Below are positions 1 to 64,000 of a DNA stretch of 64,000 nucleotides, piece by piece; position 1 is the stretch's first letter; each line of letters starts with the position of its first letter. Source of the stretch: Tulasnella sp. 424 (taxonomy: Eukaryota; Basidiomycota; Agaricomycetes; Cantharellales; Tulasnellaceae). Location: contig WSUB01000098.1 of assembly GCA_019633425.1 (NCBI GenBank), positions 62,001 through 126,000 of the forward strand, given 5' to 3'. The notes beneath the pieces were generated by a model. That model was not told where the DNA came from and did not search any database. It saw only the letters and a list, made by a program, of their open reading frames with translations. The translations under genes were made by a program, and so were the position numbers.

Positions 1-69
1 GGTTCGAGCCCTCGTGCGTCCGCGGTGATGGATGTGGATGAGGAAGGGGATACCAAGATGGACGGCTAA
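1..69 (+). CDS. C-terminal tail of a gene cut by the window edge
   Basis: From base 1 an open frame runs to a TAA at 67-69 and gives a 22-residue Ser/Asp/Glu-rich tail containing MDVDEEGDTKMDG. Acidic tails of this sort are common at the ends of fungal nuclear proteins, which is the only reason for calling it coding. The body of the gene lies outside the window, so product and family cannot be judged. The first bases resemble a tRNA T-arm, but no other tRNA arms follow. Confidence 0.35.
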   Translation, partial: GSSPRASAVMDVDEEGDTKMDG

Positions 70-1270
70 AAGAGAAAGATGGTGTGAGCCGTCTCTGATC
101 CCAGTCGTTTGTTCTTTTTCCTCCCCTTCGTCTTCGTTCGATCTTCTTTGGTCAAATTTTCGTCATTCCCGGTCCCACCACACCACAAACTGTATCAATT
201 AGGAACCCACCCCCGTCTCCCGGTCTTTCGCCTCCCGACAAATACCCAAGCCCCCAAATTGCTAGGCTTTCTTTCAGCGTCCACTTGACGTCGTTTCTTC
301 GCCTTTCGACATCGCTGTTTCCCCCGAAAAAATCACTCGCACAAAAAAAAAAACATGTACATCGTCGTGTACATAGCCACTGAAAAAAATTCAACCTGTT
401 CAACCTATCAGCTTTTGTCGACACCAACCTTCCAATCAATTCACGCCAAAAGTTGCCAAAAACACCTACCTCCCCTCGAAAAAAACAAAACGTACATACT
501 TGTACGATCAGTGTTGCTTCTTTCTCGTCTTTCGGTCTCTCGTATCTTCCGTACTTTATCGTCGGCTCGTGTGGGCGTGTCTATTCCACTAATATCGTAA
601 CGACATCACGGTTTCCTCCTCCTTTTCCTATCTCTCTCTCGTCTCCCTCGTCTTTTCTTTTTCGTTCAAGCTCGACGGCGTACATTTTCATTTCTCGTGC
701 CTTCCCCCTTCCCGTCCAGCTATACTCCACCACCACCACCATCTGTCTATACTCCACCACCTTTGCGGCGCCCCTTTCCCCGTTTCTTGATTCTCTCTGT
801 CCAAATCCACCCACTCACCACTCGCCTGCGCCGCCAATTCGCCCACCATTTCCCACTCCCCAGATTGTCCACCTTCCTCTCTCCCCCACCAGCCTTCCGT
901 CTCTCTCATCGTCAATGATCTCTTTCCTTTTTATTTGACCTTTTCCACTCTCCCTCTTTCCTTTTTCTTTCTTGCCTCTCTCTCTGACTGTACTGTTTTA
1001 CTCCACTACCCTTGTGTACTCCATACTTGTTTTATTTCATCCCCTTTCCCCCGTCCAACCGTCACCCCCCGCTTCTCTTGGATATTATCCTCCACCCCCC
1101 GAATCCCATCCTTTTTTTCCCTCCTCCCCCACCAGCTGTTACTTTGTCGATTTAGGTTACATGATCCTTTTTTTGTTTGATTGTGGGTAGTTATACAAGG
1201 GTTGTTGTTCATTTTTTGCTGGTTTGGGTGTGATCCCTGAGGTTCGGGTGCTCTGCGTTATTTCGATCGA
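70..1270. other. Pyrimidine-rich intergenic DNA
   Basis: About 1.2 kb without a convincing gene. From about 480 to 1180 the plus strand is strongly C/T rich with long CT runs; every open frame across it gives Pro/Ser/Phe/Leu-rich low-complexity peptides with no start context or splice-consistent continuation. CT tracts are common in basidiomycete promoters, so this may be a promoter or leader for a gene to the right. A short frame starting with ATG at 1274 meets a GTGAGT donor after three codons, but no matching downstream coding exon was found. Confidence 0.4.
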
Positions 1271-2037
1271 CCAATGGAACAAGGTGAGTTTAATGTTCGG
1301 CGGAATTCAAAGGTTCCTGGGACGCCGGGTGAGCACGAAGTTGAGGAACGCACTTGTCTGCAACAGCAAGTTGGGCGCTTCGGGCGGATCTTCGAACGCA
1401 CTGCGGTGACTACAAACACGGACCCGACCGAACCAGCTAATCGATTCACTATCTATGTTCTCTCAGTGACATATAGAAGCTTCGCTCTTCTTTTAGTACC
1501 GCGAGTCATGACCACATATCAGCCGTTGGATTGGCCACAAGCCCTGTTTTCTGCGCGCAACGTGGGGCCTAGCCCCCAGCCCATCCATTTCAGGAAGGGC
1601 AAGGACCGACCGACCGAGTCTTCGGGTCAGATTTTAAGAGTTAATTAACTGAGGGAAATCAGACTTGCGCTTGTTTGAAAGCTCTTGAAAACAGGAGAGG
1701 AGGGAATCTAGCCTACACAGCGCTCCCCACGCAGTAAGCTCGTTTACTTTGGTAATTTTTACCGCACATGCTGACTTTTAGGCCCGTTAATTAGGGGTAT
1801 TCAGTGGCACTCTGAACTTTAGAACTCTTTGGGTGCATAGTTATTAAGCGGTATTAAGCGAAAGATAGATATCGATACAACCATGAAGGGCGAGAGAGAG
1901 AATAGTCCAGAAAATGGTATTATGAGTGAATCGGGATGGGTGTAGAAAAGGTATTAAGAAGAGATAATAACAGGTAAGGAATAGCTTGAAGAGGGACGAA
2001 TAGCTTAGCTTTGACGTCTCCTTTACGCGGGGAAGGG
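1271..2037. other. Intergenic, no supported gene
   Basis: A 124-codon plus-strand frame begins at 1274, but its composition is unremarkable and no domain is recognisable. The rest is AT-richer DNA that probably contains the 3' flank of the minus-strand small gene ending at 2038. Confidence 0.3.
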
Positions 2038-2419
2038 TTATGGGGGTGGTATTTGGTCCGCGTCAGGCAAGACAAATTCGAGCTCGACGATAAAGACAAA
2101 GCCCATAACAAAGAAGTCACTACCGGGTAATTGCATCATGAGCTCGTGCCTGGAAATTCTGTGTGTTTAGGATTCGAGATGGTACTCACTAATCGAACCC
2201 AGCTTGGATCAGATTTGGATTGGCTTGCTGGAAGCTTTCCCAATATTCGATCACTCCACTATAGTCAGCGTTGACGTGTGATATGCGCCGAGAGACATAT
2301 TTTCTCCACCCGTCGGTGGTGTACGTCCTGAAGATCTTGGGTGGGGTATTCGCCTGCCATTGAGCCTTTGTCCAATTGCAATTACCCACGTTCGGATTTC
2401 CCCGTTTGAATGGCATCAT
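2038..2419 (-). CDS. Small unknown protein, about 103 aa, two exons
   Basis: No family recognised. The start is ATG at 2419 (a doublet ATG ATG); an in-frame stop lies just upstream. A good TATA box on the minus strand at 2561-2570 sits about 140 nt before the start, which supports a real promoter and this start. Exon 1 (2419-2190) encodes a Trp/Asn-rich peptide with NCNWTKAQW and IEYWESFQQANPN. At 2189 there is a GTGAGT donor; joining to exon 2 after an AG at 2120 keeps the frame (2119-2038) and adds DFFVMGFVFIVELEFVLPDA before TAA. Without that splice the protein stops at 76 residues with TAG at the donor. No signal peptide or membrane segment is evident. The intron acceptor is the weak point of the model. 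Confidence 0.45.
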
Positions 2420-2560
2420 AGGTCACGGTGGTCGATACGTTATAGATACCGAGAGGGTTCAGGAAAAAGAGACGATAACACTAGTTGTGGTCTTGGCTGT
2501 CGGAGAATCAAGTCGTTGCTTTGGTGCTGAGAATGGAAAGCTCAGCTTTGCGCCCTCAGT

Positions 2561-2570
2561 CTTATATACT
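2561..2570 (-). promoter_or_regulatory. TATA box of the 2.0-2.4 kb gene
   Basis: The minus strand reads AGTATATAAG. The following 140 nt to the ATG would hold the transcription start and 5' leader. Confidence 0.5.
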
Positions 2571-2699
2571 GTGTTTTCAATGAGTGTGATGCGGATTTGG
2601 GGTACCAGAGGTCCAAAAAAAGAGGTGGCGACGTGAAGTACATCGGAGGTCGACGGTGATGGACGACTGGACGAGATGACAGTCAAGGCAGCGCCTCCA

Positions 2700-3460
2700 C
2701 CTCAAATCAATTGGACTTAGTGCTTTTTTTTGCAGTTAGGAGGTCAGTAACTTACCTCACCTACAGGCAGGCACGTGTATGTAGAGGTCTGCCAGCAGTG
2801 AGTGCGCAAGATGCCAACATTCCGAGAGGGAGTTAAGCAGTTGCCGATGAGCGCATTGCGGACACAGGCGGGCAAGAACGCAAGCGTACATATCGGATGT
2901 CAGTGCGAAGCGTTGCATCCAGCTGGGCGCTAGAGGGCAACTAAGGGGGTGAACAAAGGCACTTTAGTGGTTGATTACGTGTCGACGCGTCCGCACATGA
3001 GGGTCATACACGTTGATGAGGTCCCCGCAAGGCGAAACCCCTAGGAGATTTCATCTGAGGCAAACACAGCACGTATTCCTTTCCAGAAAATCCCGCTGTC
3101 AATATGTGGACCCCTAGAGGTTAAGCCAGCTTGATGCGGAGATCGATCCTTCGACGAGGCACCCAGCAGGGAGAGGAAACGGAAGTGAATCCAATATGAG
3201 GTCGTAGTGAGTGATTAAGTGACTGGATCCTGTCAAAGCGGGGTATCGGACGGTCTGTTCAGCTGAGTTGCGTATGGTTCAGTGTGCCATCCTCGCGGAG
3301 GATCGCACGCTGGCCTCCGGACAGCCACAAATCAGCTCTTTCCAATACCCTCCTCGACGTTCGACAATGTAAGAGCAAGCCATCTGTCAGTCTAGGATTG
3401 ATGCATTCTGCATGTACAGCCTTGTCTTGGGGACTTGGACGGACATTAATGCAATCTATG
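2700..3460. other. Intergenic between two divergent small genes
   Basis: The flanking small genes point away from each other, so this interval would be the upstream DNA of both. No open frame has coding character; frames on opposite strands at 3259-3558 overlap each other and neither continues across a splice site. Confidence 0.35.
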
Positions 3461-3469
3461 TTTGCTGGG

Positions 3470-3477
3470 TATAAAAG
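3470..3477 (+). promoter_or_regulatory. TATA box of the 3.6 kb gene
   Basis: TATAAAAG lies 148 nt before the ATG at 3618, almost the same spacing as in the minus-strand small gene nearby. Confidence 0.55.
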
Positions 3478-3617
3478 ATCACCAAGAAGGCCTGATAGGA
3501 CATCTCCAACGCCAACTCCCATCCAGGTTTCATTCAAATAACTCATCAGCACAGGCATTCAACGACTCTTTCTCAATCTTAACCTCTTGCTTTGCGGTCA
3601 AAGTCCTCCTTCCTATC

Positions 3618-3940
3618 ATGGCATCTTACGTTCCGCTCCTCCGTGGCGTCCCAGCTCCGGCTTTGCAATTCTACAGAGACACTAGATTTGTGAATTGGGT
3701 TTGGGAGACTGCAGAAGATATAACTGTAGAAGGCATGGAGGCGTGCCCCCGATGGAATGAAGTTTTCATAGAACAATCAAAATGTACCGTAGCGGAAATC
3801 AGAAATTTACCACAGTAAGTCATTACTGGTATGTTGTTGAGCCTAAATACTGATCTATCCCGCATTCCAGAGACCAAATGATGGCAGGATGGAAATGGGT
3901 CGTGACTTGGACGCTACTGAAGGGCGTCCCATACAGTTAA
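3618..3940 (+). CDS. Small unknown Trp-rich protein, 88 aa, two exons
   Basis: No family recognised. Exon 1 is 3618-3814 and exon 2 is 3871-3940, joined by a 56-nt intron with a canonical GTAAGT donor and a CCAG acceptor; total 267 nt, in frame. The start follows a clear TATA box. The peptide has Trp spaced along it (FVNWVWE, CPRWNEVF, GWKWVVTW) and is about 88 residues long. There is no signal peptide, no membrane helix and only two Cys, so it is not a typical secreted cysteine-rich effector. A cytosolic protein is the simplest reading, but nothing indicates a role. Confidence 0.6.
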
Positions 3941-4547
3941 CCAGGCCCAGATACTTACTTTATTCCCCTCTGTCTTCCTCTTTTAAATCTCCTTCTGTCT
4001 CGTCTTTGCTTTTTCGTGAACACTATCTTACCATGATGTAATAAATTTTCGTCATTCCGTTGTCCTCCCGGTTGCCTATCCCGACTCTCGTATGCCGTCC
4101 TTGATCAACAAGTCGTAGCTTCCGTGCCCTATGAATATCTCTAATGCGTCTAATGCCGAACGATTCACGCTTCTAACATATACACTCTAGGGGTAGGCTT
4201 AATGTGTAGATGGATCACGTTTCGGGACGCAAACTAAATAAAATAGGTCGCAGCGAAATGTGTACAGGTTGACCTAGGAGCTTGCCCGACTGACTACGTG
4301 CATGTTCGAATAGATATTGCTCGGCTTGGCGGTGAGCGTGGTTTGGTGGGTTTCCGGACACCTGAGGGTAAGAGGACTTCAGTTCAACGGGCGCTTTGAT
4401 AAGGCACGGCGGGAAAGGCCTTTTGGGTTTTCATCACCTGACCACGTGGCAATGTCGGATCCACTCCCCTTAAGACCAACTCTTCCAGCATCCGCCGTCA
4501 AAAAGGTTCCAGGTGCTCTTCTTTGATTTCACCATTCGGCTCCATCC
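3941..4547. promoter_or_regulatory. Upstream region of kinase A
   Basis: From about 4413 this DNA is repeated before kinase B (from about 12586). Conserved pieces include a CACGTGG palindrome-like site at about 4443, close to 100 nt before the ATG, and the block CGTCAAAAAGGTTCCAGGTG at about 4497. Conservation across paralogues suggests promoter function, though a recent duplication would preserve it anyway. Confidence 0.4.
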
Positions 4548-7500
4548 ATGTCATCTGCCGATTCAAGTTCAACGTTATTAGCCGACCCTTCCAACAATGC
4601 GGATGGGGACCGTTTGGAAGTCAGTACCAGCAGTAGATTGCCACGTCCTAGCGCTCACAGATTCGATTTAAAACAAGGTCTGGCGCAAACGCTTGGCAAA
4701 TTTACGCATTAATCCTAACCGGCTCGAATACCTCGATAATGGCAAGATTATCGCAAGCGGAGGATTTGGACATGTGCGAAGAGCCATTCTGAAACCCCTC
4801 CCTCACGGCGATATCACCGATTCAGAGGTCAGGGTGGCTGTTAAGACGCTTCACATGCCAGTTGCAGTGGATTTCGACGCAGAACGCCTCGAAAAGGTTT
4901 GTGTCGTGTAGTTTATAAATGATGGCCAGTAACCTGGCATCCTTCCAAAGCGATTTATCCGGGAAACGTACGTCTGGTCACAAGTCAAGAACGAAAACCT
5001 CCTCGAGTTCCTTGGATTCCACTTCGCATCGTGTGATGGGAACGTCGAAGCTTTGCTCGTCGGTCCATGGTTAGAGAACGGACAGAGTGTTCCATACGTC
5101 AAGCAGCATCGCCTTTCTCCTTCAAGGCGATTACAGCTGGTGAGATGAGCCTCAGCTTTACTGAAGACGTTGCGGCTGGAGAGACTGATCGTTCATTGGA
5201 ACTACGAGCTCAGCTTCTCGATGCCGCTGAAGGACTCCGTTATTTGCATTCCCGTGTACCTCCGATTTGCCACGGCGACGTTAAAGGTGTAAGTCATAGC
5301 GTTACGATGATTCATTCTTGGTACTGACCCACCTCGCCAGTCAAACCTTCTGGTCAAAAGCGATGGTCGTGGTGCTCTTTGCGACTTTGGATTAGCACAG
5401 GTACTGGATGAGGAGTTCGAACAGATTGCCAGCAAAAGTATTCAGCGGGGTACTCTTCGTTGGACAAGCCCCGAACGACTTAACGACAGCCCGCCGGCGC
5501 CTCCTATGGACGTCTGGTCCTGGGGTTGGCTGGTATGGGAGGTCTGTTGCTTGCTAAGCCAGCGGGTTGGACACGACAGCTAATCATATGCCTTGCTTTA
5601 GATTATGACGGAGAAAGTCCCCTTCCATCAAATTACCAACGCTTCTGCTATCATGTTCCATATAGTAACGTCGAAGCTCCCGAGCTGCGAGCACGAGGAG
5701 TCCATTGCGCAGTTTCCAGCTCTGTCTCGGCTCATTCAGCTTTGCTGGCAGGCGGAACCTGATTCTCGACCGTTGATGGGCAAGTGTGTTGCAGATCTCC
5801 AGCAAATTGTTGGTACGACTTTCGAATGTTTTGGGCCCAACTGACAGTTCATGTGAGCAGATGAATCCTATACAACCAAGGAAAAGGGAAGAGACTATAG
5901 ACAGTATCCTGGAACATGGCTTGTACCCACATAAGAAGCCCCGTTTGCGTGGGCCTGCGGCGACAGCCACTCTAGATGCAGCACCGATGACGGTAAGTTG
6001 TATCGATTGGCTTTCTGTGGTAACCCAACTGAAAAGTAAATTAGCTGTTCACATCCCAATCAAGGGCAGTCCCGGTGGCGGACCCAGTGGCGGAGAAGAC
6101 TATTGTCAAAGCTTCGGTCGAGTCGGAGAACCAAGGAACTTTCACAACGGGAAGCGGCTTGTTTCCTTGGCTTGCGCAGCCTCCCGTCCCTGAAAAAAAC
6201 ATTGCTTCCCATTCAATATTGCCCGAAAGTGGTTCTATTCCACCGGGAAATTTGTCGCCGCATGGAGGGTTCTCTCGTGATCGTTCTACGGTAAGCTCTC
6301 TCGATTGGCTGTCTGTGATAACACAGCTGAGACGAAAGTTAGCCGCACGCGCCCCCAGGAAGGGCTACGCTCCCGGAGACTGAGAACAGTATCTTCAAAG
6401 CTGCCAGCGAGTCGGGGAACGCCAGAACATTCGCTTTAAAAAGTCGTCTGTTTCCCTCACATCCACTGCCTCCCTCCCTTGGAGAAAACATTGCTTCGTT
6501 TCCATCCAACGCTTCAGGGAAATATGGGGACGTCTCCCGTCCTCGAGGCCGCGCTGATCCTGCATATTCGGGTACATCAGACCGGGATGTCCATCAGGCA
6601 GGTTTAAACCCATTCTCAAAGGCAGAAATTCAAATGCCAATCTATGGCGAGAAAATTCAACTCCCTCCGATTCGGAGCTCTCCCGGTGAGTCGATAGCCT
6701 CACACTCTTTCCCAGCCAACTTTCGCCAGCCGGCCGAAGGAGTAAACAAATTTCCCGCTACTTCGATATTACCATGGACGACTGCACCTACTCCGGACAT
6801 CCCTCCCCAAGCTGAAAGGCTCCATCCACTGTCACAACAGTCGATCGGCATCAACAACGAACCTCCTCCCTCGATCATTGGAGGTGCGGATGGAAGGAGC
6901 CAGTCGGTGAGTTCGGAACCTGAGCTGAATCGCTTCGCGCGGCCCTTCCTGATCAATGCACTCCCCACAGGCCATCACGCAACTGACTCACATCCTCGAG
7001 AATCTTAAAGTATGTCATGGATGGAGGTTTATTACCGGAGCTTGACTGCTTTTACATCGATCAGCATATTCAATCGTCTCAATCGCAACAAGGGTCCACG
7101 TATGGGCCTACTGCCGATTACTGGAATGAAGTGACGCAATGGATATCTAAGGTCCCACTGTTTCGCGGCCGGCAATTACCTGCAGAGGCGGTAGCACCGT
7201 TTCTGCCGCATGGTTATGTCCCACCAGAACCGATATCCTATGGCACGCCCAGAATCCCGTCGGGCCAGGCGTGGTCAGAGACCCCAGTCCTACCCCCAGA
7301 CATACCGCACCCACGGCCAGAACAATACCAACACCGTGAGGTATACCCAGGCATCCCAAGGTCACCATCGCCCCACGCTGCATGCGTGTTGACTAAAAAC
7401 CCAATCCAAACGGAAGCGTCTGCTCAGTCTACCAACCTGTCTCGACTGTCTCCATCTAAGAGGAGTTCTATTTTTTTGGGTTCTGTCGGAGGCTTGGGAC

Positions 7501-8634
7501 GGGACTGGGGCTCAGCCACGTACGGATACGGGGAACCTCAACCCAGGTATCAGGAGGGGGATATCAGGGTTTATGACACATCAACTAGCGACGTCACCGG
7601 ATCTCTACGACAAGGTATTGTCCTCAAAACGGGACAGCTGGTGCGCATGCACGTCTGCAATGAGCTGAGCTACTCGGATAAGCTAACGAGGCGACGCAGG
7701 TTGCTCTCAAGTCCATTCGTTGTACTGCTTACGCAGGAAAGGACGCTTCTATTATGTCGCAACTTGACAAGTGGATTGTGTCCCAGACTTCATTACATCA
7801 CAATAACCTTGCACAAGTTCTCGGTATTGTGTCAATTGCGGAGAATCCGACGATCGTTAGTGAATGGTACCCCGGAGGAAACGTAGCCAAGTTTTTGAAG
7901 GTGGCCCCTCAAGTGCAAAGAATACGGATGGTAAGAGCTCTACAAGCATTGTTAATGGTTGATCATGTGGAAAGTTTAATGGCGGTCTCCGGCCACAGAT
8001 CTGTCAGGTCGCCGATGGGCTGATCTACCTCCATTCGCAAAAACCGCCTATCATACACTCAAACCTCAAGCCGGTAAGAATGTGGCAGACTCTCCTGGAT
8101 ATAAACTAATTCAAACCGTAGAGTAATGTTTTAATCGACCAAGATGGGACTGTAAAGTTGGGAGATGTGGGTGTTCTACAGTTCATAGAGCAAAACTCGA
8201 TTGCACTTGAAGTGCATGGCAAACCAGGAGACGTGAGGTGGACAGCACCGGAAGTCCTCGAAGGTCAGACTCGATCGCCTGCCTCTGATGTTTACGCTTT
8301 TGGCTGCTTGGCTCTTGGTAAGTCAATTCGGATTCGTCATAAAGACATGAGGTTAACGCTATGATGGATACAAGCCATCCTCAAAAATCAGCTGCCGTAT
8401 TCCAACTCAGAATCTGATATTTACGTGGCTAAAGCAATATCACGAGGCGAAATGCCGGTCAACAATGACCAAGCCTCCGAATTTCACGAGACATGGAGGC
8501 AATGTTGGTCTCAACATCCCTCCCAACGTCCAGCAATGACAACAGTTCGACCTTCGGTAAGCGATGAACCTTGTACCGCTGGGATCTTGGTTGCCGATTT
8601 TTACTGAAAGACTGCGCAGGTCGAACACTGGTAG
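4548..8634 (+). CDS. Kinase-pseudokinase fusion, copy A, about 1072 aa, 16 exons
   Basis: Predicted Ser/Thr (TKL-like) protein kinase fused to a pseudokinase. Exons: 4548-4619, 4678-4896, 4951-5139, 5214-5288, 5341-5541, 5602-5808, 5861-5992, 6045-6290, 6343-6906, 6971-7009, 7065-7640, 7700-7930, 7999-8073, 8122-8317, 8375-8556, 8620-8634; all phases agree and no stop interrupts. Domain 1 (about 25-321): loop ASGGFG near 50-55, VAVK with K80, HGD 180-182, DFG 200-202, SPER in place of APE, so probably active. A Pro/Ser-rich linker (about 322-790) includes a short helical stretch QLTHILENLK. Domain 2 (about 800-1068): no glycine loop, VALK with K844, HSN 937-939 instead of HRD, DVG 957-959, APE intact. 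The last exon encodes only VEHW. The donor after exon 6 (GTTGGT) is weak but is placed by comparison with D, where it is GTCAGT. Cytosolic; no signal peptide or membrane helix. Confidence 0.85.
5215..5291 (+). repeat. 77-nt segment identical in copies A and B
   Basis: Exon 4 of copy A (catalytic loop) plus the first bases of its intron match both sequences flanking the assembly gap in copy B base for base. Confidence 0.9.
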
Positions 8635-11600
8635 TGGTAATATGAGAGCAACCCAATCTCCCTGCACTGCACCGATCCACCTTTAATACTATTTCTGGTT
8701 ACATATAGTCTTTTTGAGAATGCGGATAATTAGTCACTTGTTTCCTTGTACTTACAACAGTGGGCTATCAACGTCCTTCAACAAGGTGGAGGGAGCTGGT
8801 GGGCTGAGCCTTCTGCAACCCCTCGAGACGAACCAGACGAAACCCGTCGCCCACCTGGGGCTCAGCCGTCTCTTGTTATATTTTTTATGCTCTAAAAAAA
8901 ACACGCCAATTAGAATACGCGATAGGCTAAATAAGCGAGCTCAGCAGGTCTCAGAAAATGAGCTACCTCAGCTGCTGTCATGAGCCCAAGACTTCAGGCT
9001 GATGGCGATAGAAAGCCGGAGGCCCGCTTCCACGTCCGATTGAGTTCATTTCCGAGTCTGATACATATTTCCTAGATGAGACCTGCGACAGTACCCCCTA
9101 AGGATCAACTTAGCGGCGGTTCGGTGAATTATTTATAACTTCGTTCTGTGGACTGGGAAGAATTCAAAGACGGGCAGATTGAAGGGGCGGATCCGAATGC
9201 TCCGAGATTCTCACAACCCTAGGGGCTTTGCAGGAAGGACCCTGCATGTTCTCCGCACCTCGACATCGTTCCATGGCCAACTAACCTCCCTCGACCCGGG
9301 AATAGATTAGACTGCCCTTAATGTAATTATCACTGAACAAGTAGCGCTGTGCTATGCTCCGAGATTAGGGACCGAAACCCCGGACACATCTTTTAGTCCG
9401 AAATCGATAGGAAAACAACTTGTTCGCGAAGATCTGGAACATACTACTCTGACATATTCATCTGAGCTCCGCCTACAGCTCCGATCTGCACCTACCATTC
9501 TGAGGTCCGGGTACAATTCTCGCTGTCGCGTTCGAGGGGTTACCATCGCTTCGTCCCACCGGATTCAGCACCGATTTCCGCGCCACCCGGTGCAATCGAC
9601 AGATTATAACAACTTTCGACATTCAGTTCCGGGGTCAGCAGGTATGGCCGGAGCCGAAAGTACTTGGAGACCGACTTTCGATAAGAAGTAGTCGGGACCG
9701 TTTGGAGCGTTGGGCTTCAATTTCGAGACAACTCGTCGGCGGCGCCGCGACATCGGACCCGATTCTCGTCAATTCGATGCCGAACATCAGCAAAATGGCT
9801 TCAGGGAGAGCATTGGTAGCCTCCTATTGGCTACTGGCCAGCTGATGACGTCGCGGTAAGCCTAAATGTGGCTTGAAAAGAGCAAAAATGATGAGAAACA
9901 GGCTGTTTTCGCGGGACCGGGGAATCGGCAACCGTGCTTAGCAACGGGAGTGTGGATAAAGAATAAGATAATGGAAGCGAAGAATATTTGGTGCCTATCG
10001 AAACCATCTCGATCTGTGAGGAAGGACACCACCGAGCTAGGGAGCAAAGGGTCACTGGACCGCAAGTTCTATTTAATCAGACTATTTAGTCCCTAGGAGG
10101 AGTGACTACTATCGAGACATGGGGCGGGTACAAGAGCTCCCGCATCGGGAGAAGGGTTTAACTGGTTTGGAGTCGTTGACGTCCGAGTTTGTGGGTCGCA
10201 CAGACCGCCAAAAGAAACTCCTGTAGTTCCTTGCTGGCCCAACCGAAAGCACGCCGCCCCGCAACCCTATGTCTCGCCACCAACCAGACTTGTTGGGTCT
10301 CCTCGCATTTCCCCTCGCCTGACCGGCCATAATCTCAACCGCTGGAATATGAGGCGATCAAAGCTCTCACTCGAAGACATTAAGCCCAAACTAAGCTGCC
10401 CATTCATTGTTGTTCGTTGAAGCGTCTTCTGCCTGAATGAGCTACATCAATCAGTCCGTTTGGACGTCTGTTGTCGATGGCGACGAAGCAGACGGCTAGA
10501 ACCTAATGTGATATTTGCGAGAGGTGCGATTGATATCTCCTAAGAGCAAGGAATATACTGGAATAAGAATGTCCAGCGATGGTCTTGCGGTACTAAAGGT
10601 TGATGGGGGGGGGACTGCGTCGGGCGATATGGTTTCTGACTGGGTGCGCACGTCACATGCATCCTAGTCGAATAAATGCCAGCACCTAGGTCATAAGTTA
10701 TTAATCTCGTCGATCTGTCACGTGGTGGTACGCGTCTGGGAAGGGGCACCCTCAACGACCTAGCCCTGCGCGTCACGAATTGTCCCATGCCGGTTGTATT
10801 TGAAACTTTGATATCTATCCCTATACTGCCTGGAGGAAAGAGGCGAAGGCGTGTGCATACGTATCCTGCTGTCCAAATCGTTCGTCCAATGGGTGCTCTT
10901 TGGGGGAGGGGGAGTCTGGACGTCATTCGACTGCATACCGGCCAACGAATTGGCGAACTGCGGTCCTCGAGCACGATGTAGGCCGTCAGACGGGTGAGAA
11001 CCACTCATTATACAATGTGGCGTCTTGTATGTTCGTGTTGGCGCAGAAGTCGCCGTGGTTCTGGTAGCTGGGCTTCGTGTAGCAGATGCACTTGGTAGGT
11101 CGTCGCGTCGACGGTAGCCTCTCGCGTTAGAGCGGATCTTGATGCTGGGACGCCTGCGAGGGCAGCCTTGGCATTTGTTGTAAAGTGGGGATTGCCTTGG
11201 ATCGAAGACCGTCCAGTCGATGTGAGGCTGAATCGTCTATCAAACGCGTGCACGCTGCACGGAGGGCGAGACTTGCCGTTCGAAAGAGACACGTCACTAC
11301 AGTCACGAGAAATGCGAGATAGGTCAATGTAAATCATGCGGTAGGTGCAACCAGGGGACTTGATCTCATACGCCCCGCTCGTCCGAGCAGGCGAAGTTAA
11401 GCCGATGGTCATTTTGGGCGGTGGTGGAGCTGGAAATGGAGCCAGATTAGAGGTCAAAGCTTTGATCTATCGTTGCTCCCGGAACAGCAGCATTGTGCGC
11501 CAATCATTCACCTTTAGGTACGTGGGCTCCGGATCCAGGCTGTCACCCATGGACTACTCGACGCGCCGAACGTCCAGTCTGACGGTGGCGGGGCCAACTT

Positions 11601-12198
11601 GGAAGCGCAATCGGTCTTTGTACGGAGTTGAAGTCCTTGGCGGACGATGGGGAGTGAGCTGAAGGGCGATGAAGACGGCATGGGACAGCGTCAAGCCTGA
11701 TGCGGGTTGGGGAGGTGTCAGTCGAAATGGTGATATGTGGCTGGGGAAGTGTTTCACAAGTTTCTATAACGGAATCGATATGCTCAGGCTGGACTCACTC
11801 CATAATGGTCTAATGTTCTGCTATCGGTCTAATGCATATGAAGGCAGTGCTGCGGGTTCAAGAACGGGGGAAACGATTCGAGGCGGGATAGGCGGTGGTG
11901 GGTCGAAGGATCGAGCGAAACACGACAACAACACCCTCATTACGCGTTCGAAACTCCGATTTTCGCCTTGCACATCGACAGAGTCGGCATCCCATCCCCC
12001 AAATTTGACTCGGGACCGCAATGAAGGTGTACAATTGCAAGCTGACTCTGTATACAGGTTACATACCACGCGAGATTAAGGAACGTTCGGTCTGCGGCGC
12101 GAACGACATTAGAAGATCACGAGAGAAGAGGAAAGTCGGGCCAAATTCAAACATGAAGAGCGGGTCATGAACCCACTCGGCTAGCCGAACATAAGTGG
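8635..12198. other. Flank of copy A with degenerate coding traces
   Basis: No intact gene. Several pieces look like relics: a plus-strand stretch at about 11345-11640 containing GEVKPM and GGGGAGNGARLE resembles a globular protein and is repeated at about 19120-19370, where it is frameshifted and stopped. A minus-strand frame at about 11105-11010 reads CICYTKPSYQNHGDFCANTN but starts after a stop and is missing from unit B. Frames do not stay open across the two copies, arguing for decayed rather than functional genes. Confidence 0.4.
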
Positions 12199-12561
12199 CT
12201 AGTGTCCGGACGGCATCTCCGAATTATATACAGGAGGTTGCGAATAGCCTGAATGAGCCGAGTCCGGCGAAGATTGATGCACGGGAGGAGTGGCCGATAT
12301 TGGATCCGGGGCAGCAACAAATGAGTTTGAGGATCCGCCCGAATGCCCGAAGCTCGGCGGGAGCGTCAGAATAGGGAGTCCATGAAAGTTTCGATTCAGA
12401 CGTTTTATGTGCTCTTTCACCGAGTCTTTTCGTTTATTTCTGTACATGAAGGTTAAGAGATTCCGTGAGTACTCGGTCAGGGTCATTGGGCGGGATGGTG
12501 ACACACTGGTAACGGCATCCCCGAGCCGAGCATCCAAACTCGGCATCGCGAGCGTGCAGCT
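12199..12561 (-). pseudogene. Truncated zinc-finger gene (finger copy 1)
   Basis: This is the 3' part of the three-finger gene whose intact paralogue lies at 19949-20606. It keeps the last exon (KRKDSVKEHIKRLNRNF, then the Ser/Pro-rich tail ending EMPSGH) and part of finger 2. The first two exons and the first Cys pair of finger 2 are gone because the duplication junction falls at about 12561. A 20-nt deletion relative to the paralogue removes the segment between fingers 2 and 3, and a TGG to TAG change shortens the tail. Not expected to make a functional protein. Confidence 0.75.
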
Positions 12562-12712
12562 GGCTGCTTTGACAGGCACGGTGCGAAAGGCCATTTGGTT
12601 TGTGATCACCTAACCACGTGGCAATGTTGGATTCAAGACCAACTTTTCCAGTATATCCGACGTCAAAAAGGTTCCAGGTGCTCTTCTTTGATTTTACCAT
12701 TTGGCTCCAGAC

Positions 12713-15700
12713 ATGTCATCTGCCGATCCGTGTTCAGCGTTATTAGCCAACCCTTCCAACAATGCGGATAGGGACCTTTTGGAAGTCAGTACCAGCAGTT
12801 GATTGCCACGTCGTAGCGCTTACAAATTTGATTTAAAACAAGGTCTGGCGCAAACGCTTGGCAAATTTTCGCATTAATCCTGACCGGCTCGAATACCTCG
12901 ATAACGGCAAGATCATCGCAAGCGGAGGATTTGGACATGTGCGAAGAGCCATTCTGAAACCCCTCCCTCAAGGCGACATCACTGGTTCAGAGGTCAGGGT
13001 AGCTGTTAAGATGCTTCACATGCCAGTTGCGGTGGATTTCGACGCAGAACGCCTCGAAATGGTTTGTATCGTGTAGTTGCTAAATGATGGTTGTTAACCT
13101 GACATTCTTCCCAAGCGATTTATCCGAGAAACGTACATCTGGTCACAAGTCAGGAACGAAAACCTCCTCGAGTTCCTTGGATCCAACTTCGCATCGTCTG
13201 ATGGGAACGTCGAAGCTTTGCTCGTCTGTCCATGGTTAGAGAACGGACAGAGTGTTCCATACGTTAAGCAGCATCGCCTTTCTCCTTTAAGGCGATTACA
13301 GCTGGTGAGATGAGCCTCGGCTTTACTGAAGACGTTGCGGCTGGAGCGACTGATTGTTTATTGGAACTATGAGCTCAGCTTCTCGATGCCGCTGAAGGAC
13401 TCCGTTATTTGCATTCCCGTGTACCTCCGATTTGCCACGGCGACGTTAAAGGTGTANNNNNNNNNNNNNNNNNNNNNNNNNNNNNNNNNNNNNNNNNNNN
13501 NNNNNNNNNNNNNNNNNNNNNNNNNNNNNNNNNNNNNNNNNNNNNNNNNNNNNNNNTTCTCGATGCCGCTGAAGGACTCCGTTATTTGCATTCCCGTGTA
13601 CCTCCGATTTGCCACGGCGACGTTAAAGGTGTACGTCACAGCGTTACGACGATTCATTCTCGGTACTGACCCACCTCGCCAGTCAAACCTTCTGGTCAAA
13701 AGTGACGGTCGTGGAGCTCTCTGTGACTTTGGGTTGGCACAGGTATTGGAAGAGGAGTTCGAACAGATTGCCAGCAAAAGTATTCAGCGAGGTACACTCC
13801 GTTGGACAAGTCCCGAACGACTTAACGACAGCCCACCAGCGCCTCCTATGGACGTCTGGTCCTGGGGCTGGTTGGTATGGGAGGTCTGTTGCTTGTTAAG
13901 CCGGAGAGTTGGACACCACAGCTAATTATATGCTTTGCTTTAGATTATGACGGAAAAAATCCCCTTCCATCAAATTACCAACGCTTCTGCTGTCATGTTC
14001 CATATCGTAACGTCGAAGCTCCCGAGCTGCGAGCACGAAGAGTCCGTTGGGCAGTTTCCAGCTCTGTCTCGGCTCATTCAGCTTTGCTGGCAGGCCGAAC
14101 CTGATTCTCGACCGTTGATGAACAAGTGTGTTGCAGATCTCCAGCAAATTGTTGGTACGACTTTCGAAGGTTCTGGGCCCAACTGACAGTTCCTGTGAAC
14201 AGATGAATCCTATAGAACCAAGCAAAGAGGAAGAGACTCTAGACGATATCCTGGAACATGACTCGTACCCACGTAAGAAGCCCCGTTTGCGTGGGCCTGA
14301 GGCGACAGCCACTGGAGATACAGCACCGATGACGGTAAGTTGTATCAATTGCCTTTCTGTGGTAACCCGATTGAAAAGTAAATTAGCTGTTCACATCCCA
14401 ATCAATGGCAGTCCCGGTGGCGAAGAAAACTATCGTCGAAGCTCCGGTCGAGTCGGAGAACCATGGAGCTTTCGCAACGGGACTCGGACTCGACTTGTTT
14501 CCTTGGCCCGCGCAGCCTCCCGTCCTTGAAAAAACCATTGCTATACTGGCCGAAAGTGGTTCTATTCCACCGGGAAATTTGTCGCCGCATGGAGGGTTCT
14601 CCCGTGATCGTTCTACGGTAAGCTCTATCTCTCGGCTTTCTGTGATAACACAACTAAGATGAAAGTTAGCCGTTCACGTCCTCAGAAAGGGCCGCGCTCC
14701 CGGAGACTAATAAACGTATTACTGGAGCTTCTGGCGAGCTGGGGGACGCCAGAACGTTCGCGTTGGAAAGTCGTGTGCTTCCCTTACCACAGCCTCCCTC
14801 CGTCGAAGAAAACATTGCTTCGTATTCACCATGGCGCCCAGATGATTCGTTTCCGCCCAAAACTTCATGGACATATGGAGACATCTCCCACCCCTCGGGC
14901 CGTACTGATCTTGCATACCTGACTACATCAGAGCAGGGTGTCCATCAGGCAGGTTCGAACACATTCCCAAAGCCAGAAATACAAGTATCAAGCTATAACG
15001 AGAATCTCAAACTCGCTCCAATCCGGAGTCCTCACGGTTTAACAGAGTCGATATCCTTCCACTCTTTACCGGGCAGCTTTGGCCAGACAGCCGAAGGAGG
15101 AAACGAATTTCGCGCCACTTCGGTATTACCATGGACGACGGAATCTACTCGGGGCATCCCCGTCCAAGCTGAACGGCTCTACCCACTGTCACTACAGTCT
15201 CTCGGCATCGGTAATGGACCTCTTACCTCGGTCCCTGGAGGTGCAGATGGAAGGAGCCAGTTGGTGCGTTCATAACCCGAGCTGAATCTCTTCGCGCGGC
15301 CTCTCCTGAACCATGCACTCGCCACAGGCCATCACGCAACTGACTCACATCCTCGAGAATCTTAAAGTATGTGATCTCTGGACCCAGCTAATTGCTGGAG
15401 CTTGACTACTTTGCATCGTTCAGCAAATTCAATCATCTGAATCGCAACAAGGCGCAACGCGCGGACCTACTGACGTTTACTGGAATGAAGTAACGCAGTG
15501 GATATCTAACGTACCATTGTTAGGCGGTCCGCGAATACATGCGAGGGCGTATAGGTACGCGCGGAAGCGGTCGCGATCGCTGGTACAAGAAGGAACACTC
15601 AAGGCGAGACAGCTTCGGCGTCGGCGGTCTGAGGAGAACCCACCGGAGGCGAATCTGCCGATGATAGTTAAGGGCAGTTCAGAAATCACAGAACGAGTCG

Positions 15701-17088
15701 AAACGGGCTCGGTGGCATTCCAACTACCGAGCCTGACTCAAACGCAGGCCGAAAACCCGATCAGGGAGGAAGGGGATGATCCGTGGGTGGTCCCCAGTTC
15801 CAGCCACCTGATACGGCCGCATAATGCCCCAGGGATCGACGTTGCCCCAGTGGAGTATCCAACCAAAGGCTGGGACGGCAAATTCATTATCCAATCTCCG
15901 CATCCTTGTGGCTGCACTGCGGCTCCGCAACCCACTTATGTAAAGATCGAGCTGCATTCCGAGCCGCCTGGTTTACCGCAAACGGTCAAAGAAGGATACG
16001 GAGAACCTCATTCCAGGTATCAGGAGGGGGATATTAGAATTTATGATGTATCAAGCAGCGGCATCTCTGGATCTGTGCGACAAAGATTTGTTCTCAAAAC
16101 GGGGGAGCTGGTACGTGTTTACGATACGGTGAACCGCTTGTCTCAGCTAACGAAGCGACGCAGGTTGCTCTCAAGTCCATTCCTTGTTCAGGAAAGGACG
16201 CTTCCATTATGTCACAGCTTGACAAGTGGATTGTGTCTAAGACTTCATTATATCATAATAACCTTGCACAGGTTCTCGGAACTGTGTCAATTGCGGGCAA
16301 TCCGACCATCGTTAGTGAATGGTATCCAGGAGGAAACGTTGCGGATTGTTTAGAAGCGGCTTCTCAAGTGAAAAGAATACAGATGGTAAGAGCTCCATAA
16401 GCGTTGTGAATGGTTGATCTTGTGGAAATTTAACGGCGGTCTCGGGCCACAGATCTGTCAGGTCGCCGATGGGTTGGTCTACCTCCATTCGCAGGAACCG
16501 CCTATCGTACACTCAAACCTTAAGCCGGTAAGAATCTGGTAGATTCTCCTGGATATAAACTAATTCGAAACCTAGAGTAATGTTTTAGTCGACCAAGATG
16601 GGACTGTAAAATTGGGAGACGTGGGTGTTCTACAGTTCATAGAGCAAAATTCGATTGCACTTGAAGTGCATGGCAAAGCAGGAGACGTGAAGTGGACGGC
16701 ACCAGAAGTTCTCGAAGGTCAGACCCGATCGCCTGCCTCTGATGTTTACTCTTTTGGCTGCTTGGCTCTTGGTAAGTCAATCCGGACTCGTTATAAAGAT
16801 ACAAGGTTGACGCTATGATGGATACAAGTCATACTCAAGAATCAGCTGCCGTATTCCAACTCAGAATCTGATATTCACGTGGCTAAAGCAATATCACGAG
16901 GCGAAATGCCCGTCAACAATGACCAAGCCTCTGAATTTCACGAGACTTGGAGGCAATGTTGGTCTCAACATCCCTCCCAACGTCCAGCAATGACAGCAGT
17001 TCGACCTTCGGTAAGCGATGAACCTTGTACAACTGGGATCGTGGTTGCCGAATCTTACCGAAATACTGCGCAGGTCGAACTCTGGTAG
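12713..17088 (+). CDS. Kinase-pseudokinase fusion, copy B, about 1111 aa if the gap is closed
   Basis: Closest relative of copy A with the same 16-exon plan. Exons outside the gap: 12713-12784, 12843-13061, 13116-13304, exon 4 from 13379 (interrupted by Ns; its repeat ends 13630), 13683-13883, 13944-14150, 14203-14334, 14387-14617, 14670-15263, 15328-15366, 15424-16110, 16164-16385, 16453-16527, 16576-16771, 16829-17010, 17074-17088. Domain 1 keeps VAVK, HGD and DFG; domain 2 has VALK, HSN and DVG. Differences from A include Met in place of Lys at the end of exon 2 and a more basic linker (RKRSRSLV). If the two 77-nt copies around the Ns are one exon, the frame is open throughout; a mis-join of two paralogues cannot be excluded. 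The last exon encodes VELW. Confidence 0.75.
13380..13456 (+). repeat. 77-nt direct repeat, left side of gap
   Basis: Identical to 13557-13633 and to 5215-5291. It spans exon 4 of the kinase (catalytic loop). Confidence 0.95.
13457..13556. other. Assembly gap of 100 Ns
   Basis: Exactly 100 undetermined bases inside exon 4 of copy B. The 77-nt flanking duplication suggests two contigs that share one k-mer and were scaffolded without being overlapped, so true missing sequence may be nil. Confidence 0.95.
13557..13633 (+). repeat. 77-nt direct repeat, right side of gap
   Basis: Second copy of the sequence to the left of the Ns. After it the sequence continues with the copy-B intron (CGTCACAGCG rather than AGTCATAGCG in copy A). 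Confidence 0.95.
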
Positions 17089-19948
17089 TACGGGAGTAAC
17101 TCATAGTGCCTGTACCAATCCACAGTTTAACACTATTTCTGATTGCATCTTGTCTTTTTGAGAATGCGGATACTTGGTTACTTGTTCTCTTGTACTTATA
17201 ACAGTGCGCTATCAACATCCTTCAACAAGATGGAGGGAGCTGGTGGGCTGAGTCTTCCGTTCGTTGACCTACGACGAACCAGACGAAACTCGTCGCCCAC
17301 TGGCACATTATAGCACAGTACGCTCCGGGGTCTTAGTCGGTGCTATCACTATCTGTAGCGAAGGTTCCGGAATATCAGGAGCTTAGCCGTCTCTTGTCAT
17401 GTTTCTTATGTCCTAAAAGAACATGGTATGTAATTAGAATATGCGATAGACTATATAAGCGAGCTCAGCAAGACTCACAGAAATGAATTACCTCGGCTGC
17501 TGTTATGAGCCTAAGACCGCAGGCTGGTGGCGATAGCAAGCCGGAGCCCGGCTTCCACGTCCGATAGTGGTCTTTGACTCGTTCACTTCCAGGTCTGACC
17601 CATACATCCTAGGTGAGACCTGCGACAATACCCTCTAAGTCTTAACTCAGGCAGCTCGGCGAGCTAATTATAACTTCGTTCTGTAGATCGGAAGAGAAGT
17701 AGGACGGCAGATTGAAGGGGCGGATCCGAATGCTCCCGGATTCCCACGACCCTGACTTAGGAAGGACCCTTGTTCTCGGCACTGACTGACTCCTGGACTC
17801 CTGCCAAACCTCCTCTCAGACGCCGCCATCGTTCCAGCTAAGTAACCTCCCTCGACCCGACAGTGGATTGAGCGGCCCTTAATGTAATTATTGCTGAATT
17901 GAAGCGAAGAATATTTGGTGCCTATCGGAACCATCCCGATCTGCGAGGCTGAGGGACCAAAGGGTCGCCGGACCGCAAGTTCTGTTTAATCATACTATTC
18001 AGCCCTGGGAGGAGTGACCATCGAGACAGGAAGCGGATACAAGGGCTCCCGCATCGAGTGAAGGGCTTAGCTGCTTTGCGGTCTTTCACGTACCGCCTGC
18101 TGGCCACCCATACCGCCAAAAGAAATTCCTGTCGTCCCTTGCTGGTCCCACCGACAGCACTCCGCCTCACCACCCTTGCCGCTTTTCTCTGCCATCTCTC
18201 GTCACCAGCCAGACTAGTTGTATCTCATCGCATCTCCCTCGCCTGACCGGCCTTAATCTCGACCGCTGGAAACATGAGCCGGTCAAGGTACTCGCCCGAA
18301 GACGTCAAGCCCAAATTAGGCTGCCCATCCATCGTCGTTCGTCTTGACGTCTTCTGTACGAATGGGGTGCATCGATCAATCCATTGGGACGACTCCTGCC
18401 AACCGCGACAAAGCAGACGGCTGGAACATAACATGGAATTTGCGGAAGGCGGGACTGATATCTCTGAGGAGGAAGCGATGGGCGTGATGACGAATGTCAA
18501 ACGATGGTCTCGCGATGCCGAAGGTTGATGGAAGGACTGCGTGGGGCGATATGGTTTCGACCAAGTGCGTGCGTCACATGTATTCTCGGCGAATCATTGC
18601 TAACTCTTAGCTATGAGTTTCCTCCGCCTGTTAACAAATCACTACGCGAGCCCAATGAAGTTGACCTGCCGTTAACGTCCTCAGTACCACCGGAAACAGT
18701 TCGCCGTGTCGCAAAGGCGCCAACCATCGAATAGCCTGAGCAATGAAGCGGTCTCGTGACCTCCTGAAATATGTCGTGGAACGCGTCTGGGCAGGGACAC
18801 CCTCAATGAGCGAGCCCTGCGCGCCACCAGTTGTCCCATGCCGGTTGGATTTGAAACTTTGATATCCATCCGTATAACGCTTAGAGGAGACAGGCGAAGA
18901 GGCGTGCATACGCATCCTGCTGTCCGAATAGTTCGTCTAATGCGTGCTCTTTGGTAAGATGGTCGTCTGGGCCCACTTGGTGGGTCGTCGCGTCGACAGG
19001 TAACCTCTCGCGTTTGAGTAGATCTTGAAGCTTGGAGGCCACTAAATGCAGCCTTGGCGTCTGTTGCGAAGTGGAGACCGCCTTGAATGAAGTCCGTCCT
19101 GTCGATGTGGGGGATGAATTGTCTATCGAACGGCTTGCTCGTCTGTACGGGCGAAGTTAAGCCGATGGCCATTTGGGGCGGTGGTGGAGGTGGAAATGGA
19201 GCCAGACTAGAGGCCGAAGATTTGATCTATCGTTGCTCCCGGAACAACAGCATTGTACGCCTATCGTTCAAATATAGATATGTGGGCTCCAGATTCAAGC
19301 TGTCACCCATGGAGTTACTCGACGCGCCGAACTTCCAGTCTGACGGCGGCGGGGCCAAGTTATAAGCGCAATCGGTCTTTGCGACGGGGTTGAAGTCCTT
19401 GGCGGACGATAGGGAGTGAGCTGGAGGTCGACGACAATGGCATGGGGCAGTGGTAAGCTGGATGCGGGTGGGGAGGTGTCAGTCGAAAGTGATATGTGGC
19501 AGGGGAAGTGGTTCACAAGTTTCTATACCGAAACCAATATCTTCAGGCTGGACTCACTTCTTAATGATCCTACGTTCTGCTATCGGTTTAATGCATATGA
19601 AGGTATTGCTGCGGGCTCATGAACGGGGGAAACGATTCGAGGCGGGATAGGCGGTGGTGGGTAGAAAGATCGAGCGAAACACAACGTCAACCAAACACCC
19701 CCCTCGTTACGCGCTCGAAACTCCGATTTTCGCTTTGCACATCGACAGAGTCGACATCTCATCCCCCAAATTTGACTCGGGACCGCAATGAAAGTGTACA
19801 ATTGCGAGCTGACTCTATATACAGGTTACATACAGCGCGGGATTAAAGGAACGTTCGGTCTGCGGCGCGAACGACATTAGAAGATAACGAGGGAAGAGGA
19901 AAGGCGGGCCAAATTCAAACATGAAGAGCGGGTCATGAACCCACTCGG
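17089..19948. other. Flank of copy B, degenerate
   Basis: Counterpart of 8635-12198 with deletions. The stretch at about 19120-19370 keeps GEVKPMAIWGGGGGGNG but then runs into a frameshift and stop. No intact gene is seen. Confidence 0.4.
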
Positions 19949-20606
19949 CTAGCCGAACATAAGTGGCCAGTGTCCAGACGGCATCTCCGAATTGTATACA
20001 GGAGACTGCGAATAACCTGAATAAGCTGAGTCCGGCGAAGATTGATGCATGGGAGGAGTGACCGATATTGGATCCGGGGCAGCGGGAGCAAATGAGTTCG
20101 ATGACCCGCCCGAATGCCCGAAGCTCGGCGGGAGCGTCAGAATTGGGAGTCCAAGAAAGTTTCGATGCAGACGTTTTATGTGCTCTTTAACCGAGTCTTT
20201 TCGCTTACTCCTGTATATGAAGGTTCAGAGATCCCGTAAATGCTCGGTCAGGGTCATTGGGCGGGATGGTAACGTACTGGTAGCGGCATCCACGAGCCGA
20301 GCACCCAAAAGACTTTGCGTGACCAGCTCGGCATCGCGAGCGTGCAGCTGGGTCCAGAAAGCTTCTTCCGCACTCGCATCCGTGCCATTTGCTGCGATCG
20401 TGTCTTGTCGGCGATACTGTGAGCACGGTACCACGAGGGCTGCGAGGCGGAGCAGCTAGGGAGTCAACTTACTGTGAATTAATATGACGAGAAAGCCCAG
20501 ACGGGTTCTTTCGAAATGCAAGTCTCAGCAAAGAGGGCTGAAAAGGAAAACTATAGAACCCGGCACTCACGGCTAGGAATTTTTCACAATACGGACACAA
20601 TGGCAT
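19949..20606 (-). CDS. Three-finger zinc-finger protein, 148 aa, four exons (finger copy 2)
   Basis: Small nucleic-acid-binding type zinc-finger protein. Exons: 20606-20571, 20507-20473, 20391-20278, 20210-19949, all with GT-AG ends and consistent phase. Finger 1 (MPLCPYCEKFLA plus NPSGLSRHINSH) is canonical C-x2-C-x12-H-x3-H and is assembled across two introns. Finger 2 (CECGRSFLDPAARSRCRAGH) has C-x-C and a Cys in place of the first His. Finger 3 (CSARGCRYQ plus KRKDSVKEHIKRLH) is C-x4-C-x12-H-x4-H. A Ser/Pro-rich tail of about 65 residues ends LMFG. Split fingers joined cleanly by splicing are strong support for the model. Likely nuclear; DNA target unknown. It flanks kinase B in antisense. 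Confidence 0.8.
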
Positions 20607-22447
20607 CGGATCTTCAGACGAGTTGGCACAGTTGAGTTCGCTAGTACAGCTGATGAGAAGCCCTCGGTCTCAACGACGGCAGCGGGGAATGGGCGAGAGG
20701 CTGGTTTGGCGAGCCACGAGAATTGGGGGCACAGAAATCCTTGGCCAGCTCACGCTGGACACGGGTACTTGTAGGCGTTTCGGGGGCTGTAATAGGTGGA
20801 TGCTAGCCCATTCGGGAGGTCGCCGTCTTTCTATTCTGAATCTCATGTAATATGTCTATAAGTGCAGCGGGGCCCGCAAGCTACCTCCACTGGACCCTTT
20901 GCCGAGGACGTAGAACCAAGGTTCAGGGTGGGCTTTGACTTTTTCAGGGGAGAGATGCCGATGGAACTCGGATGCCCCCGCGCCCCCGGTTCGAGGCTTT
21001 CTACTTCATGGTGCATCGTTTAAGCCTCCGAGAAATCTGTCGCTCTCGGTGCGGGATTCTCGAACGGGCAGAGGTGGCTCGGTGACGGGAGGCCAATCGC
21101 TGAACCGTAACCTTTTAGTCGTGTCGAAATTTGGGGCCCCTTCGTTTGGCTCGGACTGCCAAAGTTATGCATCTTCATGGTGCCCGATATAGTATTTCGG
21201 AATGAACGATCAAATTCAACTCCCTTACCGTCGACAAAACACAGGCGGAATATGCCTATGTGGTCCCTCGCCCATGTGAAACTCCCCTCAAGTGCCGCGA
21301 TGAGATACAAATCCCAACGCGGTATAGGCCCCTTCAGTTGAATGCCGGGTTCGCCCTAGCTTGCCCTCGCAGCAATATCGGCCCTCTTTGTGATGGCACA
21401 TTCCAGGGATGTGAACGAGTGCCAAAGTGATGAAGCAGGAACCACGGTTTCCTTGCCGTTTGGCTGTCGCGGAGGTTTAGCGGAGGACAAGCAATACGCC
21501 CTCGGAAAATGCGATATCATCCTTGTGAGGATTTATTTTGCCCCTGTAAGTTATATTAGATAACAAACTCCATGATTGCCGAGAACATTTCCAACCTCTT
21601 GCTTGAATTCAGTTTTTTCCCGTGGTAGCCGAAAAGAAGCATGATAACATGATCACGTCGGATAGCTAGCGATTCGGAATAAAGATGTACGATACCATTG
21701 TTATCCAAATCGATTATATACGCCGCTAGAGTAAGAGTTTGTCGTCGGTACGAGCGACGAGGGAAGCCGACCAACGGCTCGTCTCTCAGGACCGGGCGAC
21801 CGTTGCGAGTTTATCCTCACATGCAAAGGTAACGTTGCGCAAGGCTTGTTTATATTGATAAATGAATATCAAAGATGATCCAGCCCTGTCTTGACGCCAG
21901 GAGACTCCCTTTCTCGCGCTGTGTAGCCGACTGTCTACCGTACACACCGCTGGGGTCGCCGGCGAGGCACCGCAGAATACCATGAAAAAAGAAGCCTTAG
22001 TGCGATGGAGTGTTTATTCTGAGGCACCGGCGTTCATACTGACTCGGTTGCTACCCTAACAGGGGCTGACACGTTTTTCAGCAACTGGAAACCGTGCAGC
22101 GTAACTACCGCATCCGTCTTCATGACCGTACACAATGAGGTCCACGTACCTTGCTGATGGATAGCTGAAGCTGAATAAAACTCTATAAGAACGCTGGGCG
22201 AAAGGCATTGGATGGGGCACACCGATCTTCACTCACATCCAAGTCTTCTCTCCCCTACCAAACAATCTACTAAACTACAAGAATGGGAATTCTAGACGCC
22301 ATAATCCCTTGCAAGTGGAGACACGGTAGCAAGAAACGGCGTCCAGCTCGTTAGTCATGTCATTTCCTGTCGTTCTCTTTTACGTGATGCTTACAACGAC
22401 TAGCTCTGAGAAGGGTTAAAAGTCAAGGATATATCAACCCTCGAACC
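20607..22447. other. Intergenic, no supported gene
   Basis: Open frames on both strands (for example 20623-20850 plus, 21020-21310 minus) have no recognisable domain and no splice-consistent extension. The minus-strand peptide at 21020-21310 contains FTWARDHIGIFRLCFVDG and could be a relic. Nothing firm. Confidence 0.3.
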
Positions 22448-23228
22448 ATGCCACAAAGTACTGGCGGATACGGATTTGATCCTGCAGGCATGCATCCATC
22501 GATGGTCCCTCACACGGCCCACGGTCGGCCTGAATATCCCTGGGATGATCGCTCGGCTTTCGATGACCACGAAACACTCCTCGGAACACCAACATTCGGC
22601 CCAGGACCTTTGCCGTCACCTCGTGCTATGCAAGGACAGCCTTACTCTCCGGGATTTCAGACGGTATGTTTGACCTGAGATTACAGGCATTAGTTAGCTG
22701 ACTGGTTCCATCTAGGGAGGGTCTTCATATCGCACTGGAGGCATGCACCTAATTCCAGACACGGGTAGGAAAACAGTTGGACGAAGCGAAGATAAGTAAG
22801 CTGACACACCTCTCCCAAAATAATTATCAGCGAGTGTCAGTGGCGCAAGTCATCGATCTGCTTTCCAGTCAAACGGGAATGGTTCCAGACGTGGACCTCC
22901 CCCTAGTGCATGGAGCCCAGCTCTCCAGCTCAACGAACCCAGCTCAAGAAGGAACTCTGTACCTATAATCGACCACGACGATTTACCTGTGTTATATCCG
23001 GGCGGGCAGGCACTAACTGGGACCTCGTTACTTGCAGCCCCCCTCTTGGGCCCGATTCTTCCGGCAGGGACTGGGGTCACTCATCGGCCTGGTCTTGGTG
23101 AGCCTGTTCCATTCATACCTCCTCAACCCGTTCCCTTCATACCACCACAAAGTTCGGGTGGTTACCCCAGTATTCACCTCCCGAATACCGTTCACCACCA
23201 CGTATGGATCCATCCTTGCCGAGATTAG
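22448..23228 (+). CDS. Proline-rich protein with PVPFIPP repeats, about 220 aa, three exons
   Basis: Exons 22448-22663, 22716-22764 and 22831-23228 join in frame. The protein is Pro/Gly/Ser rich: SPRAMQGQPYSPGF early, a VPIIDHDDLPVLYPGGQA segment, then a direct repeat EPVPFIPPQ-PVPFIPPQ and a His-rich HHH near the end. A GTATGG donor inside the last exon could splice onto a further exon ending at 23533 that carries IHPNPARFHATLDLRILP; basidiomycete proteins with a Pro-rich PFIPP head often end in a globular domain of this kind (DUF6699-like, from memory), so the annotated end may be premature. That extension would overlap the convergent gene by 68 nt. No catalytic motif; probably a disordered scaffold. 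Confidence 0.55.
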
Positions 23229-23465
23229 CCACTTCTGTACACTTACACCTTTATGTTTACCATGTCATACTATGCGATATGCCTTTGATCTTTTGTGTGT
23301 AGTTCAGAAGGTAGGAGCGTCCGGTCAGCATTTACCTTATGACCGCCGATAGGTCCGGTGGCGATCAGCCGTTGCAAATCCCGAATATTCATCCAAATCC
23401 TGCGCGTTTTCACGCAACACTTGACCTTCGAATCCTCCCAGTTGCATCCAAAAAGCTACTAGAAA

Positions 23466-25263
23466 CTACAAGTCTCTACGTGGGCGATGTCGTGAGCCAG
23501 GTGCTTCCATTCCTCCCCATTCCAGTACCCTGAACTGTCCGCTCAAGTCCCATTTTGTTCGATCCACGCCAACGACGTCCGCCCATAATGAAGGATCCTC
23601 CCGACTCCTCTGAACAGCTTCAGACCACGACGGAAGTTCAGACCCCGCCACTACTTGGAAGATCATGAAAATTCTCATAGTAACATCCGGTCGAGGGTCA
23701 ACCAACAACGGCGCGGCTTTTTCGTAGATTGACTGCGGCACGAATCGAAAAGCGATATAGTCATGCTTCAGGAAACAAGGAAGCCAGTACCTATGTCAAA
23801 GAAAAAAAGGGTAAGTTGCTTTCCACCTGGGTTGGGCGTGCTCTTACGTGATGAAAGATGTCCGCGCCTCGGTGTGCAAACCCAAGATTCTCAGTGATCG
23901 GTCCAAATACTCGGCGACACAGCTTGTTTCAAGCGCGACGGAGTTATTTGGCCTGCAGTCGCTTTCATCGTCCAGAAAAGTCAATGGCTGGGATAGGGGA
24001 CTCGATGCTATTGAGTTGGGTCTCGTCTGAGGTTAGCCTCGGTTTTGGGCCGTCTAACAACGAGGTCAAGTCGAAAATACTCACTTGGCTTCCCAAAACA
24101 GGTACGACACTTCAGCAGCTGTTTGCTCACACACGAGCGTTCCGTCAGGCGCAGCTTCAACCGCCCATTCTATCCTCTCCCCTGTTGATGCATCGTCAGA
24201 CTTCTCGGATGGTGCAGGCGGGTAAACGGCATCGAACATCCATCGGTGAGGTAAGCCCACTCCCACTTTCACTCTCATCTTGTCAGGCGGGAAGAGATAG
24301 ATGACGGGTTTTCTGACCGCCTCGTCAGGCTCAGGCTCAGCTAAGAGGACATCCCCGCTTCGGAGTCGCAGCGACAGCGCTGTGTCGTCTTCCCGAACTA
24401 GTTTGGTTCCGGCCCAAACCTCGACGTCGCTTTCGAGTCCGAACGTTCCCAGAACAGCGGAGCGCAACGGCTCTGTAGGTAACACCTCGAATACTCCTTG
24501 GTGAGCGTCGATCATCCCTGTAAACTCCAAAGCTATGAACCCAGGTTTTGACGCGGGAAGCGGATGGAATGTTGGGTCTTCCTCAACCTCCTGATCGTAG
24601 CTGACGGGGCTGGCCTTCGGGTCTGCTACTACTACTTTTGCCCGAAGAGCTACGATCATTAAGGTGATTTGTGGTGGGTGTCCGATTGAGTTGGGGGTGT
24701 CGGACGAGCTGAGAACTTGATCGGCGTAGTGGAACCGGAATTCTCCTGGACCTTCTAAACCATATCTCCCAGCAAACCTTTGGAAGAGGTCTTCGAAAGG
24801 AGCTTCAGGATCCATCTTGTACGTCTTAACGTCTCCACCAGGATACTTCCTCGACAGAGGATAGTTGATATGGACGGTGACCCATTGCTCTCTTTCCAGG
24901 CCCACGGATGGATCTTCTATTGAGATTTCGGTTATACGATTGATGACGCGACGCCAGGATGCCTTGGACACGTTTACTCCACCAACTCCAGTCCCGTCGG
25001 AGCCAGGCTTCAGTGTGGCCCAGAATGTTGCTTGGTCTGCGTTAATGTTGGGGAAGAATACCCGAACCATATATCGAGCTTCCTAAAGTGGGTAAATCAA
25101 TAAGTCAGGAAGTTTGTTCCAGAGGTCTGCCAAGGATTCATGGTCCTGACTTCCAAGTACATGCCTCGTGCGAGTGCGGACGAGGGACTCTTAGTCGAGT
25201 CTGTCCATCGGTGACGATAATCGGATCGGGAAAGTTCGTAAGAGCCCTACTGGTGGTAGCCAT
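23466..25263 (-). CDS. Uncharacterised protein with two SUMO-like domains, about 530 aa
   Basis: Main exons 25070-24085 (extending to 25082), 24021-23848 and 23790-23466 join in phase; from ATG 25070 this gives 494 residues. A further 5' exon, 25263-25165, encodes MATTSRALTNFPDPIIVTDG and continues smoothly into EARYMVRVFFPN only if the intron uses a GC-AG pair, so that exon is tentative. Residues around FRFHYADQVLSSSDTP and further on GTKLVREDDTALSLRLRSGD look like two ubiquitin/SUMO-type beta-grasp domains (inference from motif spacing). Next comes a KPVIYLFPP block and a Trp/Phe-rich C-terminal part (TSFITYWLPCFLKHDY) that I recognise from unnamed basidiomycete proteins. No enzyme motif or membrane segment. 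Convergent with the Pro-rich gene. Confidence 0.7.
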
Positions 25264-26133
25264 AGACAGTTCGATCAAGCCGAGCGAAAGTGAGGTTCGG
25301 TTTGGTTAGGGGAATTCCCAAGCCTCGAGGCTGTTGGATGGCAAACTCTCGTCTGAACAGGCACTGTTTGTTTGTCCCTCGTCACGGACCCTTCCAGTTC
25401 AGCCTTCCAAAATGTTCACTATCATTGTCCGCTTTTGCCTAGAACGGAGGCCGATAAGCCTGACCGAAATATAGGAGAAATTGAATGGTATCATTCAGAG
25501 GTCTGTGCTATTTCATTTCGCTTGTTGTAATAGGACTGATAGGCTTTTTGGATCACAGGCGTGCTGGGGACCATCCATGGGGTTTCACATCGACCTTAGC
25601 GGTCTCGTATACCATGGTCGGATGTGGTGTTTAGGACGAAAGATTCAGAGAGACTCCCGGAGCATGCTCCTGTTTTAGTGCGGGGACTCGATAGTCGGAC
25701 GACCGTGCGGCACGGACAAAGTTATAACTAGTCTCAACCCCACCTCGTACTACTACACCATCCCCAGATTTCCGCCCAATATTCCTTACGGAAAACTCTT
25801 TTGCTCTGTATATTATTTGAGCGAGTTGTGAGGGCATTGATTGACGAGAGTCACATGGCAACCTTTGCCTACGCTCAATGTGTTATGGTTCGTCCCTTGA
25901 AAGCTGTACCACTTTTTTGCCGGTTGACTATTTGCTTGTTTAGGTTCGGCACTAGTGATAACCCTGTTGGCAATGTAGCTGAGGGTTGGCGAAATTCTAG
26001 ACCTGCTCAGGTGGCAATTCGACCGCAACGAGGCGTAAGCGTGTTATTTGTCCACCCAAACTCCTGCTTCTGACTTCTCCGCAACTTCTCACACCTCAAT
26101 CTATCTACCCCTCGCCCTTTACCTGTGGTGCCA
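25264..26133. promoter_or_regulatory. Intergenic between two divergent genes
   Basis: Separates the minus-strand SUMO-like gene from kinase C. No coding signal; the right part would be the kinase C promoter. No TATA box was clear. Confidence 0.35.
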
Positions 26134-29100
26134 ATGTCAAGGTCATTATCTGTGTCAGACGGAGATCTCTTAGAGGTGTCGTTGAGTGTTCTCTTTGCAA
26201 ATGCAAGTACTCACATGAATCGTCCAACCAGACATGGCGCGAACGATTAGTGGTTTTCCACATTGATCCAAACCAGCTCGCTTACATCGACGAAGACAAA
26301 GTTGTCGCCAATGGCGCATTTGGACAAGTCCGGAAAGCAATCTTCACTGCTTCAACCTTAACCCAGTTGGACGAGTCACATGGCGAGGAAGTCGATCTTC
26401 AACCAATCACAGTGACTGTCGCCGTCAAAGGATTAAAGATACACTTGGGCATCGACGTGGATCGGTTTGAAAAGGTCAGACCGATGCAACGACATTCACG
26501 GACAAACTAACGCCCAACTACCTAAAGCGTTTTCTTCGTGAAACTTATGTGTGGTCCCAGCTCAAGAATGACCATATCCTCGAGTTCATCGGTTTCCACT
26601 TTTTACGGTCCGATGGACAGATTGAAGCGCTGCTTGTGAGCCCGTGGCTAGAGAATGGGCAAAGCGTCCGGTATGTCAAGCAGCGGAACCTTACAGTCGC
26701 TCAAAGGTTACACCTGGTAAGTCAAGCACCTCGTCTTTCTCTTCCAAAATATAGACCACCTTGATTGTGTATTGAGCCATCACTTTGCAGCTCATGGATG
26801 CTGCCGAGGGCTTGCATTATCTACATACTCGCCAGCCACCGATTTGTCATGGCGACATCAAAGGCGTAAGCACCCCCTGCATCGTTATCATCCGTTCAAA
26901 TTCTGAACCTTCTCACGCAGTCTAATGTACTTGTTAAACATGACGGCCGCGCCGCCATTTGTGACTTCGGACTGGCTCAAGTACTTGATGACGATTTTCC
27001 GGAGATTGCGAGCCAAACCGTCCATCGTGGTACCATCCGTTGGACGAGCCCAGAGCGTCTCGATGGTAATGCCTCCCTTCTACCGCCGGCTGACGTTTGG
27101 TCTTGGGGATGGCTCATTTGGGAGGTTCGTTAATGCTTCCTGTTCTCGTTGCTCTTGACATTATTGATCAGTTTTGGCTTAGCTTCTGGTTGGGAAAATA
27201 CCCTTTCATACGGTCAAAAATGGGGCATCGGTCATTTACCATATCGTAACTTTGAGGCTTCCGGCTTGCGAAAAAGAGGCTGGAATCGCAGACGTGCCTG
27301 CTCTGGTTCGACTGATCCAGATGTGTTGGCAGAAGGATCCCGATTCAAGACTTAAAATGAGCGAGTGCATCAACTTCTTGAAGCGTATTGTAAGTTCTGT
27401 CTTTCAACCGACCTACCCTGTCTAATTGGATATGTATCTAGCTCCGCGAAATAGATCCCCTTGGTGCCATAGAAACGAAACAAGGTCCTGAAGACCTCGA
27501 TTTTTCAAAACTGCCCTTGACATATAGCCCTGTTCCGCAAGTGAATAGCCCCGTAGCATTCGCTGTCGTGAGTGGATTGGTGGTAATAGGATCGTCCGAG
27601 TACTAAGCCTCTGCCCAGACGAGCCTGAGCGAAAGTCCCATTACGAGGAATACAGATGATGGGAAAAGGCTCCCAACTCCAATCCCTTCCCCGCCTCAGG
27701 ACGTTCGAAGTATCAAGTCTGCAAGCCCGGCGCGCACGAAAATACTTCCTCGGCCACCAACACTTGCTAGAGAGAATTCACGAATGACCGTAAACCCACG
27801 CAAGGACTTGCCGCCTCTCCCTCCTCCAAAATCCCCAGCCAGAACGGTCGAAGCCGTCTTCCCAGACGAGCACCCCCAGCCTTATGTATTCACGCTTGAA
27901 AATTCCCCACCTGCACCAGCTTTTAAGAAAGCCAAGCATCTTCTAGACTCTCGTGCAGACGCCCGTGTGTCTCTTGACGCGACCCAAGGTACAGAGCCTA
28001 GCTCATCCCGTAATGGATCACCGCTACCTGGACTTCTCGGGATCACGAAAAGCCTTTTCCGGACATCCAAAAAGCAACGAAAAGTATCCTCAAGCGCTGC
28101 TTTCGATGACATATACCAGACGGCAGGCCACGATTATGAGTATAATCCATGGGACTTGCTGGACGTGCCGCACTCGAATATGAACAGTCCGTCCAGCGCG
28201 ACCAACGGTTCGACTTCAGACGGAAATAGCGAACTAGTAAGTCACCGAGTTTCCACTGCATCAGCCCGGTTTGTCAATCTCGTCTTTCGTTCCTGCAGTC
28301 CAACGTCCAACTCAATCGACTTCACAAGACGCTTCAGGTATTCCTGTGACACCGAGTTGAAGGGATTCCCTCTAACCCTCCTTCAAATATTTATTAGAGA
28401 ATCGAATCTTCGCAAGCGCACTATTTGCAGGAACAGCGCGAAATCAAGCAGTATTTGTCTCAGGTCGGACAATGGTTATCTCAAGCGCCGATCTTTGGGG
28501 CACCAGCACTCCGTCTAGAAAACGTTCAGGTTCCCAGCGCTGCTTTGCACCTGGCCACTTCTCCAAGGGCCAAGCCAGTCCCCGGCACACCTTCAATCGT
28601 CGCCACCAGGTCGTCGCTCCATGGAACAGTCTCGCGCCACAGCGATCCCGAGGAGGAAGATCTTTTCGGGCTGAATCGACCTGCAGCCGAACGGCTGCCG
28701 GCTCATGGGCGCCCCAAGGAATACAACTCCGTTAGCCTTGCGGCTTTGGCACTGAGGGACGCTATGTTAAGCGATGAGGATATCCCTCGAGCTATTGGAT
28801 CAACAACCAATGATTCGAAGTCGTCGCTACCCACCGTTCAGAGCGAGGGTGAGACGTACGATGCTAGAAAATCATTCCCGGTCCTCGACGAACCCTCCGG
28901 CAACGAGCTAATTAAGGAGGAGGAAATTCAAGTATATGGAGACGTGAGACAAGACGGAAAGTCCAAAGTCTTGAAGGGCGTCATTGTAGCAACTAATCGG
29001 GTGGTAAGAACTTCACCGATCCGTAGGACACGAGGACGTACGGTGTTTACATGGAGTTTCACAGGTCGGAATCAAGTGCATTAACTTCCGAACTGATCCT

Positions 29101-29996
29101 CGACCGGAGGATCTGGATCGTTACATGGTAAACTTGTCTGGATGGATGGATCGTCAGGCGTCTCGCGAGCATCCAAACGTCGCGAAATTGGTCGGCAAGA
29201 CAATCCTGGGCTCCACCCTAGCTATCGTCAGCGAGTGGTATTCAGGCGGTACTATCACAGATTATCTGAGAGATAACCCTCACGCACATAGAAAATCTCT
29301 TGTATGTTAATCCTTCACGGATAAAGGGCCTCCTTACCAACTCATCTTCTCCGTAGCTCCGTCAAGTCACAGAAGGACTAGAATACCTGCATCAAAAACC
29401 GACCATTCTGCACAATAACATTAAGCCGGTAATAAAAAAGGTCTTATTTCTTTTCATAGTAGCTGACTCCATGATTTAGAGCAACGTTCTCGTTGATGCA
29501 GACGGAAAGGTTAAGCTCAGTGACGTGGGTGTTGTCTCCTTCCTAACTGTCACAAAAGACGTGGACATATATGGAAAACCTGGAGACTCCAGGTGGACAG
29601 CGCCGGAAATTCTTGAAGGAGATCCATACTCAACCGCGTCAGATGTATATTCATTCGGCTGCTTAGCCCTTGGTTGGTAACGGTGGATGATCTCAGCTCG
29701 TCAAGACTTTCCTAATTATCGATTTCCCTCTCCACAGTCATCTTGAGCAACCAAGTACCTTATGCCAGCTTCTATACAGACGCAGCGGTGTCTAAGGCGA
29801 TATTCCGAGGAGAATTGCCTGTTGACTGGGACTCTGTCTCGGGGCTTCATCCTACATGGAGACTGTGTTGGAATCAGGGTCCTTCCAGTCGGCCAACAAT
29901 GCGAGCAGTACTCGGTTCAGTAAGTACTGTAAAGCGCCATTACCGAATTGGTATCACGCTTAAGTACCAATTTTGTTCTAGGTTGGTTATTGGTAG
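26134..29996 (+). CDS. Kinase-pseudokinase fusion, copy C, about 1015 aa, 15 exons
   Basis: Exons: 26134-26175, 26232-26474, 26528-26716, 26791-26865, 26921-27124, 27183-27389, 27442-27567, 27619-28236, 28299-28337, 28398-29003, 29065-29301, 29357-29428, 29480-29672, 29738-29919, 29982-29996, all in phase. Domain 1: ANGAFG loop, an acidic insert of about 10 residues before VAVK (K80), HGD 178-180, DFG 198-200. Linker: RKDLPPLPPPK, a basic patch SKKQRK, NPWDLLDV and a likely coiled-coil (LNRLHKTLQ, then SSQAHYLQEQREIKQYLSQV). Domain 2: VGIK with K787, HNN 881-883, DVG 901-903, APE kept. Last exon VGYW. Sequence is intermediate between the A/B and D/E pairs but shares linker motifs with D/E, suggesting an older branch. 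The intron-13 donor GTTGGT is non-ideal. Confidence 0.85.
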
Positions 29997-30297
29997 TGGC
30001 GTGGGTTCCGCAGTCGGACGAGTCGGTCAGAAGCAACAAACTTTATGAACATCTTTTACTCTCCCTCTGGGCACTACGATATATAAACAGCTTTGGTGGA
30101 CTCCTCGCTCATCAGAATTTCAGTCGGTTCCGTTCTGGCATCCTCGAGTACTTAGGACCCGCAAGGAACATGATTCTTCCCTAAAGGGGTTTGTTTGTGG
30201 TCTGTTCGTTTGCGCATCTTTTGGTCCCCTAATTGAACTTCCCGCAAATTCGCACACCAACCACGTCTTCCCCACCACCAACTTGCCCAGCCCAAGG
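29997..30297 (+). promoter_or_regulatory. Promoter region of kinase D
   Basis: Contains GATATATAAA at about 30079 and a block repeated before copy E (for example TTCTGGCATC about 140-165 nt before both starts), so the upstream DNA was duplicated with the gene. Confidence 0.4.
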
Positions 30298-33200
30298 ATG
30301 AATCAACATCAAAGCACGGATGACCCGGATGCGACTCTTTTGGAGGTGCTTAATTTATGTTTTAGGACCTCTGCTCTCACACACTCACCAGGTTTTCCAC
30401 CTGCGACCTAGACTTGGCGCCAGCGCATGGCTGCATTTCGCATCCATCCGAATCGACTCTCTTACATGGACGGCGGAAAGGTCGTCGCAAGCGGTGGTTT
30501 TGGTCAAGTAAAAAAAGCAATCTTCAACGGTCGAACTTCAGTGACGACATCTACAACACGCGGAATAACTGTTGCCGTCAAGACACTGCAAATACATGTC
30601 AATGTAGACACGGAACGTCTAGAAAAGGTGAGGACTATGGTATTCTAAATCAGCTGCCATCTAAATTGATGTCCATTCTGTCGTAGAGGTTCATGAGGGA
30701 AGCATACGTTTGGTCACAGCTCAAGAACGATCATATCACCGAATTTCTTGGATTTTATTTTTCATGCTCCGACGGGAAAATGGAGGCATTACTAATCTGC
30801 CCGTGGATGGAGAATGGGCAGAGTGTTCGTTATGTACAACAACAGGGCCTTCCCTCGGTAAAACGCCTCCAGTTGGTGAGCAGACCGTCAATAACGCAGA
30901 AAGGGGGAGACGAGGAGATCTAATACACCTTTGTGGAATAGCTGCTGGACGCAGCTAGGGGTCTTCAATATTTACATTCCCGCGTCCCACCCATTTGCCA
31001 TGGCGACATCAAGGGCGTAAGTTCCGGTTGGCTCGAACTCATATCTATGACTCATAAGAATCATCCAGTCCAACGTACTGATAAGGGATGACGGACGCGC
31101 TGCCATCTGCGACTTCGGTCTAGCCCAAGTTCTCGACGAGGAGTTTGAGCGGCTAGCGAGTCAAACCATCCACCGTGGTACCGTTCGCTGGACCAGTCCC
31201 GAACGCCTTGACGACGACGGTCCGCTTGCACCATCAAGTGATGTATGGTCCTGGGCATGGTTGATTTGGGAGGTTCGTCGTAGATGAATGACTGCAGCCT
31301 CTGAAACAGCGACTCATCCAGTTAATGTAGTTTATGACGGAGAAGATACCTTTCCATCTCGTCAGCAATTCATCTGCTGTCATATTCCATATCGTGACCC
31401 TCAAACTGCCAGCTTACGAACGAGATCCTGCCATTGCAGAGGTGCCGACACTGTCGAAATTGATGCAATTATGTTGGCAAAGAGAGCCCGAATCCAGATT
31501 GCAGATGGACGAATGCATCGACCGTTTGGAGCAAATCGTCAGTACAGCTCCTTTTGAAAAGGATTCCTGTCTAACATTACTCGGATCTAGCTTGAAGGGT
31601 TTGAATCAACCCAAATGACTGGAAAGAGTCATCCCCAGCAGCATCGGCCAGAAGAGGCTCCGAGCACATTTCAACCAATGACGACCTCGAGTTTCCCCGT
31701 CAACCATCCTCCCGTATCTACCTCCGCCCCTGTAAGTTCATATTCCCCATACATTGCGAAAAGGCTGACGTTTCGCTCGCTTTATTCTGAGTAGTTGAGG
31801 GGTCGAGTTGAAGAGGCGCCTGGTGTCGGCTCTCTACAGATACTTCTAGAATATCCACGTCCATCTCCGACAGTCTCTACAGATCTTCCACCACGTTCAG
31901 CCGATCCTCGAAAGGATTTGCCTCCTATTCCTGGTCAAGACAGCAAAACGAATGCTGCGACCGCCTCCGATTCGTCGAATGAGCACCGAACAGGCCCCAT
32001 GCTCGACTTCCAAGCAAAATTCTTCTCAGCAAATGTTACGGAGAACCAACCCAGCTCGTCTCGTTCTAACCCTCTCACGTCTTTCATACCGACCAGATCT
32101 TTGTCCTCGGGAACGGCTAATAAGGCGCCTCGAATTGGCATCAAAAAATTGACAAAGCGTTTACTTCCGTCTTCCAAAAGAAAGACCCAACAAAGCAATA
32201 GTCATGATGAGGAACTGTGGGACTGGGACATTGTCCCCTCGCAGTCACCTGTAGAAACTATCTGGAACACCTCGTCGCGTCCCATTAACAGTGACGCGAC
32301 CGACCTTGTACGTTCGACGCTTCGATCCCACTTATGACGCTAGAAATCTGACCTTCACTCATCTGGATTACTCTACAGCGGGACCAACAGATTGATTATA
32401 TTCTGAAGACACTTCAGGTACGCTCGTTGCTCTAAAGGCTACGCTGGACTCGGATTTAACTTCTTCGGGAAACCTTTTCGCCAAACAGAGACTCGACAGC
32501 TCACAGGAACAGCATTTTCAGAGGCAGAGAGACATTTCAGACTACCTGAGTCGACTTGACCGGTGGCTGTCCGGGGCTCCGGTCTTTGGATCACCATCCC
32601 AAGGCCTGCAGCCCATGTACACCGGTCAGCCTACCATCGTTCAGCCCACCTTCTTTACTGGGGTTCCCGCCCTTCAACCCTCGTATAGTATACCCCAGCC
32701 CATTTTTGTCGGTCAGCCTCAGACTATTATAGTTCCAGGCCAGCAGCCTATGCCCTTTATCCCACCGTCGGCCACAATCGTGCAGCCGACAACGGGTCCC
32801 GGCTCCAGCCACTCTTCGATTGCTTCCTACCGGCCGTCCTCTACACCTAGAATCGTCATACAGCAACCGCCTAGAGTCGTCATACAGCAACCGCCTGCCT
32901 CAACTGGCACACCGCCGCCCACGATAATACACATTCCCTCGAATAGGAGTGATTCTCAAACGCCATCACCCAATGTGGCTCAACATTCGGGCGTCGGCTT
33001 GAATGCTCCTACTGTGCACGACCCAATCATCATACAGCAACCGTCCGTCTCACCCGGCATACAACCACCCGCGGTAATACGCATTGGTGATCCTCGAACC
33101 CCAACACCCCCGCCAATCAGACACCTCGAGTACCCAAACTATTCAGTCGCCAGCCTCGAAGGCACCCCCTCCAGCATCGCCAGCCACTTCTCCAGCTACT

Positions 33201-34421
33201 ACTCGGAGGCCTTCAGTGCAGAACGAACCGGGAGAACCAAAAGATACGCCGCAAGAGCGCGCCCCGCCGATCTTCCCGTTATTCGTAGGTTCAGAGAGAA
33301 TGAACTCCAGATGCACGCCTTTGAAGGCAAAGACCATGTCACGATGGGTGTTCTTTCAGAGGCTGGACGTATGGTGAGCTCCGTGCTGCGTGGTTGTCAC
33401 GCGTCGCAATGCTTACGAACCTTCAACTTTTTAAGATTGCTGTGAAACCTGTCAACTTTAGATTCGATGGCGGTGAATATGCGTCAGAAAGCGCAATCAT
33501 GAACGAATTCGATGACTGGCTCAGGCTTTGGGGTTCGCTGAGGCATGATAATATCGCGGAGCTGGTGGGAAGCGTCTTTTTCAATGGCACTCCGTCAGTC
33601 ATCACGTATCGGGTTGCAAGTGGTAACGTCGGGGACTATCTGAGGGGCAACCCACAGGCTGATAGGCCAAACCTGGTGAGCTGGAGATTGCCTCCCAATG
33701 TCCAGTGTACGAGGGTTGCTCAATGAGATAAACCGACAGCTTCGCCAAGTTGCCGAAGGTCTCCAGTATCTCCATACTAGGCCTGTCGAAATCGTACTAC
33801 ACTCTAACCTGAAACCGGTAAGCAATCCCACCGCTATTCGACCTACACTCTTCACACCATCAAACGGCTCACGTTCGGGAATACAGTGCAACATTCTCGT
33901 TGAAAATGGAAGAGTCGAGCTGGGTGATATTGGGATTTTAGAGTTCCTCGAAATGAAAGGTGTCGGAGCTGAGATGCACGGGAAGACGGGAGACGTAAGG
34001 TGGACGGCGCCTGAAGTCCTTGAAGGTCCCGACCGTCAGTGGTGGTCAGATGTATATTCTTTCGGTTGCTTGGCCCTTTGTAAGTCGGCTCCTTCCGGCC
34101 TCATATACGAACGAACACCAACTAGAACCTGCTCTAACGCCGTCATCTCCTCCACAGACATCCTAAAAGATGAAATCCCTTACTCAACTCTAGAAACCGA
34201 CGTTGCCGTGTCAAAAGCAATATACCGAGGAGAGCTGCCCGTCAACCGGGATGCAGCTTCCAAACTGCACCCTACCTGGAAGCTCTGCTGGTCGCATGAC
34301 CCCAAGCGCCGTCCAAACATGAGAACGGTTCTCGAATCGGTAAGCAGCAGCATGTGTCCGTTTTGACAGACAACCTGCCCACTAACGATGGCTGGACGTA
34401 TGATAGCTCGACGACTGGTGA
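30298..34421 (+). CDS. Kinase-pseudokinase fusion, copy D, about 1074 aa, 15 exons
   Basis: Exons: 30298-30345, 30412-30627, 30687-30875, 30942-31016, 31069-31272, 31331-31537, 31591-31731, 31795-32307, 32379-32417, 32489-33373, 33436-33675, 33740-33817, 33887-34079, 34158-34339, 34407-34421. Domain 1: ASGGFG, K73 in VAVK, HGD 171-173, DFG 191-193, then MTEKIPFH and the C-lobe. Linker: RKDLPPIPGQD, basic KKLTKRLLPSSKRK, ELWDWDIVPS, a 13-residue helical exon RDQQIDYILKTLQ, then PMPFIPP and two IIIQQPP-type repeats. Domain 2: IAVK with K843, HSN 940-942, DIG 959-961, APE kept. Ends LDDW. The Ser normally starting the exon after HSNLKP is Cys here. Closest paralogue is E. Confidence 0.85.
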
Positions 34422-34529
34422 ACCCGCCCCCAATAAACTTTGGAGCCTTCTGTGTTTTTATCACCTATTCTGTACTATCACTGAAAATCCCCCCACACGT
34501 ATGAATGAATCTATGAAAGAACGAGCCCC

Positions 34530-35428
34530 AGTACCCTCTGGAGGAAGGACTTCCTTCCACCCTGTTTTGGACGTGGCGGGTGGCGGGACAGGTTGAAGCG
34601 AATAGCGCCTGGGGATACTTGCGCTCCCCTTTGAGACTCGGTAAACTCGGCGGTGTCGTAGTCGACGACGAATCGTCCACACGGTATCATCCTCCACCGA
34701 CGGCCCATCCCCAGACTGGACCAACGCCTTCTTCAACTTGTCAACCTAATCCTTCTTCCCATTCGTCAGCACAAATACCCTCTCCAAACCAGGATGTAAC
34801 CTCCCAATCTCCCTCAGCCTCTTCACGATGTGGTCGATTTCGGACACCTGCTCATGTACAAGTCGTGGTTCTTTCCCCAGCTGAGGTAACCTGACAACGT
34901 GTCCGGTGGGGTGAACCGGTCGAGGAGGAAAGGGAACTGGTTTCACCCTGCGAACGGTTTGATCCGGTCCGCGAGCCAATGGCAGTGCATCTTGAAGTCG
35001 CCTCGGCGTAGGTGCACGGCGATGAGCCCCTTGATGTTCAGTGAGGTGGTGGAGTTTGAGGTGAACGATGGGTCGGAATGCGAGTTGGGGGATTGGAGGG
35101 AGCGGGACGAGAGCACGGAGGATGGTGTTCGGCGGATAAACCCCCCGTGATACGTGGAACGTCGGTCGGGTGTTGAAGATAAAGTTTCGCTCTCCGTAGG
35201 AATATCATCACGCTTTCCATGGAGCAGAGGCGGGTTTCACGGTCCGTCGGGTAGTAGCGGTGGTTCGTTTTGTACGGACTGCGCGGGTCATGTCATGGAA
35301 GATAGGAAGATTTCGACGAACGGCTGCTTGGATCAAGGGTGACCCGGCGAAACGGGGGATGATGGGGGATGAAAATAGTGAAGGCCATACCGAAAGTATC
35401 CTTGGACTTGCAATGAGCCTAAAATAGC
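34530..35428 (-). pseudogene. Fucosyltransferase-like pseudogene fragment
   Basis: Homologous to exon 4 and a piece of intron 3 of the intact gene at 40856-43122. Recognisable parts are ERVFVLTNGKKD and the reading of the RRGD region in broken frames. A TGG to TAG change gives a stop right after NGKKD, small deletions break the frame around the CWPEIDHIV segment, and the last exon is missing: sequence shared with the 3' flank of kinase E jumps directly into exon 4 at about 34545. The right edge falls inside what was intron 3. It shows that the block kinase plus 3' half of the glycosyltransferase was duplicated together. Confidence 0.8.
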
Positions 35429-35695
35429 GGGGCGGGGTCGATCAAGGGTTCCTAGGGATAGCGGACGTTATGAACGTCTTTCACTGTCCCTCTGAGCATT
35501 AAGAGATATAAAATTACAGTCGGTCCCATTCTGGCATCTTCAAGGACCCGCGCGAGGAACGTGATTTAGTTATTCCCAAAATAGTTTGTTTGTGTCCTGT
35601 TCATGAGTCATCGGCGCATACTTCGGGCGGCTAATCGCACTGCTCGCCAATTCGCACACCTACTCTTCCCCACCACCAAATTGCCCAGCTCAAGG
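35429..35695 (+). promoter_or_regulatory. Promoter region of kinase E
   Basis: Shares blocks with the DNA upstream of kinase D, including GAGATATAAAAT at about 35508, a TATA-like element about 185 nt before the ATG. Confidence 0.4.
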
Positions 35696-38600
35696 ATGAA
35701 TCAGCACAAAAGCACGGATGGGCCAGATGTGATCCTTTTGGAGGTGCTTAATTTGTATCTTGAGACTTCCGCTCGTCACACTCTCACACGTCTACCACCG
35801 ACTACCTAGGCTTGGCGGCAGCGCATAGCTGCATTTCGTATCCATCCCAATCAGCTCTCTTACATGGATGAAGGAAAGGTGGTCGCCAGCGGTGGTTTTG
35901 GTCAAGTAAAAAAAGCAACTTTCAACGGCCGAACTTCAATGACGGCATCCACAACGGACGGAATAACCGTTGCCGTCAAGACACTGCAAGTACATATTAA
36001 TGTAGACACGGAACGTCTCGAAAAGGTAGAAACTCTTGTACTCTAAGGCTTGTCATCTAAATTAATCTCCATCTGGTCGTAGAGGTTCATGAGGGAAGCA
36101 TACGTTTGGTCAAAGCTCCAGAACGATCACATCATCGATTTTCTTGGCTTCTATTTTTCATGTGCTGAAGGGAAAATGGAGGCATTATTAATTTGCCCGT
36201 GGATGGAGAACGGGCAGAGTGTTCGCTATGTCCAACAACAGCGCCTTCCCTCGGTAAAACGCCTGCAGTTGGTGAGCGGACCGTCTATCACGCAGAAAGG
36301 CGGGAACGAAGAGATCTGATACACTTTTGTGGAATAGCTGTTGGATGCAGCTAAGGGCCTACAATATTTACATTCCTGCGTCCCACCCATTTGCCATGGC
36401 GACATCAAGGGCGTAAGTTCCGATTGGCTCGAACTCATATCTATGGCTCATAAGAATCATCTAGTCCAACGTACTGATAAGGGACGACGGGCGCGCTGCC
36501 ATCTGCGACTTCGGTCTGGCTCAAGTTCTCGACGAGGAGTTTGAGCGGCTGGCGAGTCAAACCATCCACCGTGGTACCGTTCGCTGGACCAGTCCCGAAC
36601 GCCTTGACGATAACGGCCCGCTTGCACCATCAAGTGATGTATGGTCCTGGGCATGGTTGATTTGGGAGGTTCGTCCCTATAAGAAAGACTGTGCAGCTGA
36701 AACAGAGATTCATCCAGTTAATGTAGTTTATGACGGAGAAGATACCTTTCCATCTCGTCAGCAATTCATCTGCTGTCATATTCCATATCGTGACCCTCAA
36801 ACTTCCCGCTTACGAACGAGACTCCGCCATTGCAGAGGTGCCGACATTGTCGAAGCTTATGCAATTATGTTGGCAAAGAGAGCCCGAATCCAGATTGCAG
36901 ATGGACGAATGCATCGACCGTTTAGAGCAAATCGTCAGTACAACTCCCTTCGAAGAGGATTCTTGTCTAACACAATCTGGATCTAGCTTGAAGGGTTTGA
37001 GCCACCCAAAATGACTGGAAAGGGTCATCTCCAGCAGGATCACTCGGAAGAGGCTCCGAGCCCATTTCAACCCATGATGACCACGAGCTTCTTAGCCCAA
37101 ACGACTCCCGTGACTACCTTCGTCCCATTAAGTTCATATTCTCCGAACGTTGCGGAAAAGTCGAGGGCACTGGTCGAAGAATTACCTGGTATTAGTTCTC
37201 TACAGTTACACCTCGGACCTCAACCTTTGTCTCCGATGGTATCTACAGGTCGCCCACCACGTCCAGCCAATCTTCGCCAGGATTTCCCTCCGATTCCTGG
37301 CCAAGACAGCAAAACGTATGCTGGCACGGCCTCCGATTCGTCGAACGAGCAACCCAAAGGCCCCATACCTGATCTACCAGTGAAAATCTTTTCAGCAAAT
37401 GCTACGGACGTCCAACCCAGCTCGTCTCGTCCCAACCCTTTCACCTCTTCTACACCGACCAGATCGTCGTCTTTGGGAACGGCCAATCAGGCGCCTCGAA
37501 ATGGTAGCAAGAGGTTGACAAAGCCTTTACTTCCGTCTTCCGAAAGGAAGACCCAACAAAGGAATGGTCATAATGAGGAACTATGGGACTGGGATATTGT
37601 ACCATCGCCGGCACCTTTAGAAACTCCCTTGAACGCCTCCGAGTCCGACTCGTCGCGTCCTATGAACAGTGATGTAGCCGACCTTGTACGTTCGCATTCG
37701 ACGCTTTGACCACGCTCGAAATTCGACCTTTACTCATCATCAACACTTTACAGCGGGACCAACAGATTGATTATATTCTGAGGACACTTCGGGTGCGCTC
37801 GTTGCTCACAAGTCTACGCTGGACTCGGATTTAACCTCTTCGGGAAACCTTTCCGCCAAACAGAGACTCGAAAGCTCACAGGAACAGCATTCCCAGAGAC
37901 AGAAAGACATTTCAAATTACCTGACCCGATTTAACCGGTGGATATCTGGGGCTCCGGTCTTTGGATCCCCAGATGTTTCTTACCAGGGCCAGCCCGTTCC
38001 GGGATACACTGGCCAGCCTGCCTTCGTTACATTCCCAACTCCAGCCCAGATTTCCCCTGCCGTTACTGGGGCTCCCGTCTTTGAACCGCCAGCTCAGCCC
38101 TTTGGAATCCCCGGCGCGCCTTCTTCCATCGTTCCGGGTGCGCCTGCACCCTTTATCCCGCCTCAGGCTGTCGGTCAGCCCTTCGGGATTCTCCCTGATC
38201 AGCCTTCTTCCATCATGGAAAATTGGCCTGTACCCTTTATCCCGCCTGGGGTCGCTAGTTCCGTGACAGGCCAGCAGCCTATGCCCTTTATCCCGCAGCC
38301 GGTCACAAAGCCGGCAGCGGGTCCCGGCTCCAGCCACTCTTCGATTGCTTTCTACCGTCCGTCCTCTACACCCAGAACGGGTCATCCAATCGTCATACAG
38401 CAACCGCCTGGTCCAACAGGAGGCATACAGCCACCCGCGATAATACGTATTCCCTCGAACAGGAGTGATTCTCGAATACCATCACCCCATGTGTCCCAGT
38501 ATACAGGCGTCGCCTTGAATGCTCCAGTCGCACGCGACCCAATCATCATACAGCAACCAACCGGCATACGACCACTGGAAGGAGTGGCTGACATCAGTGA

Positions 38601-40261
38601 CTCTAGAACATTATCACCCCATGTGGACCAGCATATAGGCGTCGTCTTGACTGATTCAGTTGAGCGCCACCAAACCATCATACAGCTACCGCCCGTCTCA
38701 CCGGGCATACAGCCGCCCACGATAATACGCATTGGTGATTCTCGAATGCCATCTCCGTCCGGCTCAACTGGCATGCGACCACCCATGGTAATACACATCC
38801 CCTCGAACAAGAGTGACTCTAGCACGCCATCAAGCGTCCGTGCACGGAGGATACTAAGCGTCGAGTCCGCACCTGCTGAATACCCAACCGTCTTACAGCA
38901 ACCAACCGGCATACGACCACTGGAAGGAGTGGCTGATATCAGTGACTCTAGAACGCCATCATCACGTGTGTCTCAGAGCGTCTTGCTTGTTGAAAGTGGT
39001 CCGGTCGCGAGCCACCGCAGTGGCCAACCCGCCATCGCCTCCACACCATACACCAGCGCTAGCTACCCGTTAGCCTCAAGTGCAAAAGAAATCGAGAGAA
39101 ACGGAAGATACCGAAGAGCTCGCCCCATCAGGACAGGTCTTCCCTTTATTCGTAGGTTCAGTGAGAATGAACTCCAGATGCACGCGTTTGAAGGCAAAGA
39201 CCAAGCCACGATGGGTATTCTTTCAGAGGCTGGACGTATGGTGAGCTCCGTGCTGCGTGGTTGTCACACGTCGCAATGCTTACGAACCTTTGACGTTTTA
39301 AGATTGCTGTTAAACCTGTCAACTTTGCATCCGATGGCGGTGGACATGCGTCAGAAAGCGCAATCATGGACGAATTCGATGACTGGCTCAGGCTTTGGGG
39401 TTCGCTGAGGCACGATAACATCGCGGAGCTGGTGGGAAGCGTTTTTTTCAATGGCATTCCTTCAGTCATCACGTATCGGGTTGCAAGTGGCAACGTCGAG
39501 GACTATCTAAAGGGTAACCCACAGGCTGATAGGCCAAACCTGGTGAGCTCGAGATTGGCTCTCAATGTTCAGTGTACGAGGGGTTGCTTAATGAAATAAA
39601 TTCGACAGCTTCGCCAAGTTGCCGAAGGCCTCAAGCATCTCCATACTAGGCCCGCCGAAATCAGACACTCTAACCTGAAGCCGGTAAACAATTCCCACTG
39701 CTACATCCCTTACACCACCAGACGACTGACGTTTGTAAAATACAGAGCAACATTCTCGTTGAAAATGGAAGAGTCGAGCTGGGTGATATTGGGATTTTAG
39801 AGTTCCTCGAAATGAAAGGTGTCGGAGCTGAGATGCACGGGAAGACGGGAGACGTAAGGTGGACAGCGCCTGAAGTCCTTGAAGGGCCCGACCGACAGTG
39901 GTGGTCGGACGTTTATTCTTTCGGTTGCTTGGCCCTCTGTAAGACACGAACGAACACCGACTAGGACCTGCCCTAACGCCGTCATCTCCTCCACAGTCAT
40001 CCTAAGAGATGAAATCCCTTACTCAACTCTAGAAACCGACGTTGCCGTGTCAAAAGCAATATACCGAGGGGATCTGCCTGTCAACCGAGATGCAGCTTCC
40101 AGACTTCACCCTACCTGGAAGCTCTGCTGGTCGCATGACCCCAAGCGCCGTCCAAACATGAGAACGGTTCTCGAATCGGTAAGCAGCAGCATATCTCCGT
40201 TTTGACAGACAACCGGCCCGCTGACGATGGCTGGACGTATGATAGCTCGAGGACTGGTGAA
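35696..40261 (+). CDS. Kinase-pseudokinase fusion, copy E, about 1252 aa, 14 exons
   Basis: Exons: 35696-35743, 35810-36025, 36083-36271, 36338-36412, 36465-36668, 36727-36933, 36987-37685, 37754-37792, 37864-39240, 39303-39542, 39609-39683, 39746-39938, 39997-40178, 40247-40261. Domain 1 matches D: K73, HGD 171-173, DFG 191-193. Domain 2: IAVK with K1022, HSN 1118-1120, DIG 1137-1139; ends LEDW. Two differences from D stand out. The seventh intron of D has become coding: its donor CCTGTAAGTTC reads CCATTAAGTTC here, the acceptor is deleted and the frame stays open. The linker exon is 1377 nt against 885 nt in D because of extra IIQQP/PSNRSDSR repeats and PFIPP motifs. Convergent with the fucosyltransferase-like gene. 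Confidence 0.85.
38386..39010 (+). repeat. Degenerate 35-40 residue coding repeats in the copy E linker
   Basis: Repeated protein motifs of the form IxIQQPxGIxPPxIIRIxS followed by SDSRxPSPHVxQ occur about four times; the unit PTGIRPLEGVADISDSRT appears twice almost unchanged. Copy D has about two units. This is a length-variable disordered spacer between the two kinase folds. Confidence 0.75.
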
Positions 40262-40855
40262 CCCAATCAACTTTGAAGCCTTCTGTTTTTTATCGCTTAT
40301 TCTGTACTCCCACCCAAAGTCCCCCACACGTATGAATGAATCTATGAAAGAACGGAGCCCCAGTACCCTTTAGAGGACTGGTGTGCCGCCGTTCTCTGGT
40401 AAATCTCCTGTGATTAATAATGGCTACACACAAGATAGTTTCGCAAACCGAAGGGTGAGAGCGAGGGACGTAAGACGGGTGATGACGAAACGGGAACTAT
40501 GTAGGAGTATGTAGTGCGAGGAACCGAGGAACCATTGCGCAGGGGGAAAAAGCGCTCCCTGAAAACAGAAAACAGGAAAAAAAGCGAGAACCGTAAAAAC
40601 AGGAAAAAAGACAAGGACTAAAAAAACGTTGAAATGAAGGCGAGCGCGAAAAAAAAAAGTGAAGGTACAGATGCGGCGAACAAAAAGGGGGGGCCGTTGA
40701 TGAAAAGAGTCCGTGCGAGATAGAGGTGTGCGAGGAGTACAGGAGGATTAAGGGAGGAGGGGGTGGGGTTGGGCGAGCGGCTGACAGTCCAGCAACCGGG
40801 AGACTCGCCCAATGGAGAGAATGCTAAGGAAAACAACATCGAATGGGACAACGGT
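40262..40855. other. Convergent 3' flanks, A-rich
   Basis: Between the ends of kinase E and the fucosyltransferase-like gene. The stretch 40540-40700 is strongly purine/A rich on plus (T-rich 3' UTR for the minus gene). No gene is seen. Confidence 0.45.
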
Positions 40856-43122
40856 TCACCAATACCGGATATTCTCAATTGGTGTGCTATCGGATAACCG
40901 CAGCATAACGATATTGCTCGTCAGACTTGAGAACTAAAATAAAAAAGTGTTTTCAGCTCAGAAACAGCTCTCGGCTCCCCCAAAAGCATCGAAAACAACT
41001 TACGCCGTTCCCGAGGAAGACTTCTGCCCTTCTGGCAATCTCCATATCCACGGCTTGGTCGATCTCCCTTTCCGTCCAGAATAGCTGGAGGTCTTTACTG
41101 GTAAGGACTTCTTTCCATCCTGCTTTGGACGTGGCTGGTGGCGGGACGGGTTGGACGCGGATAGCACCTGGGGGTACGCCATCCGTACTCGGCCCATCTC
41201 CTTCAGTGTTTGGTAAACTCGGCGGTGTCGTAGTCGACGACGAATCGTCCACAACCTCCACCACCGGGCCATCCCCAGACTGCACCAACGCCGCCTTCAA
41301 CTTATCAACCCAATCCTTCTTCCCATTCGTCAACACGAAAACCCTCTCCAATCCAGGATGCAACCTCCGAATCTCCCTCAACCTCCGCACGATATGGTCG
41401 ATTTCGGGCCAACACCTGCTCATGTACAAGTCGTGGTTCTTCCCGCGGCTTAGGTAACCTGGCAACGTTTCCGGGGGTGTGAACCGGTCGAGGAGGAATG
41501 GGAACTGGTTCCACCCTGCGAAGGGCTCGATCCGGTCCGCGAGCCAGTGGCAGTGCATCTTGAAGTCGCCTCGGCGCAGGTGCACGGCGATGAGCCCCTT
41601 GATGGTCGGTGAGGTGGTCGAGTTTGAGGTGAAGGATGGGTCGGAGTGCGGGTTGGAGGATTGGAGGGAGAGGGACGAGAGAGCGGGGGATGGTGGTCGG
41701 CGGTTAGCCCCCGCGTGATACGTGGAACGTCGGTCCGGTGTTGAAGATAAAGCTTCGCTCTCGGTGGGGATATCATCTCGCTTTCGAAGGAGTTGAGGTG
41801 GGTTTCGCACTTCGTCGGGTAGTAGCGGGGGTTCGTCTTGAACGGACTGCGCGGGTCGGTCATGGAAGATGGGAAGGTTCCGATGAACGGCTGCTTGGAT
41901 CAAGGGCGACCAGGCGAATCGGGTGATAATGGGGGATAGAGATAGGGAAGGCCATACTGAAAGTACCCTTGGACTTGCGATGAGCCTAAAATTAGCGGGG
42001 GTGGGGGGCGTGTCGTCAGCACCCCAATATTTCCACTTCCGCAGCCAAGGCCGGAGTGAGAGCAAAAAATAGCAACAACAACTCACTCGAAGTCAAAGAT
42101 CGTCGGACCCGTCACTTCGACGCATAGATCCTCAATACCCTTCAACAGCTCAGCCCAATGGTCCAAAATAACTCGTCCCTCGGACCGAGAATCCACCTTC
42201 CATTTCGCATGTTCCTTGGCGACGTCCAAAATGGTTCTCTTGGAAGGTGGACACACTTTCTCCCACCAATCCACGTTGACCGCTCTCGGAGTCGGATCCC
42301 CTTTTGCAAAGCTGCCTCCAGCGGTCGGACCGCTGATGAACACGTTGAGCGGGATTCGAGAAGATCGCCAGCTTCGGCCATCTAACACCGCGTTGGCTTT
42401 CGTCTTTGCGTCCCATGTGTAAGGTTGGAAGACATATGCCCGTTGGGATAGGTAGGATATGTGTGAGAGTAAGAGGCTGAGGAGGCGGGAGACATTAGCC
42501 GTGTTCTTGACGCCGAAGCGAGATGAGGTTTCAACCCGTCGCCGCCTAGACGGCGCCCGCTTGCCGATACGAACAACAACAGGAACGGTTATACTCACAT
42601 TTCCTGCAGCTGGTTGTTCAGCCCGTATCCCCATGCTTGATTAGAAAACATAACGTATCTCCTGACGAAAGAAACGTGTCTGGCGATGAGAGTGCTGTCC
42701 AAATGGGAACTGCCAAGGACCCTTAAGAGCGCTTACCCGTTTGGCCCTTCGGGAAATTCCAACGAGGAGTTGTGCTGCGGTAGGCGATCCTCCCATGCAA
42801 AGTACTCGTCGTACTCTGGGACGTTAGGAACCCCGTAAACGAACTCGTCCACGACGTAAATTCGGAAAACGAAGTGGTATATGATGAACGCCAAGCCGAA
42901 GAGAACAATGGGGACGAAAGCCAACGTCGCTACCGCCGCGTTGCTCCGTAACCGGACGCGATGGTATCCATACGATATTGATGAGCGGTTCCGGGTATGG
43001 GACGGTCTTGGGCGGGTTGAGGATGTCGGTGATTCGGTTGGGGATCCGAGGAGCTCGTAGTTGGTGCCGATTGGGGCCGCTGGCGCTGCTGCGGGTCGTA
43101 TGGACTTGAGCCAGTCCATCAA
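40856..43122 (-). CDS. Fucosyltransferase-like type II membrane glycosyltransferase, about 632 aa
   Basis: Likely Golgi/ER glycosyltransferase of the O-/alpha-1,6-fucosyltransferase superfamily, using GDP-fucose by family analogy. Exons 43122-42737, 42661-42599, 42476-42087, 41985-41004 and 40933-40856 give 633 in-frame codons. The N-terminus has a basic cytosolic part followed by one membrane helix around residues 65-90 (VATLAFVPIVLFGLAF), typical of type II topology. Conserved family stretches are assembled across introns: FSNQAWGYGLNNQLQE, RAYVFQPYTWD, the nucleotide-sugar motif VHLRRGDF (HxxRRGD) and GNGFSSLTSNIVMLR at the C-terminus. A Ser/Pro-rich insert precedes the RRGD motif. Acceptor substrate unknown. 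A decayed partial copy lies at 34.5-35.4 kb. The start could be either of two adjacent ATGs. Confidence 0.85.
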
Positions 43123-44800
43123 TGCGGTGGTCCTCCGATGAGGTTAGCAGGAGGTTGGTATCTTGAAGCTTTGGCGTGAGTCAAGTCGAACGTTTGAGTC
43201 GCTTCCGGGCGCGCAGTACTTGAGGACTGAGGTGGATATCGAAAACGGCAGTCCAGGTCAAAATCTCAGAAAGTGAAAAAGGAGTAAAAGGTTCGTGAAA
43301 GAAAGAAAAAGAGAGGAAAGGAAATTTTGAGAATTTCCCCTGGGTTGTGGATTTTAAAGTGACGTAGGGGGAGGGGGGGGATCAAAAAGGTGCAAAGGGA
43401 GTGGATAGAAAAGGTAAAGGAGGGTGTGCAGTGGGCTTTGCTCGGTTGTTTGGACCACCTTGAACACGGGTCACCTGCCGCAGTTCATGGGACTTCTCTC
43501 CGACGACTGTGCCCACAGCGGCGAAACCCTCTCGCCTGCAATCAACTCAGATGCGGTCGCTGGACTCCGTGTTTTGCTATCCTATGGTTCTCGTCGCCTA
43601 AAATTGTCGATGGACTGCGTGAGAGGTCGCTTCCCAGAGACCTCCGGCGGTAATTCCCTCCCTTTCCAACCCATAAGCCAAGTGCCTCGTGTGCTGCTCG
43701 TGGAACGTGTTATCGAGGTCTTATAACCAAGTATTTCAAATACGCCTCCAGCGTTGGCCTTTGCTTCGTGGTCTGTACCATGGGCCGAGCGACTGAGGCG
43801 CAGCGCATTTGATCAGTAACGAAATTCTCTTCGGGAAGTTAATGAGGTGATAAGATCTTGGCAATCTTCTCTTGCCTGGTCTGGTATGGCTGGGAAAACG
43901 AAGGTGTGGAGGCTTAGCCGCTTGACCACGTTCCAGACTCGGGACTCACGGTTCACTATTCAGCTGCAGACGTCCTATCCAAGTTCAGAATTGTATCACA
44001 CTAGGCTCGTTTGAAGACCTTTCCTCATTCCTCAGGTCATGTGGTATCGTTTTCCGAGCATCCCAACGACCTTCTCTGACCCCTAACGATTTTTCGACCA
44101 CTCTATGGTACCTCCTATACTTTCGGAAAAACGAACTTTCCTCAACCTCGGTATCTTCATGTGGCGCACCTGACCATGTTGATCATTATTCTCTGATTCT
44201 TGGCGCAATGAGCCTCCGAATAAGAGCGCATCGGTGACATCAAGGGGTCGCACGTGACGTCATTGAGCGATCACTGCGAACATATCGTTCCCGCCTCTGG
44301 ATCACGAACCCGTAAGACAGTGCGTCATGTACGCCAAAAAAAAGGAACATCATTGTCTCCGATATCCTGCTTGTCGGAAGCTTGTATGGCCCTCACGTGG
44401 GTCCCCCGAAGCACGAGTTGAAACCCGAAGAGGGTCACATGCGCCTGACACTGAATGCTAAGCACAGCGCTCTAATGCAATAAAAGTGTCGATAAAGCGG
44501 GTGACTAATTGGCCTATAGTCAAAGCGCTGTCTATCTGTAGCTACAGTCACCTAACTCCGGCTCAACTGGCGGTAGAACGGGGAAAGGCCCCACGAAGTC
44601 GGAGCTGGTTTCTATTACAATGGACTGATAATACATCATGCTTACGCGAAGCGCCGAGGATCGTCGTAAATGTCGTTCCCGAACTCATACTTTATTTAGT
44701 TCTCTGTGCCGATCAATCCCTCGAAGGTCCGTGGCCTCTCATCGGGCAATTAAAATCCACGTGGCGCCTTGTAGATCTTCCAAGACAAATGCGCTGCATT
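43123..44800. promoter_or_regulatory. Upstream region of the fucosyltransferase-like gene; otherwise empty
   Basis: The right neighbour is also on minus, so this holds the promoter of one gene and the 3' flank of the other. Open frames at 43390-43726 and 44486-44820 show no domain and no splice continuity. Confidence 0.35.
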
Positions 44801-45604
44801 TTACGAGCTCGCTAAATTAGATGAACTTGGAGCTTCATCCGTCGGTGGTTGCTCTGACTCGGTTGGAATTTGAGACCAATCGACATTCGGTATAACCTTC
44901 TCCATTCGCCCCGCTATCATAGGCAGCCCCGGATTCGGGTCATTTATTCTCCAGATTCGACCGTATGCACGTCGACGGGATCCACTTGCCTAAAACAAAA
45001 CAAGCCTTATGAGAAACAGAATCGCGCGTTTCAAAAAGCACTTACTTCAACAATGGTCCACATTGCATCGAGCATCGTGAAGATCGTTATGGCTATTCCC
45101 CGTCCACGTCGATTGATTATCTCTTGGAGCAGAGATGTTCGCTTCGCTCGGCATCTTCCGGGTACGAGCATCTGTCTAACTCTATTCGGGATATGAACAG
45201 TGAGCAGCCCAGCCGAAGTAGCATAGAAGAAAGTCGAACTTGTCCAAAGTGATCGTTTCCGAAGCTTCTATCCAGACATTGAGATGTAGCAGCTCGTCTG
45301 TGTACGCTACGGAGTTATGCACCTTGTCCAAGCATTCTATTTCCGTATCGAACATCTTGAACTCTGGCTGCGTCGGTCTCTTTTGTGTGGGCTGCTTATA
45401 ATATCCATCCTTGCGGATCGATTGATGGAGTTCGGCGTCGTATGGATAATAAGCCGTTGAAGTGTTGCTTAATTCCTGTTGTATTGCTGCAATCGTTCTA
45501 GCGGTTTGGGCGGTGGGCATGGTGGAAACTGATGAACTGTCGGGGGAACTGGATGCCACGCAGTTAGAAAGAATTCTGGGGGTTTTGAGGTAGACGGAGA
45601 TCAA
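44801..45604 (-). CDS. Unknown protein, about 229 aa, three exons
   Basis: No family recognised. Exons 45604-45240, 45181-45046 and 44989-44801 are in phase. Intron 2 has a canonical GTAAGT donor; intron 1 uses GTTCGA, which is unusual but is the only join that preserves a long frame. The protein has a Ser-rich start, a middle section with TEIECLDKVHNSVAYTDELL, a Gly/Arg segment RRGRGIAITIFTMLD, and an acidic Pro/Ser tail. An alternative start at 45520 (MPTAQTARTIAA) would remove 28 residues of low-complexity sequence. The segment IAITIFTMLDAMWTIVE is hydrophobic but short for a membrane helix. Divergent from the gene at 46058. Confidence 0.5.
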
Positions 45605-46057
45605 TAGGTCTGGATACCATTATACCCTTCCTTCCCCCCCTGCCCTAACGCCTACTGTACTCATAGGAATGACAGACAAAGGCGCACTTGAAGATTGAGA
45701 AATGAGGATTCGGGCGGACAAAGGCGTGTTCAAGTAGTGATAAAGTAAAAAAGACATACTGTACACATTCGTTTCCGTCTACAAGGTTCTTGGAACTGAA
45801 CATGCAATGAAAACCTCTCCGCGTTACCATAAACCGGCACAGCCACTGCATTCATGCCTCGCAACGAACTTAAAACACCATCGTTCGACACCAAAGCAAC
45901 AAAAGCATGCGCGAGCACTTCACGATGCGACACGTTTTACCTAGCTCCCTTTCAATGCTTCATTGGTCCTGGATACCGTACACATACTAGCGATCCCCTC
46001 GACAGACAGGATATAACAACGCACGGGATCGAGAGCATATCCTCACATCTCTACAAC
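45605..46057. promoter_or_regulatory. Shared upstream region of two divergent genes
   Basis: About 450 nt between the starts of the minus gene at 45604 and the plus gene at 46058. No clear TATA box or conserved element was found. Confidence 0.35.
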
Positions 46058-46554
46058 ATGAGCACTCTACATTCCTCCACCCTAAAAGAATCGGACACTA
46101 TTGCTGTCGAACAGGAGCTCATCGACTTCGACGAGTGCCGGCGAAGGTTCGAGAAACTTCTTCCAGTCCTCGTTCAATATGCAGACGAAAAGGTGGATAT
46201 TCAAAGGCGACGGAGGTTCAACATGTACGGTGTTTATCAGTTTCTGAGGCTCTGATAGCTCACCTCGGTGTGATTTTTAGGCTATGTACGAAGTACATCT
46301 TCTTCTGCGAATCGCGAGCTCGGGGGAGCTTCTTTGGTTGCATGTTGACCCCAGAGGGAGACATAATAGAAGATGAAGCTCTTGCAGTACTCGAAGCTTT
46401 TCGGATAGCGCTTGAGGTGAGTCTAGCGCGAATATACGGGGAGCAACGACTCATACGGTCCATTTTCACGGCCTTGTAGTCATCAGACGAGAGAACTTCC
46501 AGGGTCGAAAACGAAGATGAAGTCGGTGGCGAGCAGCAAGGATGTCGTCAGTGA
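46058..46554 (+). CDS. Small acidic unknown protein, 125 aa, three exons
   Basis: Exons 46058-46224, 46281-46416 and 46480-46554 join in frame, with a GTACGG donor at intron 1 and GTGAGT at intron 2. The product is acidic with a central LTPEGDIIEDEALAVLEAF helix and a Glu/Gln-rich tail. It contains KYIFFCESRARGS in the middle and no signal peptide. No domain recognised. An upstream start at 45854 would add residues of non-coding character and is less likely. Confidence 0.5.
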
Positions 46555-46911
46555 TGTATGTGGTATATAGCGATCTAATAGAGACTCGATGTGTCTGGAA
46601 TAAGTCGCTTTGATTCCCTGATGAATTCAACTTGATGTCACACGGTTGGTCTGGGTTGAGATCCATCTACCCCGAGACTGACTCCGGACGCCGCGAACAG
46701 CGGTTGAGGACGCGAATAAATGTATTTAATCAGTGTGGAACACCTAATCACATTTCGTCCAAGCGTAAACAGGCTTTACCTAGAGTTCTTACAGGATGGG
46801 GGACAAAGGGAGACATTCGTTACATAACGATCTACTTTCTCTCGGTTTGTGCTCCCACGTTCAACCAACACCCCCCAACCTGCTAATAGGTGGCCTGCAT
46901 CAAATTCTCTC
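46555..46911. promoter_or_regulatory. Upstream region of the 46.9 kb kinase
   Basis: Short intergenic DNA, no gene seen. Confidence 0.3.
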
Positions 46912-48221
46912 ATGAGCAAGCCCGCGGAGACCATACCAACGTCTCCGAAGTTCCAAGAAGGTGTTCATACCGACATCGAGCAGCCATGGTTGTCCCGCTT
47001 TCACTTTCTGAAAGAACAGGGATATTTGCTGCGTGCTCGTTACCGTCCTGGCTGGGTCCCGTCATGGAAGGCCACGCCCGACATCTTTGAGCTGCAATGT
47101 GAAGATGGGATACATCTCCAGGTAAGTTTGGTCTCGTGTTCGAAATTTTCAAACTCTGATTGATACTTTCCACTAGCATAAAGGATTGATCGACGCTCAG
47201 AGGATTAGCGACGGGCAATATGTCATGATGAAGGAAGTTGGCTCTGGCTCAAAGGAAGCTCAGATCTCATCCTATCTTTCCTCCGACGATATAAAAAACG
47301 AACCTCGAAATCATGCGGTCCCCCTACTGGATGTTCTCCAAGACGTAGTGAAGCCTGACACAGTGCTGCTCGTTTTCCCCCTTCTGCGGCACATTACTGA
47401 TCCCGCCATCGCATCGGTCTCCGAAGCTTTAGACTTGGTAGATCAAACACTAGAGGTATGGGCTTGCTTGCGCTTTACACCATACAGATACCTTCAACAT
47501 GCGTTTTTCCTCCTTCTCAGGGTCTCGTTTTTCTGCATGAACATGAAGTGGCGCACAGGTAAGGTTTTCTCCGTCCGTGACACTAGAATGATTCTTATTG
47601 TGTTCTTCAGAGACTGTGCCTTCGGAAATATTATGATGGACGGTCGAGCCCTTTTCCAAACACCATGGCATCCACAAGTGCCTAATTTTGATCTCCAAAA
47701 TAAAACTCACAAGCTCGTCAAGTCAAGGACGGATGTTGGGGGCGTCCCATACTACTTCACTGACTTTGGTCTCTCAACAAAGGGAGAAAATCAGGTGACG
47801 GGGCTTGAGGGACTGGAGCCAGCACCTGAACTTTCGGATCACGTACCTTACAACCCTTATAAACTGGATGTATACATTCTTGGGAAAATGTATCATCGGA
47901 AGATTCTAGATGTGAGTTTGGTGCGTATAGGCGCCGCGCTCATCTAACGATCGCCACTTTTAGGAGTTTATTAACGCAAATTTTCTCGAGCCACTGGTAA
48001 AACGCATGACGGCTGAAAATCCTGAAGATCGGCCATCAGCTGCGGAAGCGCATGCCATGTTCCGTGACTTGCGGTCCACGTTGAATATTGGTTTTTTCTC
48101 TCAACGACTTCTAAAGAAGGAGGAGAACATGGTCAGCCACGTATTTGAAGAAATTTATTACTGGCTGCACGTACGATGGGCCCAGATTGGAGCCAAACCG
48201 GCTCTCAAGCCCTTCCGGTAG
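46912..48221 (+). CDS. Protein kinase of the basidiomycete GYxLRxRYxPGW family, 361 aa, five exons
   Basis: Exons 46912-47121, 47177-47455, 47521-47558, 47611-47911 and 47964-48221, phases consistent. The N-terminus carries the family signature FLKEQGYLLRARYRPGWVPSW followed by EDGIHL; instead of a glycine-rich loop there is DAQRISDGQYVMMKEV, with Lys as the probable ATP-binding residue. The catalytic loop is HRDCAFGNIMMD and the metal motif is DFGLS, both intact, so activity is plausible despite the degenerate N-lobe. The C-lobe ends AENPEDRPSAAEAHAMF, then a basic tail. The family is abundant in Agaricomycetes and functionally uncharacterised. It is not closely related to the fusion kinases on either side. 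Confidence 0.85.
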
Positions 48222-48849
48222 CCCTCGGCATCGCTCCTGAGGTTCGGCTGTTGCTCGCTATGATGGGACATAATTTTAGTTATGATACGTGTGAATGTAT
48301 GGTCTTTCTACTACCATTCCCTTCTCCCCTTCTGATAAAGGCCAGCGGCGGCGCATGCTACTATACTTTCCGTGTAAATAAAAACTTCGAACCTTCATGG
48401 CACGCTTGTCCATAAAGGTTTTACTTTGATCTGTGACAGCGTTCGGCGGGGACATCAAGGGGATTGGTGCTTTATTGGCCAGACCCTGGTCACACATCTC
48501 TCGAAGCCGTGGAATGGGAGATTTTGGTGTTATACCTCTTGTGAAACAAGAGCAAGTTGAATAGTCGAGGTCTCCTTTACATAAATTAATCTCCTTGATC
48601 GTCAACTGGTCGCAATGCTGCTGAGATTTACATATGTATCTGTTGATCGAATCCCTTACCTTGTCTGAAGCATCGTATCCACTTCTTCACTTCATGAAAG
48701 GCGCTTGAGGTTCTTGAATCTTCATCTGACTTACAATAAAATTTCTCCTGCTCTTAAAAGGAAGACGGGACGAGAGGCATGGGCAAGGGTCGCGTCTCAG
48801 AACTATCGCGCACGAAGTTGACAGGAAACTTCGACCCGTATATTACGAA
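48222..48849. other. Convergent 3' flanks
   Basis: Between the ends of the 46.9 kb kinase (plus) and the MSP-like kinase (minus). No gene seen. Confidence 0.4.
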
Positions 48850-48922
48850 TTGCAACAAATACCCTTCTATATCGCGCATGAGACTCCCGTTCCTCCTCTC
48901 TCACACTCCTTGCTATTGGATT

Positions 48923-50906
48923 TTACTCCACTCTTTGGTAACAGTCCAATCCATGCATTGCTCCAAGTCTTCCAGCGATATCATCGATCGAAGGCCGACT
49001 TGTGGACTCAGTTGCCCAACACTCCGAAAGAAGATTCCAAAATGGCGTGCCGATAAATGTGAATCTTGATTTATCAGGTTTCACAGATCCAGCAGCAATG
49101 CTTTCTTGCGGGATGTTCTCAGACGAGAATGCTTCCTCTCCAGACGCCACCTGTGATGTCCCGAGACGAATCACTGGAATGAGAGCCTGAACCGGACCGA
49201 CTTGTTCAAAGCTTTATTCTTACCTCAAGGAGTAGCAGAGCAAATGCGTAGACATCACTTGGCTTGTGACGTGGAGGGCTATGATAGCGGAGCAGTTCTG
49301 GTGCCATGTATATCATGCGACCCTTTTGCCGAATACTGGTCGTTATGACTGTTTGGTTGTAAGAGTCTTCAACCATTTTGCTGAAGCCGAAATCGATGAA
49401 TACGGGATGGATGGAACCTGCTTCTTGCCTCGCTAATACGTTTTTCTAGTGCCAACGCAACTTCGAGCTTAACCACCTTTACTGACTCCCGGGTGATTCA
49501 GTCAGCTTACATTATGGATATCGCCGTGGATAACTTTATTAGAGTGAAGGTATTGAAGACCTTCGCTCAGTTCCTTGAGCTAAATCAAGATCAGTGCTGA
49601 TAAACAGGCCGCCCTTGGAAGTAAAGGAATACGAAAACCTATACTCACTATTCTGATCCTGTCCCTGTCGATAACCTTCGGACGGATGAATTTGAATAAA
49701 GTCCCACACTCGTACCAGATCGTAATGAAACACGGCGTTGACGAGTAGAAATTGCCGAGTAAAGGTGCGATGTATGGATGGCGTAGACGGCGCCAAATCT
49801 TGAGCTCTTTCCGAGCGCGCTGGTCTTTGCGTCAGGTTCCATACAAGCAACCGGTTACAATCCCGCCGAGTAGACTCACAGATTTTTTTATGGTCTCTCC
49901 TATGGGAGGTAGATTCTCATACAAGTAAACCAAGGACTTGACCGCAACCTGTTCAATGTTAAGATTCAGAGACTTCTTGTAACGTAAGCGTGTGGACGCT
50001 TACGAAGGACGACGAAAGTTTTTCGGCGCTTTGAACGTCAATTCGGCATTTCCACACGTGTCCGTAGCCTCCATGGCCATTAGAATTCGAATCTACGGTA
50101 GTGAACTGTGCAGGATATTGCTCTCCGTCTATGGGGTCGGTAAGGGTAAAGGATACTTGCTTCCTAGATTTCCAGTGAACGGCTTTTTCGTGGGTAAGCT
50201 TCACGAGTTACAGTCAGATTGTTTCATTTGCTCACGATCGACGTAAAGGGTCTGAGAGGGCTGGAGCGACTCCGTATTCGTTGGCGCTGGAGAGGACCGA
50301 ATAGCAGCGATAGAAATGCTTATCATTTTCAACTCGCTTTCTTTGAGCTAACAAAGTAGACGCTGAATAGGACCCCGTACGATTGGATGGAGTCGACTCA
50401 CTATTTTTTTTCTGCGCTCCTCAGTCATATCATCTCCTTCAGAGGTCGCGGAAATGCACCATGACACCTCCAGACTTCCGTCAACGCGGCTCGGAACATT
50501 CGGTTTTCTGCCCCCGCCGTCTCGGGCGACTGCAGCAGGGATCCTGATCGGTCACACGACATTACACCTGACGCTTTAAACGTACCTCGCACTGAACGGC
50601 TTGCATTCGGGGGAAGGAATCCTGTCTCATCTGCACGGGGATCGATCGAGTGCTTCGGGCGTCTGGGAGTTCGGCCGGTGCCGTCCGGTGGAGCTTTAAA
50701 CAAAAGTCGGTACACCACCGGAAACGACAGCACGTTTCTTAAGGTAAGTATAGCTGCAACAGTAGGAACCTTCACGGATTGATCCTCGTCGTCTTTGTCC
50801 ACATTCACTATGGAACACGGGTTTAGAGAAAACGGAGCATGACATTGGAGATCAACTTGCCTATGAAAGTCAAGCTTTGGGGTGAGCAGTGAAGACCATT
50901 GTCCAT
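48923..50906 (-). CDS. MSP/VAP-like domain fused to a kinase, 472 aa, ten exons (minus copy, U1)
   Basis: Exons 50906-50861, 50807-50582, 50543-50402, 50286-50236, 50198-50004, 49948-49880, 49819-49649, 49579-49511, 49445-49224 and 49150-48923, total 473 codons in frame. N-terminal part (about 1-140): CSPQSLTFIG, TLRNVLSFPVVYRLLFKA, HSIDPR and GFLPPNASRSV follow the beta-strand pattern of major sperm protein/VAP domains (inference). A short Arg-rich exon (RQRIRSRSSPLRPF) links to the kinase: GHGGYG loop 196-201, VAVK with K224, HGD 318-320 (HGDIHN), DFG 341-343, MAPELL, and RPSID near the end. Intron 1 is GC-AG (GCAAGT). The intron-2 donor GTTTAA is weak and rests on paralogue comparison. VAP domains bind FFAT-type peptides, so the fusion may target a kinase to membrane contact sites, but that is speculation. 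Confidence 0.75.
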
Positions 50907-51578
50907 GGTTCTGAGAGTTAGGTAGCAGAGTGAAATGATGAGAGAATAGCCTTGAGGGTAGGAGGAAGTTTATAATGTTCCAAGAGGATCTATAAGTTGC
51001 TATGTTGAGGCGCGACTCGAACATCGGTAACCAGATGCATGTTTATACTGAGAGTATAGTTACGTCGATAATCGTTTGGTCTAGCTTGAAGTAGAATAAT
51101 GGCTTTGAGAAGATGTTGATATCCGGATTGAGAGTGAATGAAGAGCCGGTTAAATTCCATTCAGGGACTTGCACTCCCTTTGTTCCGTCGACAAACAGCA
51201 GCTGCGCGGTGCACTGTATCTCAAGCACTGCACTGCACCTGAACTCGCAGGACTGGTATCAGTCCGTACACATAGAAATTTGACCTGCAACTCCCTTAGT
51301 ATCTCTCGCGACGGTATCCGGAGGATTGTAAAAAGCAGTGACGGAAGCAACGAGCGACAGCACATGCTTTGTTTGGCCAGCCGCAACATGTTGGCAGCGT
51401 CAGGGTATACACATCCAAGGTTGGATGAACACGTACTACCTTCAACCTCTCAGGAACTGTACCTTGGCATCCTTAAGACAGCATGTTTGCAGTCTAAATA
51501 CAAAGGATTCACATCCACACCGACACGCACTTCAACCTCTCCCTTCAGCACACCCATCGAGGCATCTAATCGTTCCTC
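50907..51578. promoter_or_regulatory. Divergent promoter between the U1 kinase pair
   Basis: 672 nt between two head-to-head starts. The right part is repeated before the plus gene of unit U2 and contains CTCAAGCACTGCACTGCACC at about 51220; the left part is shared with the leader of the minus gene. About 200 nt in the middle is unique. Confidence 0.5.
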
Positions 51579-53406
51579 ATGTCTCACTGCTTGACTTTCA
51601 ATCCTCCCTTGTTAACTCTCCGAGGTATGTACTGTATCTATATCGTGACGCCCCTAGAATACCTTCCCACTGCTGCCTCTATTTTCAGAACCTTTCAATG
51701 TGCTTAAGGGCACGGCATTGAAAATTCGGGGCGATCCCAAAGTCCACGTGGTATTTCGCACTTCTTTTATCTTAACGTGTGGTTTACCACTCGTCAGGGA
51801 AGCCGAGTTTGGCTTTGCGGCGTCGCAGCGCATTACCTATCTTAAAAGTATGTATGGTCCAGACTCGTACTACAAGATGGAAAAAAGGTTACGTCGGTCT
51901 CTAATCATGAGTAATAGTTGCCGTCCTCCCTTTAAAAGGTGAACCGCAGCTCGCCGGGAAGCGTCAGCATCTCTGTTTGGAGAGCTTTGAGACGTCGAAC
52001 GCGGGTGACGAGGGGACGGCCGAACAAACGGTAACCATCCATTCTTCACTTCATCCTTATTTCTGACGGGTCTGGACTACTTTCCTGTAGTGGAGTAATA
52101 TAAGACGGAAGGGGACACACATAACCAGTTGGATAATCCCAATCGTTGTTCTAAGTCCGGGCGGCGTGTTTGAGATACCGCCAACGTTGTCAAATTGTGT
52201 AGAAGGACTCTCGCTGAGAGCGGGCGAAACGGCCTCATTGGACGGGGTAGCAGCGAAGCTAAACCCTGAGGTTAAGGCTTCTTTTGAGCAAACTGTCGCG
52301 AGTAACTCGAGAGGGATGGTGCAGGAGGGCGTCATGACCTACGTTGGCTCTTCAGAAAATATCCTGAGGGTACGCAGTCGTAATGGACCCTCCGGTGACC
52401 TCACTAACTTTTACCAGGTCGCTATCAAATACATTGTGGACAACAATAATAGTGGAGGCAGTGGGGAATCAACTCCGAGGAGTCTCGTTGAGGTACGGTG
52501 GCTTCCAACTGCTCAACTCTCGTCGTTCAGGTCCCTCACTCCATCCTCAGCGTACCCAGACTGAGCTACGGGTTTGGCTCCACCTGAACCACCCAAATAT
52601 AGCACCACTTCTAGGATACGCGGTCCATCCGAGAACCTTGTTTGTGTCCCCATTTTACCCAAATGGGAATGTATTCGACTTCGTCAGGAATACCTCTGCG
52701 AAGGGACCAACGAGGTTAAATCTGGTTTGTACCCTTCAACCTGTCAAGAAAGGATGACGATTATAAGAATATTTATTCCGAATTTAGATTCATCAGATCG
52801 CCTTAGCACTCGAGTATATTCATCGCGAAGGGTTTGTTCACGGAGACTTGAAGCGTGTAAGTCAGCTAACGGTTGGTTCGACTCGCGTCTTTGACCTTTT
52901 GAGATTTCCTTTCACAGGATAACGTTATGGTCGATCTTCACTCAAACGCAATCATCATTGATTTCGGATTCAGTCTTTTCGAGACGGAAGCAGACGGGCA
53001 TATCACCAGCGTTGGCCACCGAATTTATCAGCCTAGAGAGCTTTATCGTACCCTGCGAAAGACCTGGAGGGGTGATGTGTATGCATACGGGCTGCTTACC
53101 TTGGAGGCAAGTCTCGTTCCTACATATTACGAGATTCATCAAGAAAGCTATGTTCGCCTGCTGAACTCATTCCTGAAGATTGCGACAGGAGTCAAAGCCT
53201 TTGAACACTACAGCCTCTACCAAGGGACGTATGCCGCTTCAGAACAAATAATGCGGCATCATTACGCTGACTTGGATTCCGGTAGCCCGCTGTGGGACAT
53301 CATGGAAGGCTGTTGGCGGCTGGATCCAATTCAGCGACCCTCCATGAACGAAACTAGACTGAGCCTCCAGCATCTTCACGGTGGCCAGGTGCAAAGAAAT
53401 ATGTAG
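51579..53406 (+). CDS. MSP/VAP-like domain fused to a kinase, 436 aa, nine exons (plus copy, U1)
   Basis: Exons 51579-51624, 51689-51847, 51939-52030, 52091-52369, 52418-52492, 52551-52724, 52788-52856, 52918-53106 and 53179-53406, 437 codons. The first exon is 46 nt ending in phase 1, exactly as in the minus partner, so the two are diverged homologues. N-terminus: LTFNPPLLTLREPFN and TALKIRGDPKVHVVFRT, MSP/VAP-like. Kinase: VAIK with K196, HGD 293-295 (HGDLKRDN), DFG 313-315, QPRE in place of APE, RPSMNE. No clear glycine loop. The acceptor used by the U2 copy for exon 3 (TTGCAG) is TTGCCG here; an AG 12-14 nt downstream restores the frame. The intron before the last exon is GC-AG, though its 72 nt are open and could be retained. 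Confidence 0.7.
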
Positions 53407-54486
53407 GAATGGATGGACTCTTCGGACATTTTAGGAGTTCGAACCGTTCCTATCCTGCCCAAAGCAAACTGAGACACTCGACGGGCAGCAATAAAATCGA
53501 ATGATTTGAACTTTGTATTTACGGTAAAACCATGATTAATATCATAATACACCCCACCTTGTATATTTTCTTTTGTCCACTGAATGCGCGTCCACGGAAC
53601 CTGTCGAGGAAACCAAACTGATGTTCAGTCCAGCTCGAAGTACTCGTCGATTACCGACAATGCTTAACCTCATTCTTAAGTGTGGACGCGACGGTGATGA
53701 ATCTGAAAGAGCGTCGATTCGGTGGAAATCCCTTGCGATTCGGTCGCGTTGGTAGTATCGCGATTATGACGTCCTCTAAAGTCGTTCAATGAGTGATGGT
53801 AGATATTTTGACGCTTTTGTTATGTAATCTTGTGTCTGATTGGCTAATCCTGGCCACTGCTTTGGAAGGCTGGACTTCGTAGATGCGCCCGTCGGCTTGG
53901 ACGCTTCCGACCCCTGTCACGTGTTCGCGGAAGCGGGTTCCCTCTTTGAAGATACCATGCAGAGGTCAAGCTTCGAAAGGGCTCGGCAGCTAGCCTGTAC
54001 TCAGTTCCATCTCCCGTGTATCTGTTACAACATCTCTCAAGCTGCAACTTCCGCCAAACTCCAACCTGCGCTGTCGGAGCCAGTTTTAGCGAGGCGCTCG
54101 CAGCACCCTCAATTTCCACAGTCACGTGGCCTGCGGGGTATCCGAGGCGGCGTCCGACAATCCCTAGCCGTCCGATTCGACGTTGCAGAGTTGTACATGT
54201 CTTCTGCTTGGTGCACCAATCGAGATTACATGTGTGCGATTTCTTGGGCCAGGGCCAGTAGCCACGCGATAATTTTATCGGCGGAACGTGATAGACGGCC
54301 ACCTTTCCCTCGCCAACCTTCACCAGCCCCCCATTTCAAGGGCCTTCCATTTGGAAGGTAATAACCGTTTTTTTTTTGCCACCATTTCGCACTACAACCC
54401 GCACAATCCAAAGAATTTCTGACATTTAAAAGGCCCCCAACCTTCTATCTCCGACCGAGCGTTCGACATACCCCCCCTCCATCCAG
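53407..54486. promoter_or_regulatory. 3' flank of the plus kinase and upstream DNA of finger copy 3
   Basis: Matches 61382-62456 with many indels. A 173-codon open frame at 53840-54361 is not preserved in the second copy, so it is not considered coding. Confidence 0.45.
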
Positions 54487-55269
54487 ATGCCGCATTTTCA
54501 AGAGTGCGGGAAGAATCTTTCGGCGCGTCGCCTATCCTGGAGCCTTGGCATTTCCCTGACTCCTGTTCATCGCCATTTATTTTCACTTGCAGACTTCAGT
54601 TGGCCTTCGGCGGCACGCCAATTCGCAGTACGTAGCGATATTGCCTCGAGGTTGTCGTCTCTCTTCTGACGTCGCATCGCCTTCCTCTAAGACATAAGCG
54701 AAGCATCTGGCATGCATGCCAATGCGGGAAGCAATTTCTCGATCCAGCGGGGCGCTCCCGATGCCGACGCAGCCATCTAAACACATTTTGCCAGTGCCCC
54801 GTCTAGGGATGCCTCTACTAGTTCTTGGTGGCTCTTATCTACCCAATATACAAAAGCGTCGATATATCTGTAATCTATGAGTGGCCGTAAAGACACAGTC
54901 AAGCAGCACTTACGCAGTCGACATCCAGACTCGATAGAGCTCGAAGTCCTTACGCTCCCGGCCTTGGGGACGTCGAGTCCCGAGTCCTCGACCGCGAGCC
55001 TTGGGTACAGCTTGACACCGCCACCAGAGCTAGTCCTGTCCTCCCCTTCCATCTTTCAGCCCCAATCAGAAGCCATTCACGCATCTCCGTCTCAGTCTGG
55101 TCCGACTATCCCGAGTTGTCGCCTAGGGAGTCATGTTCCCGTATCTACCGAAAGCCCTATTACAAGTTTTCTATCATTTGCTTCTGGGGTTGAGATGGAG
55201 GCGGCACTAGGGCCGTGCGCAAAGGGAGCCACTTTCCACGTCTTCCATCCACCACGCAGGAGATTGATG
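54487..55269 (+). pseudogene. Decayed three-finger zinc-finger gene (finger copy 3)
   Basis: Paralogue of the intact gene at 62457-63116. Damage is extensive: the first Cys of finger 1 is Phe (TTT at 54496-54498), the first donor GTGCGT is GCGCGT, a Trp codon in finger 3 is TAG at 54804-54806, and the last acceptor AG is AT at 54877-54878. Still recognisable are CGKNLS, CQCGKQFLDPAGRSRCRRSH and GRKDTVKQHLRSRH followed by the Ser/Pro-rich tail, which here stays open longer than in copy 4. A functional product is very unlikely. Confidence 0.8.
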
Positions 55270-55356
55270 GTCAGTATCACGATGTATTACAAATTCCTCC
55301 TATATTATCTATGCAATCCTGGTTCCTCCTTCTCTTGCCCTCATTACTACTCGATC

Positions 55357-57393
55357 TCACGTCTCTCTCTGGTAACAGTCCAGACCACGCATTGCTCCAA
55401 GTCTTCCAGCGATATCATCGATCGAAGGCCGACTTGTGGACTCAGTTGCCCAACACTCCGAAAGAAGATTCCAAAATGGCGTGCTGATAAGCTTGAACCT
55501 TGATTGATCAGGTTTCACAGATCCGGTAGCAATGCTTCCTTGGAGAGCATGCATCGGGGTGTTAGACGAGAATTTAAATGCTGTCTTTCCAGAAGCCACC
55601 TGTGATGTCCCGAGACGAACCACCGGAGTGAGTGAGAGACTGGATCGAACCGATTTATTCGAAGCTTTATTCCTACCTCAAGCAGTAGCAGAGCAAACGC
55701 GTAGACATCACTCGGCTTGTGGCGTGGAGGGGTAATATAGCGGAGCAGTTCTGGTGCCATGTATATCATGCGACCCTTTTGCGGAATACTTGTCGTTAGG
55801 ACTGTTTGGTTATTGTAAGAGTCTTCAAGCATTTTGCTGAGGCCGAAATCGATGAAAACGGGATGGATGGAACCGGCTTCGTCTTCCCTTGCTAATACGT
55901 TTCCCTAGTGCCAACGCAACTTGGAGCTTAAACACCGTTACTGCTCTCGGGTAATTCATTCAGCCTACATTATGGATATCGCCGTGGATAACGTTATTGG
56001 AGTGAAGGTATTGAAGACCTTCGGTCAGTTCCTTGAGCTAAATCAAGATTCGTGCTGATAAACAAGCCGCCCTTGAAGTAAAGGAACGAAAACGCATACT
56101 CACTATTCTGATCCTGTCCCTGTCAATAGATTTCTGGCTTTGGATGCATTTAAATAAAGTCCCACACTCGTACCAAATCGTAATGAAACACGGCGTTGAC
56201 GAGTTGAAATTACCGAGTAACGGTGCGATGTATGGATGACGGAGACTGCGCCAAATCTCGAGCTCTTTCCGAACGCGCTGGTCCTTGCATCAGGTTCCAT
56301 TCAATCAACCACCCAATCCAGCTGAGTAGACTCACAGGTTCTGTGATGGTCTCTCCATTGGGAGGTCGAGTCTCGTTCAAGAGAACCAAGGACTTGACCG
56401 CGACCTAGTCAATGTCAAGATTCAGAGATTGATTGTGACCGAAATGTGTGGACACTTACGAAGGACGATGGTTGATCGGCGCCTTGAACGTCAATTCGGC
56501 ATTTCCACACCTCTCCGTAGCCTCCACGGTCATTTGAATTCCAAGCTACATGAGCGAACTGTGCAGGATATTGATTTCCGTCTGTCGGGTTTGTGAGTGT
56601 AAACGATACCCACTCTCCATGTTTCCAGCGAGATGCTATTTTCGTGGGTAAGTTTCACGACTTGCAGTTAGATTGTTTCGTTTGCTCACGATCGACGTAA
56701 GGGGCCTGAGTCTGAGAGGGCTGAAGCAACGCCGTTCTTCTCGGCGCTGGAGAGGACAGGATAGCATCAATAGACATGCGTACCATTTTCAACTCGCTTT
56801 TGCTCTTAGCTTCATTGAGCTAACCAAGTAGACGCTGAATAGGAGGCCGTACGATTGGATGGAGTCGACTCACTATCTGTTTTTTGCGCTCCTCAGTCAT
56901 GTCAGCTCCCTCAGAGGTCGCGGAAATGCACCATAACACCTCCAGACTTCCGTCTGGGCCGCTCGGAACATCCGGTTTTTTGCCCCCGCCGTCTCGGACG
57001 ACTACGGTAGGGATCCTGATCGGTCACACGATATTACACCTAACGCTTTAAACGTACCTCGCACTGAACGGCTTGCCTTCGAGGGCAGGAATCCTGTCGC
57101 ATCTTCACGGGGATCGATTGAGTGCTTCCCGCGTTTGGAAGATCGGCTGGTGGATGGTTGGGCGCCCGGCCGAGCTTTGAATCGAAGTCGGTACACCACC
57201 GGATACGACAGCACGTTTTTTAAGGTAAGCTCAGTGCCAACGGTAGGAACCTTTAATGGCACGGATTTATCCTCGGGGGCTTCGGGCAGCTTCACTGTGG
57301 AACACGGGTTTAGAGAAAACGGAGTATGACATTGGAGATCAACTTGCCAATGAAAGTCAAACTTTGAGGTGAGCAGCGAAGACCGTGGTCCAT
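55357..57393 (-). pseudogene. MSP/VAP-like kinase, minus copy of U2, probably decaying
   Basis: Counterpart of the gene at 48923-50906, starting at ATG 57393 (MDHGLRCSPQSLTF). The MSP-like part is complete (TLKNVLSYPVVYRLRFKA, HSIDPR) and intron 1 is again GC-AG. The kinase keeps GGYGEVWK, VAVK, HGDIHN, DFGLS, MAPELL and RPSID. The problem is at the start of the kinase exon: the acceptor AG used in U1 (GTGAAG) is AA here (about 56653), and the exon carries one extra base just after, so no acceptor tried restores the frame. All later exons are open and spliceable. It could still be expressed from an unrecognised acceptor, so the pseudogene call is provisional. Confidence 0.55.
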
Positions 57394-59551
57394 GGTTGTG
57401 AGAGCTAGGTAGCAGGATGAAATGATGAGAGAGTAGCCTTGAGGGTAGGAGGAAGTTTATAATGCTCCAGGAGCCTTTGTAGTACTGTCCTGCCGCCGCC
57501 ACTTGTTCAAACACCGTAGCGGCGCACGCGCCATTCCCCGATTCTACCTCAGTACTTCAATCCATCAGCATTAATATATATACGAAGCAAACAATTTAAT
57601 CTTCTCAAAGCGGCTCACTCATCGCGTGAGAGTACCTCCCTGAGATAGCCCGAGACAATTAGGGGCGGAAGTGGCGTCAATTGGTGCAAGGCTTTGGAAA
57701 TTCAATGGAAAGGATAAGCTTGTAAATTATGAAGCAGAACTCCACAATATGAACCATTTGCACGCGGATAGCGTAGCACCTCGCCCTTGTCCAGCATCAT
57801 ATGAGCTTCCTCTTACAAGATGACCTTTTCCCAATCCCCCTCTCTCATTGCTTACTCGGGACGACGACGATGACGACGACGACAAGAAAAAGAATGACCA
57901 CGCCAACACCGCCGCCGCCCACCGACAAAACCGAAAACCCACTCACAACCAATCGCTGGCCGAGCTCAGCCATCCTCTGACGCCTCTACCGCATCAACCG
58001 GACACGTGATGGGTCGGGCTCACATTGGCATCAGCTTCCGCACAAAGAGCGATGTCGCCCCGTGCCGGAATCAAACAATTGGCTGGTGGGGGATTTTATA
58101 TAGATAGTTTTTGTAAATAGAAGATAATGTAATAATTTCTATCTAAATACACTATAGTTCTGTATACCCCAGACCGCGCAATATCAACCGAAACTGCTCT
58201 TTGGCTTACTGGACCGCGACGCGTGGAATCGCGTAGCGGACCTGATGTGCCGTAACGTTACGGTCATATTTATCGTTCTTTTCTTTTTTCTGAAGCGAGT
58301 GCCGCGCGCAGAGAAACGTGGACAGATTCTGTTGCTCTGGAGGTTTAACTCGCCATGGTGGGCGTGGGGAGATGTTTCTTAGGTCGGGGTCGTATAGCGG
58401 ATGTTGAATAGGACTCTGAGGCACGGGAAGCCCGCCGATTTTTTCGAGGTGTAAGTCCTAATATCCGCGGAGAATCACCCGAGAGCCATTATACTGGCGG
58501 TGGTGTATATTGGGTTTTGGAGTTCCCTTTTGAATTTCATCCACATTACCCTCCATACCTTGGCGGCCTACGAGACTGTGTGACGACATCGCCGCTCTCC
58601 GAGCGGCCCACCACTTACAAACATCGATATCGAGCCAACCTAAAGAATCGAGGCTTACAATCCCAAATGGTTGTTCACCGCTCGTCATGTCCGCATTATG
58701 AGATAATAGCTAAAGAGGGGGTAGATACGGAAGACCCTCGGCAAGCGATCCGATTGGCCGCCGACATGATTTTCGTCGACCATTTTCGCCCCACAAAACA
58801 CGTGGGCGACAAAGTCCGATCTTGACAAAAGTGATGTCCTAAAGCGAGGGCCACTTCACGGGATTTTCGCCGCGTTTTCGCCTGACTAAAAGGTCAATTT
58901 CGGCCCTGTGTGCGTTAGTTGAGCGGATGCTGAGATAAGCCAGCCACGGGGTTGGAATTCAAAACCCTCCTCTACTACGTAGGGTCGGGGAAAATACTAC
59001 CAAGCTTTCATCCACTTCTGTGCCTGATGGGGGACAGAGTTCAATAGGGGATAAGCGTGGTGACACATTGAACTTTTAGTTGGACCTATGGTAAGTCTAA
59101 AGCCTAAACATTAAGACTCATATAAGGTCAACTCCTTCGCCCATTCAGGCCAAATCCCGACTCTACGAGCCAATAAATTTTCAGGGGACATGTTCAAATT
59201 CCCTCATCATAAGGAGGGAACAAAACCCGTGGAAAGCTCAGGAACGGAGTGTCGAGGGGACGGGGACATGAACAAGTGGTCCCGGTAGTACAGTATATCA
59301 AGCACTGCACTGCACCTAAACTCGCAGGGCCGACATCAGCCCGTACCACATAGAAAGACTTGACTTGCAATTCCCTTTGTATCTCTCGCGACAGTATCCA
59401 GAGCGCTGTGAAAGTAGTGGCGGAAGCAACGAGCGACAACACATGTTTTGGCCAGGCGGCAACGTCAGGGTATATATCCAAGCTTGGATGAACACGAACC
59501 ACCTTCAACATCTCCCTTAAGCACACCCATCGAGGCATCTAAACGTTACTC
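57394..59551. promoter_or_regulatory. Enlarged divergent region of the U2 kinase pair
   Basis: 2.16 kb against 0.67 kb in U1. About 57480-59285 has no counterpart in U1. It contains a GAC/GAT trinucleotide run, a 102-codon plus-strand frame at 58517-58825 with no recognisable domain, and no obvious terminal inverted repeats or transposase. Confidence 0.45.
57860..57884. repeat. (GAC)n microsatellite
   Basis: Eight consecutive GAC/GAT triplets on plus, reading as a Ser run on minus. It lies within the unique part of U2. Confidence 0.7.
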
Positions 59552-61381
59552 ATGGCTCATCACTTGACTTTCGATCCTCCCGTGTTAACTCTCCGAGGTA
59601 TGTACCGTATTTATATCGCGACGCCTCTAGAATGCCTTCCCACCGTTTTCTCAATTCTCAGAACCTTTCAACGAGGTTAAGGTTACGGAATTGAAAATTT
59701 GTGGTGATCCCAAAGTCCACGTGGTATATCGCACTTCCCTTATCTTAACGTGTGGTCTAAAGCTCGTCATTAGAGACACCTCGAAGTTTGGCTTCGCGGC
59801 GTCGCAAGGCACGACCTCTCTTAAATGTATGTATGGTCCAGACTCGTACAAGATGTAAAAAGGTTACGTCGGTCTCTAATCATGAGTAATAGTTGCAGTC
59901 CTCCCTTCGAAAGGTGAACCGCAGCTCGCCGGGAAGCGTCAGCATCTCTGTCTGGAGAGCTTTGAGACGTCGAACGCGGGTGGCGAGGGACGGCGGAACA
60001 AACGGTAGCCACCCATTCTTCACTTCATCCTTATTTTCTGACAGGTCTGGACTACTTTCCTGTAGTGGAGTAATATAAGACGGAACGGGACACACATAAC
60101 CAGTTGGATAATCCCAATCGTTGTTCTAAGTCCGGGCGGCGTGTTTGAGATACCGCCAACGTTGTCAAATTGTGTAGAAGGACTCCTGCTGAGAGCGGGC
60201 GAAACGGCCTCGTTGGATGGGGTAGCAGCCAAGCTAAACCCTGAGCTTATGGCTTCCTCCGAGAGAAGTGTCGCGAGTAACTCGAGAGGGATGGTGCAGG
60301 AGGGGGTCATGACCTACGTTAGCTCTTCGGAAAAGATCCTGAAGGTACGCAGTCGTAATGGACCCTCCGGTGACCTTACTAACTTTTAACAGGTCGCTAT
60401 CAAATACATTGCGGACAACAATAATAGTGGAGGCAGTGGGGAATCAACTGCGAGGAGTCTCGTTGAGGTACGGTGGCTTCTTACTGCTCAACTCTTGACG
60501 TTCAGGTCCCTCACTCCATCCCCAGCGAACCCAAACTGAGCTACGCGTTTGGCTCCGCCTGAAACACCCAAACATAGCACCACTTCTAGGATACGCGGTC
60601 CATCCGAGAACCTTGTTTGTGTCCCCATTTTACCCAAATGGGAATGTATTCGACTTCGTCAGGAATACCTCTGCGAAGGGACCAACGAGGTTAAATCTGG
60701 TTTGTACCCTTCAACCTGTCAAGAAAGGATGACGATTATAAGAATATTTATTCCGAATTTAGATTCATCAAATCGCCTTAGCACTCGAGTATATTCATCG
60801 CGAAGGGTTTGTTCACGGAGACTTGAAGTGTGTAAGTCAGCTAGCGGTTGGTTCGACTCGCGTCTTTGACCTTTTGAGATTTCCTTTCACAGGATAACGT
60901 TATGGTCGATCTTCACTCAAACGCAATCATCATTGGTTTCGGATTCAGTCTTTTCCAGGCGGAAGCAGACAAGCATATCACCACCGTGGGCCACCAAAAG
61001 TATCAGCCCCCAGAGCTTTATCTTACCCGGCGAAAGACTTGGAGGGGTGATGTGTATGCATACGGGCTGCTTACCTTGGAGGCAAGTCTCGTTCCCACAT
61101 ATTACGAGATTCATCAAGAAAGCTATGTTCGCCTACTGAGCTCATTCCTGAAGATCGCGACAGGAGTGAAAGCCTTTGAGCGCTGCGGCCCTCCCCAAGG
61201 GACGTATGTCGCTTCACGACACATAAAGCGGTTTCATTACAATCAGCTAGATTCCCGTAGCCCGTTGTGGGAAATTATGGAACGCTGTTGGCGGCTGTAT
61301 CCATTGCAACGACCCTGGATGAACGAAACTAGACTGAAGCTCCAGGATCTTCACGGTTGCCAAGTGCAAAGAAATATGTAG
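59552..61381 (+). pseudogene. MSP/VAP-like kinase, plus copy of U2, with GFG and a frameshift
   Basis: Counterpart of 51579-53406. The first exon (59552-59597) and MSP-like stretch (LTFDPPVLTLREPFN) are intact and the exon 3 acceptor is a good TTGCAG. A one-base deletion in exon 3 (about 59985-59990) puts the next exon out of frame with a stop soon after. In the kinase part VAIK and HGDLK are kept, the residue after HGDLK is Cys instead of Arg, and the DFG Asp is Gly (GGT at 60935-60937, giving GFG), which should abolish Mg binding. The activation segment QPPE is closer to APE than in U1. The long open C-lobe suggests decay is recent, or that a shorter pseudokinase is made. Confidence 0.65.
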
Positions 61382-62456
61382 GAATGGATGGACTCTTCGG
61401 ACATTTTAGGAGTTCGACCCGTTCCTATCCTTCCCAAAGCAAACTGAGACTACTAGACGGGCAGCAACAGAATGGGATGATTTGAAATTTGTATCTACAG
61501 TAAAACACCATTATACGCCCCACCTTGTATATTTTCCTTTGTCCGCTGAATGCGCGTCCACGGTAACAGGGTTGCCTGTCTAGGAAACCAAACTGATGTT
61601 CAGTCCAGCTCGAAATACCTCGTTGATTGCCCACGATGCTTAATCTCAGTCTTAAGTGTGGACGCGACGGTGATGAATCTGAGACTGAAAGAGCGTCGAT
61701 CCGGTGGGCATCCCTTGCTATTCGGTCGCGTCCATAGTGTCGCGATTATGATGTCCTCAAAAGCCGTCCAATGAGTGATAGTAGATATTTTACGCTTTTT
61801 GCTATGTAATCCCGTGTCTGATTGGCTAACCCTGACCACTAATTTTAGATGCGCCCGTCGGCTTGGACGCTTTCCGACCTCTGTCACGTGTTCGCTGCAA
61901 CGGGTTCCTTCTTTGAAAACACCATACAGAGGTCAAGGTTCGAAAGGGCTCATCCGTCAGCAGCTCAGTTCCATCTCTCGTGTACCTGTTACAACATCAA
62001 ACTGCAAACTTCCGCCAAACTCCGACCTGCTCTGTTCTAGCTAGGCGCTCGTGGTCACGGCACCTTCATTTCCCACGGTCACGCGGCCAGCCGGGTATCC
62101 GAGGCGGCGTTCTACAACCTAGCCGTCCGATTCGACGGTGCAGAGTTGTACATGTCTTCTGCTCGGTGCACCAATCGAGATTACATGTGTGCGGTTTCTT
62201 GGACTAGGGCCAGTATACGCCACGCGATAATTTTATCGGCGGAACGTGATAGACGGCCACCTTACCTCGCCAACCTTCACCAGCCCCCGATTTCAAGGGC
62301 CTTCCATTTGGAGGTTTCGTCTCTGTAATAACCGTTTTCTCTTTGCCACCCATTTCTCACAGGTACACAACTCGCACAATCCAAGAATTTTTAACATTTA
62401 AAAAGCCCCAGCTTTCTATCTCCGACCGAGCGTTCGACATACCCCCCCTCATCCAG
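61382..62456. promoter_or_regulatory. 3' flank of the plus kinase and upstream DNA of finger copy 4
   Basis: Second copy of 53407-54486; frames are not conserved between the two, so it is treated as non-coding. Confidence 0.45.
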
Positions 62457-63116
62457 ATGCCGCATTGTCAGGAGTGCGGGAAGAATCTTTCTGTGCGTCG
62501 CCTATCCTGGAGCCTTGGCATTCTCTGACTCCTGTTCATCGCCATTTTCTTTTTCACTTGCAGACTTCAGTTGGTCTTCGAAGGCATGCCAATTCGCAGT
62601 ACGTAGCGATATTGCCTCGAGGTTGTCGTCTCTCTTCTGACATCGCATCCCCTTCCTCTAAGACATAAGCGAAGCGTCTGGCACGCATGCCAATGCGGGA
62701 AACAATATCTCGATCCAGCGGGGCGCTCCCGATGCCGACGCAGCCATCTAAACACATTTTGCTGCCCCGTCTGGGGCTGCCTCTATCAGTTCGTGGTGGC
62801 GCTTTATCTACCTAATATACCGAAGCGTTGATATATTTTGTAATCTAGGAGTGGCCGTAAAGACACAGTCAAACAGCACTTACGCAGTCGACATCCCGAC
62901 TCGGTAGAGCTCGAAGTCCTTACGCTCCCGGCCTTGGGGACGTCGAGTCCCGAGTCCTCGACCGCGAGCCTCGGGTCCAACTCGACACCGCCACCAGAGC
63001 TAGTCCTGTCCTCCCCTTCCATTTTTCAGCCCCAACCAGATGCCACTCACGCATCTCCGTCCCAGTCTGACCCTCCCTATCCTGGGTTGTCGCCTGGGGA
63101 GTCATGGTCCCCGTAA
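62457..63116 (+). CDS. Three-finger zinc-finger protein, about 150 aa, four exons (finger copy 4)
   Basis: Exons 62457-62492, 62564-62598, 62675-62788 and 62849-63116, with the same exon lengths (36, 35, 114 nt) and phases as the gene at 19949-20606. Finger 1 (CQECGKNLS plus TSVGLRRHANSH) is C-x2-C-x12-H-x3-H; finger 2 (CQCGKQYLDPAGRSRCRRSH) has C-x-C and Cys for the first His; finger 3 (CPVWGCLYQ plus GRKDTVKQHLRSRH) is C-x4-C-x12-H-x4-H. The tail is Ser/Pro rich. The stop overlaps a GTAAGA donor, so another exon could follow. Probably nuclear. The donors GTGCGT and GTTCGT are slightly weak. Intact where its U1 partner is dead. Confidence 0.75.
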
Positions 63117-64000
63117 GACTAACGGAGCATGGTGCAGTATTGCTCCCGAAATTTCTATTTGGCCTGCGATTTCCTCTATTGCTCCCGCTGTCCGCTGTAA
63201 GCGCTTCATATAGTCTTCGCAAGCTGTAATGTCGATCTAGCAAATTCGAGTTACGTGTCGCATGTACTTTCCCTAAATACCATGTTCTGTTGTTGTACCG
63301 GAGCGAGCGTCGCCGAGAGGGGAGCAAGGGGACTCTGGAAACTGATATTGTTCGGCGTTTGGTGGGGACATGTTGGGATCGTGCGCGGTTCTCTTCGTCC
63401 ACCACCAGCTCATCGCCAACACAGATCACGGCCTATAATACTTTTTCTTTCGACCATGTAATGTGCGCCCATTACTCCCGCAAACGAAGCAGTGTCTATG
63501 GAGAATGCGGTGAGCCCGGCGCACGAGATTTCGTTTTCAACAGGAGGGGATCTCCATTTCGACTGACCTGCTCTTTCTCGCATCGCACTTCGCCTGATTT
63601 TAACCCCCTTCGCACCAGCTCTCCCTCCAGTCGCTATCCGTTCGACATCCAGATCATCTCGCCCGAGGCTCTCGGCAAGTTTTAATACCAGCCATGTCGC
63701 CATCATACTTCCGGCCTGTCGATCATCACGGTTCGAACCACCACTTTTGCCCCACCAATGTATGCTGCAGAGGATGAGCAAGACAAGAGGATAAGAAGCG
63801 TCAACTGGACACACCTCTCTTTCGTGCTCCGCCTCCGCCTCCGCGCAGACTCTACGTTCTCTCCCCTTGTCCATCGTCATCGACTCGCCATCGACGGCCC
63901 AAGCCCATCAAGTTGACAAGCATCCGCGACTACCACCCTTTACCTGCCACAGCTACGCCGATCGCACCATAATCACCCATGCATCCCGCCAACATGCCTA
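63117..64000. other. Right-hand end, no supported gene
   Basis: Overlapping frames on both strands (63290-63685 plus, 63410-63880 minus) have no recognisable domains. The last 150 bases are CT-rich like a promoter or leader, and an ATG at 63979 may start a gene that continues beyond the window. Confidence 0.3.

Follow-up and report, generated by a model that had tools for sequence, protein, structure and literature searches.

The locus described here raises the question whether five neighbouring genes of Tulasnella sp. 424, a fungus of an orchid-associated type, each encode one protein in which a kinase is joined to a pseudokinase, and, if so, how such a protein might work. Within the window, i.e., the whole stretch of 64,000 nucleotides that was analysed, our gene models place five multi-exon genes (g1 to g5) at positions 4548-40260 of the plus strand and confirm that the five-gene kinase-pseudokinase array is real. 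All five encode an active-looking kinase and, behind a linker of 434-679 residues that contains a single helix, a further kinase fold; they thus show the kinase-then-pseudokinase order, reverse to that of JAKs, that the original prediction had described. The basidiomycete origin assumed there is right as well (Tulasnella, Cantharellales). The features, in window coordinates, are as follows.

4548-8634 (+): g1, gene model with two kinase domains, 16 exons, 1069 aa, clade A
4614-5808 (+): g1 N-terminal kinase domain, HGDVKG, catalytic Asp codon at 5277
6971-7148 (+): g1 linker helix by five-protein alignment, predicted on homologues only; 39-nt micro-exon at its start (6971-7009)
7554-8631 (+): g1 C-terminal pseudokinase, HSNLKP, Asn codon AAC at 8062
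12713-17088 (+): g2, 16 exons, 1108 aa, clade A
12779-14150 (+): g2 N-terminal kinase domain
15328-15507 (+): g2 linker helix, by the same alignment
16024-17085 (+): g2 C-terminal pseudokinase, Asn codon AAC at 16516
26134-29996 (+): g3, 15 exons, 1015 aa, clade B
26170-27389 (+): g3 N-terminal kinase domain, fold modelled on P0001
28299-28481 (+): g3 linker helix, modelled on P0001
28917-29993 (+): g3 C-terminal pseudokinase, HNNIKP, Asn codon AAC at 29417, fold modelled on P0001
30298-34421 (+): g4, 15 exons, 1074 aa, clade C
30340-31537 (+): g4 N-terminal kinase domain
32379-32572 (+): g4 linker helix, by the same alignment
33296-34418 (+): g4 C-terminal pseudokinase, Asn codon AAC at 33806
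35696-40260 (+): g5, 14 exons, 1252 aa, clade C
35738-36933 (+): g5 N-terminal kinase domain
37754-37947 (+): g5 linker helix, by the same alignment
39163-40257 (+): g5 C-terminal pseudokinase, Asn codon AAC at 39672
40246-40260 (+): g5 last exon, 15 nt (L-E-D-W-stop)
8620-8634, 17074-17088, 29982-29996 and 34407-34421 (+): last exons of g1 to g4, like that of g5

Two public annotations are at odds with this layout: P0125 starts inside the g5 linker, and the public g2 model (P0018) stops before the pseudokinase (in our g2 model, the 100-N gap at 13457-13556 was taken as intronic). Both would suit units made of two separate genes, with the pseudokinase encoded downstream of the kinase, that are merged only in the models. 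However, an open, spliceable frame runs through the linker in 5/5 copies, intron sites match in the folds, and g3 is publicly annotated as a single protein (FRC04_012232, 1004 aa), as are homologues in three other Tulasnella assemblies (sp. 408, sp. 427 and UAMH 9824), the fusion not being confined to sp. 424. The trees of the kinase (N) and pseudokinase (C) domains are congruent and yield the same three groups, with N and C distances that correlate (r = 0.939; Mantel 0/5000) while C evolves about 1.7 times faster; the two halves have been inherited together. We give the two-gene reading hardly any credence.

The first domains retain the Lys, HGD and DFG ascribed to them at the outset; their catalytic residues are complete in all five window genes, with the loop HGD[VI]KGSN throughout. 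In the second domains of g1 to g5, the loop reads HSN or HNN, and the loss of the catalytic Asp, likewise predicted, extends to 21/21 readable second domains (5 from the window and 16 from homologues). The αC-Glu is missing in 23/23 covered second domains (5 from the window and 18 homologue domains), with Trp at this position in all five of the window, and the canonical glycine loop is lost. The β3 Lys and the DFG-position Asp are retained in every second domain covering those sites, in the window and in homologues, as is the catalytic-loop Asn in g1 to g5. The fold prediction that had been suggested as a check gives a kinase fold for both halves in AlphaFold-type models, whose alignments are shallow (17 and 14 rows) and whose mean pLDDT of about 55 leaves domain-domain contact beyond judgement. 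A Pfam scan of g1, g3 and g4 (3/5 models) returned kinase-type families only. The second domains are thus kinase folds that lack residues required for phosphotransfer, as expected of a pseudokinase. The retained β3 Lys, catalytic-loop Asn and DFG Asp might instead be taken to mean that the second domain is active by an unusual route, or becomes so after A-to-I editing of AAC, the codon at the lost-Asp site in 5/5 window genes, to an Asp codon. The unusual route is difficult to reconcile with the additional loss of the αC-Glu and glycine loop, and editing with the homologues P0011 and P0012, which have Gly and Ser, respectively, at this site, neither convertible to Asp by single A-to-I edits. 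An active second domain appears very improbable to us.

Judging from residue pattern and models, we consider it about an even call that the g1 to g5 proteins are cis-regulated switches, i.e., non-RD Ser/Thr kinases governed by a pseudokinase that binds a nucleotide. Each gene would give rise to one long protein acting as an intramolecular switch. Its N-terminal domain would be an active Ser/Thr-type, non-RD, tyrosine-kinase-like (TKL) kinase; its C-terminal domain is predicted to be catalytically dead, with nucleotide binding probably retained since the β3 Lys, the catalytic-loop Asn and the DFG Asp are kept. Control of the N-terminal kinase by the pseudokinase may be exerted in cis or, inside a dimer formed via the linker helix, in trans, and the long linker may act as a tether bearing short docking motifs. 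For wheat WTK7-TM, kinase activity has been described to need both domains (PMC11006675). In the homologue FRC00_013759 (P0002), neither domain has the catalytic Asp (HGN and HAN), so that 'kinase plus regulator' does not fit every member of the family.

The helix that the original prediction had placed in the linker is borne out by the five-protein alignment and by prediction on homologues. The linkers of g4 and g5 differ in length by 179 residues, which counts against an arrangement tightly set by the linker. A terminal S[VL]xxW motif is present in 15/23 family sequences; of the eight lacking it, four carry the label partial (P0010, P0014, P0016, P0017) and four have a different annotated end (P0002, P0004, P0005, P0008). 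A class I SH3-like motif, [RK]xLPPxP, occurs in 10/23 family sequences scanned, g3 and g4 among them; WDWD/PWDLLD-type and helix motifs recur in the family, and the stretch RWTAPE-x-LEG is near-invariant, with one varying position across 14 aligned second domains. Such conservation would suit a scaffold, in which the pseudokinase and linker motifs only recruit substrates or partners (e.g., SH3 proteins at KDLPPxP) and exert no control over activity. We think this improbable, as g1 and g2 lack the SH3-like motif and g5 has a degenerate form of it, and as the retained β3 Lys and DFG Asp would be left unexplained.

With regard to age, the assumed local expansion applies to two recent pairs only, g1/g2 and g4/g5, whereas the trees reveal three old lineages common to other Tulasnella genomes. 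Purifying selection acts on both folds (dN/dS 0.13-0.20 for the N-terminal kinase and 0.25-0.26 for the pseudokinase). The linker has indeed diverged, as had been noted, with dN/dS values of 0.53 and 0.70 and no linker pair above 1; it is weakly constrained, and positive selection on it is unsupported by these values. dS is higher in the linker (0.42-0.44) than in the folds (0.15-0.26). Between g1 and g2, introns within the N-terminal kinase are 81-93% identical and those within the pseudokinase 88-91%; the values are 78-92% for the linker and 68% where linker and pseudokinase adjoin. Judged from these sequences, gene conversion at the gene ends is possible. In the rest of the genome, further arrays of this kind were not found, the family numbering at least five copies. 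Matches outside the window do not exceed 42% identity for the C query and 49% for the N query, compared with 51-98% for second-domain C-lobe exons and 45-97% for N-query exons within it, although a few of the outside matches (C101) outrank the weakest window exons if E-values are the sole measure. The arrays on contigs C400 and C418 (4 loci, parts of contigs) consist of single kinases.

A recent internal duplication of one domain was considered and rejected, N and C each forming a clade of their own (both 100/100) and not being sisters; constraining them together was 14.75 log-units worse (p-AU 0.043), a borderline value obtained with a long C branch. Two intron sites match in place and phase between the folds, one before the LxDAAxGL helix and one after HxxxK[GP], and introns at about those two places are also seen, by eye, in the single-kinase arrays on C400 and C418, so that both folds probably come from the same wider family. 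In the tree of 40 rows, which included one plant kinase (CTR1-like) and no plant receptor-like kinase, the N clade groups with kinases of Tulasnella sp. 403 (97/96).

How, then, does the fusion relate to known systems? The JAK JH2 pseudokinase is described as regulatory and ATP-bound, with HGN, αC-Glu replaced by Ala and the β3 Lys contacting the motif Asp (PMC6287396). This signature, with HRD replaced by HxN and the αC-Glu lost but the β3 Lys and the motif Asp still present, was found in 5/5 window second domains. Compared with the FERM-SH2-pseudokinase-kinase layout of JAKs, the domain order is reversed, FERM or SH2 matches are absent from g1, g3 and g4, and the active domain has the Ser/Thr-type loop HGD[VI]KGSN and not AARN, which is tyrosine-kinase-specific (PMC3937382). 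In GCN2, which also occurs in fungi, a pseudokinase is joined to a kinase and is described to influence the adjoining domain, within the layout RWD-pseudokinase-kinase-HisRS-CTD (PMC12394161); g1 to g5 differ in their kinase-pseudokinase order, and g1, g3 and g4 yielded no RWD or HisRS match. The FslK, TK/TKL-like kinases expanded in mushroom-forming fungi, lack AARN (Zhao et al. 2014; Kosti et al. 2010; PMC3937382, PMC2838846), as do the first domains of g1 to g5 (5/5). They are mostly single-domain, with extra domains in 16/241, and no pseudokinase partner like that of g1 to g5 is described for them in the portions of these articles drawn on here (PMC3937382, PMC2838846).

Plant TKP proteins have two tandem kinase-like domains, the first complete and the second without catalytic residues, and no further known domain; plants also have reverse-order and kinase-kinase forms (PMC6170490, PMC11006675), and 175/184 domains of the plant set were assigned to receptor-like kinases (PMC6170490). 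The layout of g1 to g5 is that of WTK1/Yr15, and Pfam finds no extra domain in g1, g3 and g4; in contrast to the plant proteins, their N domains group with Tulasnella kinases and their linkers span hundreds of residues. The likeness to plant tandem kinases that the original prediction had drawn stands for the layout; because the plant set is assigned to plant kinase families, mostly receptor-like kinases, it is best taken as an analogy.

Non-RD kinases are associated with immune kinases, and the first domains of g1 to g5 are non-RD (HGD). Both domains of WTK7-TM, too, have been termed non-RD (PMC11006675). Together with the layout matching WTK1 and others, the tandemly duplicated array, a linker varying far more than either fold, and tandems of both orders in other Agaricomycetes, this would be in line with a sensor of non-self or effectors, in which pseudokinase and linker would present a decoy or recognition surface and the kinase the output, in immunity, allorecognition or orchid symbiosis. 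A recognition or immunity role is possible. The purifying selection on the pseudokinase, the absence of any linker pair with dN/dS above 1 and the modest genome-wide copy number (a lower bound) speak against such a sensor; moreover, Pfam detected only kinases and a weak O-fucosyltransferase match, and no NLR, HET or HeLo domain, in 10 neighbouring frames. We regard the sensor as unlikely, though deserving of serious attention, and retain the cis-regulated switch as our working model.

Kinase-pseudokinase tandems in both orders were also encountered in Suillus, Mycena, Steccherinum and Rhizoctonia proteins. The Suillus proteins (P0127 and relatives) have a kinase (HGD) followed by a pseudokinase (HGN), as in Tulasnella, but a short linker; their domains make up a single Suillus group (99/98), distinct from both the N and the C clade of Tulasnella, which makes an independent origin likely. 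The tandems P0021, P0137, P0145, P0150, P0242, P0244 and P0276 retain the αC-Glu; of the sites checked, the catalytic Asp is the only one they have lost, except that DFG is changed in P0242 and P0244 and the Asn is altered in P0276. The JH2-like pattern thus belongs to the Tulasnella family.

Among titles and abstract beginnings of open-licence PMC articles, preprints aside, we found no report of a fungal kinase-then-pseudokinase tandem family. In two articles that speak of pseudokinases in fungi, the passages concern GCN2 only (PMC12394161) or Bub1/BubR1, Ffk and SRPK, with no tandem (PMC3591445). The pairing of kinase and pseudokinase in one chain is already known from GCN2 and from JAKs and plant tandem kinases, the latter two both tied to immunity; the Tulasnella fusion resembles JAKs and the plant disease-resistance proteins, yet looks separately evolved. 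It is a rather doubtful conjecture that mushroom-forming fungi repeatedly built tandem switches, independently of plants and animals, by the same loss of Asp (mostly to Asn), and that the old Tulasnella array of three lineages is one such family, a counterpart of the wheat tandem kinases whose members would serve inside the cell as receptors for non-self or in symbiosis, their pseudokinase sensing nucleotides in the manner of JH2. An old fungal family with the JH2 pattern, along with the other Agaricomycete tandems, would make the pairing recurrent across three kingdoms, and part of the unexplained TKL expansion of the Agaricomycetes would gain a testable function.

As predicted from the sequence, five fusion genes lie on one strand; the gene models, produced by a splice-aware dynamic-programming script and then corrected by hand from the paralogue alignment, run as follows:
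4548-8634, plus strand, gene model g1
12713-17088, plus strand, gene model g2
26134-29996, plus strand, gene model g3
30298-34421, plus strand, gene model g4
35696-40260, plus strand, gene model g5

In a homology search, the g3 model, whose 39-nt micro-exon was taken from the public protein, was 96% identical over 100% to FRC04_012232 of Tulasnella sp. 424, and public annotation treats g3 as a single gene. The public g2 protein (P0018) is truncated, and that of g5 (P0125) starts inside the linker. Each gene has 13-15 introns, at sites that agree among the five copies within both folds and around the linker helix and differ in the linker. In this assembly of 46.8 Mb and 448 contigs, the fourth intron of g2 contains a 100-N run with the same 77-bp exon end on either side (13380-13633), most likely a scaffolding artefact.

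The first domains, which are non-RD, retain the β3 Lys, αC-Glu, catalytic Asp (HGD[VI]KG), Asn and DFG Asp in 5/5 window genes, upholding the claim that Lys, HGD and DFG are kept in all copies. The second domains were said to lack the catalytic Asp throughout, and Asn indeed replaces it in all five; here the β3 Lys is kept, αC-Glu is replaced by Trp, the Asn and the motif Asp (reading DVG or DIG) are retained, and by eye none of the five shows a canonical glycine loop ahead of the β3 Lys. Among homologous second domains, the catalytic site reads Asn in 14, Gly in one (P0011) and Ser in one (P0012) of 16 readable cases. This count leaves out the window genes P0001, P0018 and P0125. It also leaves out P0008 and both P0004 second domains, in whose annotation the exon with this site is missing or wrongly read; in one P0004 domain, a Glu belonging to unrelated sequence falls at the position. 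The αC position, covered in 18, holds Trp (14), Leu (2), Val (1) or Arg (1), never Glu. The catalytic Asp is present in 11/12 readable homologous first domains; P0002 (Tulasnella sp. 408, FRC00_013759) lacks it in both domains (HGN first, HAN second), an exception that runs against a simple kinase-plus-pseudokinase reading.

Both folds are constrained, the presumably dead second one included, as judged from dN/dS values (NG86) of 0.13-0.26: g1-g2 gave 0.20, 0.70 and 0.25 for first domain, linker and second domain, and g4-g5 gave 0.13, 0.53 and 0.26. The proposed linker divergence is apparent in the per-domain values, 0.53-0.70 versus those of the folds; synonymous sites were saturated in the four wider pairs computed, save for one linker (g3-g5, 0.37). 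Recurring linker pieces, clearest in clades B and C, comprise a KDLPPxP-type motif (strict [RK]xLPPxP in 10/23 sequences), WDWD or PWDLLD, in some homologues the basic stretch LKKLTKRLL, and a helix ending YLxxxxxW[LFI]SxAP. This helix is diverged in g1 and g2, where it is seen by alignment, and its pattern had no match in P0009, P0010, P0013, P0016, P0017 and P0123. SH3 and dimer readings of these pieces may be considered. A 15-nt last exon encodes the terminal S[VL]xxW in all five window genes, an ending shared by 10 more homologues.

Tulasnella species are orchid partners, and full-length relatives occur in Tulasnella sp. 408, sp. 427 and UAMH 9824, with partial ones in sp. 417. T. calospora and sp. 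403 gave no close relative among the best 120 matches of each homology search; sp. 403 nonetheless carries other multi-kinase proteins. One protein of sp. 403, P0015, has three tandem kinase domains, the third HGN, and its precomputed Pfam list includes WD40. Trees of 18 first and 18 second domains gave identical groups: A (g1, g2, P0009 and two of sp. 427), B (g3 and 408_013759, joined in the second-domain tree by 427_008630a, 90/87) and C (g4, g5 and all remaining domains). Distances of the two domains are correlated (r = 0.939, 15 proteins; Mantel 0/5000), the second evolving ~1.7 times faster. Locus tags suggest that the order B-C-C is kept in sp. 408 (013759, 013760, 013762) and sp. 427 (008630, 008631), although two of these annotations fuse neighbouring genes. 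Local expansion, as originally predicted, is half borne out: g1/g2 and g4/g5 are the only recent pairs, and the three groups are old and common to other Tulasnella. The g1 unit (4393-12563) recurs piecewise at 12566-20351 with 75-91% identity, and the g4 unit is marked by a truncated copy (34545-35432; 86% identical) of a neighbour gene at 41103-42000 on the minus strand. That gene, whose truncated copy sits between g4 and g5, weakly matches the O-fucosyltransferase family PF10250, at a score below cut-off. A genome-wide similarity search found no place outside the window that approaches g1-g5 in identity.

The window holds a second tandem duplication (49543-55140 and 56001-63111, pieces 80-89% identical), and single kinase-like frames lie at:
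52903-53403, plus strand, within this duplication
60878-61378, plus strand, within this duplication
55518-55904, minus strand
Contigs C400 and C418 of this genome carry further tandem arrays (L011-L014) of single HGDIKS-type kinases, in which an intron follows the catalytic loop roughly where the fusion genes have one.

A kinase profile built here matched at least twice in 97 of 343 fetched proteins, fragments counted; similarity searches with a few queries (best 120 of each list) supplied the set, which is no survey. Eight proteins that resemble one another (P0127-P0130, P0132, P0134, P0235, P0241), four of them from named Suillus species, have kinase-pseudokinase order, as do P0021 and, from Steccherinum, P0150. 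The reverse order was seen in two Mycena proteins (P0137 and P0145), in P0276 of Rhizoctonia, and in P0024, P0242 and P0244; Suillus P0019 has two pseudokinases, then a kinase. The catalytic Asp is replaced by Asn or Gly in P0019, P0127, P0137, P0242 and P0276, and since αC-Glu is present in most of these other tandems, the lesion is milder than in the Tulasnella family. The tree bears on Suillus (P0019, P0127) and P0021 but includes no tandem from Mycena, Rhizoctonia or Steccherinum; in it the Suillus domains cluster together, and so do the two P0021 domains, both away from the Tulasnella clades.

Tandem kinase-pseudokinase proteins are already known in plants and animals, and the pseudokinase-kinase GCN2 is known, fungi included (PMC12394161); among the papers listed in searches of an open-licence library, judged by title and abstract opening, none reported the Tulasnella family. 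The Tulasnella genes are a separate fungal family. According to PMC6287396, JAK JH2 has HGN, has lost αC-Glu, has a Lys that contacts the motif Asp, binds ATP and plays a regulatory role. Its lesion pattern equals that of the Tulasnella second domain, which is why we favour, by analogy, a nucleotide-binding pseudokinase that would control the kinase of the same chain. The main rival, likewise drawn by analogy, is a sensor or decoy role as in the wheat tandem kinases (described in PMC6170490 and PMC11006675). Control in cis by the pseudokinase and such a sensor or decoy role can both hold.
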